This document shows, piece by piece, positions 1 to 64,000 of a stretch of DNA of 64,000 nt. The DNA lies in NCBI RefSeq assembly GCF_000332115.1, contig NC_020156.1, positions 3,225,501 to 3,289,500 on the forward strand. The letters run 5' to 3'. The stretch is from Nonlabens dokdonensis DSW-6 (lineage in GTDB: Bacteria; Bacteroidota; Bacteroidia; Flavobacteriales; Flavobacteriaceae). The translations under genes and the position numbers were made by a program. Under the pieces are notes generated by a model. It did no database searches, had not been told where the DNA came from, and saw nothing but the letters and a program-made list of their open reading frames with translations. Within the stretch, counting starts at the first letter, position 1. Each line of letters starts with the position of its first letter.

Positions 1-162
1 AAAGATGCAGACTGGTTGTTTGGTTTTGTAAATGAGCAAGGTAAATTGTTACCACGCCGTCTTACAGGAACATCTTTAAAATATCAACGTAAAGTGGCTG
101 TAGCGGTTAAACGTGCTCGTCACATAGCTATCATGCCTTACGTAGGTGATTTACTTAAATAA
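1..162 (+). CDS. rpsR: 30S ribosomal protein bS18, 3' part
   Basis: This is the C-terminal 53 codons of ribosomal protein S18, a component of the small-subunit platform; the start lies outside the window. The visible reading frame contains the conserved run around [17 protein letters not shown], then a basic KRARH segment and the MPYVGDLLK ending usual for Bacteroidota bS18. The TAA stop is 18 bases before rplI, so the two are almost certainly co-transcribed, matching the widespread rpsF-rpsR-rplI order. Confidence 0.95.
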
Positions 163-180
163 TAAAATCAGATTAACAAT

Positions 181-630
181 ATGGAACTTATATTAAAGAA
201 AGATGTAGAACATTTAGGTTTTACAGACGATGTAGTGACTGTTAAGCCTGGTTATGGCCGTAACTTTTTAATTCCTAATGGTCTTGCTGTAATGGCAACT
301 ACTAGCGCTAAAAAAGTACTTGCTGAAACGCTTAAGCAAAGAGCTCATAAAGAAGCTTCTAATATTAAGGCTGCTCAAGAGCAAGCAGATAAACTTGCTG
401 CTTTAGACCTTAAAATTACTGCTAAAACTGGCGATGGGGATAAATTATTTGGATCTATCACAACGGCTGATGTTTCTGATGCGCTTGCAAAGAATGATGT
501 AGAGATCGAAAAGAAATTTATATCTGTAGCTGGTGGAACAATTAAAAGACTAGGTCAGTATGAAGCTGATATACGTTTTCACAGAGAAGTAAGTTCTAAA
601 CTTATTTTTAACGTAGTAGCTGAAAAATAA
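181..630 (+). CDS. rplI: 50S ribosomal protein bL9
   Basis: Large-subunit ribosomal protein L9, which binds 23S rRNA near the L1 stalk base. The 149-residue product has normal family length. The N-terminal RNA-binding domain is recognisable (ELILKKDVEHLGFTDDVV, then VKPGYGRNFLIP), followed by the long connecting helix (about 45-75) and the C-terminal domain with the GDKLFGSITTADV signature (about 85-97). It follows rpsR by 18 bases and ends just before a strong hairpin terminator, so it is the last gene of the ribosomal operon. Confidence 0.97.
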   Translation: MELILKKDVEHLGFTDDVVTVKPGYGRNFLIPNGLAVMATTSAKKVLAETLKQRAHKEASNIKAAQEQADKLAALDLKITAKTGDGDKLFGSITTADVSDALAKNDVEIEKKFISVAGGTIKRLGQYEADIRFHREVSSKLIFNVVAEK

Positions 631-649
631 GATTTATCTTAATTATCAT

Positions 650-682
650 AAAGCCGTTTCATTAATTTGAAGCGGCTTTTTC
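650..682 (+). terminator. Rho-independent terminator after rplI
   Basis: An 11-bp stem (one G-U pair) AAAGCCGTTTC / GAAGCGGCTTT encloses an 8-base AT loop and is followed by a T run. It lies 20 bases after the rplI stop and should end the rpsR-rplI transcript. Confidence 0.8.
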
Positions 683-713
683 AATTTTAATAAGCAACAA
701 CAAATGAATTTAT

Positions 714-1208
714 ATGAAGTATAGAAGATTAACAAAAGAACAACTGGAAGAAATGCATCCAGAGTTTATAAACTTTCTAGCCTCACAATCAATTACTGCT
801 TCTGAATGGGAAGAAATTAAATCTAGTAAGCCACAAGTCGCAGAGGAAGAGATTGACGTTTTTTCTGATCTTGTTTGGGACGGTGTTCTTAACAAAGCAG
901 AATATTTAGAGCATATTTCTCCTAGAACCATGAACTTATTCTCTCTTGGAGAAAATGAAATGGAGCTTATTTCTATAATAGTAGGAGATGAGCTTATAGA
1001 TATCACTACTGATGAAGGATATAAGTGGTTGCAAAAAAACTTGTTAGACGATGAAGTAAAGATTTTTACTGCAAAGAAATCTTACAGTGAAAATCCTAAT
1101 GAAGACAAGTTTAAATTAATTGAATCTGGAGCGGTAATTACAAAAGGAGATTTATTTAATTATTTTGATGATTTGATGGAGTTAGGAAAAGAAACGAATG
1201 GTTTTTAA
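714..1208 (+). CDS. DUF6495-type conserved flavobacterial protein
   Basis: A 164-residue soluble acidic protein of unknown function. It begins MKYRRLTKEQLEEMHPEF and contains WDGVLNKAEYLEHIS near residue 60. I recognise it as the flavobacterial family labelled DUF6495, often found next to the rpsF-rpsR-rplI cluster; that attribution is from memory. There is no signal peptide or membrane segment. It starts 32 bases after the rplI terminator, so it is read either from a promoter I could not pinpoint or by read-through, and it ends before a bidirectional hairpin shared with the convergent barrel gene. Confidence 0.75.
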   Translation: MKYRRLTKEQLEEMHPEFINFLASQSITASEWEEIKSSKPQVAEEEIDVFSDLVWDGVLNKAEYLEHISPRTMNLFSLGENEMELISIIVGDELIDITTDEGYKWLQKNLLDDEVKIFTAKKSYSENPNEDKFKLIESGAVITKGDLFNYFDDLMELGKETNGF

Positions 1209-1245
1209 TCTATTGATCTCAAAAGTTATTTATTGAAGAATAAAA

Positions 1246-1278
1246 AAAGGTTGCTAGAGTTTATCTAGCAACCTTTAT
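1246..1278. terminator. Bidirectional terminator
   Basis: A perfect 13-bp stem, AAAGGTTGCTAGA / TCTAGCAACCTTT, with a 5-base loop. There is an A run on the left and a short T run on the right, so it can terminate both the 714-1208 gene and the convergent 1297-1794 gene. Confidence 0.8.
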
Positions 1279-1296
1279 ATTTCCACTTAATATTTC

Positions 1297-1794
1297 TTAG
1301 AAACGATACCTAATGCCTAAGGCGATATCATTATCTACTCCATCTCTAAAATCTCCGAAATAAAGCTCCGGTCTGATATCCAATGAAAGTGTCAATGGAA
1401 ATGGGAAGTTATATTCAATACCTACCTGACCTGCTGCAAGAAGGAAAAACTCAGAATCATCTTCAAAATCACCTCTTCTCCTGAAATCATCATCGATACT
1501 AATAGAACCTAAACCTGCTCCCGCACCAGCATACCAATTGAAGCCTCCATCAATGTTCCATACCCATTGATAAATACCTGTTGCTTTGAACCCATCAAAC
1601 CCATCACCATCTTCATAGCCTAAATCTATTTCGAGGCGATTGTTAGACCCTAGAGCTCTTTGATAAGAAATTTCAGTTCCAAATCCATCTCCATCTCCAA
1701 GTCGAATTCCTATAGCATTGTTAGAAATATCTTGTGCATTTGACTGTATTAAAAAACCTAATCCTAATAAAACTGTTAATACTATCTTTTTCAT
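1297..1794 (-). CDS. Small outer-membrane beta-barrel protein
   Basis: A 165-residue exported protein. Residues 1-20 form a signal peptide ending in SNAQ. The rest alternates polar and aromatic residues in beta-strand style (GIRLGDGDGFGTEISYQRAL, then IEYNFPFPLTLSLDIRPELYFG) and finishes in RYRF, an aromatic C-terminus as expected for an OmpW/OmpX-like eight-stranded barrel. Glycine/aspartate-rich turns (DGDGFDGF) resemble periplasmic or loop turns. It lies downstream of the TonB-dependent receptor on the same strand with an 81-base gap. The exact role is unknown; a structural or small-molecule porin function is inference. Confidence 0.7.
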   Translation of the reverse strand: MKKIVLTVLLGLGFLIQSNAQDISNNAIGIRLGDGDGFGTEISYQRALGSNNRLEIDLGYEDGDGFDGFKATGIYQWVWNIDGGFNWYAGAGAGLGSISIDDDFRRRGDFEDDSEFFLLAAGQVGIEYNFPFPLTLSLDIRPELYFGDFRDGVDNDIALGIRYRF

Positions 1795-1875
1795 AATTTA
1801 TTTAATTTGATAACAAATATTCTAATAAATTATACTGCAAAAAGTTTTTATTACGTTAAATAATGTAGTATTTAT

Positions 1876-4362
1876 TTAGCCTTCAAAACCATCGTCTCCA
1901 TCATTGTCACCACTACGTTCACCACGTTCTCGTTTCTTCTTCTCGTTAAAGCGGTAAACAAAAGTTACGATGAACTGTCTTTCTCTCCATTGAAAGGCGC
2001 TATCAGAAATAAAACTAGGCTGGATCTGGCCGTCAACAATAATGTCTGGACCGATAGTCGTACTTTCTCGACGACGGCTGTTAAACACGTCGCTTACACT
2101 GGCAGTAATAGTTGCATTTTCTCCAAAAACATCTTTGCTCGCCGCAAGATTTAAAGTAGCAATTCCATCATTTGTTCCTTGTGCATTTTCACTAGCACCA
2201 CGATAATTTAGTCGTGTTTGAAAATCAATTTCTGCAGGTAAAGTTATTTTTTGATTTAGTCTAGCAAAGTAGGTGGTGTTATTGAATGTAAAATCTTGAT
2301 CTTCAAAAGCACCATCAGTATCTACATTAAAAACGTTAAAATCACTATTGATAGTCCACCATTTAAATGGTCTATAAGTAAGTGTTAATTCATATCCTAT
2401 CCTGCGTTCCTTAGATAGATTTACAGGAAAACGACGTATAATTGGGTCTCCATTATCTGTCAGAATAGGATTGTTATTCTCATCTACAACTACTTGTTGT
2501 ATTCGTTCCCAATTATCATCACTTATGTTCATATAAGCTGCGGTGCTTAAAGTAAACTTAGTCCATCTTTTAATATAACCCAATTCTACACTATTTGTAA
2601 ATGTGGGATCTAGATCCACATTTCCTTGAAAAATGTTAGACTCACTACTACGACTAGGAAATGGATTAAGAGATCTACCGCGTGGTCTTCTTATCCTGCG
2701 ATTGTAGCCTAAGGTAAGATTCTCACCTTGTTTTATCTCATAGCTCATATTTACCGTAGGAAATAAACTATGATAATTTTTATTTGCCGTCTCATTCGTG
2801 GTAGCTTGAAAAATGTTTACATCTGTATATTCATATCTAAGTCCAGTTAAAAACGAGAAGTTATTTATTTTACGCCCATATTGTACATAAGTAGCGTGGA
2901 TTAATTCTTCATAATTAAAGGTATTATTAAGTCCAGCATCTGGAATTAGATCTGTGTTGGAAGTTTCAAAATCACGTTCTGCCAGAAAGAAAGAAGTTGT
3001 TATGTCTCTATAGTTCCCACGATATCCAGCTTCCCAATTAATATTTTCACCTATGGGCAATTCATAATCTATCTGAACAAGTGCATTACGCTCATCAGTA
3101 TTTTGATCGCTAAATTCTAGATCATTAAGAGTATTAGTAGTAGTTTCGGTTTCTGTAATGTTTGCTAATTCTTGTTCAATTTCAAATCCATATTGAATAC
3201 TAGCGGTAAGTTTTTGCCCATTATCATCTAAGTCATTTTTATAATCTAAAGTGAATTGTACATCATCTTCGTTTTCACCTTCGTTTTCTATTCTTCTTGT
3301 AGCTTCATTTAAATTTAGATTTTCATCAAATCTGTCAATGGTATTAGTGGTAATATCATCATCATTACCATAACGATATACGGCGTTTGCAATTATGTTA
3401 CTCTTTTGATTAATATCATATTGAGCACCTAGACTTGTAAATAAGCTACGACCTAATCGATCAAAAACTCTACGTTCATTTACAAACTTATTTTGTGCGT
3501 CAGGAGAGTTGAACTCTGTGTCAGAGCGGGCGTTACCAGGAGTGGTGCGATATCTCCATCCTGTATTTGTAAATAAATTCCATTTGTTTTTTCTGTAATT
3601 TCCATTAAATGATAATCCTAGACGTTCTGGAATACCGGACTCCAATTGTAAATTTCCATTAAAACCTCTTTGAGATTCTTTACGGAGTATAATATTTAAG
3701 ATTCCTGCTGTACCTTCTGCATCATATCTTGCGCTAGGAGAAGTAATCACTTCTATTTTTTCTATGGTTTCAGCAGGTATTTGTCTAAGGGCATCGGCTC
3801 CATCTAATCCTACTAAAGCACTTGGGCGACCATCTATAAAAATGGTTACATTATCATTACCACGCAATGCCACGTTACCTTCGACGTCTACAGAAACTGA
3901 TGGTACATTATCTAATACATCGCTCGCTGAACCACCACGCACCGTAAGATCTTTACCAATATTGTAGATTTTCTTATCTAACCTTATGTCTACAGTAGTT
4001 TTTTCGGCTATGACGATGGCAGCATCCAGCTCTGCTACATCGACTTCTAAAGAGATCGTTCCATAGTCTTTATCTTCAGTTATCGTTTGATTTTCTCTAA
4101 CAACACTCTTAAACGTTATGTATTCCCATTTTACAGTGTAAGTACCTGGAGTAATGCTTATAGAGTAATTACCTTCTAAGTCGGTGACGCCACCTTGAGG
4201 AGCTTTTTGAGGATTCTTACTTATAAATGAGACAGTTGCAAACTCTAGTGGGGTTCCAGTATTTTTATCTATCAACTTACCTTTTACAGTAATTGGAGTA
4301 TCATTTTGCGAGTAAGAAAAACAGGCAGTTAACAGAAATACAAATAATAAAATTTTTTTCAT
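1876..4362 (-). CDS. TonB-dependent receptor with N-terminal carboxypeptidase-like domain
   Basis: An 828-residue outer-membrane protein. Residues 1-18 are a signal peptide. Residues about 24-105 form a carboxypeptidase-regulatory-like domain (ITVKGKLIDKNTGTPLEFATV). Residues about 125-225 form the plug (SASDVLDNVPSVSVDVEGNVALRG, then IEVITSPSARYDAEGTAGILNI). The remainder is a large barrel of the OMP_b-brl_3 type. The tail is unusual: after the last strand it carries a highly charged stretch of about 20 residues (KKKRERGERSGDNDGDDG), facing either side of the membrane. No SusD partner is adjacent, so a substrate cannot be named. A near-palindrome sits in the leader, 3 bases from the start codon. 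Confidence 0.85.
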   Translation of the reverse strand: MKKILLFVFLLTACFSYSQNDTPITVKGKLIDKNTGTPLEFATVSFISKNPQKAPQGGVTDLEGNYSISITPGTYTVKWEYITFKSVVRENQTITEDKDYGTISLEVDVAELDAAIVIAEKTTVDIRLDKKIYNIGKDLTVRGGSASDVLDNVPSVSVDVEGNVALRGNDNVTIFIDGRPSALVGLDGADALRQIPAETIEKIEVITSPSARYDAEGTAGILNIILRKESQRGFNGNLQLESGIPERLGLSFNGNYRKNKWNLFTNTGWRYRTTPGNARSDTEFNSPDAQNKFVNERRVFDRLGRSLFTSLGAQYDINQKSNIIANAVYRYGNDDDITTNTIDRFDENLNLNEATRRIENEGENEDDVQFTLDYKNDLDDNGQKLTASIQYGFEIEQELANITETETTTNTLNDLEFSDQNTDERNALVQIDYELPIGENINWEAGYRGNYRDITTSFFLAERDFETSNTDLIPDAGLNNTFNYEELIHATYVQYGRKINNFSFLTGLRYEYTDVNIFQATTNETANKNYHSLFPTVNMSYEIKQGENLTLGYNRRIRRPRGRSLNPFPSRSSESNIFQGNVDLDPTFTNSVELGYIKRWTKFTLSTAAYMNISDDNWERIQQVVVDENNNPILTDNGDPIIRRFPVNLSKERRIGYELTLTYRPFKWWTINSDFNVFNVDTDGAFEDQDFTFNNTTYFARLNQKITLPAEIDFQTRLNYRGASENAQGTNDGIATLNLAASKDVFGENATITASVSDVFNSRRRESTTIGPDIIVDGQIQPSFISDSAFQWRERQFIVTFVYRFNEKKKRERGERSGDNDGDDGFEG

Positions 4363-4364
4363 AA

Positions 4365-4390
4365 CGATCTTAAGGTTTAACCTTTGATCG
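4365..4390. promoter_or_regulatory. Inverted repeat in the leader of the TonB-dependent receptor gene
   Basis: CGATC, two bases, AAGGTT, one base, AACCTT, one base, GATCG form a 26-bp near-perfect inverted repeat. It begins 3 bases upstream of the receptor start codon (minus strand), a position able to block translation or bind a repressor. Function is inference. Confidence 0.35.
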
Positions 4391-4432
4391 TAAATCTATC
4401 CTATGGTTTCATAGAGCTTTACTAAACTTAAG

Positions 4433-5539
4433 TTAAAGCTCGTCGCTTGGCAACTCTTTACTGTCTTCCATTAAGAAAGCCTTAAGAAAAGCATCCAGAT
4501 CACCGTTTAAAACGGCATCTACATTTCCAGTTTCATGTCCAGTTCTTACATCTTTTATTAATTTATAAGGATGTAACACATAATTGCGTATTTGAGAACC
4601 CCATTCTATTTTCATTTTTCCAGACTCTATTTCTTGCCTTGCTGCATTTCTCTTTTGTAATTCTATTTCAAACAATTGAGATTTGAGCATTTGCATTGCT
4701 TTTTCCCTGTTCTCCAGCTGCGATCTGGTTTCTGAATTATGAATGACAATCCCAGAAGGATGGTGCGTTAAAATAGCTTTAGTTTCCACTTTATTCACAT
4801 TTTGTCCACCTGCGCCACTGGATCGAGCAAAATCCCATGAAATATCGGCTGGATTAATGTCTATCTCTATAGAATCATCTGCAAGAGGATAAACATAAAC
4901 CGAGGCAAATGAAGTGTGACGTTTTGCGTTAGAATCAAAGGGAGAAATACGTACTAATCGATGGACTCCATTCTCGCTTTTTAACCAGCCAAAACTATAG
5001 TCTCCTTCAATTTCTAATGTAACTGTTTTAATGCCGGCAACATCGCCTGCTTGAAAGTTGAGTTCTTTTACTTTATAGCCGTTTTTTTCTGACCACATGA
5101 GGTACATTCTCATCAACATTTCTGCCCAGTCGCAGGATTCTGTCCCACCAGCACCAGCAGTAATTTGTAAGACAGCACTCATATCATCGCCTTCATTAGA
5201 GAGCATGTTTTTAAACTCTAGCTTCTCAATCAAATCATTTGCCGCGTTGTATTTGAGCATCACGTCTTGCTCAGTCGCTTCGTCTTCTTTGAAGAACTCA
5301 TACAAGACTTCAAGGTCTTCTATTAAAGTTACAGCAGTGGCATAATCTGTAGTCCATTGCTTTTTATTTCTCAAGACTTTCATGATGCTTTCTGCTTCTT
5401 TAGGATCGTTCCAGAAATCTGGTGAGAACGTTTTTTCCTCAAGATTGGTTATTTCTATTTGTTTGGCATCGATTTGTAGATAATTCTTGAGTTTAATAAC
5501 TCTTTCTTGCAATTCCTTAACCTGTTCAGCAGTGATCAT
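4433..5539 (-). CDS. prfB: Peptide chain release factor 2, without programmed frameshift
   Basis: RF2 hydrolyses peptidyl-tRNA at UAA and UGA codons. The 368-residue protein has the RF2-specific SPF tripeptide (RISPFDSNAKRH, about 197) and the catalytic GGQ loop (SSGAGGQNVNKVET, about 243). The N-terminus aligns with E. coli RF2, including the segment corresponding to LRGYL-D, which here reads LKNYLQIDAK. In many bacteria an in-frame UGA and +1 shift interrupt that point; here the codons are CTA CAA ATC and the frame is continuous from the ATG, so autoregulation by frameshifting is absent. A TATTTTTG -7-like element lies at 5560-5567 on the minus strand. Confidence 0.95.
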   Translation of the reverse strand: MITAEQVKELQERVIKLKNYLQIDAKQIEITNLEEKTFSPDFWNDPKEAESIMKVLRNKKQWTTDYATAVTLIEDLEVLYEFFKEDEATEQDVMLKYNAANDLIEKLEFKNMLSNEGDDMSAVLQITAGAGGTESCDWAEMLMRMYLMWSEKNGYKVKELNFQAGDVAGIKTVTLEIEGDYSFGWLKSENGVHRLVRISPFDSNAKRHTSFASVYVYPLADDSIEIDINPADISWDFARSSGAGGQNVNKVETKAILTHHPSGIVIHNSETRSQLENREKAMQMLKSQLFEIELQKRNAARQEIESGKMKIEWGSQIRNYVLHPYKLIKDVRTGHETGNVDAVLNGDLDAFLKAFLMEDSKELPSDEL

Positions 5540-5624
5540 AAAGTGGTTTTCAACAGTTGCAAAAATAGAATTAAATTCTTTGCTATGGAGAAGCTATATG
5601 TAAGGTATAGGGATTATTTTTATA

Positions 5625-5642
5625 CCGCTTTCGCGAAAGCGG
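5625..5642. repeat. Dispersed palindrome copy 1 (18 bp, intergenic)
   Basis: CCGCTTTCGCGAAAGCGG, a perfect 18-bp palindrome between the divergent prfB and threonine aldolase genes. The rest of this 186-base gap is AT-rich with no further gene seen. Confidence 0.9.
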
Positions 5643-5725
5643 AATTACAACAATAATATTTCTTTAAAACATAGTTTTAGGCACTATCATGATGCAAATT
5701 AGAAAGCTATTATTAATATTTATAT

Positions 5726-6742
5726 ATGATTGATTTAAGAAGTGATACGGTGACGAAACCTTCCAAAGGAATGATGGAGGCTATATTCAACGCACAAGTA
5801 GGTGATGACGTTTATAAGGAAGACCCAACTGTAAATGAGCTGGAAAGGCGAGTGGCAGAAATGTTCGGGATGGATGAGGCGCTTTTTTTTCCTACTGGTA
5901 GTATGGCAAATCAGGCAGCTATTAAAATGCACACGCAACCTGGTGAGCAATTGATTTGTGATAAATATGCTCATGTTTATAACTATGAAGGTGGAGGCGT
6001 TTCATTTAATAGTGGTGTTTCTTGTAAGCTCCTTGATGGAAGCAGAGGTATGATTACGGCAGCTCAAGTGGAGGAAGCAATTAATCCGCCTGATTTTTAT
6101 CATAGCCCGCTTACTACTTTAGTGTGTTTAGAGAATACAACAAATAAAGGTGGTGGCGCATGTTATGATATGCAAACATTTAAAGAAATTAAAGCGGTTT
6201 GTGAAAAGCATCAACTAGGCTTGCATCTCGACGGTGCTCGCCTATGGAACGCTATTATAGCTACCGGTCAGGATCCTAAAGATTACGGGAAAATTTTTGA
6301 TACTATATCAGTCTGTTTTTCTAAAGGGATGGGAACTCCATTAGGAACTGTACTTTGTGGTAAGAAGGAAATAATGAAAAAAGCGATGCGAGTTCGTAAA
6401 GTACTAGGCGGCGGCATGAGGCAAATAGGTTTTATGGCTGCGGCAGCAATTTATGCGCTTGATCATAATTTTGAACGTCTTCAACAAGATCATCTTAGAG
6501 CACAAGAATTGGGAACATTTCTTTCAAAATTACCTTATGTTTCTAAGGTAGAGCCTATAGAAACTAATATTATCATTTTTGAGGTAGCTGATGAAAATAA
6601 GATTATAAATTACCTCACCGAGCATGATGTAATCATTAGTAATATGGGAAGTGGTAAGCTTAGACTAGTGACACATTTAGATTATACAGATGAAGATCAA
6701 TCAAATATGAAACAAATTCTAAGCGATTACTTAAAAATATAA
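5726..6742 (+). CDS. ltaE: Low-specificity L-threonine aldolase
   Basis: A PLP enzyme that cleaves L-threonine (and allo-threonine) to glycine and acetaldehyde. The 338 residues match family length. Signatures are MIDLRSDTVTKPS at the start, the PTGSMANQ turn (about 56-63), HLDGARLWNA (about 167-176) and the Schiff-base lysine in CFSKGMGTPLG (Lys200). The protein is cytosolic. The gene stands alone, divergent from prfB, with only AT-rich DNA and the palindrome upstream. Confidence 0.92.
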   Translation: MIDLRSDTVTKPSKGMMEAIFNAQVGDDVYKEDPTVNELERRVAEMFGMDEALFFPTGSMANQAAIKMHTQPGEQLICDKYAHVYNYEGGGVSFNSGVSCKLLDGSRGMITAAQVEEAINPPDFYHSPLTTLVCLENTTNKGGGACYDMQTFKEIKAVCEKHQLGLHLDGARLWNAIIATGQDPKDYGKIFDTISVCFSKGMGTPLGTVLCGKKEIMKKAMRVRKVLGGGMRQIGFMAAAAIYALDHNFERLQQDHLRAQELGTFLSKLPYVSKVEPIETNIIIFEVADENKIINYLTEHDVIISNMGSGKLRLVTHLDYTDEDQSNMKQILSDYLKI

Positions 6743-6821
6743 TTCTTAAAGTGAAGTTAAAAAGCCATACGTCGATGTTTAAACTCTTTTTAACTAACTT
6801 AACTAGCATAAGTATCTCCAT

Positions 6822-6854
6822 TTGATTATTTAGACTTAAATTATATCACCTTTG
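6822..6854 (+). promoter_or_regulatory. Candidate promoter of the OmpA-family gene
   Basis: TTG at 6822-6824, a 22-base spacer, then CACCTTTG at 6847-6854, one base off the Bacteroidota -7 consensus TAnnTTTG. The start codon is 30 bases further on. Confidence 0.45.
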
Positions 6855-6884
6855 TAAAATAATTATAATTTAAATTCAACCTAA

Positions 6885-7997
6885 ATGAAAAAATTAGTAC
6901 TATCCCTAGTAGCGATCGCTTCTGCAAGTTTTGCATTTGCACAAGATCTACCTACTAATCCAGAACCAGGAAAATGTTATGTACGTTGTACTACTCCTGA
7001 TGTGTATGAAAACGAAACTGTAAGCCTTGAGGCAACTCCAGCTTATAAAAAACTTAAAGTTGTTCCCGCAACTTATGAAACGGTAACCGAGAGAGTTTTA
7101 GTAAAGGAAGCTTCCAAAAAATTGAGAGTTATTCCAGCTACTTATAAAACTGAAACTAGAACTTACGTTAAGAAACAGGCCGGTTCTACTATCTCTGTGA
7201 CTCCAGCAACATTTGGAAAAACTACTGAAACTATAGAGGTGAAGCCAGCTTATGCACAGTGGGAAATGAGTTCTGTACCACCAGCAGAATGTACGTCTTC
7301 TAATCCAGACGACTGTCGTTACTGGTGTTACAAAGGTTATCCAGCAGAATTTACTACTGTTTCTTTAACTACACTCGCAAGTGATGCCTCTTTTGATCGT
7401 ACTCCGGTACCAGAACAAATGGGAACTTACACTGTAAAAGTAGTAGATCAACCAGCTAGAGTTGAAGAAATTGAAATCCCAGCAGAATACGCAAATATTA
7501 CAAAGACTGTTTTGAAGTCTGATGCTACGACAACAGAAGATGTTGTCCCATCTACATCAAAAACTGTTTCTCGTGAGAGATTAGTTTCTAAAGGAGGTTT
7601 AACTGTTTGGTCTGAAGTAGATTGTAAACTAGTAGAGTATAATGGTCTAGCAATTAACTGGAGACTTGGAAGCGCTACATTAACTGCTGCCGATAAGTCT
7701 GAGATTGATGCAAAATTATTAAGCGTTATGAATAGTACTGCTGGTTCTAAAGTAGAGGTTGCTTCTCATACCGATTCAAGAGGTTCTAAAACTTCTAATC
7801 AATCTTTATCTGAAAGACGTGCACAAGCTGTAGCAAATTACCTAATGTCTAAAGGTATTAATGCATCTCGTATCGTTGCAAATGGATACGGAGAAACTCG
7901 TTTAAAAAACCGTTGTGCTGATGGTGTTTCTTGTACAGAGCGTGAGCACAGAGCAAACCGTCGTACGGAATTCCGTTTGATTAACGCAGGAAACTAA
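6885..7997 (+). CDS. OmpA-family outer-membrane/peptidoglycan-binding protein
   Basis: A 370-residue exported protein. Residues 1-20 are a signal peptide ending in AFAQ. The middle (about 45-220) repeats a module with consensus (V/I)PATY-x-T or PAEY-x-x-(I/T), seen at least five times (VVPATYETVTERVLV, VIPATYKTETRTYV, VTPATFGKTTETIEV, IPAEYANITKTVL), with cysteines in the segment CTSSNPDDCRYWCYKG. The C-terminal OmpA domain (about 255-368) has the SHTDSRGSKTSNQSLSERRA and GYGE motifs that bind peptidoglycan. It is monocistronic, with a promoter-like element upstream and a strong terminator downstream. The repeat region is not a barrel I recognise. Confidence 0.82.
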   Translation: MKKLVLSLVAIASASFAFAQDLPTNPEPGKCYVRCTTPDVYENETVSLEATPAYKKLKVVPATYETVTERVLVKEASKKLRVIPATYKTETRTYVKKQAGSTISVTPATFGKTTETIEVKPAYAQWEMSSVPPAECTSSNPDDCRYWCYKGYPAEFTTVSLTTLASDASFDRTPVPEQMGTYTVKVVDQPARVEEIEIPAEYANITKTVLKSDATTTEDVVPSTSKTVSRERLVSKGGLTVWSEVDCKLVEYNGLAINWRLGSATLTAADKSEIDAKLLSVMNSTAGSKVEVASHTDSRGSKTSNQSLSERRAQAVANYLMSKGINASRIVANGYGETRLKNRCADGVSCTEREHRANRRTEFRLINAGN

Positions 7998-8031
7998 TCA
8001 TAGAGAATAGTTTAATTCAATATCAAGATTT

Positions 8032-8061
8032 AAAAGACCGCTTTAAAAGGCGGTCTTTTTT
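8032..8061. terminator. Bidirectional terminator
   Basis: A 10-bp stem AAAAGACCGC / GCGGTCTTTT with an 8-base loop and flanking T and A runs, between the convergent OmpA-family and AcpH-like genes. Confidence 0.85.
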
Positions 8062-8072
8062 ATTTTAAAGAA

Positions 8073-8663
8073 TTATATAATTAAATCTTTAGTTTTAATC
8101 TTTACAAATGATTCTAGGTCTTTCATGAACAAATGAAAGTCACTTTCAAGGTCTTTATAATTTGCAATAAGGTCACTAGGAGCGAGGTCCATATTGCTTT
8201 TGCCTTTTGTTCTAAGATTCATTTGTCTAAAAATGGTGGATATACCTTCTATGGTTTCATAACTTCTAAGCCAGTTTTGCTCGATCATAATAGGTAAAAA
8301 TCTCTGTACTCTTTCTGGAAGTATGGTGTAGTGTTCCAGCAAATCATTGTAAAAGGTTTGCACATATTCTCTCAAAGGCTCTTGGTGATATCTACTCCAG
8401 TTTGCAGCAAGAAAATGATCATAATAAATATCTACAATGACACCGCTCCAGTGTCCATATTTTTTTCTAATTCTATCTTTACTTTGTCGCACAATTAGAT
8501 GCTGATCTGTAAAAGTGTCGATATGTCTGTGTAGAATTATACCTTTTGCGACACGATCTGGAAACATACTAAAGTCTTTACCTCTAACAGAGTCTGCAAT
8601 GAAATTACCTATTCTTATTTCTTTATCATTTTTTGAAAGGTAAATGTGAGCGAGATAATTCAT
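8073..8663 (-). CDS. AcpH-like acyl-carrier-protein phosphodiesterase
   Basis: A 196-residue protein of the AcpH (DUF479) family, which removes 4'-phosphopantetheine from holo-ACP. Visible motifs are MNYLAHIYLS, GNFIADSVRG, the LHRHIDTFTD run (about 45-54) and the metal-ligand-like DIYYDHFLAANW. Length fits. It is cytosolic. In Bacteroidota some members of this family may act on other phosphodiesters, so substrate is uncertain. Its start lies close to the glmM promoter region on the opposite strand. Confidence 0.8.
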   Translation of the reverse strand: MNYLAHIYLSKNDKEIRIGNFIADSVRGKDFSMFPDRVAKGIILHRHIDTFTDQHLIVRQSKDRIRKKYGHWSGVIVDIYYDHFLAANWSRYHQEPLREYVQTFYNDLLEHYTILPERVQRFLPIMIEQNWLRSYETIEGISTIFRQMNLRTKGKSNMDLAPSDLIANYKDLESDFHLFMKDLESFVKIKTKDLII

Positions 8664-8671
8664 GTGCTTAA

Positions 8672-8703
8672 TTGGTAATTACTTTTTATAAAGATTACTT
8701 TTG
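8672..8703 (+). promoter_or_regulatory. Promoter of glmM
   Basis: TTG at 8672-8674, a 21-base spacer, then an exact TAnnTTTG element (TACTTTTG) at 8696-8703. This is a full match to the Bacteroidota housekeeping consensus, 21 bases before the chosen ATG. It also shows that the in-frame TTG at 8701 cannot be the start. Confidence 0.6.
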
Positions 8704-8724
8704 TGTAAATGTAAACCAATAATA

Positions 8725-10119
8725 ATGACTCTTATAAAATCTATTTCAGGAATTCGTGGTACCATAGGTGGAGCTCCAGGCGATAATCTTACACCATTAG
8801 ATGCTGTAAAATTTGCTAGTGCTTATGCCATTTGGATCAAAGAAAACTCCAAAAAGAAGGCGCCAAAGGTAGTTATAGGAAGAGATGCGCGACTTAGTGG
8901 CTCTATGATTCAGTCTTTGGTACAAAATACACTGATAGGAATGGGATGTCATGTGGTAGATTTAGGTTTAAGTACCACACCTACTGTAGAACTTGCAGTT
9001 CCTAATGAAAAAGCAGATGGAGGAATTATACTTACAGCAAGTCATAACCCTAAAGAATGGAATGCATTAAAGCTTCTTAACAATGAAGGTGAATTTCTAA
9101 ACGGTGCTGAAGGGCAGAAAATATTAGATAGTGCAGAAAAGGAAGATTTTGTATATTCTGAAGTAGATGATCTAGGTACGGTAGAAGTAATAGAAGATTA
9201 TATTGACCGACACATCAAGATGGTTTTAGATATGCCTGTCACCCAAATTGAAGCTATAAAATCTGCTGGATTTAAGGTCGTTGTTGATGGCGTTAATAGT
9301 ACTGGTGGAATAGCCATACCTGATCTATGTAAGGCATTAGGAGTAGAAGTTGTTGAATTGTATTGTGACCCTACCGGACATTTTCCACACAATCCAGAGC
9401 CATTAAAAGAGCATTTAGCAGATTTATGTAAAGCAGTCGTTTCTCATAATGCAGACTTTGGTATTACAGTAGATCCAGATGTGGACCGATTAGCTTTTGT
9501 AGATGAAAAAGGAGAAATGTTTGGTGAAGAATATACGCTAGTTGCTTGTGCAGATTATATTTTGGGTCATAATAAAGGAAATACTGTTTCAAATCTATCT
9601 TCATCGAGAGCATTAAGAGATGTTACTGAAAAACATGGTGGCGAATACTTTGCTGCTGCAGTAGGAGAAGTGAACGTTGTGCAAAAGATGAAAGATAAAA
9701 ATGCAGTGATAGGCGGCGAAGGTAATGGCGGTATCATTTATCCAGAATCTCACTATGGTAGAGATGCATTGGTAGGTGTAGCGATGTTTTTATCATTGCT
9801 TACTGAAAAGAAAATGAAGGTAAGTGAATTGCGGGCAAGTTACCCTTCTTACTTTATGAGTAAAAAGAAAGTACAATTAGTTAAGGGAATGCCAGTTGAT
9901 GCGATTCTTGCTGATATACATCAGAAATATAAAAATGATGAAGTTACCAGCATTGATGGTATTAAAATAGACTTTGCTGATCAATGGGTTCACATGAGAA
10001 AATCAAATACAGAACCTATCATACGCATTTATACAGAAGCTCCTTCTCAACAAAAGGCAGACGAACTAGCAAGCCGTTTTATTGCTGAACTCGAGGAGAT
10101 AGCTCAACAGCACGCTTAG
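8725..10119 (+). CDS. glmM: Phosphoglucosamine mutase
   Basis: Converts glucosamine-6-phosphate to glucosamine-1-phosphate for UDP-GlcNAc, peptidoglycan and lipid A synthesis. The 464 residues (from ATG 8725) show the alpha-D-phosphohexomutase layout: SGIRGTIGG near the N-terminus, the phosphoserine loop TASHNPKEWN (Ser106), the metal loop DPDVDRLAF, the sugar loop GEGNGG, and the phosphate-binding end RKSNTEPIIRIY. Phosphomannomutase activity cannot be excluded from sequence alone. The 3' end overlaps the convergent acyltransferase gene by 41 bases. The start was chosen because the upstream TTG at 8701 is part of the promoter. Confidence 0.88.
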   Translation: MTLIKSISGIRGTIGGAPGDNLTPLDAVKFASAYAIWIKENSKKKAPKVVIGRDARLSGSMIQSLVQNTLIGMGCHVVDLGLSTTPTVELAVPNEKADGGIILTASHNPKEWNALKLLNNEGEFLNGAEGQKILDSAEKEDFVYSEVDDLGTVEVIEDYIDRHIKMVLDMPVTQIEAIKSAGFKVVVDGVNSTGGIAIPDLCKALGVEVVELYCDPTGHFPHNPEPLKEHLADLCKAVVSHNADFGITVDPDVDRLAFVDEKGEMFGEEYTLVACADYILGHNKGNTVSNLSSSRALRDVTEKHGGEYFAAAVGEVNVVQKMKDKNAVIGGEGNGGIIYPESHYGRDALVGVAMFLSLLTEKKMKVSELRASYPSYFMSKKKVQLVKGMPVDAILADIHQKYKNDEVTSIDGIKIDFADQWVHMRKSNTEPIIRIYTEAPSQQKADELASRFIAELEEIAQQHA

Positions 10120-10990
10120 TATTCTCTAAGGTGGACTTCCATCTTTTATGGGACCATAAATAATATTCTGGCTGCTTGATGATTTGCTCTTCAAGCAGTT
10201 GGAAAAATGTGTCTGTAATTTCCCAATCTTCAGTCTCGGCTCCATTATTAGAGATTAAAACAAACTCAGTCTCATAATAGCCTCTTTTTACTTTTGCAAT
10301 TCTCAGAAAAGCTACAGCAGTTGCATATTCTTTTGCAATGCGCTCTGCACCTTTAAAAACAGCGCTAGGAGTATTAAAAAAGTTAGTGAAATATTGTGCT
10401 CTTGCAGCTTTTGGCGACTGATCTGCAACTAGTGCAAAAAGAGCTGCTTCATTTTCAGCAGATTTTTTCATTACCGCCGTGGCTTCTTTCATAGCAATCA
10501 ATTCACTATTAAATTTTTTTCTGATATCGACAATCAAGTCATTGAATTTTTTATTTTTTATAGGTTTATAAATGGCATAAACCTTATAATCTAAAATCTC
10601 ATCTAGAACCATAGTCCATTCATAACTCGCTTGATGACCGAACATCACAATTATGGGTTGATTCGCTTTCGCGAAAGCGTTAACCATTTCAGGATTCTTA
10701 CAAATAAATCTTTTGTTCATCGCTTTTTTACTCATTCCCATGGATTTAATCATCTCAATGAAAATGTCGCAGAAATGTTGAGTACTTTTTTTAGCCAATT
10801 GCACAATCTCCTTTTCGGATTTATGAGGAAAGGCTATTTTTAAATTTTTCTTTATGACGTCCTTGCGGTATCCTATTAGGTAATAAACGATTAGATATAA
10901 AAAGTCACTTAATAAATAAACCACGGGAAATGGAAGGCGAGAAATCACCCATAGAAAATGATATGCGAGATAAAAAGCAAGGGCTTGCAT
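10079..10990 (-). CDS. Lysophospholipid / lipid A acyltransferase (HtrB-LpxL type)
   Basis: A 303-residue inner-membrane acyltransferase that adds a secondary acyl chain to lipid A or a related lipid. It has an N-terminal hydrophobic segment (about 2-40) and the HX4E catalytic motif GHQASYEW (His119, Glu124). The later ADQSPKAARAQYFTNFFN block corresponds to the second family motif. Residues 105-109 (AFAKA) are encoded by a copy of the dispersed palindrome. A TATATTTG -7 element lies on the minus strand at 11005-11012. The last 41 bases overlap glmM, tail to tail. Confidence 0.82.
   Translation of the reverse strand: MQALAFYLAYHFLWVISRLPFPVVYLLSDFLYLIVYYLIGYRKDVIKKNLKIAFPHKSEKEIVQLAKKSTQHFCDIFIEMIKSMGMSKKAMNKRFICKNPEMVNAFAKANQPIIVMFGHQASYEWTMVLDEILDYKVYAIYKPIKNKKFNDLIVDIRKKFNSELIAMKEATAVMKKSAENEAALFALVADQSPKAARAQYFTNFFNTPSAVFKGAERIAKEYATAVAFLRIAKVKRGYYETEFVLISNNGAETEDWEITDTFFQLLEEQIIKQPEYYLWSHKRWKSTLENTKRAVELSPRVQQ
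10664..10679. repeat. Dispersed palindrome copy 2 (coding)
   Basis: CGCTTTCGCGAAAGCG, perfect 16 bp, inside the acyltransferase gene and read as Ala-Phe-Ala-Lys-Ala. Confidence 0.9.
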
Positions 10991-11039
10991 GAACTAATTT
11001 TAAACAAATATACTATCTTGTATCTTATTAAATTTATTC

Positions 11040-11675
11040 ATGTTCAACTTAGATATTGTCACAGTAATTATCATTATTTCTAACGTAATTGTAAGCTTCA
11101 AGGGGTTCAAAGATTACATTTTTAGGTCTAATTATCTTTTTAATATTGCAGGAATTCAAAGAGGTGAACAATATCGTTTCTTTACAAGTGGTTTTCTTCA
11201 TTCTAACCAGAACCATTTATTTTTTAATATGTTGACATTGTTCTTTTTTGCAGGAACTGTGGTTTACAAATTAGGAGATGTAAAATTCCTAATTATATAT
11301 TTTGCTAGCTTGTTAGGCGGTAATTTTTTAAGTTACCTTATTCACAGAGAAGAATATCATTATAGTGCATTGGGAGCAAGTGGTGCGGTCTCAGGAATTA
11401 TTTATAGTGCTATTTTATTAGATCCTACTATGAGAATTTATTTTGGCATACCAGGATGGCTTTTTGGAATAGGTTATTTAATTTATTCCTTTTATGGGAT
11501 GAAAAAACTAAATGATAACATAGGACATGATGCACATTTTGGTGGAGCAGTAGCAGGTGTATTATTGACTCTGGTATATGATTATAGCCTCATATTTACA
11601 AATACCATTACAGTCATTGCCATGTTCTTAACTATTGTTGTGCTTTTTATCTTAATGAAAGTTATGAAAAACTAA
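11040..11675 (+). CDS. Rhomboid-family intramembrane serine protease
   Basis: A 211-residue polytopic membrane protease that cleaves transmembrane substrates. The rhomboid signatures are intact: the HSNQNHLFFNM region (His54, His59, Asn63) in the second helix, the nucleophile motif GASGAVSG (Ser114) and the catalytic histidine in HDAHFGGAVAG (His166). Six hydrophobic segments are apparent. The gene is divergent from the acyltransferase (49-base gap) and ends 3 bases from the convergent TlpA-like gene. Its substrate is unknown. Confidence 0.88.
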   Translation: MFNLDIVTVIIIISNVIVSFKGFKDYIFRSNYLFNIAGIQRGEQYRFFTSGFLHSNQNHLFFNMLTLFFFAGTVVYKLGDVKFLIIYFASLLGGNFLSYLIHREEYHYSALGASGAVSGIIYSAILLDPTMRIYFGIPGWLFGIGYLIYSFYGMKKLNDNIGHDAHFGGAVAGVLLTLVYDYSLIFTNTITVIAMFLTIVVLFILMKVMKN

Positions 11676-11678
11676 TCA

Positions 11679-12800
11679 CTAAGAAGATCCTAATAATTCT
11701 TCTAACTTGTTATGCAATTGCTGGCCTCTCAAATTAGTGGCAATAATTACTCCATTTTCATCCAGTAAAAATGTAGCAGGAATAGCGTTTACATTATACA
11801 GTTTTGCGAGTGGACCAAAGTACATCAATCGAGAAATATGATTCCAGTCCATTTTATCTTTGATAATAGCATCTTTCCAAGCTTTCTCTCCATTAGGACG
11901 ATCAAGTGATACACTTAGAATATTAAATCCTTTAGAATGATATTTATTGTAGGCATTCACCACATTAGGGTTTTCTCTACGACAAGGACCACACCATGAC
12001 GCCCAAAAATCAATGAGTGTTACTTTTCCTAAAACGTCACTTAGCTTGATAATTTTTCCATCGGGACTTGTTCCTTCAAAGTCAGGAGCTTTAGCACCTA
12101 CGGCTACAGATTCGGCTTTTTTTAGGAAAGTATCAATTCTTTGCGCCATGATCGAATTTTTGATGTGCTCATCAAAAGCATTGTAGTAGTTTCTAGAGGC
12201 TTTAGCATCTAAAAATTTACTTTGAAGCATTTCTCCTAAAATCATAGGAGCTATAATACTAGAATTATTATCGGTCATTGTTTTAACAGCATAATCCTTA
12301 AATTCATTTTCTGCTTGAGTCCACTTGCTAACAACAGCTGCAGCTTTAGCGTTATCTCCACCTTTAAGTGCCGCTACTCGCTCACCTTGATATTTCCTAG
12401 ACGTGGAGACATAAACAGATTGTCGTTCTTTAAAAGTCTTTAATTCATCATTTGCTTTACTTCCTACAACAGTACTTTTAATAAGAGTATCTTTTCTAAG
12501 TTCTACTTTTAATGGGTCATTTTTAACTAAAAGAACAAAATTACCTTCACTACCATCAAGAGTAATAAAACGTATTTCCTCACCTGCTAATTTTTCTTTT
12601 TGGTCAAAGTAAAAGTTCTCCTCCATGACAATACTGGTATCAATTACTTGAGTGCGCCCATTTTCATCGAGCTCATTTAGATATACACGCATACCGTTTG
12701 CTACACCAGAGGCATTTCCTTCTATAAAGTGAGTTTCTTTTTGAACTTCATTACATTGATTAACAGCGATTAGGGAAAGAAATATAAATAAGTACTTCAT
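11679..12800 (-). CDS. TlpA-like thiol-disulfide oxidoreductase with DUF4369-type N-terminus
   Basis: A 373-residue exported redox protein. The short N-terminal hydrophobic segment ends at Cys16 (AVNQC), a loose lipobox, so it is probably a lipoprotein. Residues about 25-125 look like the beta-rich DUF4369 domain common in Bacteroidota, 130-225 are helical, and 230-373 form an AhpC/TSA-thioredoxin domain with the active site WASWCGPCRRE (Cys270, Cys273) and a cis-Pro region (NAIPATFLLDENG). It likely reduces disulfides in the periplasm. The leader carries the motif TTTTTAACCCAAAA, close to the leader of the HD-PycTM gene. Confidence 0.85.
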   Translation of the reverse strand: MKYLFIFLSLIAVNQCNEVQKETHFIEGNASGVANGMRVYLNELDENGRTQVIDTSIVMEENFYFDQKEKLAGEEIRFITLDGSEGNFVLLVKNDPLKVELRKDTLIKSTVVGSKANDELKTFKERQSVYVSTSRKYQGERVAALKGGDNAKAAAVVSKWTQAENEFKDYAVKTMTDNNSSIIAPMILGEMLQSKFLDAKASRNYYNAFDEHIKNSIMAQRIDTFLKKAESVAVGAKAPDFEGTSPDGKIIKLSDVLGKVTLIDFWASWCGPCRRENPNVVNAYNKYHSKGFNILSVSLDRPNGEKAWKDAIIKDKMDWNHISRLMYFGPLAKLYNVNAIPATFLLDENGVIIATNLRGQQLHNKLEELLGSS

Positions 12801-12874
12801 TAATATAATTTTGGGTTAAAAATAAGAGAGATATCGCTCTACTAGGTTAAAATAAACAAAAATATTATAAGGAA

Positions 12875-12906
12875 TTGCCTCTCTCAGAGGAGAAAAACTA
12901 TCTTTG
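12875..12906 (+). promoter_or_regulatory. Promoter directly ahead of the GAF-domain gene
   Basis: TTG at 12875-12877, a 21-base spacer, then an exact TAnnTTTG (TATCTTTG) at 12899-12906. The ATG at 12911 is only 4 bases after the element, so the transcript is either leaderless or starts after that ATG. Confidence 0.6.
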
Positions 12907-12910
12907 AATT

Positions 12911-15280
12911 ATGGAAAAAATATCAAATAGTGATCACATGATTGTCAACCTTACTTTTAAAAAGGTTGTAGATCAATATTTGAACAGACTTGAAGATGTA
13001 GAAAGTAATTTTAGAAAACTGTATATCTCTTCAATTCTACGATATGTCGATGATCATGAAGAGTTGGTTTCAGGAATCAAGGAAGATGAAATAGCTTTTC
13101 ATAAAGAATCGATAAGTATCATGCTTTCTGATTTATTTCCAGCAGCTTTAACTCTCAATGAAATTAAGGCAGCAACGGTTCCATTTTCTGATATACTTTT
13201 CAACAAAACCCAACGACTTAAAAACATCCTGAATGATGCTGGTGAAGATTTTCACTTACAAATAATGACAGGAGATTCATTTGATACTTTTAGAATGTCT
13301 TGTGGTGTTATTCTTAATAACTACTATAATAAAGCAATAGATCTGAGCAGGCCTATTTTTGTACATATTCCAGATGCTAAAGGTTCTGATCGCACCTATC
13401 GAATAACTTATAATGCTGATTTTGTAGACATTAATATCAATGATAAAGAGCACGAGCTGTCGTCACAAGATATTAAAGAGTTGCTACGTTCTCCCGATGA
13501 TCAAGAACTATGGAGAAAGTCATTTCCTAAAGACAGTTACACATTCAATGGCTTTGGTATTGTTTCTTTTACAGATGTGACCATGGATGCAGCTATATCT
13601 GATTTGAAGACTATTTTACTAGATAGTAGTTCTTCTAAAAAAGATCAAACAGATAAGATAAAGACAATTTTCAAAAAGATTTTTAATCTTGAAAACCTTC
13701 AGGTAGGATTTACATCTTTTGATCATTTTGAGAATACATTTGAATCCATGATTTATGATGATGCAAAAAGTTTTTTATTAGCAGATAGTAGCGAGAAGCA
13801 TTGTAATAACGCACTTTGTGCAGACAGTTACAGCCACCTAATTAAGAATTTTGAACCGCTTGTCATAACAGACGTAGACGATTATGCAACTAAAATTGAC
13901 AACACGTACTTAACAGATAATCTCAAAAAAAATAATATTCAGAGTGCTATCTTTTATCCAATAACTAAAGGAAGTGAATTAATAGGTGTATTAGAAATAG
14001 TAAGTCTTAAGAAGTTTGCTTTAAATAGTTTTAATGTTTCTAAAATAGAAAGTGTTGCCGGTTACATAAAAGCAGCGCTAATAAGAACCGAAGAAGAACA
14101 TGAAAATAGCGTCAAAGCATTGATCCAGACAGAATGTACTTCTATACATCCCAGCGTGCAATGGAAATTTGAAAAGGAGGCGCGTCGTATTTTAAAATAT
14201 CGAGCAAGAGAAAAGAAAAACGAGCCCTTTAGAGACATTAGTTTTAGAGATATCTATCCTATCTATGGTCAAATAGACATTGTAGGAAGTAGTGATGCTC
14301 GTAATCAAGCGATTAAAAAAGACTTGATGAATCAAATGGATAAAGTAGGTGAGATATTCGCATTCGCGAAAGCGTACGAAAAACTACCTATCTACGATCA
14401 AATATCTTATCGAGTTAAAGAATATTGCAATGAATTAGAGAATACCAATATCGACGCCAACTCAGAACGTGACATTATTAAGTTGTTGAATAACGAGATC
14501 AATCCTGTTATGAAGCACCTTAAAACTTTATCTCCTAAAATATGTGAGCTAGTTGACGTTTATCAATCAGAAATTGATGTGACTTCTGGCGTAATTTATA
14601 AGAATAGAAATGATTATGATAATACCGTTCAAGCTATAAACGACTCATTAACAAGTCTTATAGATAGTAAGCAAAAGGAAGCACAAGATATTTTCCCGCA
14701 TTATTTTGAACGATTTAAAACTGATGGAGTAGAACATAATATTTACGTAGGGAAAAGTATTACCAGCAGTGAAGAATTTAATATTGTTTATCTATACAAT
14801 TTGAGGTTATGGCAATTGCAAACCATGATCGATATGGAAAATCAGTTTTATGCTGTGCAAGAGCAATTACCTACGGTTGTTGAAGCAGCAAGTATGATAC
14901 TAGTTTTTGATAATACACTAAGCATTAGATATCGCATAGACGAAAAAAGATTTGATGTAGATGGTGCTTACAATGCTAGGTATGAAGTAATTAAAAAGCG
15001 TATTGATAAAGCCAATATAAAAGGCACAAATGAGCGAGTTACTCAAAAAGGTAAAATAGCTATTGTCTATACAAATGAGGAGACAGAGCGAGAATACATG
15101 AGATACATTAATTTCTTACAACACAATCACCTCATAGGATCAAACGTGGAACATCTAGAATTAGAAGATGTTCAAGGTGTGATAGGTCTTAAGGCTATAA
15201 GAGTCGAAGTTTTGTACAATACTGATGCTAGCGAGGACACTTTAACTTATGACGACCTCGTTAAGGAGCTAAATCTTTAA
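12911..15280 (+). CDS. GAF-domain regulatory protein
   Basis: A 789-residue cytosolic protein. A GAF-like domain spans about residues 230-395, including EPLVITDVDDYAT and IFYPITKGSELIGVLEIVS, a fold that often binds cyclic nucleotides or other small ligands. The long helical C-terminal part has a characteristic SIHPSVQWKFEKEA ... FRDIYPIYGQIDIVGSSDARN block (about 415-465), then IEDE-type coiled segments. No kinase, cyclase or HTH domain is visible, so the output is unknown. The 3' end overlaps the convergent HD-PycTM gene by 20 bases. An alternative start is ATG 12938 (MIVNLTFKK), favoured if the promoter at 12875-12906 is real and not leaderless. Residues near 484-488 carry a palindrome-derived AFAKA. 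Confidence 0.75.
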   Translation: MEKISNSDHMIVNLTFKKVVDQYLNRLEDVESNFRKLYISSILRYVDDHEELVSGIKEDEIAFHKESISIMLSDLFPAALTLNEIKAATVPFSDILFNKTQRLKNILNDAGEDFHLQIMTGDSFDTFRMSCGVILNNYYNKAIDLSRPIFVHIPDAKGSDRTYRITYNADFVDININDKEHELSSQDIKELLRSPDDQELWRKSFPKDSYTFNGFGIVSFTDVTMDAAISDLKTILLDSSSSKKDQTDKIKTIFKKIFNLENLQVGFTSFDHFENTFESMIYDDAKSFLLADSSEKHCNNALCADSYSHLIKNFEPLVITDVDDYATKIDNTYLTDNLKKNNIQSAIFYPITKGSELIGVLEIVSLKKFALNSFNVSKIESVAGYIKAALIRTEEEHENSVKALIQTECTSIHPSVQWKFEKEARRILKYRAREKKNEPFRDISFRDIYPIYGQIDIVGSSDARNQAIKKDLMNQMDKVGEIFAFAKAYEKLPIYDQISYRVKEYCNELENTNIDANSERDIIKLLNNEINPVMKHLKTLSPKICELVDVYQSEIDVTSGVIYKNRNDYDNTVQAINDSLTSLIDSKQKEAQDIFPHYFERFKTDGVEHNIYVGKSITSSEEFNIVYLYNLRLWQLQTMIDMENQFYAVQEQLPTVVEAASMILVFDNTLSIRYRIDEKRFDVDGAYNARYEVIKKRIDKANIKGTNERVTQKGKIAIVYTNEETEREYMRYINFLQHNHLIGSNVEHLELEDVQGVIGLKAIRVEVLYNTDASEDTLTYDDLVKELNL
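14359..14374. repeat. Dispersed palindrome copy 3 (coding, one mismatch)
   Basis: CGCATTCGCGAAAGCG inside the GAF gene, one base off the consensus, read as Ala-Phe-Ala-Lys-Ala. Confidence 0.75.
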
Positions 15281-16460
15281 TTTGCTCAAAATCTGTTGTC
15301 ATAAAAGCTAGTATAAAAGCAATTACCGAGATAATAATTCCTAACATAAAGATGGTATAAGTCCATCTTAATAAGGTGTATTTTCTATTTAAAACTACAC
15401 CTAGAAGCCATAAATCTTTTAGTAACGATTCATAAACTTCTTCTTTGTCTGTAATGAGACTCATTAAGGCACTCTGATATTTTTTGAAAGGTACTTTATG
15501 AAAGTTTCCAAAGAATAATAGGTTCACTTCTCTTTTGCGTACTTGCTCTTCTGTAAATTCTCCACTAGTTACGTTAGGTCTCGTGGACATTATAGAAAGT
15601 ATGATACTCGCAACTGAAAATAAAATTAATACTAACGTAGGCCATAACAAATGCCTATTAGAAATTTGATCCAGTTTAGGAATTATATTAGCTAGCGCAA
15701 GTGAAATGATAATTGCATTTACCGATAATAAGATATTTGCCTTAGTATCGGCTATGTCACTAAGTTTTATGTGATTGCGTAGTGTAGTTCTAAAAAGAGT
15801 TTGAATAGCTCTTTCTGGACTTTGATTTTTAAGATCTACCTTAATTTTTTCTTTGTCGTATTTCTTTTTCTTTTTCTTCTTTGCTTTTATTAATTTAAGA
15901 AGGTTTTCATTTTTAAGTACATTCCAATTTTTAATGGCATAAGCAGAGTAGTAGCGATGCTTTTCTGTAAAGACTTTTATATTTTCTTTACGCCATTCTT
16001 TATTAGAAAAATTGGTCCCTCTTAATTGTAGTTCTTGTTTAAGAAGTTCACTTGTTTCAGGATAATAATCTTTAGCAAAATGAGAAGCATCAGCATCTCT
16101 GATGATTTCTTCTAGTTTACCTACTGGAGTATCATTAAATTTAGTTGCTAGAATAAGTTTTTTTACTTCATTTATAAGCTCTTCACTTTGATTCTGTTCG
16201 TTAAGAAAGTTTTCTGCAATTTTTGCGCTTTCTTCTTCATGGTTTTCGGCACCATGAATATATCCAGTATCATGAAGCCATGCTGCTAGGAGCAAAGCTT
16301 TTTGCTCTTTAACATCTAATTCAGAATTATCGATAATTTCCTGCGTACTTTTAACTACTCGTCTAGTATGTGTATAATTGTGATATACATATTTATCATC
16401 GAGATCATTTTTTAACAGATTTAATACAAAATCGTCAGTAATTTTTAAAATATCGCTCAT
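15261..16460 (-). CDS. HD phosphohydrolase fused to a PycTM-like (DUF5706) membrane domain
   Basis: A 399-residue two-part protein. Residues 1-190 form an HD-superfamily metal-dependent phosphohydrolase (YHNYTHTRRVV with His27/His31, WLHDTGY with His63-Asp64, ENHEEES with His74, IRDADASHF with Asp122). A lysine-rich linker (194-205) leads to a domain I recognise as the Pycsar effector PycTM/DUF5706 type: SPERAIQTLFRTTLRNHIKL, then DTKANILLSVNAIIIS and two to three membrane helices (about 243-262, 270-291, 366-387). In Pycsar antiphage systems PycTM is activated by cCMP or cUMP and damages the membrane; no cyclase gene is adjacent here. HD-PycTM proteins are widespread in Flavobacteriia, so a housekeeping nucleotide role is also possible. 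Only 25 bases separate its start from the divergent phosphoesterase gene. Confidence 0.82.
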   Translation of the reverse strand: MSDILKITDDFVLNLLKNDLDDKYVYHNYTHTRRVVKSTQEIIDNSELDVKEQKALLLAAWLHDTGYIHGAENHEEESAKIAENFLNEQNQSEELINEVKKLILATKFNDTPVGKLEEIIRDADASHFAKDYYPETSELLKQELQLRGTNFSNKEWRKENIKVFTEKHRYYSAYAIKNWNVLKNENLLKLIKAKKKKKKKYDKEKIKVDLKNQSPERAIQTLFRTTLRNHIKLSDIADTKANILLSVNAIIISLALANIIPKLDQISNRHLLWPTLVLILFSVASIILSIMSTRPNVTSGEFTEEQVRKREVNLLFFGNFHKVPFKKYQSALMSLITDKEEVYESLLKDLWLLGVVLNRKYTLLRWTYTIFMLGIIISVIAFILAFMTTDFEQIKDLAP

Positions 16461-16485
16461 TCTAAATGTTTGGGTTAAAATTAAT

Positions 16486-19400
16486 ATGATTCATAGACTT
16501 ACAAAGCAAAATAACATTCTTTTATTACTTACAGCAATAATTGTCACAGGATGTGCCAGTTTTAAAGCCCAATATAAAGAAGAAGTACAAACTACATTTC
16601 CTGATTACTTAGAAATAGATAAATCTTTCTATCTTATAGGTGATGTAGGTAAATCACCTATAGGTGGTAAAAGCGACGGATTACTGGCTCTCGAGAGCTA
16701 TTTGAAAACACAATCTACACAAGACGATCACCTCATATTTTTAGGTGATAATATTTATCCTACTGGAATGCCAGAGAAGGATTCTGATTTTAGACCTTAT
16801 GCCGAAAATCATCTGGATGCGCAAATAGATGTCGCTAAGTCTTTTAAAGGAAAAACAATTTTTATACCTGGTAATCATGACTGGTACAATGAAGGACTTA
16901 AAAATGTGGAGCGAGAAAAAAAATACATTGAGAAAAAACTTGACAATAAAAATATCTGGGAACCTAAAGTAGGTTGTCCTATTGAGGGCATAGATATTAA
17001 TAAAGATATTTATTTAATAATCGTTGATAGTCAGTGGTACCTTGCAAGATGGGATGATCATCCTACTATTAATGATGATTGTGATCAAATAAAAACTCGT
17101 GAGCAATTCTTTCTTGAAATAGAAGGAGAATTTAAGAAAAATCAAGATAAGACTATTGTTTTTGCGTTGCACCATCCTTTGTATACTAATGGAATTCACG
17201 GTGGACAGTATGCTGCAATTAAGCATTTATATCCTTCTCAATCTGCTATTCCAGTACCTATTTTAGGATCTTTGGCTACACAAATCAGAACCAGCGGTGG
17301 CGTGAGTGCTCAGGATAAACAAAATAAGAGATACCAAGAAATGGTAGATAGAATCGCTACTCTTGCAAGAGCTTCAGCGGCTCCTAGAATCATATTTACG
17401 AGTGGTCATGAGCATACACTTCAATACATTGAGCATGAAGGCATACGACAGATTGTTTCGGGAAGTGGAGCAAAAGAAAGCTATGCGACTTTAAGTAATG
17501 ACGGTTTGTTCTCTTATGGTGGTCAAGGTTTTGCTCGACTCGATGTCATGAAAGATGGGAGCAGTTGGGTTCGTTATTTTGGTTTTGAAAATGGGAAAGA
17601 AAAGCTGTTATTTGCGCATCAAGCTATAGGAACACCTATAAACTTTGATTTAGAGAAATTACCAGATGATTATCCCGCTTTCGCGAAAGCGAGTATATAT
17701 GACAAAGAACGAGTAGAAAAAAGCGCCGTTTTTGAATCTGTATGGGGAAATAAATACAGGGACTTGTATGGTACTGAAATCAATGCCAAAGTAGGAATAT
17801 TAGATTCCTTAAAAGGAGGACTGACCGTAATGCGATCAGGTGGAGGACACCAGACGCGTTCATTGAGACTTGTAGATAAAGATGGTAAAGAGTACAATTT
17901 ACGAGCATTGAAGAAAAGTGCGGTGCAGTTCCTACAAACCACTGTGTTTAAGGAAAATACTGTTGCAGCATCTTTTGAAGACACGACAGCTGAAGATTTG
18001 CTGTTTGATTTTTATACCGCTGCCCATCCGTACGCAGCACTTACAGTCCCTAAATTGAGTGATGCGGTAGGAATTTATCATACAAATCCAGAGATTTACT
18101 TTATTCCTAAGCAACTTGCACTAGGAAAATACAATACTGCCTACGGTGACGAACTTTATTTATTGGAAGAACGTCCCGAAGAGCATCATTTAGATCAAGA
18201 AAGCTTTGGAAAACCTGATGATATAGAAAGTACTGCCGATATTTTTGAAAAGTTAAGGGAAGATGAAAAGTTTACCATAGATCAGAAAGCCTTTGTAAAA
18301 GCTCGCATCTTTGACATGTTAATAGGAGATTGGGACAGGCATCAAGATCAATGGCGCTGGTCTCAATTTAAGCAAGATGATGGCAGCAGTATTTTTGTTC
18401 CTATTCCTAGAGACCGAGATCAAGTGTATTCAAACTTTGACGGTGCTTTGTTTGCAACATTGAGAGTAATGATAGGACTTACAAATCAATTTGCGACCTA
18501 CGACGATGATATAGATAATGTAAAATGGTTCAATACTGCAGCAACATACTTAGATAGAAACCTTGCCCAAGAGGCAGATCGAGAAGTATGGATCAATCAA
18601 GCAGAATATATTAAGAATAACTTGTCTGACGCAGTAATTGAGGAGGCGTTCAAAGAATTACCAGCCGAAATTTATCCAGATGCTTCTACTGAAAAGATCA
18701 TCAAAAACATGAAGTTGAGACGTGATGATATTGTAAAAATCACAGAGCGATACTACGATTATCTTGCAAAATTAGCAATTGTCACAGCTACAGATAAAGA
18801 TGATTTTATAGTTATTGACAGGTTTGAAAAAGGGAAAACGCGTATAACAGTTTATAGGAATAAAGATGGTGAAAAAGCTGATGTAGTTTTAGACCGTGTA
18901 TTTTTAAAGAGTGAGACTAACGAAATATGGGTTTATGCATTAGATGATGATGATATTATTCAAGCGGTAGGAAATGCCAAAGGAAAAATTAAAGTACGAG
19001 TTATAGGTGGTCAAAATAATGACATTTATGATCTGGAAAATGGAGATGCCATTTCTATATATGATCACAAATCAAAAGAAAACACCTTTAAAAATAAAGG
19101 AGGCGCAAGAATTAGGCTATCAGATAAATATAATAGGAACCATTATAATCCTAAAAAGAATATCTCAACGGTAAACTCCTTGACACCTAGCATAGGGTTT
19201 AACCCAGATGATGGCTTTAGGATTGGAGTTCAAAACACCTTTGTATTTAATGGTTTTAATCGTAATCCAAATACAAGAGTTCATAAAATTAGAGCTGGAT
19301 ATTATTTTGCTACCCAAGGTTTTGATGTGAACTACAACGGGACTTTTGCTGGAATCTTTAACCAGATGAATCTTACGGTAAAAGCAAGATTTTCTGGACC

Positions 19401-20220
19401 TACGTTTGCAGAGAATTTCTTTGGTTTAGGTAATGAAACTGTAAATAACGATGATGATCTAGGATTTGATTTTAATCGTGTGCGTCTAAGTGAGTTTACC
19501 ACTGGAGTAGGAGTAAGCTATAAAGGTGAATATGGTTCTAATTTGAATGCTGGTCTTGAGGTTCAAAGTTTTCAAGTAGAGGCAGATCAAGGTAGATTTT
19601 TAGAGTCTATTTTTGCTGATCCTTCAACTAACCCTGAATTTTTTGAGCGTAAATGGTTCGTAGAATTGAATGGTGGTTATAATTATGAAAGCTACGATAA
19701 CAACTTAAATCCAACTCGAGGGATGATATTTGATGTTAAAGCTGGAGTAAATGCTGATAAAGATGATTTAGATAACACTTTTGGATACTTCCAACCCAAA
19801 TTAGGTTTTTACAATGCTTTAAGTCGTAATCGTAAGTTAGTACTCAAAACTTTAACTCAAGCTACTATAAATATAGGTGATGGTTTTAATTTTTATCAAA
19901 GCGCACAATTAGGTCAGAATACAGGTTTAAGAGGTTATAGAACTCAACGATTTTCAGGAGAAAGTGCTTTTGCTGGAACTGCTGATGTACGATACAGTTT
20001 TAATGAGTTTAAAACAGGTCTAGTTCCTTTACAAATAGGAGTATTTGGAGGAGTAGATGTAGGTAGAGTGTGGCTTGATGGTGAGGATAGTGAAATATGG
20101 CATAACAATTATGGAGGTGGATTTTGGGTAAATAGCTCAAAAGCAATAGGAGCAACTTTCAATCTCTTTCATGGTGAAGACGGACTAAGGTTTAGTTTTC
20201 AAGTCGGTTTTAGTTTTTAA
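16486..20220 (+). CDS. Lipoprotein fusion: metallophosphoesterase, kinase-like domain and Omp85 beta-barrel
   Basis: A 1244-residue outer-membrane lipoprotein (lipobox VTGC, Cys23). Residues about 46-320 are a calcineurin-like metallophosphoesterase with all motifs: GDVG (Asp53), GDN (Asp88), GNHD (130-132), LHHP and GHEH (His308, His310). Residues about 420-800 contain LIGDWDRHQDQWRW (612-625) followed by PIPRDRDQVYSNFDG, which resembles the catalytic loop and metal site of FAM20/CotH-type atypical kinases; this is inference. Residues about 880-1244 are an Omp85/BamA-like barrel with the loop-6 motif GLRGYRTQRFSG and an aromatic C-terminus. The gene is followed by a terminator. A palindrome copy encodes AFAKA near residue 398. 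Confidence 0.82.
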   Translation: MIHRLTKQNNILLLLTAIIVTGCASFKAQYKEEVQTTFPDYLEIDKSFYLIGDVGKSPIGGKSDGLLALESYLKTQSTQDDHLIFLGDNIYPTGMPEKDSDFRPYAENHLDAQIDVAKSFKGKTIFIPGNHDWYNEGLKNVEREKKYIEKKLDNKNIWEPKVGCPIEGIDINKDIYLIIVDSQWYLARWDDHPTINDDCDQIKTREQFFLEIEGEFKKNQDKTIVFALHHPLYTNGIHGGQYAAIKHLYPSQSAIPVPILGSLATQIRTSGGVSAQDKQNKRYQEMVDRIATLARASAAPRIIFTSGHEHTLQYIEHEGIRQIVSGSGAKESYATLSNDGLFSYGGQGFARLDVMKDGSSWVRYFGFENGKEKLLFAHQAIGTPINFDLEKLPDDYPAFAKASIYDKERVEKSAVFESVWGNKYRDLYGTEINAKVGILDSLKGGLTVMRSGGGHQTRSLRLVDKDGKEYNLRALKKSAVQFLQTTVFKENTVAASFEDTTAEDLLFDFYTAAHPYAALTVPKLSDAVGIYHTNPEIYFIPKQLALGKYNTAYGDELYLLEERPEEHHLDQESFGKPDDIESTADIFEKLREDEKFTIDQKAFVKARIFDMLIGDWDRHQDQWRWSQFKQDDGSSIFVPIPRDRDQVYSNFDGALFATLRVMIGLTNQFATYDDDIDNVKWFNTAATYLDRNLAQEADREVWINQAEYIKNNLSDAVIEEAFKELPAEIYPDASTEKIIKNMKLRRDDIVKITERYYDYLAKLAIVTATDKDDFIVIDRFEKGKTRITVYRNKDGEKADVVLDRVFLKSETNEIWVYALDDDDIIQAVGNAKGKIKVRVIGGQNNDIYDLENGDAISIYDHKSKENTFKNKGGARIRLSDKYNRNHYNPKKNISTVNSLTPSIGFNPDDGFRIGVQNTFVFNGFNRNPNTRVHKIRAGYYFATQGFDVNYNGTFAGIFNQMNLTVKARFSGPTFAENFFGLGNETVNNDDDLGFDFNRVRLSEFTTGVGVSYKGEYGSNLNAGLEVQSFQVEADQGRFLESIFADPSTNPEFFERKWFVELNGGYNYESYDNNLNPTRGMIFDVKAGVNADKDDLDNTFGYFQPKLGFYNALSRNRKLVLKTLTQATINIGDGFNFYQSAQLGQNTGLRGYRTQRFSGESAFAGTADVRYSFNEFKTGLVPLQIGVFGGVDVGRVWLDGEDSEIWHNNYGGGFWVNSSKAIGATFNLFHGEDGLRFSFQVGFSF
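17676..17691. repeat. Dispersed palindrome copy 4 (coding)
   Basis: Perfect CGCTTTCGCGAAAGCG inside the phosphoesterase-Omp85 gene, read as Ala-Phe-Ala-Lys-Ala in the linker after the phosphoesterase domain. Confidence 0.9.
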
Positions 20221-20251
20221 TTTATAATTGAAACCAAAGCAAAAATGTTTT

Positions 20252-20290
20252 AAGCCTTCTTTGTTTTTACTAAGAAGGCTTTATTTTTGA
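20252..20290 (+). terminator. Terminator after the phosphoesterase-Omp85 gene
   Basis: A perfect 10-bp stem AAGCCTTCTT / AAGAAGGCTT with a 10-base loop, followed by TTTATTTTTG. It lies 31 bases after the stop codon and just before the 57-residue membrane protein gene. Confidence 0.75.
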
Positions 20291-20293
20291 CCT

Positions 20294-20467
20294 ATGAATA
20301 AAAAAGGAGCTATTTATTTAATTGCCCTAGGAAGCATAATAGTAATTCTAGGCGTTATCATGTACCTTACTGAAGTTGTAGGAGCAAAGGGTATGATTAT
20401 CATGGGTTTTTTAACAGAGCTTGCTGGTGTTTTCTTTTACTGGAAAAACAAAAAAAGAAAACCTTAG
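20294..20467 (+). CDS. 57-residue membrane protein
   Basis: A short open frame from ATG 20294 to TAG 20467. The product, beginning MNKKGAIYLIALGSIIVILG, has two hydrophobic helices (about 6-24 and 34-50) joined by a short loop containing TEVVGAKG, and a basic tail KNKKRKP, so the C-terminus is probably cytoplasmic. It starts directly after the terminator of the preceding gene and ends 3 bases before the stop of the convergent esterase gene. The compact fit, plausible composition and positive-inside tail support a real gene. Function unknown. Confidence 0.6.
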   Translation: MNKKGAIYLIALGSIIVILGVIMYLTEVVGAKGMIIMGFLTELAGVFFYWKNKKRKP

Positions 20468-20470
20468 TCC

Positions 20471-21418
20471 TTACTTCAATAAGAACTCTAGAGGTAATGC
20501 TACTCGCTGTTGCCAGTATTTCTCACTATGTTCATGACCTTCAAACTTTCTGTACAATAAATTTTGATCTGTATAACCTAGTTGGTAAAACATGTCATTC
20601 ACTTTTAACTGGTGTGGTTCATAAACCTTATCTAAAGTTTTAGTTCCATGATCAAAGTAAATTTTATGAAAAGTAGGCTCTGGAACTGATGTAGGTAATT
20701 CATCCATAAACGCTTGACCTAAATAGGGTATAGGCCAGTGCGTACTCAAACAGCCTGCTTTCCCAAACGTATCTGGATATTTGATCATTGCATATAAAGA
20801 AATGTGCGCTCCCATGGAGGCTCCCATGGTTATGGTATGTTCTGGCTCTTTGGAAGTTTGAAACTTTTCATTTACAAACGGTAGTAGCTCTTGAGTCATG
20901 AACTTTAAATAATTGTCGCTAAGTAGTTTATCGCTGCCGAAGTTCTTCTTTAATTCCGCTTTCGCGAAAGCGGACTCACTTAAACTCTTAGGTAATTGAG
21001 GCATATACTCACTAAAGCGCTTCTCTCCATTATTCCAGATTCCCACAACTATCGTAGGACGTATAGCGTTTATGGCAAGAAGTGAATCTACTTTTTCTTC
21101 AATTTCCCAAGCGACACCAGAGTAGGAAGTCTCTTTATTAAACACATTCTGACCATCGTGCATGTAAAGCACTTGATACTTTACGTTTTTTTCTGGGTAA
21201 TTTTTAGGCAACCATACTTCTACATTACGACTGTCAACAAATTTTGACTTGAAATCAATAAAATAAATGATAGTGTCGTTACTTGAAGAATGAATTGTTG
21301 TAGCTTGCTCCACTTCAGCGGTTGACTTGACTTCAAATATATTCTTGGGGGAATTGTCTTTGCAGCTTAGCATGCTGGCGATTATAAAGAATAAGGAGTA
21401 ATTGATTAAATATTTCAT
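20471..21418 (-). CDS. Esterase-like alpha/beta hydrolase lipoprotein
   Basis: A 315-residue putative lipoprotein (lipobox MLSC, Cys19) of the esterase D/enterochelin-esterase fold (PF00756). It shows the oxyanion region YMHDGQNVF (about 85-93), the nucleophile elbow MGASMGAH (Ser201), and the late FEGHEHSEKYW segment carrying the catalytic histidine. It probably hydrolyses an ester in the periplasm or at the outer membrane; the substrate is unknown. The start is 3 bases after the stop of the response regulator, so it is the third gene of a kinase-regulator-esterase operon. Residues 150-154 (AFAKA) come from a perfect palindrome copy. Confidence 0.82.
   Translation of the reverse strand: MKYLINYSLFFIIASMLSCKDNSPKNIFEVKSTAEVEQATTIHSSSNDTIIYFIDFKSKFVDSRNVEVWLPKNYPEKNVKYQVLYMHDGQNVFNKETSYSGVAWEIEEKVDSLLAINAIRPTIVVGIWNNGEKRFSEYMPQLPKSLSESAFAKAELKKNFGSDKLLSDNYLKFMTQELLPFVNEKFQTSKEPEHTITMGASMGAHISLYAMIKYPDTFGKAGCLSTHWPIPYLGQAFMDELPTSVPEPTFHKIYFDHGTKTLDKVYEPHQLKVNDMFYQLGYTDQNLLYRKFEGHEHSEKYWQQRVALPLEFLLK
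20956..20973. repeat. Dispersed palindrome copy 5 (18 bp, coding)
   Basis: CCGCTTTCGCGAAAGCGG inside the esterase gene, read as Ser-Ala-Phe-Ala-Lys-Ala. Confidence 0.9.
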
Positions 21419-21421
21419 TTA

Positions 21422-22051
21422 CTAGGAATTTGAATGTGCGTGTTGATTCATGGCATATTCAAGCAGTTCTCGTTTACCAGATAGGCCCAGTTTTTGAATC
21501 ATGTTTTTACGATGCTTATTTACGGTACTAATTGCTGAGCCTCTTATTTCAGCTATTTGCTGGCTTGTTAGACCTTTAGCAATAAATTGAAGAATTTCTC
21601 GCTCACTTCTTGAGAGCAAGTTTTTTTTCAATTTTTGACTTTGTATTTCCTCAACTTGTTCTTTAATATGAACATCAAAATAGTTTTGGTCATTAAAAAC
21701 ATCTCTTACCGCTTGCCTTAAATCAATTAACGGACTGCTTTTAAGGACATAACCGTCTACACCAGCATTTATCATGTCTTTTATAGCTCCTGAATTATCA
21801 AACATGGATAGTGCAATTACCTTAGTACTATTATATTGAGATTTGATCGTTTTACAAAGTTCTATGCCGTTCATTTCGGGCATACTTATATCTGTAAGGA
21901 TAACGTCTGTCGGTTCTTCTTTAAACTTTGAAAGTAGTTGGACACCATTAGTAGCTGTGTACTTCACTTTTATATCAGTTTCTTGCTCTAAAAATAATTG
22001 AAGACCATCACTTAAGGACACGTGATCTTCTGCTATTGCGACTGTTATCAT
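21422..22051 (-). CDS. NarL/LuxR-family response regulator
   Basis: A 209-residue two-component regulator. The receiver domain (1-120) has the acidic pocket AIAEDH, phospho-acceptor Asp54 (ILTDISMPEMNG), the LSMFDNSG switch and the YVLKSS lysine. The C-terminal LuxR-type helix-turn-helix (about 145-200) reads SRSEREILQFIAKGLTSQQIAE ... STVNKHRKNMIQKLG. It binds DNA when phosphorylated, presumably by the kinase encoded upstream, whose stop codon it overlaps by 4 bases (ATGA), and it likely controls at least its own operon. Confidence 0.92.
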   Translation of the reverse strand: MITVAIAEDHVSLSDGLQLFLEQETDIKVKYTATNGVQLLSKFKEEPTDVILTDISMPEMNGIELCKTIKSQYNSTKVIALSMFDNSGAIKDMINAGVDGYVLKSSPLIDLRQAVRDVFNDQNYFDVHIKEQVEEIQSQKLKKNLLSRSEREILQFIAKGLTSQQIAEIRGSAISTVNKHRKNMIQKLGLSGKRELLEYAMNQHAHSNS

Positions 22052-23811
22052 ACTATAGGGATTTCAATACTAATGGAACAACCGCCTTTATTAAAATTAG
22101 AGTCTATGACAAAGTTTCCTTTCATATTCTCTACTCGTTTTTTGATATTTTGAAGACCTAAGCCTTTATTTTCTTCAGTTTTTAAATCAAATCCTTTACC
22201 ATTATCTTCAACCATAATATCTAGTACGTGGTCGTAGCCTGTTATAATAACACTTGCTTCAGTAGCATTTGCGTGCTTGATTATGTTGTTGATTAACTCT
22301 TGAATAATCCTGAATAGGTTTAATTCTGTAGAGTTGCTTAGACTTCCTTTTAATCCACTAGTCACAACTTCTATATCCAGCTTTCCAGATTTATTGATTT
22401 TCTCAACTAAATCTTTTAAACTACTTATCCATCCATTTTCGCTTAAAACCCTACTGTTTTGAGTATGTGACAATCGACGTACTTTTACGTAGGTTTCATT
22501 TAAAATATCGTGGGCATTATTTAAAATACCTTTTGAAACTTGGTCTTCAGTTCTTTCTTTTGCGTTTTCTAATGAAACTTTTATGGCAGTCAATGAACTA
22601 CCTAAATCGTCGTGTAAATCTGAAGCTATTTTTAACCGCTCCTTTTCTTGACCAGCGATCATAGCATCAATACTGGCTAACTCTTGATCTCTCATCATTT
22701 TAAGTTCTCGTTGTTCTTGTGCCAGTTTACGTTCTTTAAGGATCTTTTTGCTTTTATAGTAGTTGAGTATAAAATATGCTGCAACACCTATAGCAATCGA
22801 AAGCAAGAATAATAGAAAATAGTTACCAGCTTTACTTCTCAAATTTTTTGCTTCTAATTCAGCATTTTTTAATTTTTGCTCCGCGGTTTCATACTTTGTT
22901 TGAATGTCCTTGAGCGCCAAAGCATTTTGTGCGGCAGCCAAGGTATCATTCATTTCAAGATGTCTAAAATAGTAGTTTGCAGCTTCTTTGAATTTTTGAT
23001 TACCAGACAGAATATCAGCTTTGTTACGTAATATCATAGATTGAAGCTGAATGTCTGAGGTCGATTGCGCCATGAGCTCAGCTTCTTCAATATTTTCCAA
23101 AGCGATTTCATGATCTTTTAAAGCAGCCCTCAACATTGCCATATTATTTATGCGTTGAGCAATAGCCAGAGTATCTTTAGTAATTCTACAGCGTTCTAGA
23201 TTACGATTAAAATAAAACAAAGTAGAGTCGTAGCTCCCTTTAAAATAATGTAGGGTTCCGATATTATTTTCTATATCTAATAATTCATCTTGTAAATTAT
23301 TATCTAATGCAATACGTTGCATCTGGTAATTATACTTTAGAGCAAGGTCATAATTATCGCCTATAATCTCATTGTAAGAAGTATTATAAATACAATCAAT
23401 TTTTAGCTTGGGATTATTTAACTCTTCGGCAATAGCACAATTCTCTTGAATAAGTGAAGGAGCTGCAGTACTTAACTCAGATACCGTATTTGCAATGCGT
23501 ATCAGGTATTCGTTTGCGTTATAAGTGACCATTTTACGAGAAAAAGCTTTTAAGTCTTTTACTTTTAGCAATGTCTTATAACCTTCTAATAGATCATTTT
23601 CCTTGAATTTTATAATGCCTTCAGTTAGGAGATAACTAGCCTGCTCTTCTTTACTTAGATCATCAAACGTATAAAAGGCAAGTGCCTCTTTAGTTTCTTT
23701 AATTTGATTTTCATCCAGCAAAGTTAGCATGTCATTAAATGATACTTTTTCTTGTGAAAAAACGGCTAGGCTTGCTATCGAAAAGAAAAAAATGAAAAGA
23801 ATGTTTTTCAT
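22048..23811 (-). CDS. TPR-containing sensor histidine kinase (HisKA_3 type)
   Basis: A 587-residue membrane kinase. A signal peptide (1-19, ending in VFSQ) is followed by a periplasmic helical TPR-like sensor (about 30-320; SLFYFNRNLERC, NIEEAELMAQS), one membrane helix (about 330-349), a HisKA_3 dimerisation domain with the phosphorylated histidine in SDLHDDLGSSLTAIK, and a C-terminal HATPase_c domain (ELINNIIKHANA N-box, VEDNGKGFD G1, GLGLQNIKKR G2). The architecture is the common flavobacterial TPR-kinase partnered with a NarL-type regulator. The kinase and regulator genes overlap by 4 bases, implying translational coupling. Confidence 0.92.
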   Translation of the reverse strand: MKNILFIFFFSIASLAVFSQEKVSFNDMLTLLDENQIKETKEALAFYTFDDLSKEEQASYLLTEGIIKFKENDLLEGYKTLLKVKDLKAFSRKMVTYNANEYLIRIANTVSELSTAAPSLIQENCAIAEELNNPKLKIDCIYNTSYNEIIGDNYDLALKYNYQMQRIALDNNLQDELLDIENNIGTLHYFKGSYDSTLFYFNRNLERCRITKDTLAIAQRINNMAMLRAALKDHEIALENIEEAELMAQSTSDIQLQSMILRNKADILSGNQKFKEAANYYFRHLEMNDTLAAAQNALALKDIQTKYETAEQKLKNAELEAKNLRSKAGNYFLLFLLSIAIGVAAYFILNYYKSKKILKERKLAQEQRELKMMRDQELASIDAMIAGQEKERLKIASDLHDDLGSSLTAIKVSLENAKERTEDQVSKGILNNAHDILNETYVKVRRLSHTQNSRVLSENGWISSLKDLVEKINKSGKLDIEVVTSGLKGSLSNSTELNLFRIIQELINNIIKHANATEASVIITGYDHVLDIMVEDNGKGFDLKTEENKGLGLQNIKKRVENMKGNFVIDSNFNKGGCSISIEIPIV

Positions 23812-23925
23812 AAATGGTGAGTAGGGACTACAAGATAAATAATTATATTCAAATAAATGAACTTTAGTTAATTATCCAATCAATTGGAGTCAGAATAATA
23901 ATTTAAAATGTTCTTGACAAAATTG

Positions 23926-23933
23926 TATTTTTG
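23926..23933 (+). promoter_or_regulatory. -7 promoter element of the M49 peptidase gene
   Basis: TATTTTTG matches TAnnTTTG exactly. It is 30 bases before the ATG at 23964. The -33 region is weak (TTTA at 23902). It overlaps an in-frame TTG at 23931, arguing against that codon as the start. Confidence 0.45.
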
Positions 23934-23963
23934 AGAACAACACATAACTTAATACTCAATTTA

Positions 23964-25982
23964 ATGAACCATTTGAAAACACTTAGTTTTTTACTTCTCC
24001 TAGCAACGACATTTTCTTGTCAAGAAAAGAGTGATCAAGTAGAACTAGAAACAGTAGAAAAAACATCAGATTTTGATTACAATGTAACTGAGTTTGCCGA
24101 CATAGGCGTTTTACGTTATCAAATCCCTGGTTGGGAAGAGTTGAATCTACAACAGCAAAAGCTGGTTTACTACCTTACACAAGCAGGTTTGAGCGGTAGA
24201 GATATCACTTGGGATCAAAATTATAGACATAACCTAGCTATAAGAAAGGGACTTGAAGAAATATTCACCAAATACGAAGGTGATAAAACCTCTGAAGAGT
24301 GGAAGCAATTTGAAACTTACTTGAATCGAGTTTGGTTTGCAAACGGTATCCACCACCATTATAGTATGGATAAGATGAAGCCAGAATTTTCTAAAGAATA
24401 TTTTACTTCATTAATGCAAGAGACAGATGTAACTATTCCTAATGAAGCATGGCAGGTCATGTTTAATGATCAAGATGCAAAAAAAGTAGTTCTAGATAAG
24501 GATAAAGATATTGTGCTAGAGAGCGCAGTAAACTTTTACGAGCCAGGAATTACAACTGATGAAGCAAAGGCTTTTTACAATAGTATTCCAGTAGATAAAG
24601 AAAGACCGGTAGAAATAGGTTTAAATTCTAGATTAGTCCGTAAGAACGGTAAATTAATGGATGATGTTTATAAAAGTGGCGGTCTTTATGGGGAAGCTAT
24701 TGATGAGATCATCTACTGGTTACAACTCGCTCAAGGTGTTGCAGAAACTACAGAGCAAGCAAAAGCCTTAGGTTTATTAATCGAGTATTATGAAACCGGA
24801 AGCCTAGATAAATGGGATGAATATGCCATTGCATGGAGTACGAGTACAGAAGGCGCTGTAGACTGGATTAACGGCTTTATAGAAGTTTACAACGACCCTA
24901 TTGCTTATAAAGGTAGCTATGAAACCATCGTCCAGATTAAGGACTTTGATATGTCGCGCCAAATGAATGTTTTGAGTGAAAACGCACAATGGTTTGAAGA
25001 TAATTCACCATTAATGGAAGAACATAAAAAGGAGTCTGTCACTGGCGTGAGCTACAAAACAGTAAACGTTGCTGGTGAGGCTGGAGATGCTAGTCCAGCG
25101 ACTCCTATAGGCGTTAATTTACCTAACAATACCTGGATAAGAACAGTTCATGGAAGCAAGTCAGTATCGCTAGGAAATATTATCGCTGCTTACGGTAACG
25201 CAGGTAGCTCAGGAAGGCTAGAAGAATTTGCTCACGATGAGAAGGAAATTGAACTCGAAAAAAAGTATGGTGCCAAAGCTGATAAACTTCACACAGCTCT
25301 TCATGAGGTAGTAGGACACGCAAGTGGCCAGATAAATCCTGGAGTAGGCACGCCTAAGGAAACTTTAGGTAGCTATAAGTCTACGATTGAAGAAGGTCGA
25401 GCAGATCTTTTTGGTCTTTATTACCTTATGGATCCGAAACTACAAGAGCTGAACCTTGTAGATGACTGGAAAAACTATGGTATGGCAGCTTATGATGGCT
25501 ACATAAGAAATGGGTTGCTTTCTCAACTTATCCGTTTAGAGCTAGGTCAAGATGTAGAAGAAGCACATATGCGCAATAGACAATGGGTTAGTGCTTGGGT
25601 TTACGAGCAGGGCAAGGACGATAATGTCATTGAAAAAGTGGTTAAGGACGGTAAAACGTACTATGATATCAAGGATTATGACAAATTAAGAGCACTATTT
25701 GGTGAGCTTCTTAGAGAAACGCAACGCATTACAAGTGAAGGAGATTTTGCCGCTGCACAAGCTTTGGTAGAAGATTATGGAGTGAAAGTAGATCAAGATA
25801 TTCACAAAGAAGTTTTAGATAGAAATAGCAAATTTAAAACACCAGCTTATCGTGGTTTTGTAAACCCAGTTATAGTACCGACAATGGATGGTGATAGTAT
25901 TTCAGGATTTACTATTGAACAGCCTGCTACTTTTAAAGAGCAAATGTTGATGTATTCTAAGAAATTTGGTTTTTTAGATTAA
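23964..25982 (+). CDS. Dipeptidyl-peptidase III-like (M49) metallopeptidase lipoprotein
   Basis: A 672-residue exported peptidase. The N-terminus MNHLKTLSFLLLLATTFSC is a lipoprotein signal (Cys near 19). The M49 zinc site is intact: HEVVGH (about 447-452), the family's HExxxH, and the downstream EEGRADLFGLYY segment supplying the third ligand and the catalytic environment. M49 enzymes release dipeptides from peptide N-termini; the lipoprotein form suggests periplasmic or surface peptide scavenging. Some related entries are mislabelled dihydrofolate reductase. It is monocistronic. The start was set at ATG 23964 because the upstream TTG lies in the promoter. Confidence 0.88.
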   Translation: MNHLKTLSFLLLLATTFSCQEKSDQVELETVEKTSDFDYNVTEFADIGVLRYQIPGWEELNLQQQKLVYYLTQAGLSGRDITWDQNYRHNLAIRKGLEEIFTKYEGDKTSEEWKQFETYLNRVWFANGIHHHYSMDKMKPEFSKEYFTSLMQETDVTIPNEAWQVMFNDQDAKKVVLDKDKDIVLESAVNFYEPGITTDEAKAFYNSIPVDKERPVEIGLNSRLVRKNGKLMDDVYKSGGLYGEAIDEIIYWLQLAQGVAETTEQAKALGLLIEYYETGSLDKWDEYAIAWSTSTEGAVDWINGFIEVYNDPIAYKGSYETIVQIKDFDMSRQMNVLSENAQWFEDNSPLMEEHKKESVTGVSYKTVNVAGEAGDASPATPIGVNLPNNTWIRTVHGSKSVSLGNIIAAYGNAGSSGRLEEFAHDEKEIELEKKYGAKADKLHTALHEVVGHASGQINPGVGTPKETLGSYKSTIEEGRADLFGLYYLMDPKLQELNLVDDWKNYGMAAYDGYIRNGLLSQLIRLELGQDVEEAHMRNRQWVSAWVYEQGKDDNVIEKVVKDGKTYYDIKDYDKLRALFGELLRETQRITSEGDFAAAQALVEDYGVKVDQDIHKEVLDRNSKFKTPAYRGFVNPVIVPTMDGDSISGFTIEQPATFKEQMLMYSKKFGFLD

Positions 25983-25995
25983 GTTTTTATTTATA

Positions 25996-26013
25996 CCGCT
26001 TTCGCGAAAGCGG
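25996..26013. repeat. Dispersed palindrome copy 6 (18 bp, intergenic)
   Basis: CCGCTTTCGCGAAAGCGG, 13 bases after the M49 stop codon and 5 bases before a terminator hairpin. Confidence 0.9.
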
Positions 26014-26018
26014 AACAT

Positions 26019-26058
26019 AAAAAAGCACTAAAGCTATTATAGGTTCTAGTGCTTTTTT
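26019..26058. terminator. Bidirectional terminator after the M49 gene
   Basis: A perfect 12-bp stem AAAAAAGCACTA / TAGTGCTTTTTT with a 16-base loop, between the convergent M49 gene and the 73-residue membrane protein gene. Confidence 0.85.
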
Positions 26059-26095
26059 GCTGTATTCAATTTACTTTAGTTTTCTTAGAATCTTA

Positions 26096-26317
26096 TTACT
26101 TTTCTAAACCAAATTTAATAGCAACTAGTAATAATATAAAGGCGATAAACCCCAGTAAAATCCAAAAAACACCTTTGTAATTTTTCTTATGAAGCGCTTT
26201 ATCTTTTAAGTACATAAAAGAAATTATAATACAAAACACAACAAAAAAAGCAATCCCAAAATAAATCTGGCCCGTGCTGAACATAGGATCTTTTACAACT
26301 AGTGGAAATACATTCAT
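26096..26317 (-). CDS. Small conserved membrane protein
   Basis: A 73-residue protein with two hydrophobic helices (about 18-36 and 49-69) joined by a basic loop (KDKALHKKNYKG). This topology puts the loop in the cytoplasm and both ends outside. It resembles unnamed small membrane proteins common in Flavobacteriaceae; no function is known to me. It is divergent from the MazG-like gene with a 53-base gap and converges on the M49 terminator. Confidence 0.65.
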   Translation of the reverse strand: MNVFPLVVKDPMFSTGQIYFGIAFFVVFCIIISFMYLKDKALHKKNYKGVFWILLGFIAFILLLVAIKFGLEK

Positions 26318-26370
26318 AGAAAACTTATTTTTACAAAATTACAAACCAAAACAATCAATTTACCATAGAT

Positions 26371-26766
26371 ATGAAGAAACAAATAGAAGGAGTTCATAAA
26401 TTTCATACAGCATTCCAACTCGGAATGAATGATAAGCCAGTTGCTAATATTAGTGAAAGACGTAATAAACTACGTTTTGAGCTTATGAAAGAAGAAAATG
26501 AAGAGTATTTTGAAGCAGCACAAAACAATGATCTCGTTGAAGTAGCAGATGCTTTAGGTGATATGCTATACATTTTATGTGGTACAATCATAGAACACGG
26601 CATGCAAGAAATTATAGAAGATGTTTTTGACGAAATTCAAGAATCTAATATGTCTAAATTAGGGGCTGATGGTAAGCCTATTTACCGAGAAGATGGAAAA
26701 GTACTTAAAGGACCTCATTACTTCAAACCTAACTTTGATAAAATACTGGAGAAGTTTAAAAAATAG
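26371..26766 (+). CDS. MazG/HisE-like nucleoside triphosphate pyrophosphohydrolase
   Basis: A 131-residue all-alpha NTP-PPase (PRA-PH/MazG superfamily). The metal-binding signature is present: ELMKEENEEY (about 38-47; the ExxE pair) and VADALGDMLYIL (about 57-68; the ExxD half). The C-terminal part ends in PHYFKPNFDKIL. Such enzymes hydrolyse NTPs or modified nucleotides to NMP and PPi. It is too short and unfused for HisE/HisIE and no his genes are near, so a house-cleaning role is more likely. It is the last gene before the insertion hot spot. Confidence 0.8.
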   Translation: MKKQIEGVHKFHTAFQLGMNDKPVANISERRNKLRFELMKEENEEYFEAAQNNDLVEVADALGDMLYILCGTIIEHGMQEIIEDVFDEIQESNMSKLGADGKPIYREDGKVLKGPHYFKPNFDKILEKFKK

Positions 26767-26789
26767 ACGTAGTAGTAGAGTAGTAGAGG

Positions 26790-27029
26790 CTAATTAACGT
26801 GAGTTCGATATAAGAATACTAGACATTTAAAGTTTAAAATATTGATGTTCAACTCCTCGCTTTAGAAAAGGCGAGGACAGATTGACCTCGTCGCACCAGC
26901 GTCGATGCAATCAGGAGTGGTTGAAAGTCCCAAACCGTTGAAAGAATTCAGTTCTATTTGTTATAAAAATAAAAATCAAATTAACTTATTGAATATCAAT
27001 CATTATTACGTTGAACTCACGTTAATTAG
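26790..27029. mobile_element. 240-bp inverted-repeat element with structured core (MITE-like)
   Basis: The ends are perfect 17-bp inverted repeats: CTAATTAACGTGAGTTC at 26790-26806 and its complement at 27013-27029. Similarity extends about 8 bases outward (AGTAGA). There is no open frame. The core (26848-26930) is GC-richer than the flanks and foldable: CCTCGC (26855-26860) pairs with GCGAGG (26871-26876), while CGAGG (26872-26876) can instead pair with CCTCG (26886-26890). TTCAACTCCT (26848-26857) faces AGGAGTggTTGAA (26913-26925). The TTGAAAGTCC string recalls domain I of bacterial group II introns, but that is weak. It is probably a non-autonomous element or a remnant; it could encode a structured RNA. 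Confidence 0.5.
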
Positions 27030-27172
27030 ATTTCTACTTCATCCATCATACATGTTTTAAATGGATAATGTGTAAAAGAAAAGAAGCTGTCTCATTAATT
27101 TGAGGCAGTTTTTTGTTTTCTACTTTGATAAATTGATGTTTATTCGTATCTTATTGTTTGATAATCAGATAT

Positions 27173-28714
27173 ATGAATACTAATTTCAAAGACTATAATC
27201 AGCAGCAAAACTGGCTTTTTCCACCTAGTATTGAAGAGCTTATTCCAGAAGATCATCCAGTGCGTGTAGTTAATGGCGTGGTAGAACAGTTAGACCTAAA
27301 TTTATTGATATCAGAATATAGTAAAGATGGTCAACCAAGTTACCATCCCAAGATGATGCTTAAAATTATGGTTTATGCCTATATGGATAATACCTACTCC
27401 AGTCGTAAGATTGAGAAAGCCATGGGTGAGAATATTAACTATATGTGGTTGAGTGGAAAGCAAGTTGCTGACCACAATACTATAGCTAGGTTTAGAAGTA
27501 AGAAACTAAAAACCATATTTAAAGATATCTTTAAGCAGGTAGTCTTACTGCTTGCTGATGAAGGTCTGGTTACTTTAAAAGAGGTCTTTACTGATGGAAC
27601 TAAGATAGAGTCTGTGGCTGGTCGCTATACCTTTGTATGGGGTAATGCTATAAAGACTAGAAAGAAAAAAATGGTTGAGCAGTTAGAACAGATGTGGCAA
27701 TATGCACAAAGCATCGCAGATGATGAAGATAAAGATCCCACACCACCAGACTTCAAAGAAATAGACCAAGACAAGGTAAAGCAAACGGCAAAGAAGATTA
27801 ATAAAATCTTATCTAACAACCCAAAGGCTGGTAGCAAGCAAAAAGCTAAACTACGTTACATTGAAAAGAACTTTGCTAGCAATCTAGAGAAGTATGAGCA
27901 ACAAGAAAAAATACTTGCCAAACGCAATAGTTACAGTAAGACCGATCCTGACGCTACCTTTATGCGCATGAAAGAAGACCACATGAAAAATGGTCAACTC
28001 AAACCAGGTTATAATGTTCAAATAAGTTCAGAATCACAATTTGTAATCCATTACTCCTTACATCAACAAACTACGGATTATCATACCCTAAAACCCCATT
28101 TACAGACTTACCAATACCTTTATGAATCCATGCCTGATCGAGTTGTCGCAGATGCTGGTTATGGAAGTGAAGAAAACTATGAATACTTAGAAGATAATAA
28201 TGTTGAAGCCTATGTGAAGTATAACACCTTTGACAAAGAACATAAAAACTATAAGACCAAGAAAAAGGCTAGTGGAAAAGATGATTTTCATAGAGATAGC
28301 CTACACTATAATGAAAAGGGAGATTATTATGTATGCCCTATGGGACAACGCATGGAAAAACAAAACGATAAAAAACAGAGAACTAAATCTGGATATCTTC
28401 AATACACCAGTGTCTATCAAGCACAAAACTGTAATGGTTGCCCATTAAGAAGCTTATGCCATAAATCTGCTAACCATAGAACTATACAGCGCAATCATAA
28501 ATTAGAGCGTCATAAAGAAATAGCTAGGCAGCGACTTAATACTGAGTTAGGAGAACAAAAAAGAATACAGCGCACCGCTGATGTAGAACCAGTTTTTGCT
28601 CACATTAAATCTAACCGTAACTTTGAAAGATTTACTCATAAAGGCATCCAAAAAGCTGAATTAGAGTTCGGATTACATGCTTTAGCTCATAACCTTAAGA
28701 AGAAAGTGGCATAG
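27173..28714 (+). CDS. IS1182-family DDE transposase
   Basis: A 513-residue transposase, apparently intact. The N-terminal DUF772-type domain (about 10-110) includes EELIPEDHPVRVV, YHPKMMLKIMVYAYM and HNTIARFR. The DDE residues are in VFTDGTKIES (Asp140), VVADAGYGSEENYEYL (second Asp) and VEPVFAHIKSNRNF (Glu). A cysteine-rich insert near the C-terminus (NCNGCPLRSLCH) follows YYVCPMG, typical of the family. The ATG at 27173 is preferred over the in-frame TTG 15 bases upstream. No frameshift or stop is seen, so the element may be active. Confidence 0.92.
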   Translation: MNTNFKDYNQQQNWLFPPSIEELIPEDHPVRVVNGVVEQLDLNLLISEYSKDGQPSYHPKMMLKIMVYAYMDNTYSSRKIEKAMGENINYMWLSGKQVADHNTIARFRSKKLKTIFKDIFKQVVLLLADEGLVTLKEVFTDGTKIESVAGRYTFVWGNAIKTRKKKMVEQLEQMWQYAQSIADDEDKDPTPPDFKEIDQDKVKQTAKKINKILSNNPKAGSKQKAKLRYIEKNFASNLEKYEQQEKILAKRNSYSKTDPDATFMRMKEDHMKNGQLKPGYNVQISSESQFVIHYSLHQQTTDYHTLKPHLQTYQYLYESMPDRVVADAGYGSEENYEYLEDNNVEAYVKYNTFDKEHKNYKTKKKASGKDDFHRDSLHYNEKGDYYVCPMGQRMEKQNDKKQRTKSGYLQYTSVYQAQNCNGCPLRSLCHKSANHRTIQRNHKLERHKEIARQRLNTELGEQKRIQRTADVEPVFAHIKSNRNFERFTHKGIQKAELEFGLHALAHNLKKKVA

Positions 28715-28780
28715 ACAAGTCTAATCTTATTCGTCCTTATTTAAAATCAAACAAATCTTGAAACAAAATTTACAAATCTT

Positions 28781-28819
28781 AAAAACCGCCTCATTAATCT
28801 AAATGAGACGGCTTCTTTT
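28781..28819 (-). terminator. IS right end acting as terminator for the T9SS type B gene
   Basis: On the minus strand the IS terminal hairpin (CCGTCTCATT ... AATGAGGCGG) is followed by TTTTT. It lies 29 bases after the stop of the 28848-33596 gene, so the IS seems to supply that gene's terminator. It also faces transposase read-through from the other side. Confidence 0.5.
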
Positions 28820-28847
28820 TAATTCAATAAAGTTGAAAATTCTTTAT

Positions 28848-31800
28848 TTACCTTTTCAGTGCAAAATGTCCTTTAAAGCTTCTCCCATCAGTTAATTCAA
28901 CGAGGTACCAGTAATCGCTAGATGGCATTGGGTTACCATTATAAGTTCCATCCCATCCTGGTCCTGTGGCACTTATTTGTTTTAGTAATTTACCATAGCG
29001 GTCAAAGATGTAGATGCTCGCATCTGGTATCTCACTTACAGCGATCACTTGCCATGTGTCATGGTAACCATCTTGATTAGGTGTAAAATATGGTGGCCCG
29101 CCTATAATTACTGCATCCATAGAAACTGTTCCACAACCGTTTTTATCTCTTACGTAGATGGTGTAGAATCCTGGATAAAGATTTGTAAATCTCTGGCTGT
29201 CTTGATACACAAAATTGTCAAGTGAGAATTCATAATCACCGCTTCCTGTTACAATCGCAGTAAGTGTATTAGTATTTACTTCAAACTGTCCTACGTCTAT
29301 ACGTTCTATTACCGCCACATCAGATTCTACTACTGTAATCGTTGCCGTACTATCACAACCATCGCTATTAGTAACGGTTACGGTATAATCATCACCTGAA
29401 GAAACATCTATAGTTTGTGTCATCTCTCCAGTAGACCATAGGTAGCTAGAATATCCTGGTCCAGCATCGATTGTTTCTGGTACTCCAGCACAAATGGTGT
29501 AAGGTCCTTGATTTGCAATCGTAGGTCTTGCAAAGACTTCTATTCTAAAGGTAGAGACATCATAACAATCTTGATTTGAAGCGTTTTCAATTCTCGCATA
29601 AATGGTTTGTGCTCTACTCACGTTGGTGTACGGAAAACTTAATGCTCCGGTATCATTATCTGCATCTGCCTGGCTGGTGTGGTAAGTCACATTGAAATCT
29701 GCTGTACTTTGACCATTGTAAATGGAAGCATCTTGTGATGTAAAGTCAAATTCTTCAAAACCATCGTTGCTGATATCGTCACATCCTACTAAGTCTATCG
29801 CTGTACCAGCAGTAGGCTGCTCGCTTACTGTTAATGTAAAGCTCGTAGTATCTGCACAAACTGGATTTGCAACAGCTTCTATTCTTACAAAAATAGTTTC
29901 TGGTGTTGTCGTGCTACTCGCATAAGCAGTATCGTTAGTTATTTGATCAGTTCCCATTCCTGTCATCGCACCATTAGACGTAGTGTGATACGTAATGGTA
30001 AAATCACTAGGTGTTTGACCGGCTAATACTTGAGCGTTTGCCATGGTTAGATCAAATACTTCTGATCCATCATTAGAAGGATCATCACAAGTAATCATAT
30101 CTTGAACAGCATTTGCTGTAGGCGTAGGACTGATCACAAATCGGAATGTCGTTGTGGTGTAACAAGTATCATTATCTGCATTATCAATTCTAGCAAAAAT
30201 ATTAGGTGTTGCGCTAGTTACTGTATAAGGACTGGCAAGTGGCGATGCGTTGTTATCAGCATCGGTTTGAGTAGCGTGATAAGTTACATTAAAACTAGGA
30301 TTAGTCTGCCCATCCAGAATAGTCATATCAAACTGAGATAAATCTACATTTTCTGTTCCATCATTAGAAGGATCATCACATACTATAATATCAGTAGGAG
30401 TTCCTGCTCTAGGCAATGCATCTACAAAAATGTCAAACATCTCTGTATCATAACAACTGCTGTTGGAATTGGTTTCTATTCTTACAAAAAGAGTAGTAGA
30501 ACCACTGTTGTAAATAGTAGGCAGTGGAGTTGCTCCTCCTACGCTTCCTAAATCAGCATCTGCCTGTGAGGTAAAATACTCAATAGTGAAGTTTGCAGGA
30601 TTTTGACCTAGTAAAACATCAGTATTTCTGGTGCTTAAATCAAAATCTTCTAAGCTATCATTAGAACTATCGTCACAAATTCTGTATTCAGCTACTGTAT
30701 TTGCTACCGCTTGTTCATTTAGGATGACGTTAATAGGTGTGACAGCATAGCAGGAAGTATTTGCTGGATTAGTTAGTCTAGCAAAAATTGAATTTGATCC
30801 AGACACTACCGTATAAGGGCTTGTTAGCACTGGAGTCCCAGCATCAGCATCAGCACGAGTTGCGTGGTAGGTCACATCAAAGGTTGCCATACTCTGTCCG
30901 TTATAGATTAAGGCATCAAATCGTGTGCTTAAATTAATATCTTCTGATCCATCATTGGTATCGTCATCACAAAGCATTAAATCTACAACAGGAGCTTCAA
31001 CAGGAAGATCGTCCACAATTATATCAAAAAACGTTGTGCTGTGACAACTTCTATTTGCATTGTTTTCAATTCTAACATACATGGTCTGACCACCGCTACT
31101 ATACATATTGCTTACAGGTGTTGCTCCGCCTACGCTTCCTTGATCAGCTTCTGCTTGAGTTGTGAAATATTCAATATTAAAGTCTGCTGGAACTTGACCT
31201 AGCAATACTTCTGGATTTCTAGAAACCAAATCAAATACCTCAGAATTGTTATTTGAAATATCATCACATAAGCGGTAAGTCGCTACTGGGTTTGCTACTG
31301 GTACAGGATTTAACTCAACAGTAAACGAGGTCGTATCAAAACAAGGCTCATTATTAGAATTATCAATACGAGCAAAAAAGGTAGTTGTACCAGTTAAGTT
31401 GAATGGTGACACCTGATCATTTGCACCAGTATCAGCCTCTGCTTGAGTCAAATGGTAAGTAATTACATAATCAGGGTTAGTTTGTCCATTCAATACCTCT
31501 GTGTCAAAATCTGTTAACAAAATATCCTCAGAATTATCATTAAGATCATCACAAACAGCAATATCCATTACCGTATTTGCTGTTGGAGTATCCCACACAA
31601 ATAAATCAACTTCAGTTGTAGAAGTACATCCACTTGGGCTATTGTCTGCTAATCTAATGTAAATTCTTTCCGTATTGATCGTTGCATTTGTATAAGTCGC
31701 AGGGTTCATTATTGGACTTGCTCCAGTACTAGCATCAATAGCACTTGTATGATACGAAATTGTAAACGCTGATGCTGGTAAACCACCCAATACTTCTGGC

Positions 31801-33596
31801 TCCGTGGAGGTTATATCGAAAACTGAAAATCCGTTATTATCATCATCACAATTTACCAGGTCAGTTGGTCTTGTTGCTCCTGCACCGCTAGCTACAACAA
31901 CATCAAAAGTAATGCTATCAAAGCAAAGTCTTGAAGTAGCATTTTCATCGTTAGTAATTCTCACATAAACTGGAGTTGTGCCTATAGGAAAATCATAAGG
32001 TAAAGTAATTGGGTTTACGTTATTATCTGCTGCATTTTGAGTAAGGTGATAAGAAACTACAAAGTCAGGATTAGTTTGCATGTCTAAGACCTGTGGTGTC
32101 TCAACAAGGTCCAAATCTCTAGACTCAATTCCATCTCCATCACTATCACATAAAAATACATCAGCAACTGGATTTGCGATCGGATTAGCATATATGGTAA
32201 TATCAGACGAAGCAATAAATCTAAATCCACCATTGCGTGCTGTTAATGTTACTGTATAAACACCAGGTCCAGGAAAAGTATGAATTGGATTTACTGTTGT
32301 TACCAAAGGACTACCGTCTCCAAAATTCCATGAAACTGTAGTAGTCACACAAAAGTCCGAGGTAGAAGCCTCAAATTGTATAGGAGTTTGATCACAAAAA
32401 TTAACTTGGTTTCTTGATGTGCCACCACCTCCACCAGACATTGCCTCAAAGGAACTAAATGAAGGTTCAAAAAATGAAGTAATAAAAGGCGGTAACCCTT
32501 CTCTAGAATTGTTGTTAAGTGCCAGACCGTCATCGGTGTAGCCTGCCGCAGCACCTACTGCATCAGGTGATCGTACAACACCTAACCACGGCTGACATGC
32601 TCTTGCGTGATAAATTTTACCATCAATACCTAATTGTAAAGCACCTCTTTCACTGTTTTGAGCACCATTTGCTGCAAATACGAACGGAGTTGAATTCCAA
32701 CCACCGCCGCTATTGATATTGTATTGTAGAATTTCTCTATTTACTGCATTGTTGCAACCATTACCATTTGGCGAGGAGTTGGCGTTTAAATAAATTAATT
32801 CCGAATTGGGAGAAAATTCTGCTCCATAAAAGTTTGCTATAGCGTTATTTGAGGTAGTTAAGGCTATAGGATTACTAACAATTCCTGTGGCATTATTAAA
32901 TTCTGCTAAATAAGCGGTTCCAGCAGGTGTAACAGATGTATTTGCCACTTTACTACCATCTGGGGATAACCTTATATAACCTCTATCATCAGTAAGAGTA
33001 GAAGTAGGAGGAAGTGTAGAATCTACACCTCTTGAGCTTAAAATAATACCTCCTGCTGCAGGGTAAGCGCTGTAAACACCACCATCTTCAAAAGTAAGAA
33101 TCCAGTAAAATGTTCCATCATCACTCAAAGTGGCAGTGACCTTTTCTTGAGTATTTTGTTGTATTAATATATCTCGACGACCTGGTACAACGTCTCCGAG
33201 ACCTGCACGCAAGGACATGTCTACGATACTGTAATTTAATCCTGCAAACTGACTAATAGTAATAACAAAATAACGATCACTCGCACCCAAATCTGGAATT
33301 ATAATGGCAGATTGTGCACTTGAAGAATTTCCAGATAATCCTGTCCCATTGGGCATAGGGTTTCCATTTCTATCCCATACAGTTGTACCGTCAGAATACA
33401 TTTGTAAAATACCACATTCATCAGATATCGCGCTACAGCCTTCAGCTGTAGCTAGACTACCAGCAGGAGCCGCCATAGGGGCACCAGAATTAAAGTCTAC
33501 ACTAGCATTATCTCCAAAAAACCACCATGCGGCCTCAAGTTGAGCAAAAGTTAAAATAGGTATAAACAGAAACGTTAGGAGGAGTAATTTTTTCAT
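28848..33596 (-). CDS. Giant T9SS type B cargo protein with nine internal repeats
   Basis: A 1582-residue secreted protein. A signal peptide (1-18, ending in LTFAQ) is followed by a beta-propeller-like region (about 20-390, YFVITISQF, GYIRLSPDGSKVAN), a PKD domain (about 412-470, SWNFGDGSPLV ... GVYTVTL), nine consecutive repeats of about 95-100 residues each opening with CD(D/S) and containing VL-x-GQ, Y(H/F)-x-(T/S)-x-A-x-A and (A/V)R(I/L)-x-N (about 480-1340), a second Ig/PKD-like segment (SSYLWSTGEMTQTI), and the C-terminal type B sorting domain (PYFTPNQDGYHDTW ... GHFALKR). T9SS exports it to the surface, where such proteins often act in adhesion or gliding. The stop lies 28 bases from the IS1182 element. 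Confidence 0.88.
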   Translation of the reverse strand: MKKLLLLTFLFIPILTFAQLEAAWWFFGDNASVDFNSGAPMAAPAGSLATAEGCSAISDECGILQMYSDGTTVWDRNGNPMPNGTGLSGNSSSAQSAIIIPDLGASDRYFVITISQFAGLNYSIVDMSLRAGLGDVVPGRRDILIQQNTQEKVTATLSDDGTFYWILTFEDGGVYSAYPAAGGIILSSRGVDSTLPPTSTLTDDRGYIRLSPDGSKVANTSVTPAGTAYLAEFNNATGIVSNPIALTTSNNAIANFYGAEFSPNSELIYLNANSSPNGNGCNNAVNREILQYNINSGGGWNSTPFVFAANGAQNSERGALQLGIDGKIYHARACQPWLGVVRSPDAVGAAAGYTDDGLALNNNSREGLPPFITSFFEPSFSSFEAMSGGGGGTSRNQVNFCDQTPIQFEASTSDFCVTTTVSWNFGDGSPLVTTVNPIHTFPGPGVYTVTLTARNGGFRFIASSDITIYANPIANPVADVFLCDSDGDGIESRDLDLVETPQVLDMQTNPDFVVSYHLTQNAADNNVNPITLPYDFPIGTTPVYVRITNDENATSRLCFDSITFDVVVASGAGATRPTDLVNCDDDNNGFSVFDITSTEPEVLGGLPASAFTISYHTSAIDASTGASPIMNPATYTNATINTERIYIRLADNSPSGCTSTTEVDLFVWDTPTANTVMDIAVCDDLNDNSEDILLTDFDTEVLNGQTNPDYVITYHLTQAEADTGANDQVSPFNLTGTTTFFARIDNSNNEPCFDTTSFTVELNPVPVANPVATYRLCDDISNNNSEVFDLVSRNPEVLLGQVPADFNIEYFTTQAEADQGSVGGATPVSNMYSSGGQTMYVRIENNANRSCHSTTFFDIIVDDLPVEAPVVDLMLCDDDTNDGSEDINLSTRFDALIYNGQSMATFDVTYHATRADADAGTPVLTSPYTVVSGSNSIFARLTNPANTSCYAVTPINVILNEQAVANTVAEYRICDDSSNDSLEDFDLSTRNTDVLLGQNPANFTIEYFTSQADADLGSVGGATPLPTIYNSGSTTLFVRIETNSNSSCYDTEMFDIFVDALPRAGTPTDIIVCDDPSNDGTENVDLSQFDMTILDGQTNPSFNVTYHATQTDADNNASPLASPYTVTSATPNIFARIDNADNDTCYTTTTFRFVISPTPTANAVQDMITCDDPSNDGSEVFDLTMANAQVLAGQTPSDFTITYHTTSNGAMTGMGTDQITNDTAYASSTTTPETIFVRIEAVANPVCADTTSFTLTVSEQPTAGTAIDLVGCDDISNDGFEEFDFTSQDASIYNGQSTADFNVTYHTSQADADNDTGALSFPYTNVSRAQTIYARIENASNQDCYDVSTFRIEVFARPTIANQGPYTICAGVPETIDAGPGYSSYLWSTGEMTQTIDVSSGDDYTVTVTNSDGCDSTATITVVESDVAVIERIDVGQFEVNTNTLTAIVTGSGDYEFSLDNFVYQDSQRFTNLYPGFYTIYVRDKNGCGTVSMDAVIIGGPPYFTPNQDGYHDTWQVIAVSEIPDASIYIFDRYGKLLKQISATGPGWDGTYNGNPMPSSDYWYLVELTDGRSFKGHFALKR

Positions 33597-33718
33597 TGCT
33601 TTTTTAGTTTTGAGGGTCGTAATTTAATCTTTTTTTATCAATTCTATGAATGTGTTAAAAAACCGTTGAATTAACCAAAGTTTTATTACGAACATGATAA
33701 TCTCTAAAAATTAAAGTA

Positions 33719-34429
33719 TCATCCTTGAATTATGAACATTGCTGGCCTTTTATGAATATCTGGTATTTGTTTTTTCCATAAATCCACGGTCATAGTTCTA
33801 ATAAACTCTGTAGGTAAACTTATGTCGCAAGCAATACATAGTTTGGTTTTTCCATTTAACGATAAAATAAGTTCTTCTATCATTTTATTATTGCGGTATG
33901 GAGTTTCTATAAAAGACTGCGATTGATTTTGCTTCAAAGAAATATTCTCAAGCTCTTTAATTTTTTTGCGTCTTTCTTGTTTATCTATAGGTAGGTAACC
34001 ATTGAATGCAAAGTTCTGGCCATTGAGACCGCTAGACATCATTGCCATGAGTATAGAACTAGGTCCTACTAACGGTTGCACTCGTATACCTTTTTCATGT
34101 GCAATTGCAACTACGTCAGCACCAGGATCTGCTATTCCAGGAACACCAGCTTCACTCATTAACCCCATGTTTTTACCTTCAAGACAGGCTTGTAAAAAGG
34201 AGGGAAGCTCACTTACTTCAGTGAATTTGTTGATAACTGAAAAATTCAAGCTAGGTTGCGATTTTGAAGGACATATAGATTTAATAAACCTTCTCGCAGT
34301 TTTTTCATTTTCCACCACATAATGATCTACCATTTCAATTACTTTTTTAACTGATAATGGCAATACTTCAAGTGGGCTTATCTCGCCTAATGTTACTGGT
34401 ATAAGAAATAACCTTCCTTTTCCTTCCAT
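33719..34429 (-). CDS. RsmI-like SAM-dependent methyltransferase
   Basis: A 236-residue tetrapyrrole-methylase-fold enzyme of the type represented by RsmI, which 2'-O-methylates C1402 of 16S rRNA. Visible motifs are RLFLIPVTLGE at the start, MGLMSEAGVPGIADPGADVV (about 88-107; RsmI motif SDAGTPLISDPG) and LVGPSSILMAMMSSGLNGQ (about 119-137). It is shorter than canonical RsmI (about 280) and the N-terminus is PVTLGEIS rather than PTPIGNL, so it may be the flavobacterial paralogue with another substrate. It lies downstream of the exonuclease gene with a palindrome in the 39-base gap. Confidence 0.75.
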   Translation of the reverse strand: MEGKGRLFLIPVTLGEISPLEVLPLSVKKVIEMVDHYVVENEKTARRFIKSICPSKSQPSLNFSVINKFTEVSELPSFLQACLEGKNMGLMSEAGVPGIADPGADVVAIAHEKGIRVQPLVGPSSILMAMMSSGLNGQNFAFNGYLPIDKQERRKKIKELENISLKQNQSQSFIETPYRNNKMIEELILSLNGKTKLCIACDISLPTEFIRTMTVDLWKKQIPDIHKRPAMFIIQG

Positions 34430-34445
34430 AATAATGTTTTTTATT

Positions 34446-34463
34446 CCGCTTTCGCGAAAGCGG
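34446..34463. repeat. Dispersed palindrome copy 7 (18 bp, intra-operon gap)
   Basis: CCGCTTTCGCGAAAGCGG, filling half of the 39-base space between the exonuclease gene and the RsmI-like gene. Confidence 0.9.
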
Positions 34464-34468
34464 GATTA

Positions 34469-35746
34469 CTACAAATCAATTACTTGATAAACTCTTTTGT
34501 AAATTAAATAACTGCTTATGATATGAGTGATTTGATCGCTAGACTCCAAAGGTGTCAAAAGGCTTTTAAGCATTTTTACATCGGTCATTTGAATTCTCAG
34601 ATTAACGTAAGCATAGCCTAAGACTTTACCATTCACAATAAGAATCACACTGCGCTCGCTAGCTTCTCTACCGCGATCTACTATAATTTTACTTTTATTT
34701 TTAAGAGTATATAAGTTTTCAATTTTCTCAATCAAAATATCAGTTGCCTTTCCTGCATCTGCAATATCTATATCTTCTAATTGCTTTTCTATAAAAGTAA
34801 GTCCTGACCTGTAACTGGAAAAACTAATTGAATAATCAGGATTGCTTTTTACAGATTTGATATTCAATTGTTGATTTTCATTTTGATCCTTTGAAATATA
34901 TAGACCGTGTGAGAAATTAGATTTTTTGGGTTTACCATTTAGAAATGGCTTGTGCTTGCGTACTTCAATATATTCTTTTAAAATAGAAATAAGCTGGCTA
35001 CCAGTTTTTTCATATTTCACTTCAGACACCTGCTTTTGGATAGCCTTAGATTTACCATTTGATCCGGTAAAGAGTTGTGTAACTCTTCTTTTTATATTCT
35101 TGCTCTTACTTATATAGATAATTTCATTGTTCTTATTATATATGTAAAAAACACCTGTAGAATTAGGGACATCATCAAGCAGTTCCTTTAAATTGGATTG
35201 TAGTTTTAAAGGTTTATGATGTTTTAGGCTTTTTGAGATAATATTTTTATCTATGTCTTTTTGTAGAAGTAATTTAAACAATTTTACAGTCGCTAATGCG
35301 TCACCAGTTGCACGATGTCTATCAGTTATAGGAATACCTAACGCTTTAGTTAGTTTTCCAAGATTAAAACTTTCCTGATCTGGAAGTAAAGTTTGCGCTA
35401 GTTCAACAGTACAAAGTGTAGGCTTTTGATAATCATATCCCAGCCGCTCAAATTCTAGACGCAGCATTCTATGATCAAATTCGGCATTATGTGCGACAAG
35501 AGTAACGTCGTTAGTTATTTCAATAATTCTTTTAGCTACTTCGTAAAACTTTGGAGCTCTTTTCAACATCGCATTGTTAATTCCAGTAAGCTTAACAACA
35601 AAAGGTTGTATTTCCTTTTCTGGGTTTACTAGGCTTGCAAATTGATCTACTATTTCATGTCCATCAAATTTATAAATGGCTATTTCAGTTATTCCTTCTT
35701 CGTTATACTTTCCACCAGTGGTTTCTACATCTACAATTGCGTACAA
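34469..35746 (-). CDS. DEDDh exonuclease fused to a GIY-YIG nuclease domain
   Basis: A 425-residue two-nuclease protein. Residues 1-165 are a DNA polymerase III epsilon-like 3'-5' exonuclease with Asp6/Glu8 (VDVETTG), Asp91 (NAEFDHRML) and His144/Asp149 (HRATGDALA). Residues about 190-285 are a UvrC/Cho-like GIY-YIG domain (TGVFYIYNKNNEIIYISKSKNIKRRV), ending with the catalytic-glutamate block KEYIEVRKHKPFLN. The GIY is GVF and YIG is YIS, but the Lys, Arg and Glu positions are kept. The C-terminal 140 residues are unassigned. This fusion is known in Bacteroidota and Actinobacteria and is thought to act in DNA repair. Confidence 0.85.
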   Translation of the reverse strand: MYAIVDVETTGGKYNEEGITEIAIYKFDGHEIVDQFASLVNPEKEIQPFVVKLTGINNAMLKRAPKFYEVAKRIIEITNDVTLVAHNAEFDHRMLRLEFERLGYDYQKPTLCTVELAQTLLPDQESFNLGKLTKALGIPITDRHRATGDALATVKLFKLLLQKDIDKNIISKSLKHHKPLKLQSNLKELLDDVPNSTGVFYIYNKNNEIIYISKSKNIKRRVTQLFTGSNGKSKAIQKQVSEVKYEKTGSQLISILKEYIEVRKHKPFLNGKPKKSNFSHGLYISKDQNENQQLNIKSVKSNPDYSISFSSYRSGLTFIEKQLEDIDIADAGKATDILIEKIENLYTLKNKSKIIVDRGREASERSVILIVNGKVLGYAYVNLRIQMTDVKMLKSLLTPLESSDQITHIISSYLIYKRVYQVIDL

Positions 35747-35794
35747 TATTCTATTTTTAAATATGATTTCTTTTCACAAAATTTATGCGAAAGC

Positions 35795-35827
35795 TAATAA
35801 AAAAAGCCATGTCTTATACATGGCTTT
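35795..35827 (-). terminator. Terminator after the acyl-CoA ligase gene
   Basis: On the minus strand AAAGCCATGT / ACATGGCTTT (10-bp stem, 5-base loop) is followed by a run of seven T. It lies 23 bases after the ligase stop. Confidence 0.8.
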
Positions 35828-35849
35828 GTGTAACTTATAAAGAGACTTA

Positions 35850-37634
35850 TTAAATTTTTGCTCCATAAATTTTATCATACAGATCTTGATACCTGGCTTT
35901 GATATTCCTACGTTTCAATTTGAGTGTAGGAGTGAGGTGCTCTGCTTCAATAGTCCAAAGTTCTGGTGTGATTTCAAACATTTTTACTCGTTCCCATTTA
36001 CCAAACTTCTCATTATGTTCTTCGATCTCTCTTTGATATCTTTCTATAACTCGCTCGTTGCTGCAAAGGTCTTTCCAGTCTTTATAGGTTATTTCTTTAC
36101 GCTCTGCCCATTCTTCTAGGAATTCAAAGTTAGGCTGGATAAAAGCAGCTGGCATTTTCTCACCTTCACCTATAACCATGATCTGTTCAATGAAACGACT
36201 TTGTTTCATTGTATTTTCTATAAGTTGTGGAGCTACGTATTTACCACCAGAAGTTTTAAACATTTCCTTTTTGCGATCGGTAATTTTTAAGAATCCATCT
36301 TTATCAATTTCTCCTATATCACCAGTGTGGAAATATCCGTTTTCATCAATAGCCTCATTAGTTTTCTCTTCATCTTTATAGTAGCCTATCATACGTTGCG
36401 GTCCATTAATGATGATTTCTCCGTCTTCTGCTATTTGTACGTCTGTATTTGCAATGAGTTTACCTACAGTACCTATTCTAAAACCACCATCTCGCATATC
36501 GTTTACAGAAATTACAGGACTGGTCTCCGTCAGTCCATAACCTTCCATTACAGGAACGCCAGCTGCATTAAATACTCTCGCTAGTCTAGGCTGTAAAGCA
36601 GCGCTACCACTAGCAATTGCTAGCAAGTTGCCACCTAAGGCTTCCTGCCATTTAGAGAAGATGAGTTTTTTTGCAAGTCCTAACTTTTTCTCGTACCACC
36701 AGCCGTTTGCACCGTAAGGTTCCCATTCTAATCCAAGCTCAACAGCCCAGAAGAATAATTTTTTCTTGATTCCAGTTAGATCAGTTCCTTTGGCTATAAT
36801 TTTATCATATACCTTTTCTAGTAATCTTGGTACTGCACTCATTACCTCAGGTGACACTTCTTTTAAATTGTCAGAAATTGTTTCTAAAGACTCTGCAAAG
36901 TAAATACCAGTTCCAGTGTATACATATAAGTATTGTAACATGCGTTCATAGATATGACATACTGGTAAAAAGCTCAATGCTTTTGATTTACCTTTTACAA
37001 TAGGAAGTCTTAGCTCACAAGTCATTGCATTACTAGCGATGTTTTTATGAGATAGCATTACACCTTTAGGTCTACCAGTCGTTCCAGATGTGTAAATAAG
37101 AGTTGCAAGATCTTCAACGTCAATTGAGGCCATGATTTTCTCTAATTCTTCTTGATTGCTCGCATCTTTTCCTAGCTCCTTTACATCATTCCAGCTTCTA
37201 CATCCTGCAATATCATTAAACGAGTACACTTCCTTTAAGGAAGCAACCTGATCTTTGATGCTCATTACTTTATCATAAACCTCTTGATCTGATACAAAAA
37301 CGTATTTGGATTCACTATGATTTAACACATAGGCATAATCTTCCTCAGATATGGTAGGATAAATAGGTACATCTTGCGCACCTGTTTGCATTATCCCTAT
37401 ATCCATTATATTCCACTCAGTTCTATTAGTAGTAGAGATAATCGCTATTTTATCGTTTTTTTGAACTCCTAGTCTTAATAGACCTCTTGAAACGGCATTT
37501 GCCTGGTCAACAAAGGATTTAGTAGAAGTTTTAACCCATTCACCTTGAACTTTTGAAACAAGAGCATCTTCACGAGGGAATGTCTCTAGCTGATAATGAG
37601 GGAAATCAAAAAGTCTTTTATACTGCATATTCAA
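35850..37634 (-). CDS. Long-chain fatty acid-CoA ligase
   Basis: A 594-residue adenylate-forming enzyme that activates long-chain fatty acids to acyl-CoA via acyl-AMP. The AMP-binding motif LIYTSGTTGRPKGVML (about 185-200), the gate segment SFLPVCHIYER, the GYGLTETSPV motif and the C-terminal KEMFKTSGGKYVAPQ region with the catalytic lysine are all present. Length and organisation match the FadD15/Bacteroidota FACL branch, usually peripheral to the inner membrane. It appears monocistronic: a 330-base gap precedes it and a terminator follows. Confidence 0.9.
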   Translation of the reverse strand: MNMQYKRLFDFPHYQLETFPREDALVSKVQGEWVKTSTKSFVDQANAVSRGLLRLGVQKNDKIAIISTTNRTEWNIMDIGIMQTGAQDVPIYPTISEEDYAYVLNHSESKYVFVSDQEVYDKVMSIKDQVASLKEVYSFNDIAGCRSWNDVKELGKDASNQEELEKIMASIDVEDLATLIYTSGTTGRPKGVMLSHKNIASNAMTCELRLPIVKGKSKALSFLPVCHIYERMLQYLYVYTGTGIYFAESLETISDNLKEVSPEVMSAVPRLLEKVYDKIIAKGTDLTGIKKKLFFWAVELGLEWEPYGANGWWYEKKLGLAKKLIFSKWQEALGGNLLAIASGSAALQPRLARVFNAAGVPVMEGYGLTETSPVISVNDMRDGGFRIGTVGKLIANTDVQIAEDGEIIINGPQRMIGYYKDEEKTNEAIDENGYFHTGDIGEIDKDGFLKITDRKKEMFKTSGGKYVAPQLIENTMKQSRFIEQIMVIGEGEKMPAAFIQPNFEFLEEWAERKEITYKDWKDLCSNERVIERYQREIEEHNEKFGKWERVKMFEITPELWTIEAEHLTPTLKLKRRNIKARYQDLYDKIYGAKI

Positions 37635-37964
37635 ATTTTTCGTAATTGCAAAGTAGTGAAACCATGTGAATTTTCAAATGCCTTTTTTAAGGTTATCGTA
37701 ATTATTGGGTTCTCGCTTTCGCGAAAGCGCAATTATTTAATAAACATTATTAAAATTTCAGACGGTAACGAAATACTACTAGTAGGGTTAAAATTACTTT
37801 AACGATTGTTTAACAACTGAATGACAACCAGTTATTCATATCTCTCGTAGATAGTATATGGTTCGAAAATTTAATTTGAAGAAATATCCATTTTTCGGCT
37901 TCTATTCATTGTTAAATAATTTCAATCATAACTAATTTAATTAATAACCAAAATAAATAACATT
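37635..37964. other. Intergenic region between divergent acyl-CoA ligase and T9SS type A genes
   Basis: A 330-base AT-rich gap holding promoters for both directions. It contains palindrome copy 8 at 37714-37729 and no convincing gene. I found no perfect TAnnTTTG; the nearest is TTAATTTG around 37872 ahead of the T9SS gene. The stretch just before ATG 37965 (ATAACCAAAATAAATAAC) is typical of flavobacterial leaders. Confidence 0.5.
37714..37729. repeat. Dispersed palindrome copy 8 (intergenic)
   Basis: Perfect CGCTTTCGCGAAAGCG, 80 bases upstream of the acyl-CoA ligase start. Confidence 0.9.
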
Positions 37965-40900
37965 ATGAAAAACATTACTCAATTAAGTGTAATTGTTGTT
38001 TTCTTTTTTATTTCTACGATGTCCTTCGGACAAGTAGTAAATAAGACTGTAGACGACGGAACTGCTGGAACTTTGCGCGTTGAAATAGCAAATGCAGGTA
38101 CAAATGGAACTGTTACTTTTGATAGTTCTATTCAAGGACAAACTATTAATGTCACAAACGGAGAGATTCTCGTAAGCTCATTTTTAGCCTTAACAATAGA
38201 TGGTAACAATGGTGGTACACCTACAACAATTTCAGGTGTTAACTCAAATCGAATTTTTAATTTTAGTTCTACAATCGCAGCTTCTATAGCTATCAATGAT
38301 ATCAATTTTATTGATGGAGAAGCTATTGATGGTGGAGCCATTGCAGTTAGTGATGCAACGACCGTACTTTCGATTTCAGATTGTGAATTTCGCAATAATA
38401 ACGCAACAGGTTCTACTGGTACAAATGGTGGAGGCGCTATTTTCAACAACGGAGCAATAGTTAATATCAATGGAACAACACTATTCAATTCTAATACTGC
38501 ATCTGGAATATCAGGTAGTGGAGGAGCCATACTTAACTCTAACGGTGGAACGACTACATTAGACGGTTCCAGTTTTAACTTAAACAGTGCATCAAGAGCT
38601 GGAGGAGCAATTGAAGATAATTCTGGTGCTTTAGGTGGTTTAAATATTAATAATTCCTCTTTTACAACAAATTCAACAAGTAGCAATCCTGGTAACGGTG
38701 GAGCCATTCACATGACAGGTGCAGGAAACTCTTCTATTAACTCATCTAGTTTTACAAACAACACCGCTTCTAATGAAGGCGGCGGATTATGGAATGGGTC
38801 AGGAGTAATGACTATTACAGGAACAACGATAGATGGTAACACAGCTTCTGGAAGCGATGCAGTTGTTGCAGGAGCTTCAGGAGGTGGAGGAATCTACAAT
38901 GAAGGAGGAACAGTTACTACAGATGCTACTACTTTAATTACTAATAACATTGCAGATGGCGCACAAGGGACTGGTGGTGGAGTATTAAATGCCAATGGAG
39001 TTTTTACAGCAAATGGTTCTACTATATCAGGTAATAGTTCTAACAGAGCAGGTGGAGGAATCGAGCAGAATCAAGTATCGACCACTAACCTTACTGATGT
39101 TACTATGAGTATGAATATAACAGGAGTAGTAATAGGAGCAGGCGCACCAGGAAATGGAGGAGCACTCCACGTTTCACAAGCTGGGACTGTAAATATTACA
39201 GATGGTACTTACACTCAAAATACAGCAGCAAATGAAGGTGGTGCTTTATGGAATGGTTCTGGACTAATGAACATAGATGGAACTACAGCAATTAATAATA
39301 ATACAGCCAATGGCGAGCCAGCAATGGGCGCAATGAACCCAGGCGAAGCTGGTGGCGGAGGAATCTACAATGAAGGAGGAGCAGTAGTTATCACAGGAAG
39401 TGTAACTGTAAATAACAATAACGCTACAGGAAGCACGAGTACTGGTGGAGGAATTTTAGTTGCTGGAGGATCACTAGATGCAACAGGAACTACGATCACA
39501 GGAAATGGTGCAAATCGCGCCGGTGGAGGAATCGAAGCCAATTCAGGCGCACCAGTTATATTAACTAATGTAAGCTTAGATGGAAACACTGCAGGTGTAA
39601 CTACAGGAGCAGGTGCGCCAGGAAATGGTGGTGGATTACACATCAGTGGTTCAAGTGTTGTTAATGTTACAGGAGGAACTGTAAGTAACAACATAGCGAT
39701 GAGTGAAGGTGGAGGACTTTGGAATGGTACAGGAATAATGACCGTAGATGGTACAACTATCGATGGAAACACTGCAAGTGGTGATGCCGCTGACAATGGT
39801 GGTGGAGGAATCTATGCGCTGTCAAACGGTACTTTGGAAATCGAACCAGGAACAACAATCAGTAACAACACTGCAGATGGGACCTCTGGTTCTGGAGGTG
39901 GAATCCTAGCAAACGGATCCAACCTTGATGTAGATGGAGCAACGATAACAGGCAATTCTGCAAACCGTGCCGGTGGAGGAATTGAGGTAACCGTGGGAAC
40001 TTCAACTACAGCTGTAATAAATAATGTAACCCTTAATGGTAATTTTGCTGGAACAGATGCAATGGGAGTAACCATGGCTGCAAATCCAGGAAGCGGTGGC
40101 GGAATGCATGTTACAGGAGCGCAAGATGTATCAGTTACTGGTGGAACAGTAAACAACAATACTGCTGCTTTTACTGGTGGTGGACTTTGGAACCATACGG
40201 GAACTATGACCGTTACTGGTTCTACAATAGACGGCAACACGGCTAGTGGTGCTGCAGCAACTAATGGTGGTGGTGGAATCTTCCAACTTCCCGCAGGTAG
40301 CCTTGTGGTAGGAATGGGAACCAATATTACCAACAATACCGCTGATGGAGCTTCAGGTTCCGGTGGTGGAATCTTGGTAGGTGCAGACGGTAACCTTGAT
40401 GTGACTGGAGCAACTATCTCTGGAAACACATCCAATCGTGCTGGTGGAGGAATTGAGATTTCTTCAGGTACGAATGCAGGAACAGTATCCTTGACCAATA
40501 CGACTCTTGACAACAATGTAACAGGCCCAATGGGAAGCGCTGCACCAGGAAACGGTGGTGGACTTCACATTACTGGACCACAAGATATTACGATCTCAGA
40601 CGGTAGTGCTAATGGTAACATCGCTGCAAACGAAGGTGGTGGACTATGGAACGGTAGCGGACTGATGAACTTATCAGGAACTCTTACCGTTAATAATAAC
40701 ACTGCATCAGGTGAGGCGAGTATGGGCGCAACGAACCCAGGCGAAGCTGGTGGTGGAGGAATCTACAATGAAGGAGGAGCAGTGGTTATCACAGGAAATG
40801 TAGCTGTAAATAACAATAATGCTACAGGAAGTACAAGTACTGGTGGAGGAATTTTAGTTGCCGGAGGATCACTAGATGCGACAGGAACTACGATCACAGG

Positions 40901-42986
40901 AAATGGTGCAAACCGCGCAGGTGGAGGAATCGAAGCCAATTCAGGCGCACCAGTTACATTAACTAATGTAAGCTTAGATGGAAACACTGCAGGTGTAACT
41001 ACAGGAGCAGGCGCACCAGGAAATGGTGGTGGATTACACATCAGTGGATCAAGTGTTGTTAATGTTATAAGTGGAACTGTAAGTAACAACATAGCGATGA
41101 GTGAAGGCGGTGGACTTTGGAATGGTACAGGAACAATGACCGTAGACGGAGTAGCCATGGATGGAAATACAGCAAGTGGTGCTGGAGCAGACAATGGTGG
41201 AGGAGCAGTTTACGCCTTGAACGGAGGAATGGTTTCCATCATTAACGGATCTATGTTGACTAACAACACAGCAAATGGAACATCAGGATCAGGAGGAGCA
41301 GTACTAGTGGATGCAGATGCATCTATAAGTATAGATGGCTCTACATTGAACAGTAATATTGCAAACAGAGCAGGTGGAGCTATAGAAATAGTTGCAGGTA
41401 CAGGAACAGCTTCCTTAACTAATGTTACGATGAATTCCAATAATGCAGGAGCAGCGCCAGCAGTGGCGGCACCAGGTAATGGTGGAGCGTTACATATTAC
41501 AGGAAATCAAGATATTGTAATTTCAAATTCAATGTTTTCTGGAAATACAGCAGCTCGAGAAGGTGGAGCATTATGGAATGGTGCAGGTTTAATGACAATC
41601 ACAAGCTCAACAATTGATGCTAATTTTGCAACTGGAAATTCAGCAGATGACGGTGGTGCAGGAATATTTAATAACGGAGGGGACATTACAGCGGATGGTA
41701 TAATTGTAACTAATAATCTAGCTCAAGGATCATCTGCTTCAGGTGGTGGAGTATTAAGTACTGATGGTATAGTTTCTTTTGCAAATTCAACCTTCACTGG
41801 AAATGCTGCAAATAGAGCAGGTGGTGCTTTTGAAATCATTGACGGTTCTTTATCTATTACAGATAGTGATGTTTCAGGAAATGATGTTAATGGTACGGCA
41901 GGAACTCCAGCACCAGGAAATGGTGGAGCAATTCACATTACTGGAGCAACTACTACTAATATTTTGAGATCTACTTTTAATAATAATAGTGCTGGCCGTG
42001 AAGGTGGTGCTTTATGGAATCAAAATAATAGTACTATGACCGTAGGTTTTTCTATTTTAGATGGAAATAGTGCTTTTGGTACAGATCTTTCAAATGATGG
42101 TGGTGGAGCTATTTTTCTGAATGGAGGTGATTTTACAATAACTAATTCTACCATTTCTAATAATACAGCTACTGCAAATGGTGGAGGAATAGGTAATTTA
42201 AATGGATCTCTTACCGTTTCTACTACAACCATCTCAGGAAACTCAGCTGGTGCAAATGGTGGAGGAATCGTAAGTACTGGACCTATTAATGTTATAAACG
42301 CGGTTACCGTAGCAAGAAATTCGGCAACGACCGATGCTGGTGGTGTTGGTTTTCAATCTGCGACAGGAAGTTTTACATTAAAGAATACTATTGTTGCAGA
42401 GAACACTTCTACTAACGGTGTTCCAGACATAGGAGTAAGTACAGGTTCTTATACTTCATTAGGTTTTAACTTAATCGAAATTGATGATATAGGTGATTTC
42501 ACTCCTTTAGCGACAGATATAGTAGGTACAACGGCAGCACCTGAATTTGCAGCTTTAGGCCCATTAGCAAATAATGGTGGTACAACTTTAACTCATGCAT
42601 TAATGGATGGTACAAGAGCTTTTGACAATGGTGATAGTGCAGATACATTTGCTGATCAAATCGGTCAAGCAGTATTTGGAACTCGCGATATAGGAGCTTT
42701 TGAATCTCAAGTAACTTTGAGTAATGAAGAGTTTGTATCAGAATTTGTTGCAAGTAGATTATACCCTAATCCTGCAACCGGTGAAACAGTTCAGTTAGAG
42801 CTTTCACCTTCCTATCAATCAATAACAGATTATAGAATAATAGACATGACGGGAAAAACCATCGCTATAAGTAAAGCCTTACCAGGTGTTAATAATATTC
42901 AAGTAAATACGTTTGCTACTGGCGCATATATTATAAGAGTTGAGGCTAACGGTCAAGTTGAAACTTTAAGACTTTTAGTAGACTAG
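37965..42986 (+). CDS. Giant T9SS type A cargo protein with beta-helix repeats
   Basis: A 1673-residue secreted protein. A signal peptide (1-22, ending in SFGQ) precedes about 1500 residues of right-handed beta-helix-type repeats rich in Gly, Asn, Thr and Ser. A supra-repeat of about 155 residues occurs eight times, each marked by NRAGG(G/A) (SRAGG in the first) and by GNGG(G/A)-(L/I)H, EGG(G/A)LWN and NT-A-(S/N)G. Near the end is a choice-of-anchor-like segment (FGTRDIGAFESQ), then the type A sorting domain from about residue 1590 (SRLYPNPATGETVQLEL ... GAYIIRVEANGQ). It is probably a surface adhesin or polysaccharide-interacting protein. The DNA contains a near-identical internal duplication. 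Confidence 0.88.
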   Translation: MKNITQLSVIVVFFFISTMSFGQVVNKTVDDGTAGTLRVEIANAGTNGTVTFDSSIQGQTINVTNGEILVSSFLALTIDGNNGGTPTTISGVNSNRIFNFSSTIAASIAINDINFIDGEAIDGGAIAVSDATTVLSISDCEFRNNNATGSTGTNGGGAIFNNGAIVNINGTTLFNSNTASGISGSGGAILNSNGGTTTLDGSSFNLNSASRAGGAIEDNSGALGGLNINNSSFTTNSTSSNPGNGGAIHMTGAGNSSINSSSFTNNTASNEGGGLWNGSGVMTITGTTIDGNTASGSDAVVAGASGGGGIYNEGGTVTTDATTLITNNIADGAQGTGGGVLNANGVFTANGSTISGNSSNRAGGGIEQNQVSTTNLTDVTMSMNITGVVIGAGAPGNGGALHVSQAGTVNITDGTYTQNTAANEGGALWNGSGLMNIDGTTAINNNTANGEPAMGAMNPGEAGGGGIYNEGGAVVITGSVTVNNNNATGSTSTGGGILVAGGSLDATGTTITGNGANRAGGGIEANSGAPVILTNVSLDGNTAGVTTGAGAPGNGGGLHISGSSVVNVTGGTVSNNIAMSEGGGLWNGTGIMTVDGTTIDGNTASGDAADNGGGGIYALSNGTLEIEPGTTISNNTADGTSGSGGGILANGSNLDVDGATITGNSANRAGGGIEVTVGTSTTAVINNVTLNGNFAGTDAMGVTMAANPGSGGGMHVTGAQDVSVTGGTVNNNTAAFTGGGLWNHTGTMTVTGSTIDGNTASGAAATNGGGGIFQLPAGSLVVGMGTNITNNTADGASGSGGGILVGADGNLDVTGATISGNTSNRAGGGIEISSGTNAGTVSLTNTTLDNNVTGPMGSAAPGNGGGLHITGPQDITISDGSANGNIAANEGGGLWNGSGLMNLSGTLTVNNNTASGEASMGATNPGEAGGGGIYNEGGAVVITGNVAVNNNNATGSTSTGGGILVAGGSLDATGTTITGNGANRAGGGIEANSGAPVTLTNVSLDGNTAGVTTGAGAPGNGGGLHISGSSVVNVISGTVSNNIAMSEGGGLWNGTGTMTVDGVAMDGNTASGAGADNGGGAVYALNGGMVSIINGSMLTNNTANGTSGSGGAVLVDADASISIDGSTLNSNIANRAGGAIEIVAGTGTASLTNVTMNSNNAGAAPAVAAPGNGGALHITGNQDIVISNSMFSGNTAAREGGALWNGAGLMTITSSTIDANFATGNSADDGGAGIFNNGGDITADGIIVTNNLAQGSSASGGGVLSTDGIVSFANSTFTGNAANRAGGAFEIIDGSLSITDSDVSGNDVNGTAGTPAPGNGGAIHITGATTTNILRSTFNNNSAGREGGALWNQNNSTMTVGFSILDGNSAFGTDLSNDGGGAIFLNGGDFTITNSTISNNTATANGGGIGNLNGSLTVSTTTISGNSAGANGGGIVSTGPINVINAVTVARNSATTDAGGVGFQSATGSFTLKNTIVAENTSTNGVPDIGVSTGSYTSLGFNLIEIDDIGDFTPLATDIVGTTAAPEFAALGPLANNGGTTLTHALMDGTRAFDNGDSADTFADQIGQAVFGTRDIGAFESQVTLSNEEFVSEFVASRLYPNPATGETVQLELSPSYQSITDYRIIDMTGKTIAISKALPGVNNIQVNTFATGAYIIRVEANGQVETLRLLVD
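39326..39751 (+). repeat. Internal duplication, copy A
   Basis: A 426-bp stretch closely repeated, with no indel, 1398 bp (466 codons, three repeat units) downstream at 40724-41149. Weaker similarity at the same offset extends upstream (about 39230 versus 40628), suggesting a 1.4-kb in-frame duplication within the beta-helix region. Confidence 0.8.
40724..41149 (+). repeat. Internal duplication, copy B
   Basis: Second copy of the 426-bp stretch, offset 1398 bp from copy A, with only scattered, largely synonymous, substitutions visible. Confidence 0.8.
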
Positions 42987-43007
42987 TTTTAAATTTATAA
43001 AAGTAAG

Positions 43008-43043
43008 AAGCCTGTTTTGATTTGATCAAGACAGGCTTTTTTT
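43008..43043 (+). terminator. Terminator after the T9SS type A gene
   Basis: A 14-bp stem (one G-U) AAGCCTGTTTTGAT / ATCAAGACAGGCTT with a 3-base loop and a run of T, 21 bases after the stop. Confidence 0.85.
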
Positions 43044-43047
43044 ATTA

Positions 43048-43063
43048 CACTTTCGCGAAAGCG
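43048..43063. repeat. Dispersed palindrome copy 9 (one mismatch, between two terminators)
   Basis: CACTTTCGCGAAAGCG, one base off the consensus, placed between the terminators of the convergent T9SS type A and clpB genes. Confidence 0.75.
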
Positions 43064-43088
43064 AGATGATTTAAAACCACTTTACAAC

Positions 43089-43126
43089 AAAAGCTCACTC
43101 TATCAACTTTAGAGTGAGCTTTTTTA
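43089..43126. terminator. Terminator, mainly for clpB
   Basis: A perfect 14-bp stem AAAAGCTCACTCTA / TAGAGTGAGCTTTT with a 7-base loop and flanking A/T runs, 20 bases beyond the clpB stop on the minus strand. Confidence 0.85.
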
Positions 43127-43145
43127 ATTTAAGTATTTAAAATTA

Positions 43146-45755
43146 TTAAATGACCTCTACAGAATCAGTTTCATTTCTAAAAACCAACTCATCTTCAAAA
43201 GCATCGATGAGAACAATACTATCTGTGACAATCTGAGCAGATAAAATCTGTTTAGATAGTTCGTTTAGAATTTCACGTTGAATAACGCGCTTTACTGGCC
43301 TAGCACCATACTGTGGATCATATCCTTTCTTTGCAAGTAGGTTGATAGCTTGCTCTGTTGCATCAATCACGATCCCTTGTTTTGCAAGTAATTTTGTAAC
43401 TCCTTTAAGTTGTAAACTTACGATCTCTTTGATTTCATTTTCATTGAGAGGTGTGAACATAACGATGTCATCAATACGATTGATAAACTCTGGACGCACT
43501 CGCTTTTTTAAAGAAATTAATACCTCTTTTTTAGTTTCATCGAGTAATGAGTCTGTTACCGAGGCTGCATTCTGAAAACGTTCTTGAATCAATTCTGCTC
43601 CCATATTAGAAGTCATGATGATAATACTGTTTTTAAAGTCAGCAACACGACCTTTATTATCGGTAAGTCTTCCTTCATCAAGAACTTGTAGTAAGATGTT
43701 GAAAGTATCAGGATGTGCTTTTTCAATCTCATCCAGTAAGACGACACTGTAAGGTTTGCGACGTACCGCTTCAGTAAGTTGACCACCTTCATCATATCCT
43801 ACATATCCTGGAGGTGCTCCTACTAATCTACTCACGCTATGACGTTCTTGATACTCGCTCATATCTATACGAGTCATAGAATTTTCATCATTAAACAGAT
43901 ACTCTGCAAGTGCTTTGGCAAGTTCTGTTTTACCTACTCCAGTTGTACCTAGAAAAAGAAAGGAACCTACGGGCTTATTTTGATCTTGTAAACCTGCGCG
44001 GCTTCTTCTCACTGCGTCACTTACTGCTAGAATAGCTTCGCTTTGCCCTACTACACGATGATGTAGCTCATCTTCTAATTTTAATAACTTTTCTCGTTCA
44101 CTTTGTAACATCTTCGTCACTGGGATTCCAGTCCATTTAGCGACTACTTCGGCAATATCGTCATAAGTTACTTCTTCTTGAATAAGATTGTTAGTGCTAT
44201 CATTTGCCTCCATTGCGGCTTGAAGTTGATCTAACTCTTCTTGTGCTTGCTTGATTTTACCATAACGCAACTCTGCCACTTTACCATAATCGCCTTCACG
44301 TTCAGCACGTTCTGCTTCTAGTTTAAAGTTCTCAATATCTGTTTTTGCATTTTGAATATTGTCAACTACGCTTTTTTCATTCTCCCATTGAGCGTTAAGC
44401 TCGTTGCGAGATTCTTTGAGATTAGCCAGTTCAGATCTTAAATTTTTGAGCTTGGACTCATCGTTTTCTCTTTTAATGGCTTCGATTTCGATTTCTAGCT
44501 GCATGATTTTACGATCGAGCACGTCTAACTCTTCTGGCTTGGAATTGATCTCCATGCGCAGTTTTGCAGCAGCTTCATCCATTAAATCAATAGCCTTATC
44601 TGGTAAAAATCTATTAGTGATATAACGCTGTGATAACTCTACGGCGCCTATAATTGCATCATCCTTTATCTGTACTTTATGATGTGTTTCATATTTATCT
44701 TTTATACCTCTTAGTATGGAGATAGCACTTTCTGTATCTGGTTCGTCCACGATTACTTTTTGAAAGCGTCTCTCTAGAGCTTTATCTTTTTCAAAATACT
44801 TTTGATATTCATCTAAAGTTGTAGCTCCAATGGCGCGCAACTCACCACGAGCTAGCGCTGGTTTGAGAATATTTGCAGCATCCATGGCGCCTTCACCGCC
44901 GCCAGCTCCTACAAGAGTGTGAATTTCGTCAATGAAAAGGACGATATCGCCAGAACTTGTTGTTACTTCTTTTATTACCGCTTTTAATCGTTCTTCAAAT
45001 TCACCTTTATATTTTGCTCCAGCAATGAGCGCTCCCATGTCCAAAGAAAATATTTGTTTATTCTTCAAATTATCAGGTACATCACCGCCTACAATGCGAT
45101 GAGCCAGACCTTCAGCAATAGCTGTTTTTCCCACCCCAGGTTCTCCTACTAGCATAGGGTTATTTTTTGTACGTCTCGATAGAATTTGGAGAATACGACG
45201 TATCTCTTCATCTCTACCAATAACAGGATCTAACTTACCTTGATCTGCTAGTTGATTGAGGTTTTTTGCATATTTATTTAGGGAGTTATAGGTTTCTTCA
45301 GCACTTTGAGAAGAAACAGTATTTCCATTTCTCAATTCTTCGATAGCGGCTTCTAAATTTTTCTTAGAAATACCTTGATCTTTAAGTATTTGAGCAGTTT
45401 TAGATTTGCCATCAAATATGCATAGTAATAAATGTTCAATACTTACATATTCATCTCCCATTTTTGTGGCAAGACTCATGGCTGCATTTAAAACTCTGTT
45501 AGTCTCCCGAGACAGTTGTAAATCGCCTCCATCTACTTTTGGAAAAGAGTTAATTTGACTTTTTACAAGTTCTTTGATAAGATCAAGTTTTACGTTGAGC
45601 TTTTTAAATAGAAAAGGAAAAACATTCTCATCTACCATAGTTATAGCTAGAAATAAATGCGCGTTTTCAATTTGTTGCTGTCCGTATTCTTGTACAAGTT
45701 GCTGTGCTTGCTGCAAAGCCTCTTGTGATTTTATAGTTAATTTATTAGGATTCAT
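43146..45755 (-). CDS. clpB: ATP-dependent disaggregase ClpB
   Basis: A heat-shock AAA+ chaperone of 869 residues that, with DnaK, extracts polypeptides from aggregates. It has an N-terminal Clp repeat domain ([16 protein letters not shown]), a first AAA module with Walker [16 protein letters not shown] and ALERRFQK, the long coiled-coil M-domain (about 405-530) that distinguishes ClpB from ClpA/C, and a second AAA module with [15 protein letters not shown] and [13 protein letters not shown]. The start was set at the ATG giving [10 protein letters not shown]; an in-frame ATG three codons upstream (45764) is possible. I saw no CIRCE or HAIR operator in the divergent 215-base gap upstream. Confidence 0.95.
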
Positions 45756-45890
45756 AATTTTCATTTTATTTCAAGTAGTCAATTCTTATACCTTAACTCG
45801 ATTTTGACATTTCGACAGATATTTCAAACAGTTTAACAGACATTATGTCTTGTTTATAAAAGCATTAGTAATATTTAAAGAGGTTAGCTT

Positions 45891-45898
45891 TATCTTTG
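45891..45898 (+). promoter_or_regulatory. -7 promoter element ahead of ytxJ
   Basis: TATCTTTG matches TAnnTTTG exactly, 72 bases before the ytxJ start. The -33 region is weak. The palindrome copy at 45938 would lie in the transcribed leader. Confidence 0.4.
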
Positions 45899-45937
45899 TA
45901 CATTGTTATAATATAATAAATTAGTTAATTCTTTTCT

Positions 45938-45953
45938 CGCTTTCGCGAAAGCG
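45938..45953. repeat. Dispersed palindrome copy 10 (leader of ytxJ)
   Basis: Perfect CGCTTTCGCGAAAGCG, 17 bases upstream of the ytxJ ATG. Confidence 0.9.
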
Positions 45954-45970
45954 TAAAAAAATACAAGCTT

Positions 45971-46378
45971 ATGGGATTTATGGACAAGCTGTTTAAATCA
46001 CAGCGGGATATTGCAAAGGAGGAAATGACGGGAATTCGATGGGAACTCTTAGAGTCTATCGACCAATTAGAGAACGTAATTAAGAATTCTACGATAAAAC
46101 CTAAAGTGATTTTTAAGCACAGTACACGCTGTGGAATTTCAAGGATGGTTTTAAATCAGTTTGAAAAAGGTTTTGAATCTAATGAAGATGCGGTAACCTT
46201 CTACTTTTTAGATTTATTAAATTATAGAGAGGTAAGCAATGCAGTAGCAGAAAAGCTTAACGTTAGGCATCAATCACCTCAAGTTATAATTTTATATGAC
46301 AAAGAGATTCTTCATACAGAGTCTCATCATGGAATTGATATTAAAAAAGTGCAACAAATAGTTTCTAATAAAAAGTAA
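45971..46378 (+). CDS. ytxJ: YtxJ-type monothiol bacilliredoxin
   Basis: A 135-residue thioredoxin-fold protein of the YtxJ (DUF2847) family that removes bacillithiol from S-bacillithiolated proteins. The single active-site cysteine is in KHSTRCGISRMVL (Cys54), and the SPQVIILYDKEI segment provides the cis-Pro loop. It implies that this organism makes bacillithiol, though no bsh gene is in the window. It is cytosolic. The next gene starts at the base after its stop, so the two are co-transcribed. Confidence 0.87.
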   Translation: MGFMDKLFKSQRDIAKEEMTGIRWELLESIDQLENVIKNSTIKPKVIFKHSTRCGISRMVLNQFEKGFESNEDAVTFYFLDLLNYREVSNAVAEKLNVRHQSPQVIILYDKEILHTESHHGIDIKKVQQIVSNKK

Positions 46379-47209
46379 ATGATGAAGAATAGTTCTATAC
46401 TTATAATAATGACTACGGTCTTATTTCTTTCCTCTTGTGCAACAAATGTTTTTACAGGAAAAAAGACGCTCAAGCCTATAGCAAATGACCGCCTTTTTCC
46501 TATGGCGTTTTCACAGTACGACCAATTTCTAGATGAGAATAATGTAATTACTGATACCCCTGAAGCTAGAATGATCACTACCGTAGGTGGTAAAATAAAG
46601 ACAGCAGCACAAAGATGGCTCAACGCAATAGGTCATCCAGAATATCTAGACGGCTATGAATGGGAATACAAACTTGTAAAAGATGATCAAGTTAATGCAT
46701 GGTGTATGCCTGGTGGAAAAATCGTTTTTTATACTGGAATATTACCTATTTGTCAAGATGAAACTGGTGTCGCAATTGTAATGGGACATGAAGTTGCTCA
46801 TGCACTAGCAAATCATGGTGGTCAAAGAATGAGCGCCGCACAATGGCAAGCTATCATAGGTACAGGCGTTGCAGTAGGAAGTCAAGTAGCTGGAGCAAGT
46901 AATGAAACGCAACAATTAATAGGTCAAGCCTATGGATTAGGATCTCAAGTAGGAGGAATGTTACCTTTTTCTAGAGCTCATGAAACCGAAGCTGATAAAA
47001 TAGGATTGTATCTAGCAGCAATCGCAGGCTACAATCCTGATGAAGGAGCAGAGTTATGGAAACGTATGAAAGCAAAAAGTGGTGGTCAAGCTCCACCAGA
47101 ATTCTTGAGTACGCACCCATCTAATGACAGCCGTATCGAAAATCTAAAAGATTTGGCTCCTAAAGCAAAAGCAGAAGCTGCAAAATATGGGGTGACTTCT
47201 TTCAAATAG
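46379..47209 (+). CDS. M48-family metallopeptidase lipoprotein
   Basis: A 276-residue periplasmic protease anchored as a lipoprotein (lipobox LSSC, Cys20). The zinc motif MGHEVAHALANHGG (His137, Glu138, His141) and the third ligand in HETEADKIGLYLAAIAGYNP identify the BepA/LoiP-like M48 group involved in outer-membrane protein quality control. Two ATGs in tandem open the gene immediately after the ytxJ stop. It ends before a hairpin terminator. The substrate is unknown. Confidence 0.9.
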   Translation: MMKNSSILIIMTTVLFLSSCATNVFTGKKTLKPIANDRLFPMAFSQYDQFLDENNVITDTPEARMITTVGGKIKTAAQRWLNAIGHPEYLDGYEWEYKLVKDDQVNAWCMPGGKIVFYTGILPICQDETGVAIVMGHEVAHALANHGGQRMSAAQWQAIIGTGVAVGSQVAGASNETQQLIGQAYGLGSQVGGMLPFSRAHETEADKIGLYLAAIAGYNPDEGAELWKRMKAKSGGQAPPEFLSTHPSNDSRIENLKDLAPKAKAEAAKYGVTSFK

Positions 47210-47231
47210 AAGTTTTAAAATACATACTTTT

Positions 47232-47258
47232 AAAGGGTTCTTAAAGAACCCTTTTTTT
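47232..47258 (+). terminator. Terminator that abuts the next start codon
   Basis: Stem AAAGGGTTC / GAACCCTTT (9 bp), 5-base loop, then T run to 47258; the ATG of the transporter gene follows at 47259. Confidence 0.8.
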
Positions 47259-48575
47259 ATGAAAGATATTCTACCTAAAGGCTCCAAAAAATTATTAAAC
47301 GCTTGGGCGTTTTATGACTGGGCAAATTCTGTTTATAGTCTTGTTATTAATAGTGCGATCTTCCCGCTGTTTTATGCAGCAATTAGTGTTGAAGCTTTTG
47401 AAAAGGGCAATGTTCCCGATATGTTAAAAGGTGTCAATAATGAGTCTATTATTATCGTAACTACGGCAATTGCATTTCTAATTGTAAGTATCATTTCACC
47501 TATTTTATCTGGTATTGCCGACTATTCTGGACAGAAGAAGCGTTTCTTACAGTTCTTTTGTTATTTAGGAGCTTTTAGTTGTATAGGTCTCGCGGCATTT
47601 AGTTTTGATTATTTATGGATCAGTTTGATCATTTATATGCTGGCGCTCATAGGCTTTTGGGGCAGTCTGGTTTTTTATAATTCTTACTTACCAGATATAG
47701 CTTTTCCAGAACAGCAAGATGCAATAAGTTCTAAAGGATTTTCCTTAGGATACTTGGGAAGTGTGTTATTGCTTGCATTTTGTCTTTGCATGACTGTATT
47801 TGGATTGTATCCAGAAAGCGGAGAGATATTGGGGTTAGATGCTGTTCAGATGTCTTTTATTCTTGTTGGAATTTGGTGGATGAGTTTTGCACAATACACA
47901 TATAAATATTTGCCTTTAGGAACTAAAAAAGATAGGAGTGAAGTGAAAAACATTTTTACAAATGGTTTTCAAGAGCTTAAGAAAATATGGAGCAACTTGA
48001 GTGAAAATAAGCAAATGAAGCGTTACTTAGGTGCGTTCTTTATTTATAGCATGGCCGTGCAAACGGTAATGCTAGTCGCCACTTACTTTGGAACTGAAGA
48101 AGTGAAATGGGATAAGAATGGTGCAACCTTTGGATTGATAATGAGTATAATGTTAATTCAGTTTGTTGCTATTCTGGGAGCTTGGTTAGCCAGTTTGCTT
48201 TCGCGAAAGCTAGGTAACATCAAAACACTTATCATAATAAATATTCTTTGGGCGTTAATTTGTGTTTATGGATACTTTGTTGTGACGCCATTACAGTTTT
48301 ACATAACCGCTGGTTTTGTAGGTCTAGTGATGGGTTCTATTCAATCACTTTCAAGGAGTACTTATTCTAAAATGATTCCAGAAGGCAATCTAGATACTGC
48401 ATCGTACTTTAGTTTTTATGATGTTGCAGAAAAAATCGGGATAGTCATAGGTATGCTCATTTTTGCTATCGTAGGAGAAATAAGCGGTTCTATGAGAGAA
48501 CCTATATTGTTTTTAATTGTATTCTTTATTACTGGAATAATTTTACTTATTCGAGTGCCTAGATTGCAAAAATGA
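47259..48575 (+). CDS. UMF1/YxiO-type major facilitator transporter
   Basis: A 438-residue inner-membrane protein with about 12 hydrophobic helices. The opening LLNAWAFYDWANSVYSLVI and the later SPILSGIADYSGQKKRFL loop are hallmarks of the UMF1 (Atg22-like) branch of the MFS. The substrate is unknown; eukaryotic relatives export amino acids. The ATG lies directly after the T tract of the upstream terminator, so there is no room for a separate leader. A palindrome core at 48197-48210 is read as LSRK, a different frame from the other coding copies. Confidence 0.85.
   Translation: MKDILPKGSKKLLNAWAFYDWANSVYSLVINSAIFPLFYAAISVEAFEKGNVPDMLKGVNNESIIIVTTAIAFLIVSIISPILSGIADYSGQKKRFLQFFCYLGAFSCIGLAAFSFDYLWISLIIYMLALIGFWGSLVFYNSYLPDIAFPEQQDAISSKGFSLGYLGSVLLLAFCLCMTVFGLYPESGEILGLDAVQMSFILVGIWWMSFAQYTYKYLPLGTKKDRSEVKNIFTNGFQELKKIWSNLSENKQMKRYLGAFFIYSMAVQTVMLVATYFGTEEVKWDKNGATFGLIMSIMLIQFVAILGAWLASLLSRKLGNIKTLIIINILWALICVYGYFVVTPLQFYITAGFVGLVMGSIQSLSRSTYSKMIPEGNLDTASYFSFYDVAEKIGIVIGMLIFAIVGEISGSMREPILFLIVFFITGIILLIRVPRLQK
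48197..48210. repeat. Dispersed palindrome copy 11 (14-bp core, coding)
   Basis: GCTTTCGCGAAAGC inside the MFS gene, read in another frame (Leu-Ser-Arg-Lys). Confidence 0.7.
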
Positions 48576-48684
48576 GTTGAGGAATAGATGTAGTTTTCAC
48601 TTAAAACAATCACTAAAAACTTTTCTAATTATATTCAGTATAGTTTTTACTTATAGTAATCTTGCAAGAATCTTTACTCATTTC

Positions 48685-48715
48685 CTGTAAAGGAGATAAA
48701 ATTCGAATATATTTG
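48685..48715 (+). promoter_or_regulatory. Candidate promoter of katG
   Basis: CTG at 48685-48687 (in place of TTG), a 20-base spacer, then an exact TAnnTTTG (TATATTTG) at 48708-48715, 28 bases before the katG start. No OxyR-like site could be called with confidence. Confidence 0.45.
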
Positions 48716-48731
48716 AGAGACTATTAATTAA

Positions 48732-50978
<2,247 letters not shown>

Positions 50979-51000
50979 TAATTAATTGCTTTAAAGAATA

Positions 51001-51037
51001 AAACTCCAAATCAAGTAATTGATTTGGAGTTTTTTTA
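51001..51037. terminator. Terminator after katG
   Basis: A perfect 14-bp stem AAACTCCAAATCAA / TTGATTTGGAGTTT with a GTAA tetraloop and long T run, shared with the convergent GIN-domain gene. Confidence 0.9.
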
Positions 51038-51053
51038 TACGTGGGTTGTTGCT

Positions 51054-51782
51054 TTACATCTTAGTAATATCGCCGCTTCCCATAACGCTCTTTTTGATGC
51101 TACTAGCAGTTCCTTTATACCTTAAATCACCAGAACCTACTATAGAAGCTTTTAAATCTCCACCATTACAATAGACAGATACATCTCCACTTCCAGCAAT
51201 AGAAGCATTTACATTATTTGCTTTTAAATTTAAAGCCGATATATCTCCACTTCCTGCAACACTTGCTTCAAGATTTTCTGTGCGACCGGTTACTTTTACA
51301 TCACCACTTCCAGCGATGCTTATTTCTAAATTTTCTGACTCTACTTCAGTGGAAATATCACCACTTCCTGCAACTGAAATATCCATGTTTTTAGACTTAA
51401 GTTTTAACTTGCTAATAATATCACCACTTCCAGCCATGCTTAAACCACTTATTCTTTCTACTGGAACAGTAACAGTGATACCTTTACGAGTACTGATGTT
51501 ATAACCCTTTTCCATTCCTATCTTTAGGTTTCCTCCATTTACTTCGATTTCAATATGTTCCATGATGTTAGATTCTGCCTCTACAGTGATTTTACCTTCT
51601 GTACCAGAAATTAAAATGATGTCAAAACTACTTCTACCAGATACTTCGTCATAATCGCCGGTTTCAAATGTTTTTGTGATTACCTCACCATTTCCTTTGA
51701 TTTTCTTGTTATTTCCCCACCATTGGGCGTTTGCACTGTTTAGAGCAAAAAGAGCTACGAGTAAAATGATACTATTTTTCAT
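51054..51782 (-). CDS. Head GIN-domain (DUF2807) protein
   Basis: A 242-residue exported beta-solenoid protein. The signal peptide (1-19) ends in SANAQ. The body carries seven copies of a rung motif (x)(A/V/M)GSGD(I/V/L) spaced about 15-25 residues (MAGSGDIIS, VAGSGDIST, IAGSGDVKV, VAGSGDISA, IAGSGDVSV, IVGSGDLRY, VMGSGDITK), the signature of the putative auto-transporter adhesin head GIN domain. It is last in a run of four same-strand genes led by an ECF sigma factor, with a 37-base gap from the previous gene. Function is unknown; an envelope or surface role is likely. Confidence 0.82.
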   Translation of the reverse strand: MKNSIILLVALFALNSANAQWWGNNKKIKGNGEVITKTFETGDYDEVSGRSSFDIILISGTEGKITVEAESNIMEHIEIEVNGGNLKIGMEKGYNISTRKGITVTVPVERISGLSMAGSGDIISKLKLKSKNMDISVAGSGDISTEVESENLEISIAGSGDVKVTGRTENLEASVAGSGDISALNLKANNVNASIAGSGDVSVYCNGGDLKASIVGSGDLRYKGTASSIKKSVMGSGDITKM

Positions 51783-51819
51783 GTTTTTAAGTTTAGTTGT
51801 TTATAAATATGATTGATTA

Positions 51820-52914
51820 TTATTTTTTCTTAAGGCTTACACCGCCAAAACTAGATCGTATGCTGATAATTGAATTATTGTTTTCTTGACGATAATATCC
51901 AGATCGTTCCTTATCTGTCGTGTCATTTTCTGATCTAGTAATAGTCAAATTGTCATCCAGCTTGATACTAGCAAATTCAGTATCTATGTCAAATTTAAAT
52001 GCCGCATCAGAATGAAAATTGATTTTGATACCAGTGTATTCTGATTTTACAGTTGCTTCTTTAAAGTTACTTCCTAGTTCATCGATGTTAATGGAACCAA
52101 AATCTGTATTCAGATTTACTTTATCTTGAATCAGCCCTAACTTAATAGTGCTATAATCACCTCTACCTATAATGTTAACAGCTTTTCCAGACTCTACGGT
52201 ACTAAAATCACTATTAAAATTAAGTTCTTTTACATCGTGGATTTTTGCTTTAGTATAATCTCCTTTAAACTCTACTTTTTCTGTTCCATGAAGTTCAAAG
52301 CCGCTAAAATCTGCTCTTATAATTCCAGATTTCATATAGTCTATATGAGAGTTATTAGTATAATCAAAACGTAGTTCATTATTCTCTGCAAGCAGCTGTC
52401 CTATATCTAATCTTCCAAAGTCGCAACTTATGTTTGCTTTTCCTTCTAGTCGGTCTAGTTTTACCGTACCATAATCATTACTTATATCCAGAGATGCTGT
52501 AACAGGCATCTTAACGATGTAATTGATTTTCATGTTAGAATTTTGATTGTTATCGCTACCAAAAAAACTATTCCATAAGCTACGACCACCGCTAGATTGA
52601 GACTCTGCATCAGTTCTTGCGCTAACTCTTGAAGCGCTCGCCTCAAAATCTACATCTATTTCTCTTAGTTGCTTATTGACACTATCTTCATTGTCTCCAC
52701 TTACTTCTACCGTCACTTCTATAGAAACTGTAGGTTGATCCCAAGTAGTTATCGTTACATTTCCAAAGGAGTTCTCTATCTCTACCATACAAGACTTATT
52801 TACTGTAAAAGTCTTGTTGATTTTTTTAGACTTAGTGTATTTACCACCAGGTCCAGCCACTGCCAGTAAAGGCAGTAAAAACAGGAGGATACTTAATTTA
52901 TATAATTGCTTCAT
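51820..52914 (-). CDS. DUF4097-like exported beta-solenoid protein
   Basis: A 364-residue exported protein with a signal peptide (1-20, ending in AVAG). The body is made of short beta rungs with recurring small-Gly turns (NSFGNVTI, NDYGTVKLD, CDFGRLDIG, RGDYSTIKLG, TDFGSINID, SSFGGVSLKKK), as in DUF4097/DUF2807 proteins. There is a Ser/Asn-rich loop near residue 105-120. Its first 17 bases overlap the end of the anti-sigma-like gene, so they are co-transcribed. The role is unknown; it is probably an output of the adjacent ECF regulator. Confidence 0.7.
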   Translation of the reverse strand: MKQLYKLSILLFLLPLLAVAGPGGKYTKSKKINKTFTVNKSCMVEIENSFGNVTITTWDQPTVSIEVTVEVSGDNEDSVNKQLREIDVDFEASASRVSARTDAESQSSGGRSLWNSFFGSDNNQNSNMKINYIVKMPVTASLDISNDYGTVKLDRLEGKANISCDFGRLDIGQLLAENNELRFDYTNNSHIDYMKSGIIRADFSGFELHGTEKVEFKGDYTKAKIHDVKELNFNSDFSTVESGKAVNIIGRGDYSTIKLGLIQDKVNLNTDFGSINIDELGSNFKEATVKSEYTGIKINFHSDAAFKFDIDTEFASIKLDDNLTITRSENDTTDKERSGYYRQENNNSIISIRSSFGGVSLKKK

Positions 52915-53497
52915 TTTCTTTTTCTTTATAATTTTTTAGTTGTTCTATTTGCTCAAGAGCAGTTTCTAATAAATCGATTCTATTTTGAAAATTCTGGATC
53001 ATCGCAGCGATGACTGTCTTACTGTCTTTGTTAATTTTAAAGTCCTTTTTAATTGTTTTATAATCTTCCTCCAGTTTATTCAAGGCATTTTTAGTGTCTA
53101 TGATGATACGTTCTGTATCAGGAGATTGTAGCTTATTAAGCTTTTCTAATTCTTGATGAATAGTATTAGTAAAAAAGTCTTGTGCTTGTGCCATTTCTGG
53201 TGAGACTGTAGATAATCCATTGTCACTAGACGGTGCAGGAGCGATATTCATTCCAGCAACACCCATTAAAATTGCTAGTCCAGCAACGAGTGACCACTTG
53301 AGCCAAGAGTTCATTTTTATCACCTTGGCATCGTCAGTTTTATTAGTTTCTGACTTTACATCATCAAGTGTAATGATATCTTCATCTTCTTCACATGCTG
53401 CGTTTAACTTATCTATAAATCTATTTCTATGGCCTTCAGGCAGTGATTCTGTATTAAAATCTTGTTCTGCAAACCATTCTTCCATATTCTTTTTCAT
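52898..53497 (-). CDS. Putative anti-sigma factor, single membrane span
   Basis: A 199-residue protein. The N-terminal 60 residues are cytoplasmic and acidic, with a membrane helix at about 66-86 (LKWSLVAGLAILMGVAGMNI), and the C-terminal region (about 100-195) is coiled-coil rich (ELEKLNKLQ, RIDLLETALEQIEQLKN). It lacks an obvious zinc anti-sigma motif. The call rests on topology and context: it overlaps the ECF sigma gene by 4 bases and lies between it and exported solenoid proteins. It probably sequesters the sigma factor at the membrane. Confidence 0.6.
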   Translation of the reverse strand: MKKNMEEWFAEQDFNTESLPEGHRNRFIDKLNAACEEDEDIITLDDVKSETNKTDDAKVIKMNSWLKWSLVAGLAILMGVAGMNIAPAPSSDNGLSTVSPEMAQAQDFFTNTIHQELEKLNKLQSPDTERIIIDTKNALNKLEEDYKTIKKDFKINKDSKTVIAAMIQNFQNRIDLLETALEQIEQLKNYKEKENEAII

Positions 53498-54042
53498 ACC
53501 AGTTGCATTTTTTTTCTTAAACTATCTTTTGCTCTAGAAATGGTTGTTCTACACATAGCGTTAGAAATTCCCATTATCTCACTTATTTCTTCATTATCCA
53601 TTCCTTCTATAAGGCTTAGCGTTAAAATCTGTCGGTAATTATCTTTTAAGAGTTTCATTACTTCCAGAACTTTTTTTGCTGTCATTCCTGCGGCTTCCAT
53701 ATCAATTTGTTCCTCAGCTTGATTTTCCATTTCGTAGGCGACATCATCATAATCTACCTTAGGCATTCTTTTTTCTTTCTTTAAGTGTGTCAAACTATTA
53801 TTGACAACTATCCTTTTTAACCAGCTTCCAAAGGTTGCTTCACGGTTCCATTGTTTCATTTTGGCAAAAGCAGTGATCATACTTTCTTGCATGATATCTT
53901 CAGCTTGTGCGGTGTCGTTTACAATTCTTAATGCTACATGATACATTCCCGTAGCATATTTGTCATACACACGCATTTGCGCTTTGCGATTGCCTCGTTC
54001 ACAGAGGTTGTAAAGTTCTATTTCGGTTATGATTAAAGTCAC
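53494..54042 (-). CDS. ECF-type RNA polymerase sigma factor
   Basis: A 182-residue sigma-70 family protein. Region 2 is at about 25-90 (YDKYATGMYHVALRIVND, AEDIMQESMITAFAKM, FGSWLKRIVVNNSL) and region 4 at about 130-180 (YRQILTLSLIEGMDNEEISEIMGIS, TTISRAKDSLRKKM). It is the first gene of a four-gene run with overlapping junctions. The long 273-base gap upstream (shared with lon) holds a palindrome copy but no clear -7 element for this strand. Confidence 0.9.
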   Translation of the reverse strand: MTLIITEIELYNLCERGNRKAQMRVYDKYATGMYHVALRIVNDTAQAEDIMQESMITAFAKMKQWNREATFGSWLKRIVVNNSLTHLKKEKRMPKVDYDDVAYEMENQAEEQIDMEAAGMTAKKVLEVMKLLKDNYRQILTLSLIEGMDNEEISEIMGISNAMCRTTISRAKDSLRKKMQLV

Positions 54043-54215
54043 ATGGTCAGTGTTACGTCTTAAAGATGCAATTTATTCCACCATGTTACACTTCATGGCA
54101 AGAAATTTGAATTTTATTAAAGTAATACTTAGTAAAAAGTAGAAGACGACTACTAGATAACATGCTTGGAACAGTTTTAAAATACTGATTGTGTGTGTTT
54201 TATTTAAGATAATCT

Positions 54216-54231
54216 CGCTTTCGCGAAAGCG
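54216..54231. repeat. Dispersed palindrome copy 12 (upstream of lon)
   Basis: Perfect CGCTTTCGCGAAAGCG in the 273-base gap between the divergent sigma-factor and lon genes. The remainder of that gap is AT-rich, with no gene seen. Confidence 0.9.
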
Positions 54232-54315
54232 GAACAAGTAGAAATATCTAGTTTAAATAAATTTAAAAAAATAAAAGCCAGAAGTCTATATGACATTGTG
54301 GCGACTGAGAAAGAT

Positions 54316-56772
54316 ATGTTCAAACCAAAGAAATTTTCAATAGACAACTTGTCACTTCAAGAATTTGATCAGGATGCTGAATTCATACCACTTTTGAGCA
54401 GTGAGGATGAAGAGGAGATGAATAACGAAAGCGTGCCTGAGACCTTACCTATATTACCTTTGCGTAATATGGTACTGTTTCCTGGTGTAGTAATTCCTAT
54501 TACTGCCGGACGCGATAGGTCTATAAAATTATTACAAGAAGCCAATAAAAAAGGAATCCCAATAGGTGTGGTTGCTCAAAAGAATGAGGAGATAGAAGAG
54601 CCTACTTATGATGACTTGCATACGACAGGTGTCGTTGCAAAAATCCTGAAAACGTTTAAAATGCCTGATGGTAACACAACAGTTATCATTCAAGGTAAAA
54701 AACGTTTTGAGATGGGAAGTATCGTTACCGAGCAGCCTTATATTACTGCGGTAGCAAAGGACATTCCTGATGTGAGACCTATCAGTGACGACGCAGAATT
54801 CAAAGCGATCATTGAGAATATCAAAGAACTTGCTCTAGAAATCATTAAAGAAAGTCCTAATATTCCTAGCGAGGCCTCTTTTGCCATCAAGAATATTGAG
54901 TCTGATTCTTTCTTAGTGAATTTTGTTTCTTCAAACATGAATCTCAAAGTTGAAGAAAAGCAAAAAGTTCTTGAAATCAATGATTTAAAAGAAAGAGCAT
55001 TAGAAACTTTACGCTTTATGAATGTAGAGCGTCAGAAGTTAGAGCTTAAAAACGATATACAGTCTAAAGTACAGACTGATATTAATAAGCAGCAACGCGA
55101 GTACTTTTTACATCAGCAAATGAAAACCATTCAAGATGAATTAGGTGGTGGCGTTTCTTCTCATCAAGAGTTAGACGAGATGAGAAAACGTGCTAAAAAG
55201 AAAAAGTGGGATGATAAGATAAAGGAGCATTTTGAAAAAGAACTTTCTAAGATGCAACGTATGAATCCTCAGGTGGCAGAGTATTCTATACAGCGCAACT
55301 ATCTTGATCTGTTTCTTGATTTACCTTGGAATGAATTTTCTAAGGATAATTTTGACTTAAAAAGAGCCATGAGAATCCTAGATCGGGATCACTACGGTCT
55401 TGATGAAGTGAAGAAACGTATAATAGAATACCTAGCGGTACTAAAATTGCGTAACGACATGAAATCTCCTATTTTATGTCTTTATGGTCCTCCAGGTGTA
55501 GGTAAAACTTCTTTAGGAAAATCTATGGCAGAGGCTTTAGGACGCGAGTACGTGCGTATTTCTTTAGGTGGTTTGCGAGATGAGGCCGAAATACGTGGAC
55601 ACCGTAAAACTTATATAGGAGCGATGCCAGGTCGTATTATTCAAAGCATCAAAAAAGCAAAAACATCTAATCCAGTTTTTGTCCTTGACGAAATAGATAA
55701 ATTGAGTAACTCTCACAATGGTGACCCATCGAGTGCAATGCTAGAGGTGCTTGATCCAGAGCAAAACAGTGCTTTTTATGATAATTTCCTAGAGATGGGA
55801 TTTGATTTAAGTAAGGTAATGTTTGTGGCGACTTGTAATTCATTGAATACTATTCAGCCGGCATTACGAGATCGTATGGAGATTATCAATGTTACTGGTT
55901 ATACTATTGAAGAAAAAGTCGAGATAGGAAAGCGTCATTTGTTACCTAAACAATTGCGTGAGCATGGGATGGAAGCATCTCGATTAAAAATTGCAAAACC
56001 ACAATTAGAGAAAATAGTTGAAGGTTATACTCGTGAAAGTGGTGTGAGAACTCTGGACAAGCAAATTGCAAAAATGGTGCGTTATGCAGCAAAAAGCATT
56101 GCAATGGAAGAAGAGTACGATCTTAAGGTGACTAACGATACAATTATAGAAGTATTAGGCTCACCTAAAATGCAGCGTGACAAGTATGAAAATAACGATG
56201 TCGCTGGTGTCGTAACTGGACTAGCCTGGACTAGAGTAGGAGGAGATATCCTTTTTATAGAATCCATTCTTTCTAAAGGAAAAGGAAACCTGAGCATAAC
56301 CGGTAACTTAGGAAAAGTAATGAAGGAAAGTGCTACAATAGCGATGGAATACATCAAAGCAAATGCAGACGAGCTGGGCATTAACACTTCTATCTTTGAA
56401 AAGTACAACGTACATATTCACGTTCCCGAAGGAGCAACTCCTAAAGATGGGCCTAGTGCAGGTATAACGATGCTGACTTCTTTGGTTTCTTTATTTACTC
56501 AAAGAAAAGTAAAGAAAAGCATTGCTATGACTGGTGAGATTACACTACGTGGTAAAGTATTACCAGTAGGCGGAATCAAAGAAAAAATTCTGGCTGCTAA
56601 ACGTGCTAAGATTAAAGAAATACTCTTGTGTGAGCAAAATCGTAGAGATATTGAAGAGATTAAAGCAGAATATTTAAAAGGACTTACTTTTCATTATGTG
56701 AGTGATATGAGCAACGTACTTGATCTTGCATTAACAAAGCAGAAGGTGAAAAACCCTAAGGACTTGAGGTAG
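54316..56772 (+). CDS. lon: Lon ATP-dependent protease
   Basis: An 818-residue AAA+ serine protease degrading misfolded and regulatory proteins. It has the N-terminal LON substrate domain ([21 protein letters not shown]), the AAA module with Walker [16 protein letters not shown] and Walker [13 protein letters not shown], and the proteolytic domain with catalytic serine in [11 protein letters not shown] (about 714) and lysine in [19 protein letters not shown] 54316 gives the typical [15 protein letters not shown] start; an in-frame GTG at 54298 would add six residues. It is monocistronic, with a terminator 22 bases after the stop. Confidence 0.95.
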
Positions 56773-56794
56773 AATTCTTAATTTTGATATACTA

Positions 56795-56825
56795 AAAAAG
56801 CTCGAGAACTGTTCTCGAGCTTTTT
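56795..56825. terminator. Bidirectional terminator after lon
   Basis: AAAAAGCTCGAGAA / TTCTCGAGCTTTTT, a perfect 14-bp stem with a 3-base loop, 3 bases from the stop of the convergent nth gene. Confidence 0.9.
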
Positions 56826-56827
56826 AA

Positions 56828-57496
56828 TTATAGTCTATTTTTCTTGAGCTTTTTATAATATTCATTCAAAACAGTTTTTCTACCTACGGTCTTAGTAATG
56901 ATATCTTTTTCTAGATCCCAACCGCGAGCAGGACTGTATTCACGACCATACCAAATAATTTGAAGATGAAGGTCGTTCCATTTTTCTTCTGGAAAGAGTC
57001 TTTTGGCATCTTTTTCCGTTTGTACTACGTTTTTACCGTTAGTTAGATTCCAGCGGTACATCAGTCTGTGGATATGTGTATCTACTGGAAAAGCTGGTAT
57101 ACCAAAAGCTTGTGATAATACAACTGCTGCTGTTTTATGACCTACAGCTGGCATAGCCTCTAGTTCTTCATAAGTCTGTGGCACCTGACCGTTGTGCAAA
57201 TCAATAATCATCTGAGACAAGCCATGAATTCCTTTTGCCTTCATAGGACTTAATCCTACTGGTTTGATGATTTCTCTAATTTCATCTATACTGAGTTTAA
57301 CCATATCGTATGGATTATCAGCACGGTCAAATAGGAGCGGAGTGATTTGATTGACACGCACATCAGTGCTTTGAGCACTCATCAAAACGGCAATTAATAA
57401 AGTATATGGATCGGTATGATCTAGAGGAACTGGGATCGTAGGGTAGAACTCTTCTAATTTATTTATGATAAAATTGACCTTTTCCTGTTTGTTCAT
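56828..57496 (-). CDS. nth: Endonuclease III homologue lacking the iron-sulphur cluster
   Basis: A 222-residue DNA glycosylase/AP lyase for oxidised pyrimidines. The helix-hairpin-helix EAMPAVGHKTAAVV carries the catalytic lysine (Lys121) and the catalytic aspartate follows in FPVDTHIHRL (Asp139). E. coli Nth ends with four cysteines binding a 4Fe-4S cluster; here that region reads WYGREYSPARGWDLEKDI and the whole protein contains no cysteine. The rest of the fold looks complete, so it may be a cluster-free Nth of flavobacteria rather than a pseudogene. It is divergent from bcp (33-base gap). Confidence 0.88.
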   Translation of the reverse strand: MNKQEKVNFIINKLEEFYPTIPVPLDHTDPYTLLIAVLMSAQSTDVRVNQITPLLFDRADNPYDMVKLSIDEIREIIKPVGLSPMKAKGIHGLSQMIIDLHNGQVPQTYEELEAMPAVGHKTAAVVLSQAFGIPAFPVDTHIHRLMYRWNLTNGKNVVQTEKDAKRLFPEEKWNDLHLQIIWYGREYSPARGWDLEKDIITKTVGRKTVLNEYYKKLKKNRL

Positions 57497-57529
57497 GTTT
57501 TAATTTTATGCTTTAAACAAAAATACGAT

Positions 57530-57979
57530 ATGACTTCATTAAAAGTAGGAGATAAAGCTCCAGATTTTTCAGTTTTGAATCAAGACGAGCAAGCAGTTTC
57601 TTTGTCTGATTTCGCAGGTAAGAAATTGGTTTTGTTCTTTTATCCTAAAGCAAGTACGCCAGGTTGTACGGCTGAAGCTTGTAATTTGAGGGATAATGTA
57701 GATCGTTTTCGCGCAAGCGGTTACGAAATACTAGGTGCAAGTGCCGACAGCCCAAAAAGGCAAAAGAATTTTCAAACTAAATATGAACTTCCTTACGATC
57801 TTCTCGCAGATGAAGATCATACGTTATTAAATGCGTTTCAAGTTTGGGGACCAAAAAAGTTCATGGGTAAAGAATACGACGGTATACATCGTACGACTTT
57901 TGTCATCGATGAAAACGGCGTGATCTCTGATGTAATATCAAAGGTAAAAACCAAAGATCACGCAGCTCAAATATTATAA
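57530..57979 (+). CDS. bcp: Thioredoxin-dependent thiol peroxidase (BCP/PrxQ)
   Basis: A 149-residue cytosolic peroxiredoxin reducing hydrogen peroxide and organic hydroperoxides with thioredoxin. The peroxidatic cysteine is in PKASTPGCTAEAC (Cys46), with the resolving cysteine Cys51 five residues later, the atypical 2-Cys pattern of BCP. The FDENG-type YDGIHRTTFVIDENG segment is also present. The last 6 bases overlap the convergent 57974-59479 gene. Confidence 0.93.
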   Translation: MTSLKVGDKAPDFSVLNQDEQAVSLSDFAGKKLVLFFYPKASTPGCTAEACNLRDNVDRFRASGYEILGASADSPKRQKNFQTKYELPYDLLADEDHTLLNAFQVWGPKKFMGKEYDGIHRTTFVIDENGVISDVISKVKTKDHAAQIL

Positions 57980-59479
57980 TGGTGCATCTTCGGAGCTAAC
58001 TTTCTCAGTTGGCTCCGAAGATTTTCCTTTATCGTGTCCGAATAGGTTTTCCTTCTCAATAAGTGCCGGAATTCCATCTGGTAGCATTTCTTGCCAGCCA
58101 TCTTCTCCTGCATCAATCATGCGTAAAACTTCTCTTGAAAAGATATGTAGGATACTTTTATCATAATCTTCAAGATCTTTCAATTTACCATTGTACTTAA
58201 AGAATTTATACAATTCCTTCATACGTGGATGCACTTTTAAGTTTTCGCTGGTCGTCAATTCACCAGTTTCTTGATTTAATAATGGGTATAAATAAACACG
58301 TAAATCTTTAAAGAATAATTTACCGAAAGCTTCTAATATTCCACCACTTAAATGTGTATAGTATTTGGTATCAAAAATATCTACTAAATTATTGACACCC
58401 ATTACGAGTCCTATACGCGCTTTAGTATAATTATTAAAGTATTCTACAAGTCTATAATATTCTTTAAAGTTAGAGATCATTACGGTTTGTCCTAGAGAAC
58501 AAAGTAATTCTGCTCTGTGCATGAAATCATCTTCATCTATTTCTCCTTGGGCTTTCAAGTTAGAAAGTGTGATCTCAAAAATCGTTTCAACATTCTCTTC
58601 TTTGACTGTTCCAGATTTGAGGAATCTTCGGCGAGCAGTTTCAAACATATCCATGTTTACCTTAGTCACAGGACGGAAACTACCTCTTAAAGCTAATACA
58701 TTTTTCTTGTAAAGTATACGTGCACTCAAAATATTATTACCATCTGGGCCGAACATTACTGCTTCTGTCATACCATGCTTAAGCAACTGTAAACTCATCA
58801 AACGGTTATCTACTTCTTCAAATCTAGGTCCAGAGAAGTTGATCATATCAATTTCGATTTTATCTTTATCGATATGATCGTATAAATACTCTAATAATTT
58901 TTTAGGTTGATCATGCTTATAAAAGGCACCATAAATTAAGTTGGTTCCTAAGATTCCGAGAGTTATTTGTTGTAAACGAGCATCGCGCTCTTTAAATCTA
59001 ACATGAAGTATAATTTCTGAGTACTCTTCTTCAGGAGATGCTTGAAAACGTATTCCTACCCATCCATGACCTAAATAGCGTTTTGCAAAGTCAATTGTTG
59101 CAACAGTGTTAGCGTAGGTGAAGAACAATTTTTCTGGGTGTTTTTCTCTAGAAAGTCGTTCTTCAACAAGATTAGACTCATGAGACAGCATTTTTTTCAA
59201 ACGAGCTTCGGTCACATAACGTCCATCATCTTGAACTCCGTAAATTGCATCAGAAAAATCTTTGTCATAAGCGCTCATGGCTTTTGCAATCGTTCCAGAA
59301 GCACCACCAGCTCTAAAAAATTGCCTTACCGTTTCTTGTCCTGCACCTATTTCTGCAAAGGTTCCATAAATATTGCGGTTCAAGTTGATTCTTAGTACTT
59401 TATTCTTAAGTGAAGGTACTGATTCAAAGTCGTGATCTCCTGGTAAGGTAATACCCATTTTTTTAATTTTGCTGTTCAT
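57974..59479 (-). CDS. Conserved Bacteroidota protein of unknown function
   Basis: A 501-residue soluble protein with no signal peptide. It is well conserved in Flavobacteriia as far as I recall, sometimes labelled TonB-dependent receptor or adenylyltransferase without support. Notable blocks are LPGDHDFESVPSLKN, NIYGTFAEIGAGQETVRQFF, GGASGTIAKAMSAYDKDFSD (about 45-75) and AVMFGPDGNNI. The TFAEIGAGQETVRQFF block recalls nucleotide or SAM binding, but I cannot assign a fold. The minus strand reads TACCTTTG at 59488-59481, then one base, then the ATG at 59479, so the true start may be the next ATG (59458, MGITLPGDH). Confidence 0.65.
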   Translation of the reverse strand: MNSKIKKMGITLPGDHDFESVPSLKNKVLRINLNRNIYGTFAEIGAGQETVRQFFRAGGASGTIAKAMSAYDKDFSDAIYGVQDDGRYVTEARLKKMLSHESNLVEERLSREKHPEKLFFTYANTVATIDFAKRYLGHGWVGIRFQASPEEEYSEIILHVRFKERDARLQQITLGILGTNLIYGAFYKHDQPKKLLEYLYDHIDKDKIEIDMINFSGPRFEEVDNRLMSLQLLKHGMTEAVMFGPDGNNILSARILYKKNVLALRGSFRPVTKVNMDMFETARRRFLKSGTVKEENVETIFEITLSNLKAQGEIDEDDFMHRAELLCSLGQTVMISNFKEYYRLVEYFNNYTKARIGLVMGVNNLVDIFDTKYYTHLSGGILEAFGKLFFKDLRVYLYPLLNQETGELTTSENLKVHPRMKELYKFFKYNGKLKDLEDYDKSILHIFSREVLRMIDAGEDGWQEMLPDGIPALIEKENLFGHDKGKSSEPTEKVSSEDAPL

Positions 59480-59480
59480 A

Positions 59481-59488
59481 CAAAGGTA
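59481..59488 (-). promoter_or_regulatory. -7 promoter element overlapping the start of the 57974-59479 gene
   Basis: TACCTTTG on the minus strand matches TAnnTTTG exactly and ends 1 base before ATG 59479. Either transcription gives a leaderless or truncated 5' end, or translation begins at ATG 59458. Confidence 0.4.
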
Positions 59489-59539
59489 GCAAACCACGCT
59501 ACTTAAATGAAAAAAACTCCATACTTTTATAAAACATTT

Positions 59540-60310
59540 ATGGAAGTAACAATTACAATTTTAGGCACAGGCACATCACAAGGAATCCCAGTTATAGGTA
59601 GCTCACATCCAGTATGTTTGAGTGATGATCCTAAAGACAAACGGTTAAGAGTTAGCGCTATGGTAGAAGTTATGGACAAGCGTTTTATCATTGATTGCGG
59701 TCCAGATTTTCGTCAGCAAATGCTTTCTAATAAAGTTTCTTCTATTGATGCCGTTCTTTTTACTCATGAACATGCAGATCATACTGCAGGACTAGATGAT
59801 CTCAGACCATTCTATTTTCGTCAAGGTGATTTACAGTGTTACATGACATCAAGAGTTCACAGAGCACTTCAAGAGCGATTCAATTATATCTTTACAACAA
59901 AAGATAAATATCCAGGCGTGGCTACTCTAGAGGTTCATGAGTTTCAAAATGATTCATTTCAAGTTGATGGAATTAATGTAACACCAGTTCTAGCAGACCA
60001 TGGTTATATTCCTGTTCATGGTTTTAGAATTGAGAACGTCGCTTATATGACTGATGTTAAGACTATCGCTCAAGGCGAAAAAAAGAAACTTAAAAACTTA
60101 GACGTCTTAATTCTAAACATGTTGCGAGAAGAACCGCACCCAACACATTTAAACCTCGAAGAAGCTCTAGAATTAGTAAGGGAACTACAACCTAAACGTA
60201 CTTACTTTACACATATAAGTCATTATTTAGGTTTTCATGAAGAGGTACAACAGCAACTTCCTGAGAACGTGTTTTTAGCTTACGATAATTTAAAAATCAC
60301 ATCAAATTGA
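59540..60310 (+). CDS. PhnP-like MBL-fold metallohydrolase
   Basis: A 256-residue metallo-beta-lactamase-fold phosphodiesterase. The motif THEHADHTAG (His76, His78, Asp80, His81) and the later ADHG, YMTDVK and FTHISHYLG elements supply two metal sites, as in PhnP and RNase Z relatives. The start GTGTSQGIPV is characteristic. It probably hydrolyses a cyclic or linear nucleotide phosphodiester; the substrate is unknown. ATG 59540 is preferred over the in-frame ATG 11 codons upstream. Its TGA overlaps the TTG start of the next gene. Confidence 0.85.
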   Translation: MEVTITILGTGTSQGIPVIGSSHPVCLSDDPKDKRLRVSAMVEVMDKRFIIDCGPDFRQQMLSNKVSSIDAVLFTHEHADHTAGLDDLRPFYFRQGDLQCYMTSRVHRALQERFNYIFTTKDKYPGVATLEVHEFQNDSFQVDGINVTPVLADHGYIPVHGFRIENVAYMTDVKTIAQGEKKKLKNLDVLILNMLREEPHPTHLNLEEALELVRELQPKRTYFTHISHYLGFHEEVQQQLPENVFLAYDNLKITSN

Positions 60311-60819
60311 AAAGAAGCTTTTATTTATACCTATTTATTTTTGCTGCACTTACAGCATTAGTTATCTACGTTAACGGTAGAAGATATCATGAAAAACTAG
60401 AAAATCAGGTAGAAGTACTGCGCAAGCAACTGTATGAAACTGATCAAGCTCGTAAGGACGCCTTATCTGTAGAAGTAAAAGCAGATTATGAAAACTCGGT
60501 CTTTTCTTTAAAAGGAAATCCTGAAGCCGAAAATTACCTCTTTGCTTTAGGGTTAGATTCTTTTGAAGTAGAACGCATCGTAAAAGACGAACTATTAGAA
60601 TTGAACATTAAAGATGGCGGTAATCCTTTAATTCCGTACGAAGGAAAAGGTCGTGGCTTTACTATAAATGATACTAAGTTCATTAATCACAAATGGGTAC
60701 TAGCTAATTTCACAGACAACGACCGCTGGGGAGAAATATTAATACGCTACGATATTAACGAAAACAAAGAAGTCGAAATGGAAACGGTCAAGGCGTTGTT
60801 GTTTGATCGAGATAGGTAA
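60307..60819 (+). CDS. Uncharacterised single-span membrane protein
   Basis: A 170-residue protein beginning with a membrane helix (about 4-22, FYLYLFIFAALTALVIYVNG), then a coiled-coil (about 28-50) and an extracytoplasmic domain (about 60-165, GNPEAENYLFALGLDSFEVERIVKDEL ... WGEILIRYDINENKEVEMETVKALLF). The only plausible start is TTG in the sequence ATTGA, overlapping the stop of the MBL gene by 4 bases, which implies translational coupling. I recognise the C-terminal part only as a conserved flavobacterial protein; its function is unknown. Confidence 0.65.
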   Translation: MKRSFYLYLFIFAALTALVIYVNGRRYHEKLENQVEVLRKQLYETDQARKDALSVEVKADYENSVFSLKGNPEAENYLFALGLDSFEVERIVKDELLELNIKDGGNPLIPYEGKGRGFTINDTKFINHKWVLANFTDNDRWGEILIRYDINENKEVEMETVKALLFDRDR

Positions 60820-60844
60820 TTGATAAGTATTTAGAGAAGTAGAT

Positions 60845-61222
60845 ATGGAAACTGAAATTCATATAAAAACAGAATTGTTTCCTGCATATTCTTATGAAGA
60901 AGACGAGATTAATCCTGGAAGATTTGGTAAAAAATTAGCTGAATTTATTAAAAACTTATTGATAGAAAAAGATATTGCTGTTGCTGATTTGTATTCTACA
61001 GACTACAGTTATGAGTTGAGGTTAGATCAATATCAATTCATGGTGTATATTTCTATAGGAAACATAGATGGTGAACTAAATGAATTTTTGATTTCTATAA
61101 ACCCAAAAAAAGAATATATAAGAAAGCTATTTAAAAAAATCTCTACAAAGGAGACGATACAGAAAATTTTTAAGATCATTAAAGAAGGAATAGAAGACAA
61201 TCCTGAAATTCAAATATTATGA
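60845..61222 (+). CDS. Hypothetical protein at the edge of a small island
   Basis: A 125-residue soluble, lysine-rich, AT-rich gene product (FGKKLAEFIKNLLIEKDIAVADLYS, LISINPKKEYIRKLFKKIS). No motif is recognised. Its alternating strands and helix resemble small immunity proteins, but this is only an impression. It lies next to the duplicated helicase fragment and the toxin-antitoxin pair and may belong to the same island. Confidence 0.55.
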   Translation: METEIHIKTELFPAYSYEEDEINPGRFGKKLAEFIKNLLIEKDIAVADLYSTDYSYELRLDQYQFMVYISIGNIDGELNEFLISINPKKEYIRKLFKKISTKETIQKIFKIIKEGIEDNPEIQIL

Positions 61223-61359
61223 CGTTTAGAAGTTAAGGAATATAATCTTTTCTAATAAGAAACTAATATTTACATCATATATTACTTTTTGCACATGTTT
61301 CCTATGTTCAAAAAAGAGTTTTTAAGTTGTTACCTAATTTATATCATAGTAAAAGCAAT

Positions 61360-61550
61360 TTACTCCAACCTATAAATTCTCACTTTACGTTTCTTGATCT
61401 TAGAATTATTTAATTCTTTGCATAGATCATAGGCCTTTTCAAAAGGAACAGCCACAAAAGCACAATCTTACTTTAACTCTATAATTCCTAATTCGTTTTT
61501 ATCAATATTTCCATGCTTAAAGAAGAGTCCTGTGATGTCACCTTTTGAGC
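61360..61550 (-). pseudogene. Decayed duplicate of the 3' end of the DbpA-type helicase gene
   Basis: About 190 bases clearly homologous, roughly 85-90 per cent by eye, to the end of the intact helicase gene (62286-62476; constant offset 926). It encodes the DbpA RNA-binding segment ending KKRKVRIYRLE, but a CAA codon has become TAA at 61468-61470. It has no start. The fragment's upstream end merges with the end of the hepT gene, whose stop codon lies inside it. The preceding 61223-61359 shows nothing. Confidence 0.85.
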
Positions 61551-61873
61551 TTTATAATTTCTTCCTTTAAGCTAGGAAGCTCTCTGATTATAATAGACCA
61601 GATGATTTCGTCTGATATTTGATCATACTCATGAGCAAGTCTATTTCTTGTACTTACAATTTTATAAGCATTTGAAATCGTGATATTGGAATTTGATCTC
61701 TTAGAAATTCGATTGACCGCTTCACCTATAATTTCGATGTTCCTTTCTATCGCTTTTTTAGTTTTTAAATCTTTTTGATATTGAAAAAAATCTCTTTCCT
61801 CAGGTAAGAATTCAAATATTTCGTCAATTGATCGTTCAATATCCTCTAACCAAACAAGGATTCTATAATCCAT
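61538..61873 (-). CDS. hepT: HepT-like HEPN toxin (ribonuclease)
   Basis: A 111-residue HEPN protein of the HepT/DUF86 family. The active-site motif RX4HXY is intact: R76-N-R-L-A-H81-E-Y83. HepT acts as a tRNA/mRNA ribonuclease neutralised when its cognate MntA AMPylates the tyrosine of that motif. The gene overlaps mntA by 11 bases. Its last residues (IIKLKR-stop) are encoded by the duplicated helicase fragment, so the C-terminus was set at the insertion junction. Confidence 0.87.
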   Translation of the reverse strand: MDYRILVWLEDIERSIDEIFEFLPEERDFFQYQKDLKTKKAIERNIEIIGEAVNRISKRSNSNITISNAYKIVSTRNRLAHEYDQISDEIIWSIIIRELPSLKEEIIKLKR

Positions 61874-62165
61874 AAATGGTTACTTTATTTTTGTCCAACT
61901 CTTCTTTGAAAAACTTGTTTTTGACAGCTCTCAACTCTATCAAATCTATTTTTCTTTTAAAAAGCTCCTCTAATTTTTGTTTTAATTCAAAATATAGATT
62001 TGCATATTTAATAGGATCAGTTTCGTTAAAATCAATAGCAAAATCAATGTCTGACGTATCATTGAAATCTTCTCTCAATACAGAGCCAAAAGCAGCAAGC
62101 GTACTTACTTTATATTCCACACAAAGTTTCTTTAAAGAGTTAAGATGTTTTTTACTAATTTTCAT
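61863..62165 (-). CDS. mntA: MntA-like nucleotidyltransferase antitoxin
   Basis: A 100-residue minimal nucleotidyltransferase. The signature GSVLREDFNDTSDIDFAID gives Gly27-Ser28 and the metal Asp39/Asp41 pair, with a third acidic site at KIDLIEL (Asp74). It AMPylates HepT and is the antitoxin of the HEPN-MNT pair. It precedes hepT and overlaps it by 11 bases. On the minus strand an exact -7 element TATCTTTG (62178-62171) ends 5 bases before the ATG. Confidence 0.87.
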   Translation of the reverse strand: MKISKKHLNSLKKLCVEYKVSTLAAFGSVLREDFNDTSDIDFAIDFNETDPIKYANLYFELKQKLEELFKRKIDLIELRAVKNKFFKEELDKNKVTIYGL

Positions 62166-62170
62166 AATAT

Positions 62171-62178
62171 CAAAGATA
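62171..62178 (-). promoter_or_regulatory. -7 promoter element of the mntA-hepT operon
   Basis: TATCTTTG on the minus strand fits TAnnTTTG. Only 5 bases separate it from the mntA ATG, again suggesting a leaderless or very short leader. The rest of the 120-base gap to the helicase stop is AT-rich and shows no gene. Confidence 0.4.
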
Positions 62179-62285
62179 GATAATTACTTTGCAAATTCGT
62201 AACTACATTATATTGTCTGATAGACAGAGTGATAAATTTTTAATTTGAACTGTCTAAATGAATGTGTTGGAAATTAAAACTAATA

Positions 62286-63602
62286 TTACTCCAACCTATA
62301 AATCCTCACCTTACGTTTCTTAATCTTAGAATCATTCAATTCCTGACAAAGTTGATAAGCCTTTTCAAAAGGAACAGCCACAAAAGCACAATCTTGCTTT
62401 AATTCTATAATTCCTAATTCATTTTTATCAAGATTTCCTTGTTTAAAGAACAGTCCTGCGATATCACCTTTAGAGATTTTATCTTTTCTACCGCCAGAAA
62501 TAAAAAGGGTTTCCCATTTTTGATCTTGTGTTACTTTAAGGCGTTCTGTGTATTCGAGTGGCGTGCTTTCTTCTATATAGTCTGGTAAAGGGTGTTTTTT
62601 ATTGTGGAGAATGTAGGCAGTTCCATCGGCATGCATTCTTGCAGTACGGCCATTTCTATGGGTAAATTCTTCTTTATGAAAAGGCAATTCATAATGAATG
62701 ATAAAATCCAATTCTGGCACATCTATTCCACGAGCGGCAAGATCTGTAGCAAGTAAAAGCTGGTGCGTTCCGTTTCTAAACTTAATTAAAGCACGCTCAC
62801 GATCTCGTTGTTCCAATCCTCCAAAGAATACCGAATGTGATATATTACTACTTTCTAAAAACTCACTGACTTCTTCAATAGAGTCTTTAAAATTACAAAA
62901 GATGATTCCGTTGCCGTTGCCTGTTCTAGCGATAATTTGTTCCAGATTAATAAATCGATTCTTAGAATCAGAAGCTAATGTCTTTATTTTTAGAACACTA
63001 TCCGTTTTCTTTTCAAACTTCAACACCTGCGGATTCTCCAATCCTACAAATGAAGGAACTTTTGCTTTGAAAGTCGCTGATGTGAGAATATTGCGTCCTA
63101 CATTCGGTAAGGCATTTACGATTTCCTTCATTTCTTTTTCAAAACCGGTTTCTAGCGATTTATCAAATTCGTCAAGAATCAATGTTTTGATAAATAAAGG
63201 ATCAAAAGATTCACGTCTCAAATGATCTGCAATTCTTCCTGGCGTTCCTACGAGTATAGTAGGAGTGTGGTTCAAATCTTCTTTATCCTTTGCACCAGCA
63301 CGACCACCATAGATCGCGTTGGCTTTATAGCCTGTTCCCATTTCTCTTATGACTTGTTCTATTTGAATAGCAAGTTCGCGAGAAGGAACAAGAATTAAAG
63401 CTTGAACTTCAACAAGGTCAGGATTTAATTGTTCAATTACTGGTAATAAAAAAGCAAGTGTTTTTCCAGTTCCAGTAGGAGAAATGAGTACCGTATCACG
63501 ATGATTTGTAATCGCCTCATGAGCTTGAAGCTGCATGTCGTTTAATGATACAATTCCTAATTTATCTAGAATTTGCTGTTGTGATTTTATGGAATTGTTC
63601 AT
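62286..63602 (-). CDS. DEAD-box-type RNA helicase with DbpA RNA-binding domain
   Basis: A 438-residue ATP-dependent RNA helicase. Domains: Q motif (LGIVSLNDMQLQAHE), motif I SPTGTGKT (41-48), Ia PSRELA, motif II as LDEFD instead of DEAD, motif III SATF, helicase C domain (GIIFCNFKD, LLATDLAARGID, HRNGRTAR) and a C-terminal DbpA RNA-binding domain (KGDIAGLFFKQGNLDKNELG ... KVRIYRL), which in DbpA targets 23S rRNA hairpin 92 in 50S assembly. The 3' end of this gene is duplicated 926 bases away, beyond the HepT-MntA pair. Confidence 0.9.
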   Translation of the reverse strand: MNNSIKSQQQILDKLGIVSLNDMQLQAHEAITNHRDTVLISPTGTGKTLAFLLPVIEQLNPDLVEVQALILVPSRELAIQIEQVIREMGTGYKANAIYGGRAGAKDKEDLNHTPTILVGTPGRIADHLRRESFDPLFIKTLILDEFDKSLETGFEKEMKEIVNALPNVGRNILTSATFKAKVPSFVGLENPQVLKFEKKTDSVLKIKTLASDSKNRFINLEQIIARTGNGNGIIFCNFKDSIEEVSEFLESSNISHSVFFGGLEQRDRERALIKFRNGTHQLLLATDLAARGIDVPELDFIIHYELPFHKEEFTHRNGRTARMHADGTAYILHNKKHPLPDYIEESTPLEYTERLKVTQDQKWETLFISGGRKDKISKGDIAGLFFKQGNLDKNELGIIELKQDCAFVAVPFEKAYQLCQELNDSKIKKRKVRIYRLE

Positions 63603-63764
63603 TTGATTTTGTTTTTACTTTTAATACAAGCTATCGAGATTATACCAGCATTTGTAAACCTTTCCGACCAATGTTCGTTTCACTCACATTGCCCACCTTT
63701 CCTTTTCTAAGGAAAGGAGCTTTTAAAAATTGCAAGTTGATTTTAATTCAGCTAGCTTACCTTA

Positions 63765-64000
63765 TTACTTTAAAACCCTTTTCTCCAGCCACGCTTTCAT
63801 GTCATAAAAATTATCTCTGGCAACTCCATGACCTATTGGATAATCTTTAAAAACATAATCGGCACCTATTTCTTCCATGATGGCTGGTGCTTGCTTTGCC
63901 CATGCATAAGGTACGACTTGATCAACGGTTCCATGAGATATGAAGTAGTTTGTTTTGATCTCGCTTTCGCGAAAGCGGACTGACAAATCACTTCTTCCTG
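63765..64000 (-). CDS. Alpha/beta hydrolase (phospholipase/carboxylesterase family), 3' part
   Basis: The last 78 codons of an esterase of the PF02230 group; the start is beyond the window edge. The visible part carries the acid residue loop SHGTVDQVVPYAWAKQAPA and the catalytic histidine in YPIGHGVARDN. The frame continues open to base 64000. A palindrome copy at 63962-63977 is read as RFRES, not the more usual AFAKA. The 162-base gap before the helicase start contains a 9-bp hairpin (63696-63717) without a T run and nothing else recognised. Confidence 0.75.
   Translation of the reverse strand, partial: GRSDLSVRFRESEIKTNYFISHGTVDQVVPYAWAKQAPAIMEEIGADYVFKDYPIGHGVARDNFYDMKAWLEKRVLK
63962..63977. 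repeat. Dispersed palindrome copy 13 (coding)
   Basis: Perfect CGCTTTCGCGAAAGCG inside the hydrolase gene, read as Arg-Phe-Arg-Glu-Ser. Confidence 0.9.

What the first reader, a model, noticed from the sequence alone, without database searches (positions are those of the whole stretch)
5625..63977. A perfect palindrome, CGCTTTCGCGAAAGCG, is dispersed about every 5 kb
Ten exact 16-mers and three near copies occur: 5625, 10664, 14359, 17676, 20956, 25996, 34446, 37714, 43048, 45938, 48197, 54216 and 63962. Five are 18 bp with outer C/G. Chance predicts essentially none. Copies sit between divergent genes, in operon gaps, between terminators and inside genes. It resembles the cyanobacterial HIP1 idea (a highly iterated palindrome) or a nucleoid-protein or methylase site (TCGCGA core), but is longer. 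I recall similar repeats in related Flavobacteriaceae but cannot verify it.
Basis: partly seen in the sequence, partly recalled or inferred. Interest (0 to 1): 0.8.

Follow-up and report, generated by a model that had tools for sequence, protein, structure and literature searches.

The report
Evenly spaced 16-base genome palindrome
A perfect 16-letter DNA palindrome recurs hundreds of times, at unusually even spacing, in the genomes of a group of marine bacteria and is missing from a large newly acquired stretch, so it looks like a "self" tag, perhaps one used when cells take up each other's DNA.

Summary
CGCTTTCGCGAAAGCG has 10 exact and 4 near copies in the window (chance 0.04), 737 in the genome (reversed control 0) and 180-737 in all 23 genus genomes held. 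The motif is longer than 16 bp: the flanks add a symmetric pattern, about 40 bp in all. Sites exclude each other within ~2 kb, without periodicity beyond; about half lie inside genes, and many are held at orthologous places while flanks diverge. They are missing from three samples of a 94-kb NRPS-like island and from two Nonlabens phages, but occur in other phage contigs and in mobile islands in palindrome-poor genera. TCGCGA restriction, an m5C methylase, REP-RAYT, an extra Noc-like ParB and a hairpin each failed a test. Best reading: a palindromic DNA-uptake/self-recognition signal (0.45); main rival: the site of an unknown chromosome-binding protein (0.3). No receptor was identified; uptake was not tested. 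The open-access searches found no description.

The parts
5626..5641 (.). exact copy, 18-bp perfect palindrome, between the divergent genes of peptide chain release factor 2 (4433-5539, -) and a GntG-family PLP aldolase (5726-6742, +)
10664..10679 (.). exact copy inside a lipid A acyltransferase-family gene (10079-10990, -)
14359..14374 (.). one-mismatch copy inside a 789-aa gene without Pfam or NCBIfam match (12911-15280, +); exact at the aligned place in three of the genus mates aligned (G022, G007, G003)
17676..17691 (.). exact copy inside a metallophosphatase/Omp85-like gene (16486-20220, +)
20957..20972 (.). exact copy, 20-bp perfect palindrome, inside an esterase-family gene (20471-21418, -)
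25997..26012 (.). exact copy, 18-bp perfect palindrome, 14 bp behind a called gene in a gap between co-oriented genes
34447..34462 (.). exact copy, 18-bp perfect palindrome, in a short gap between two co-oriented genes
37714..37729 (.). exact copy between divergent genes
43048..43063 (.). one-mismatch copy between convergent genes (clpB at 43146-45764, - on the right)
45938..45953 (.). exact copy between the divergent genes clpB and a YtxJ/BrxC-family gene (45971-46378, +)
48196..48211 (.). two-mismatch copy inside an Atg22/MFS-like gene (47259-48575, +)
54216..54231 (.). exact copy between divergent genes
63962..63977 (.). exact copy inside a 672-bp called gene at the window's right end

Best explanation
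The palindrome is the core of a symmetric recognition site of about 40 bp (outward half: CGAAAGCG then R R A T n A n n A n A A) that marks a DNA fragment as own. Most likely it is a DNA-uptake signal: a surface or periplasmic receptor of the flavobacterial transformation machinery binds it as a symmetric dimer, so that orientation does not matter, and fragments carrying at least one site are imported preferentially and recombine into the chromosome. Alleles with the site are thus imported more often, so sites that arise by point mutation spread and are kept. One site per fragment is enough, which leaves no advantage to a second site within about 2 kb. Shown: the sequence, its extent and symmetry, lack of covariation between the halves, the exclusion, conservation at orthologous places, the lineage limits and the absence from one large island and two phages. 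Inferred: the receptor, the uptake itself, and that the drive is transformation.
For: Spacing: 5 neighbour pairs under 2 kb against 38-39 expected, pair counts flat beyond, as one-site-is-enough predicts. Missing from three 20-kb samples of a 94-kb NRPS-like island that is nearly absent from the 22 other genus genomes and from two Nonlabens phages. Indifferent to kind of gene gap. Held at orthologous places (29 of 55 aligned cases identical in both, random 16-column windows 1.8%) and often gained or lost by one substitution. Flank dialect differs between Dokdonia and our genome with the same core. ComEC in 10 of 10 rich genomes. Precedents: H. influenzae USS are relatively even and their largest gap is a strain-specific island (PMC7811141, passages); R. 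columbina, a flavobacterium, prefers its own DNA (PMC7965970, section 16). ComEC tree groups the three rich lineages (85/90; 96/94 without four long rows).
Against: No uptake experiment, no receptor, and no report of competence in Nonlabens or Dokdonia seen. Known USS and DUS are not palindromes (PMC1939737, passages). ComEC and DUF5689 are as common in palindrome-poor genomes (19 and 18 of 20), so the machinery does not discriminate. The ComEC grouping is not secured: the alternative placement has p-AU 0.395 (all rows) and 0.073 (long rows out), and the ParA+ParB data do not clearly reject the same grouping (p 0.050); the DUF5689 tree does not group the rich lineages. Evenness is weaker in G001 (CV 0.87) and the exclusion is weak in G211. 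Eleven viral contigs carry two or more copies, which transformation drive explains only through long residence in hosts.
Confidence: 0.45

Rival explanations
1. The site is bound inside the cell by an unknown dimeric, possibly DNA-bending protein that organises the chromosome (domain boundary, topoisomerase or condensin loading, nucleoid anchoring); a second site within 2 kb brings no benefit.
For: Perfect symmetry, independent halves and a footprint of about 40 bp suit a dimer on duplex DNA. Density is uniform round the chromosome: 17 samples of 20 kb outside the gap have 3-7 copies, dispersion 0.23. Strong conservation. The one chromosomal ParB itself was not excluded as binder, since no parS-like site was seen in the ParB loci or the 464 kb.
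Against: A 94-kb stretch without exact copies is tolerated. Copy number varies from 255 to 680 in genus mates of 2.9-3.3 Mb and 99% completeness. No Noc-like extra ParB: eight of ten rich genomes have one ParB-domain match, two have a second, 616-aa one that also occurs in poor genomes. No ori or ter bias seen.
Confidence: 0.3
2. The site is a self-mark that protects DNA from a host nuclease or defence system; temperate phages and mobile elements carry it to escape.
For: Phage contigs with terminase, portal or integrase genes carry it, 11 of 30 contigs with two or more copies; mobile islands carry it at host-like density.
Against: Two isolated Nonlabens phages do without it and a 94-kb chromosomal island persists without it. 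No defence gene was searched for.
Confidence: 0.1
3. HIP1-like product of methylation: a methyltransferase for the core and biased repair create and keep the palindrome.
For: Palindromic, iterated, and deviations fall on the outermost base (35 of 47 one-mismatch copies), as the HIP1 paper reports for HIP1 (PMC4390886, abstract and passages).
Against: TCGCGA outside the motif is at expectation. PF00145 methylases are absent from 4 of 10 rich genomes, two of which have 668 and 680 copies. The symmetric flanks and 2-kb exclusion are not explained. N6/N4 methylases were not tested.
Confidence: 0.07
4. A REP-like mobile palindrome spread by insertion (RAYT or other transposase).
For: High copy number; 52 of 105 copies in the 13% of DNA between genes. 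Nine of 13 'ours only' aligned cases involve gaps, one of them spanning the whole palindrome.
Against: Y1 transposase (PF01797) has no match in 5 of 10 rich genomes; 53 of 105 copies lie inside called genes; six of nine 'theirs only' cases differ by one substitution; copies keep apart.
Confidence: 0.03

Closest known systems
DNA uptake sequences (Pasteurellaceae USS, Neisseriaceae DUS)
   Same: Hundreds of copies, inside and between genes, relatively even spacing, lineage limits with dialects, gap at an acquired island (PMC7811141 and PMC1939737, passages; here)
   Different: Known ones are not palindromes; here the core is a perfect 16-bp palindrome with flanks on both sides. Uptake is not shown. 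Our density (one per about 5.3 kb) is lower than the USS mean spacing of about 1 kb.
HIP1 and alternate HIPs of cyanobacteria
   Same: Iterated palindrome, one-base deviations mostly at the outermost positions
   Different: 6-8 bp at about 500-2500 per Mb (PMC4390886, passages) against 16 bp plus flanks at 188 per Mb; no excess of the core outside the motif and no universal m5C methylase
parS and Noc-type sites of ParB-family proteins (motifs recalled)
   Same: 16-bp scale palindromes with TTTC...GAAA arms
   Different: Hundreds of sites without ori or ter bias; no extra ParB shared by the rich genomes
REP/BIME elements with RAYT transposases (recalled)
   Same: Palindromic, dispersed, many copies
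   Different: Half the copies lie in coding sequence; no Y1 transposase in 5 of 10 rich genomes

Membership tests
DNA uptake sequence (USS/DUS) | Sequence-specific enhancement of DNA uptake | not testable with these tools
   needs an uptake experiment
DNA uptake sequence (USS/DUS) | Hundreds of copies genome-wide, far above chance | tested here: met
   737 exact, control 0; 180-737 in 23 of 23 genus genomes
DNA uptake sequence (USS/DUS) | More even than random and absent from acquired DNA | tested here: met
   CV 0.54; island; two phages. Weaker in G001 and G211; some phages and islands do carry it
DNA uptake sequence (USS/DUS) | Host has a transformation machinery | tested here: inconclusive
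   ComEC and DUF5689 in 10 of 10 rich genomes but also in 19 and 18 of 20 poor ones
DNA uptake sequence (USS/DUS) | Oriented, non-palindromic core (shared by the known ones) | tested here: not met
   perfect palindrome
HIP | Methyltransferase for the core present where the palindrome is abundant | tested here: not met
   PF00145 has no match in 4 of 10 rich genomes; N6/N4 methylases not tested
REP/RAYT | Y1 transposase in the genome and mostly extragenic copies | tested here: not met
   no PF01797 match in 5 of 10 rich genomes; 53 of 105 copies in called genes
Noc/ParB sites | ParB-family paralogue shared by the genomes with the sites; biased placement | tested here: not met
   binding by the one common ParB not excluded
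Terminator or structured RNA | Pairing between the arms beyond the core, preference for gene ends | tested here: not met
   no covariation at mirrored flank positions 1-14; position 15 shows 84 matches against 65.7, 4 of 1000 shuffles; gap types used about by their length; no Rfam match at gathering score in the window

The most novel reading that the evidence does not exclude
A palindromic, orientation-free DNA-uptake (self-recognition) signal in Bacteroidota, separate from USS and DUS: it keeps about one site per fragment length by mutual exclusion, has flank dialects between genera, is read by an unidentified receptor of the flavobacterial transformation machinery, and reaches other genera inside mobile islands and phages.
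Probability: 0.4. Interest if true: 0.87.

Novelty: new variant of a known kind. Interest (0 to 1): 0.75.

Why it matters
If it is an uptake signal, it would add self-specific DNA import in a phylum whose transformation machinery is still largely unknown, with a ready-made probe of about 46 bp to fish out the receptor. If it is instead a chromosome-binding site, it marks an undescribed genome-wide system with hundreds of sites. Either way it gives a sequence tag for DNA that has lived in these lineages, such as the islands found in other genera.

Tried and rejected
Disfavoured by test: restriction at TCGCGA (no avoidance); an m5C methylase as shared cause; RAYT/REP; an extra Noc-like ParB; hairpin or terminator; strict periodicity (flat beyond 2 kb); restriction to promoters or terminators.

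Led nowhere: paper searches for the 16-mer, its decamer core and related terms gave nothing relevant in the listings; BLAST of a 36-mer against phage and plasmid records gave two records each at E 1 to 5, as expected of so short a query. DUF5689 as receptor candidate: its tree does not group the rich lineages. The conflict between ComEC and ParAB trees is a lead, not a result. The rich genome G211 could not be named. Not done: N6/N4 methylases, HU/IHF-type proteins, defence genes, structure prediction.

Limits: the gene calls are my own ORF heuristic. The 464 kb and the 20 sampled stretches are about 22% of the genome. In one search two sites (G010 and G005), each listed once as ours-only and once as theirs-only, look like one exact palindrome split by an alignment gap; leaving them out gives 31 shared, 13 ours, 9 theirs. 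Aligned cases are not independent, since one site of ours recurs against several genomes.
Full report
WHAT IS THERE. The window lies in a 3,914,632-bp single-contig genome. Its genus is Nonlabens by inference: genus mate G007 has a contig of the same length (2,403,690) as record CH672374.1, Flavobacteria bacterium BBFL7, which I recall as a Nonlabens; and named Nonlabens loci align to it at nucleotide level, for example one titled Nonlabens dokdonensis over 8 kb at 78%. In the window the 16-mer occurs 10 times exactly and 4 times with 1-2 mismatches, against 0.04 expected. Genome-wide there are 737 exact copies and none of the reversed control. In the 464 kb around and including the window there are 85 exact, 16 one-mismatch, 4 two-mismatch and 6 three-mismatch matches; 99 of the 125 TCGCGA hexamers there lie in TTTCGCGAAA. 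Parts of it are the most over-represented words at lengths 8, 10, 12 and 14.

EXTENT AND SYMMETRY. Over 214 exact copies from our genome and eight genus mates, the bases outside the 16-mer are biased symmetrically to about 12-15 bp on either side. In 51 intergenic copies of our genome (up to one mismatch), reading outward on the T-rich side: C/T, T/C, T (89%), A (62%), then T at -6, -9, -11 and -12, with C scarce to about -18; gene-borne copies show a similar bias in each frame, so codon structure alone does not make it. Mirrored flank positions 1-14 do not covary; position 15 does (84 matches against 65.7, reached in 4 of 1000 shuffles). The halves are thus mostly independent, as for a dimer on duplex DNA and unlike a hairpin. 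Of 47 one-mismatch copies, 35 deviate at the outermost base.

LAYOUT. Of 105 copies (up to 2 mismatches) in the 464 kb, 53 are inside called genes and 52 between them, on 87% and 13% of the DNA. The kinds of gap are used about by length: co-oriented 28 in 35.4 kb, divergent 15 in 14.3 kb, convergent 9 in 10.3 kb. Inside genes the frame that reads Ala-Phe-Ala-Lys-Ala is preferred (32 of 53). Neighbour distances have a CV of 0.54 (0.55 for exact copies), while 2000 random placements, uniform or weighted for gene gaps, never went below 0.70; 5 pairs lie under 2 kb where 38-39 are expected; pair counts are 1 and 4 in the first two kilobases against 23.8 expected and scatter about that number beyond. 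So sites exclude each other over about 2 kb but are not periodic. Of twenty 20-kb samples of the chromosome, the three inside one gap have none; the other 17 have 3-7 copies (mean 5.3, dispersion 0.23, P about 0.0009), without a visible trend. Among the first 100 exact places, the only ones listed, there is one gap of 94 kb (131.7-225.9 kb). In genus mate G001 evenness is weaker (CV 0.87; 11 pairs under 2 kb against 30 expected). In Dokdonia (G227) the exclusion is about 1 kb (1 pair in the first kilobase against 18.6, 17 in the second), and in G211 it is weak (3 and 7 against 9.2).

FOREIGN DNA. The three samples of the 94-kb gap hold very long, nonribosomal-peptide-synthetase-like ORFs and a transposase-like ORF by my reading, without a family search; a 12.5-kb piece has one match of 32 bp in each of two of the 22 other genus genomes and none in 20. 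Two isolated Nonlabens phages, P12024S and P12024L, have no copy within 3 mismatches in 35 kb each, where host density would predict about 13 in all. In the viral collection (2.9 million contigs), 30 contigs have an exact copy (41 stretches) and 11 of them have two or more. Ten proteins from four of these contigs were checked and nine matched phage families: two contigs have an integrase, one has terminase, portal and head protease, one has tape measure, portal and capsid. So some phages do carry it, and at least two of them are probably temperate.

WHO HAS IT. All 23 genus genomes held have 180-737 exact copies. In an even sample of 249 family genomes, 32 have any: three of our genus (495-737), G227 (630), G211 (153) and 27 with 1-12. 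With the 12-bp core alone, G000 has 879, G227 917 and G211 445 copies. The base next to the 16-mer is A in 54% of half-sites in G227 but C or T in 78% in our genus sample; in smaller samples of named loci the contrast is A 53% (Dokdonia) to 29% (Nonlabens). Some palindrome-poor genomes owe copies to imported DNA: in G097 all 19 core copies lie in one 78-kb stretch, which ends near a serine-recombinase-like gene beside an ftsZ-like gene and carries metal-efflux-like genes, all by my reading of the ORFs; G072 repeats part of its spacing; in the stretches of G033, G099, G108, G122, G132 and G165 looked at, copies sit mainly in metal-efflux-like ORFs. The eleven other stretches fetched were not read gene by gene, and G063 and G165 also have scattered 12-mers.

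HOW IT CHANGES. Aligning 40-60 kb of eight genus mates with our 464 kb gave 55 cases: 29 identical in both, 15 ours only, 11 theirs only; flank identity at shared sites is 0.76, and a random 16-column window is identical in 1.8%. Two listed pairs are one site split by an alignment gap, so the better count is 31, 13 and 9. Of the 9, six differ by one substitution; of the 13, nine involve gaps, one of them spanning the whole palindrome, so loss or gain by insertion or deletion occurs too. Against named loci: 5 shared, 4 ours, 4 theirs; four of the eight differing cases are single substitutions. Sites are strongly kept and often turn over by point change.

MECHANISM. To be explained: a long symmetric site, kept genome-wide, in any context, repelling copies within about 2 kb, absent from a recent island, confined to a few lineages. 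Uptake-biased transformation does this. For H. influenzae, PMC7811141 (passages) calls USS abundant and relatively even (mean spacing about 1 kb), names this the expected result of such a drive, and finds the largest USS gap at a strain-specific island. PMC1939737 (passages) says 65% of H. influenzae signals are in ORFs, stresses that known signals are not palindromes, and judges them not even enough for chromosome compaction. Transformation exists in relatives: Riemerella needs ComEC, DprA, ComF, RecA and four proteins without homologues in known machineries (PMC8459023, abstract and sections 19-20), and R. columbina prefers its own DNA, although k-mers up to 10 bp listed there are A/T-rich words (PMC7965970, passages and section 16). 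ComEC and DUF5689 are in all 10 rich genomes tested, but also in 19 and 18 of 20 poor ones. A ComEC tree of 29 genomes groups the three rich lineages (85/90; 96/94 after removal of four long rows), while a ParA+ParB tree puts Nonlabens with G097 and G099 (99/96); the tests do not settle it (ComEC with Nonlabens joined to G097 and G099: p 0.395, or 0.073 without long rows; ParAB with the rich lineages joined: p 0.050), and three gene sets were tried. It is a lead only.

RIVALS. An intracellular chromosome-binding protein explains symmetry and uniformity as well; the tolerated 94-kb gap and the spread of copy number (255 to 680 in 99%-complete genus mates of 2.9-3.3 Mb) speak mildly against a structural need. 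The single ParB could itself be the binder: no parS-like site was seen in the ParB loci or the 464 kb, but poor genomes have the same ParB family and no palindromes. A self-mark against a nuclease fits the phage contigs but not the island. Methylation, RAYT and Noc readings failed the tests listed.

NOVELTY. Open-access papers were searched for the 16-mer (none), TTTCGCGAAA (ten papers, none relevant by title), iterated palindromes with Flavobacter (none), Nonlabens/Dokdonia/Donghaeana with palindromes (25 of 51 listed), and two wider term sets; listings only, and no description was seen. Subscription papers and preprints were not covered. HIP1 (PMC4390886, abstract and passages) and uptake sequences are the nearest kinds; a 16-bp palindrome with symmetric flanks and mutual exclusion is a new variant.

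Noticed in passing
G000:C1 131,700-225,900 (samples L224, L225, L226): 94-kb stretch without an exact palindrome; its samples hold NRPS-like giant ORFs, and a 12.5-kb piece is nearly absent from the 22 other genus genomes.
   Followed up: partly
G097 contig 3, about 31-116 kb (L313-L317): Large mobile-looking island with a serine-recombinase-like gene, metal-efflux-like genes and many small unknown genes, full of the palindrome in an otherwise palindrome-free genome; a related one in G072.
   Followed up: partly
L187, L190, L202, L212, L219 and other viral loci: Phage contigs of unknown hosts carry up to six exact palindromes (IMGVR_UViG_3300040781_000495, 37 kb), which may tell their hosts.
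   Followed up: partly
window 12911-15280: A 789-aa protein without Pfam or NCBIfam match; DNA of the stretch 12900-20220 matches at least in part in all 22 other genus genomes.
   Followed up: no
ParB loci L283-L312 and the 464 kb around the window: No canonical parS-like sequence was seen near parB in the 30 family genomes looked at, nor in the 464 kb.
   Followed up: no
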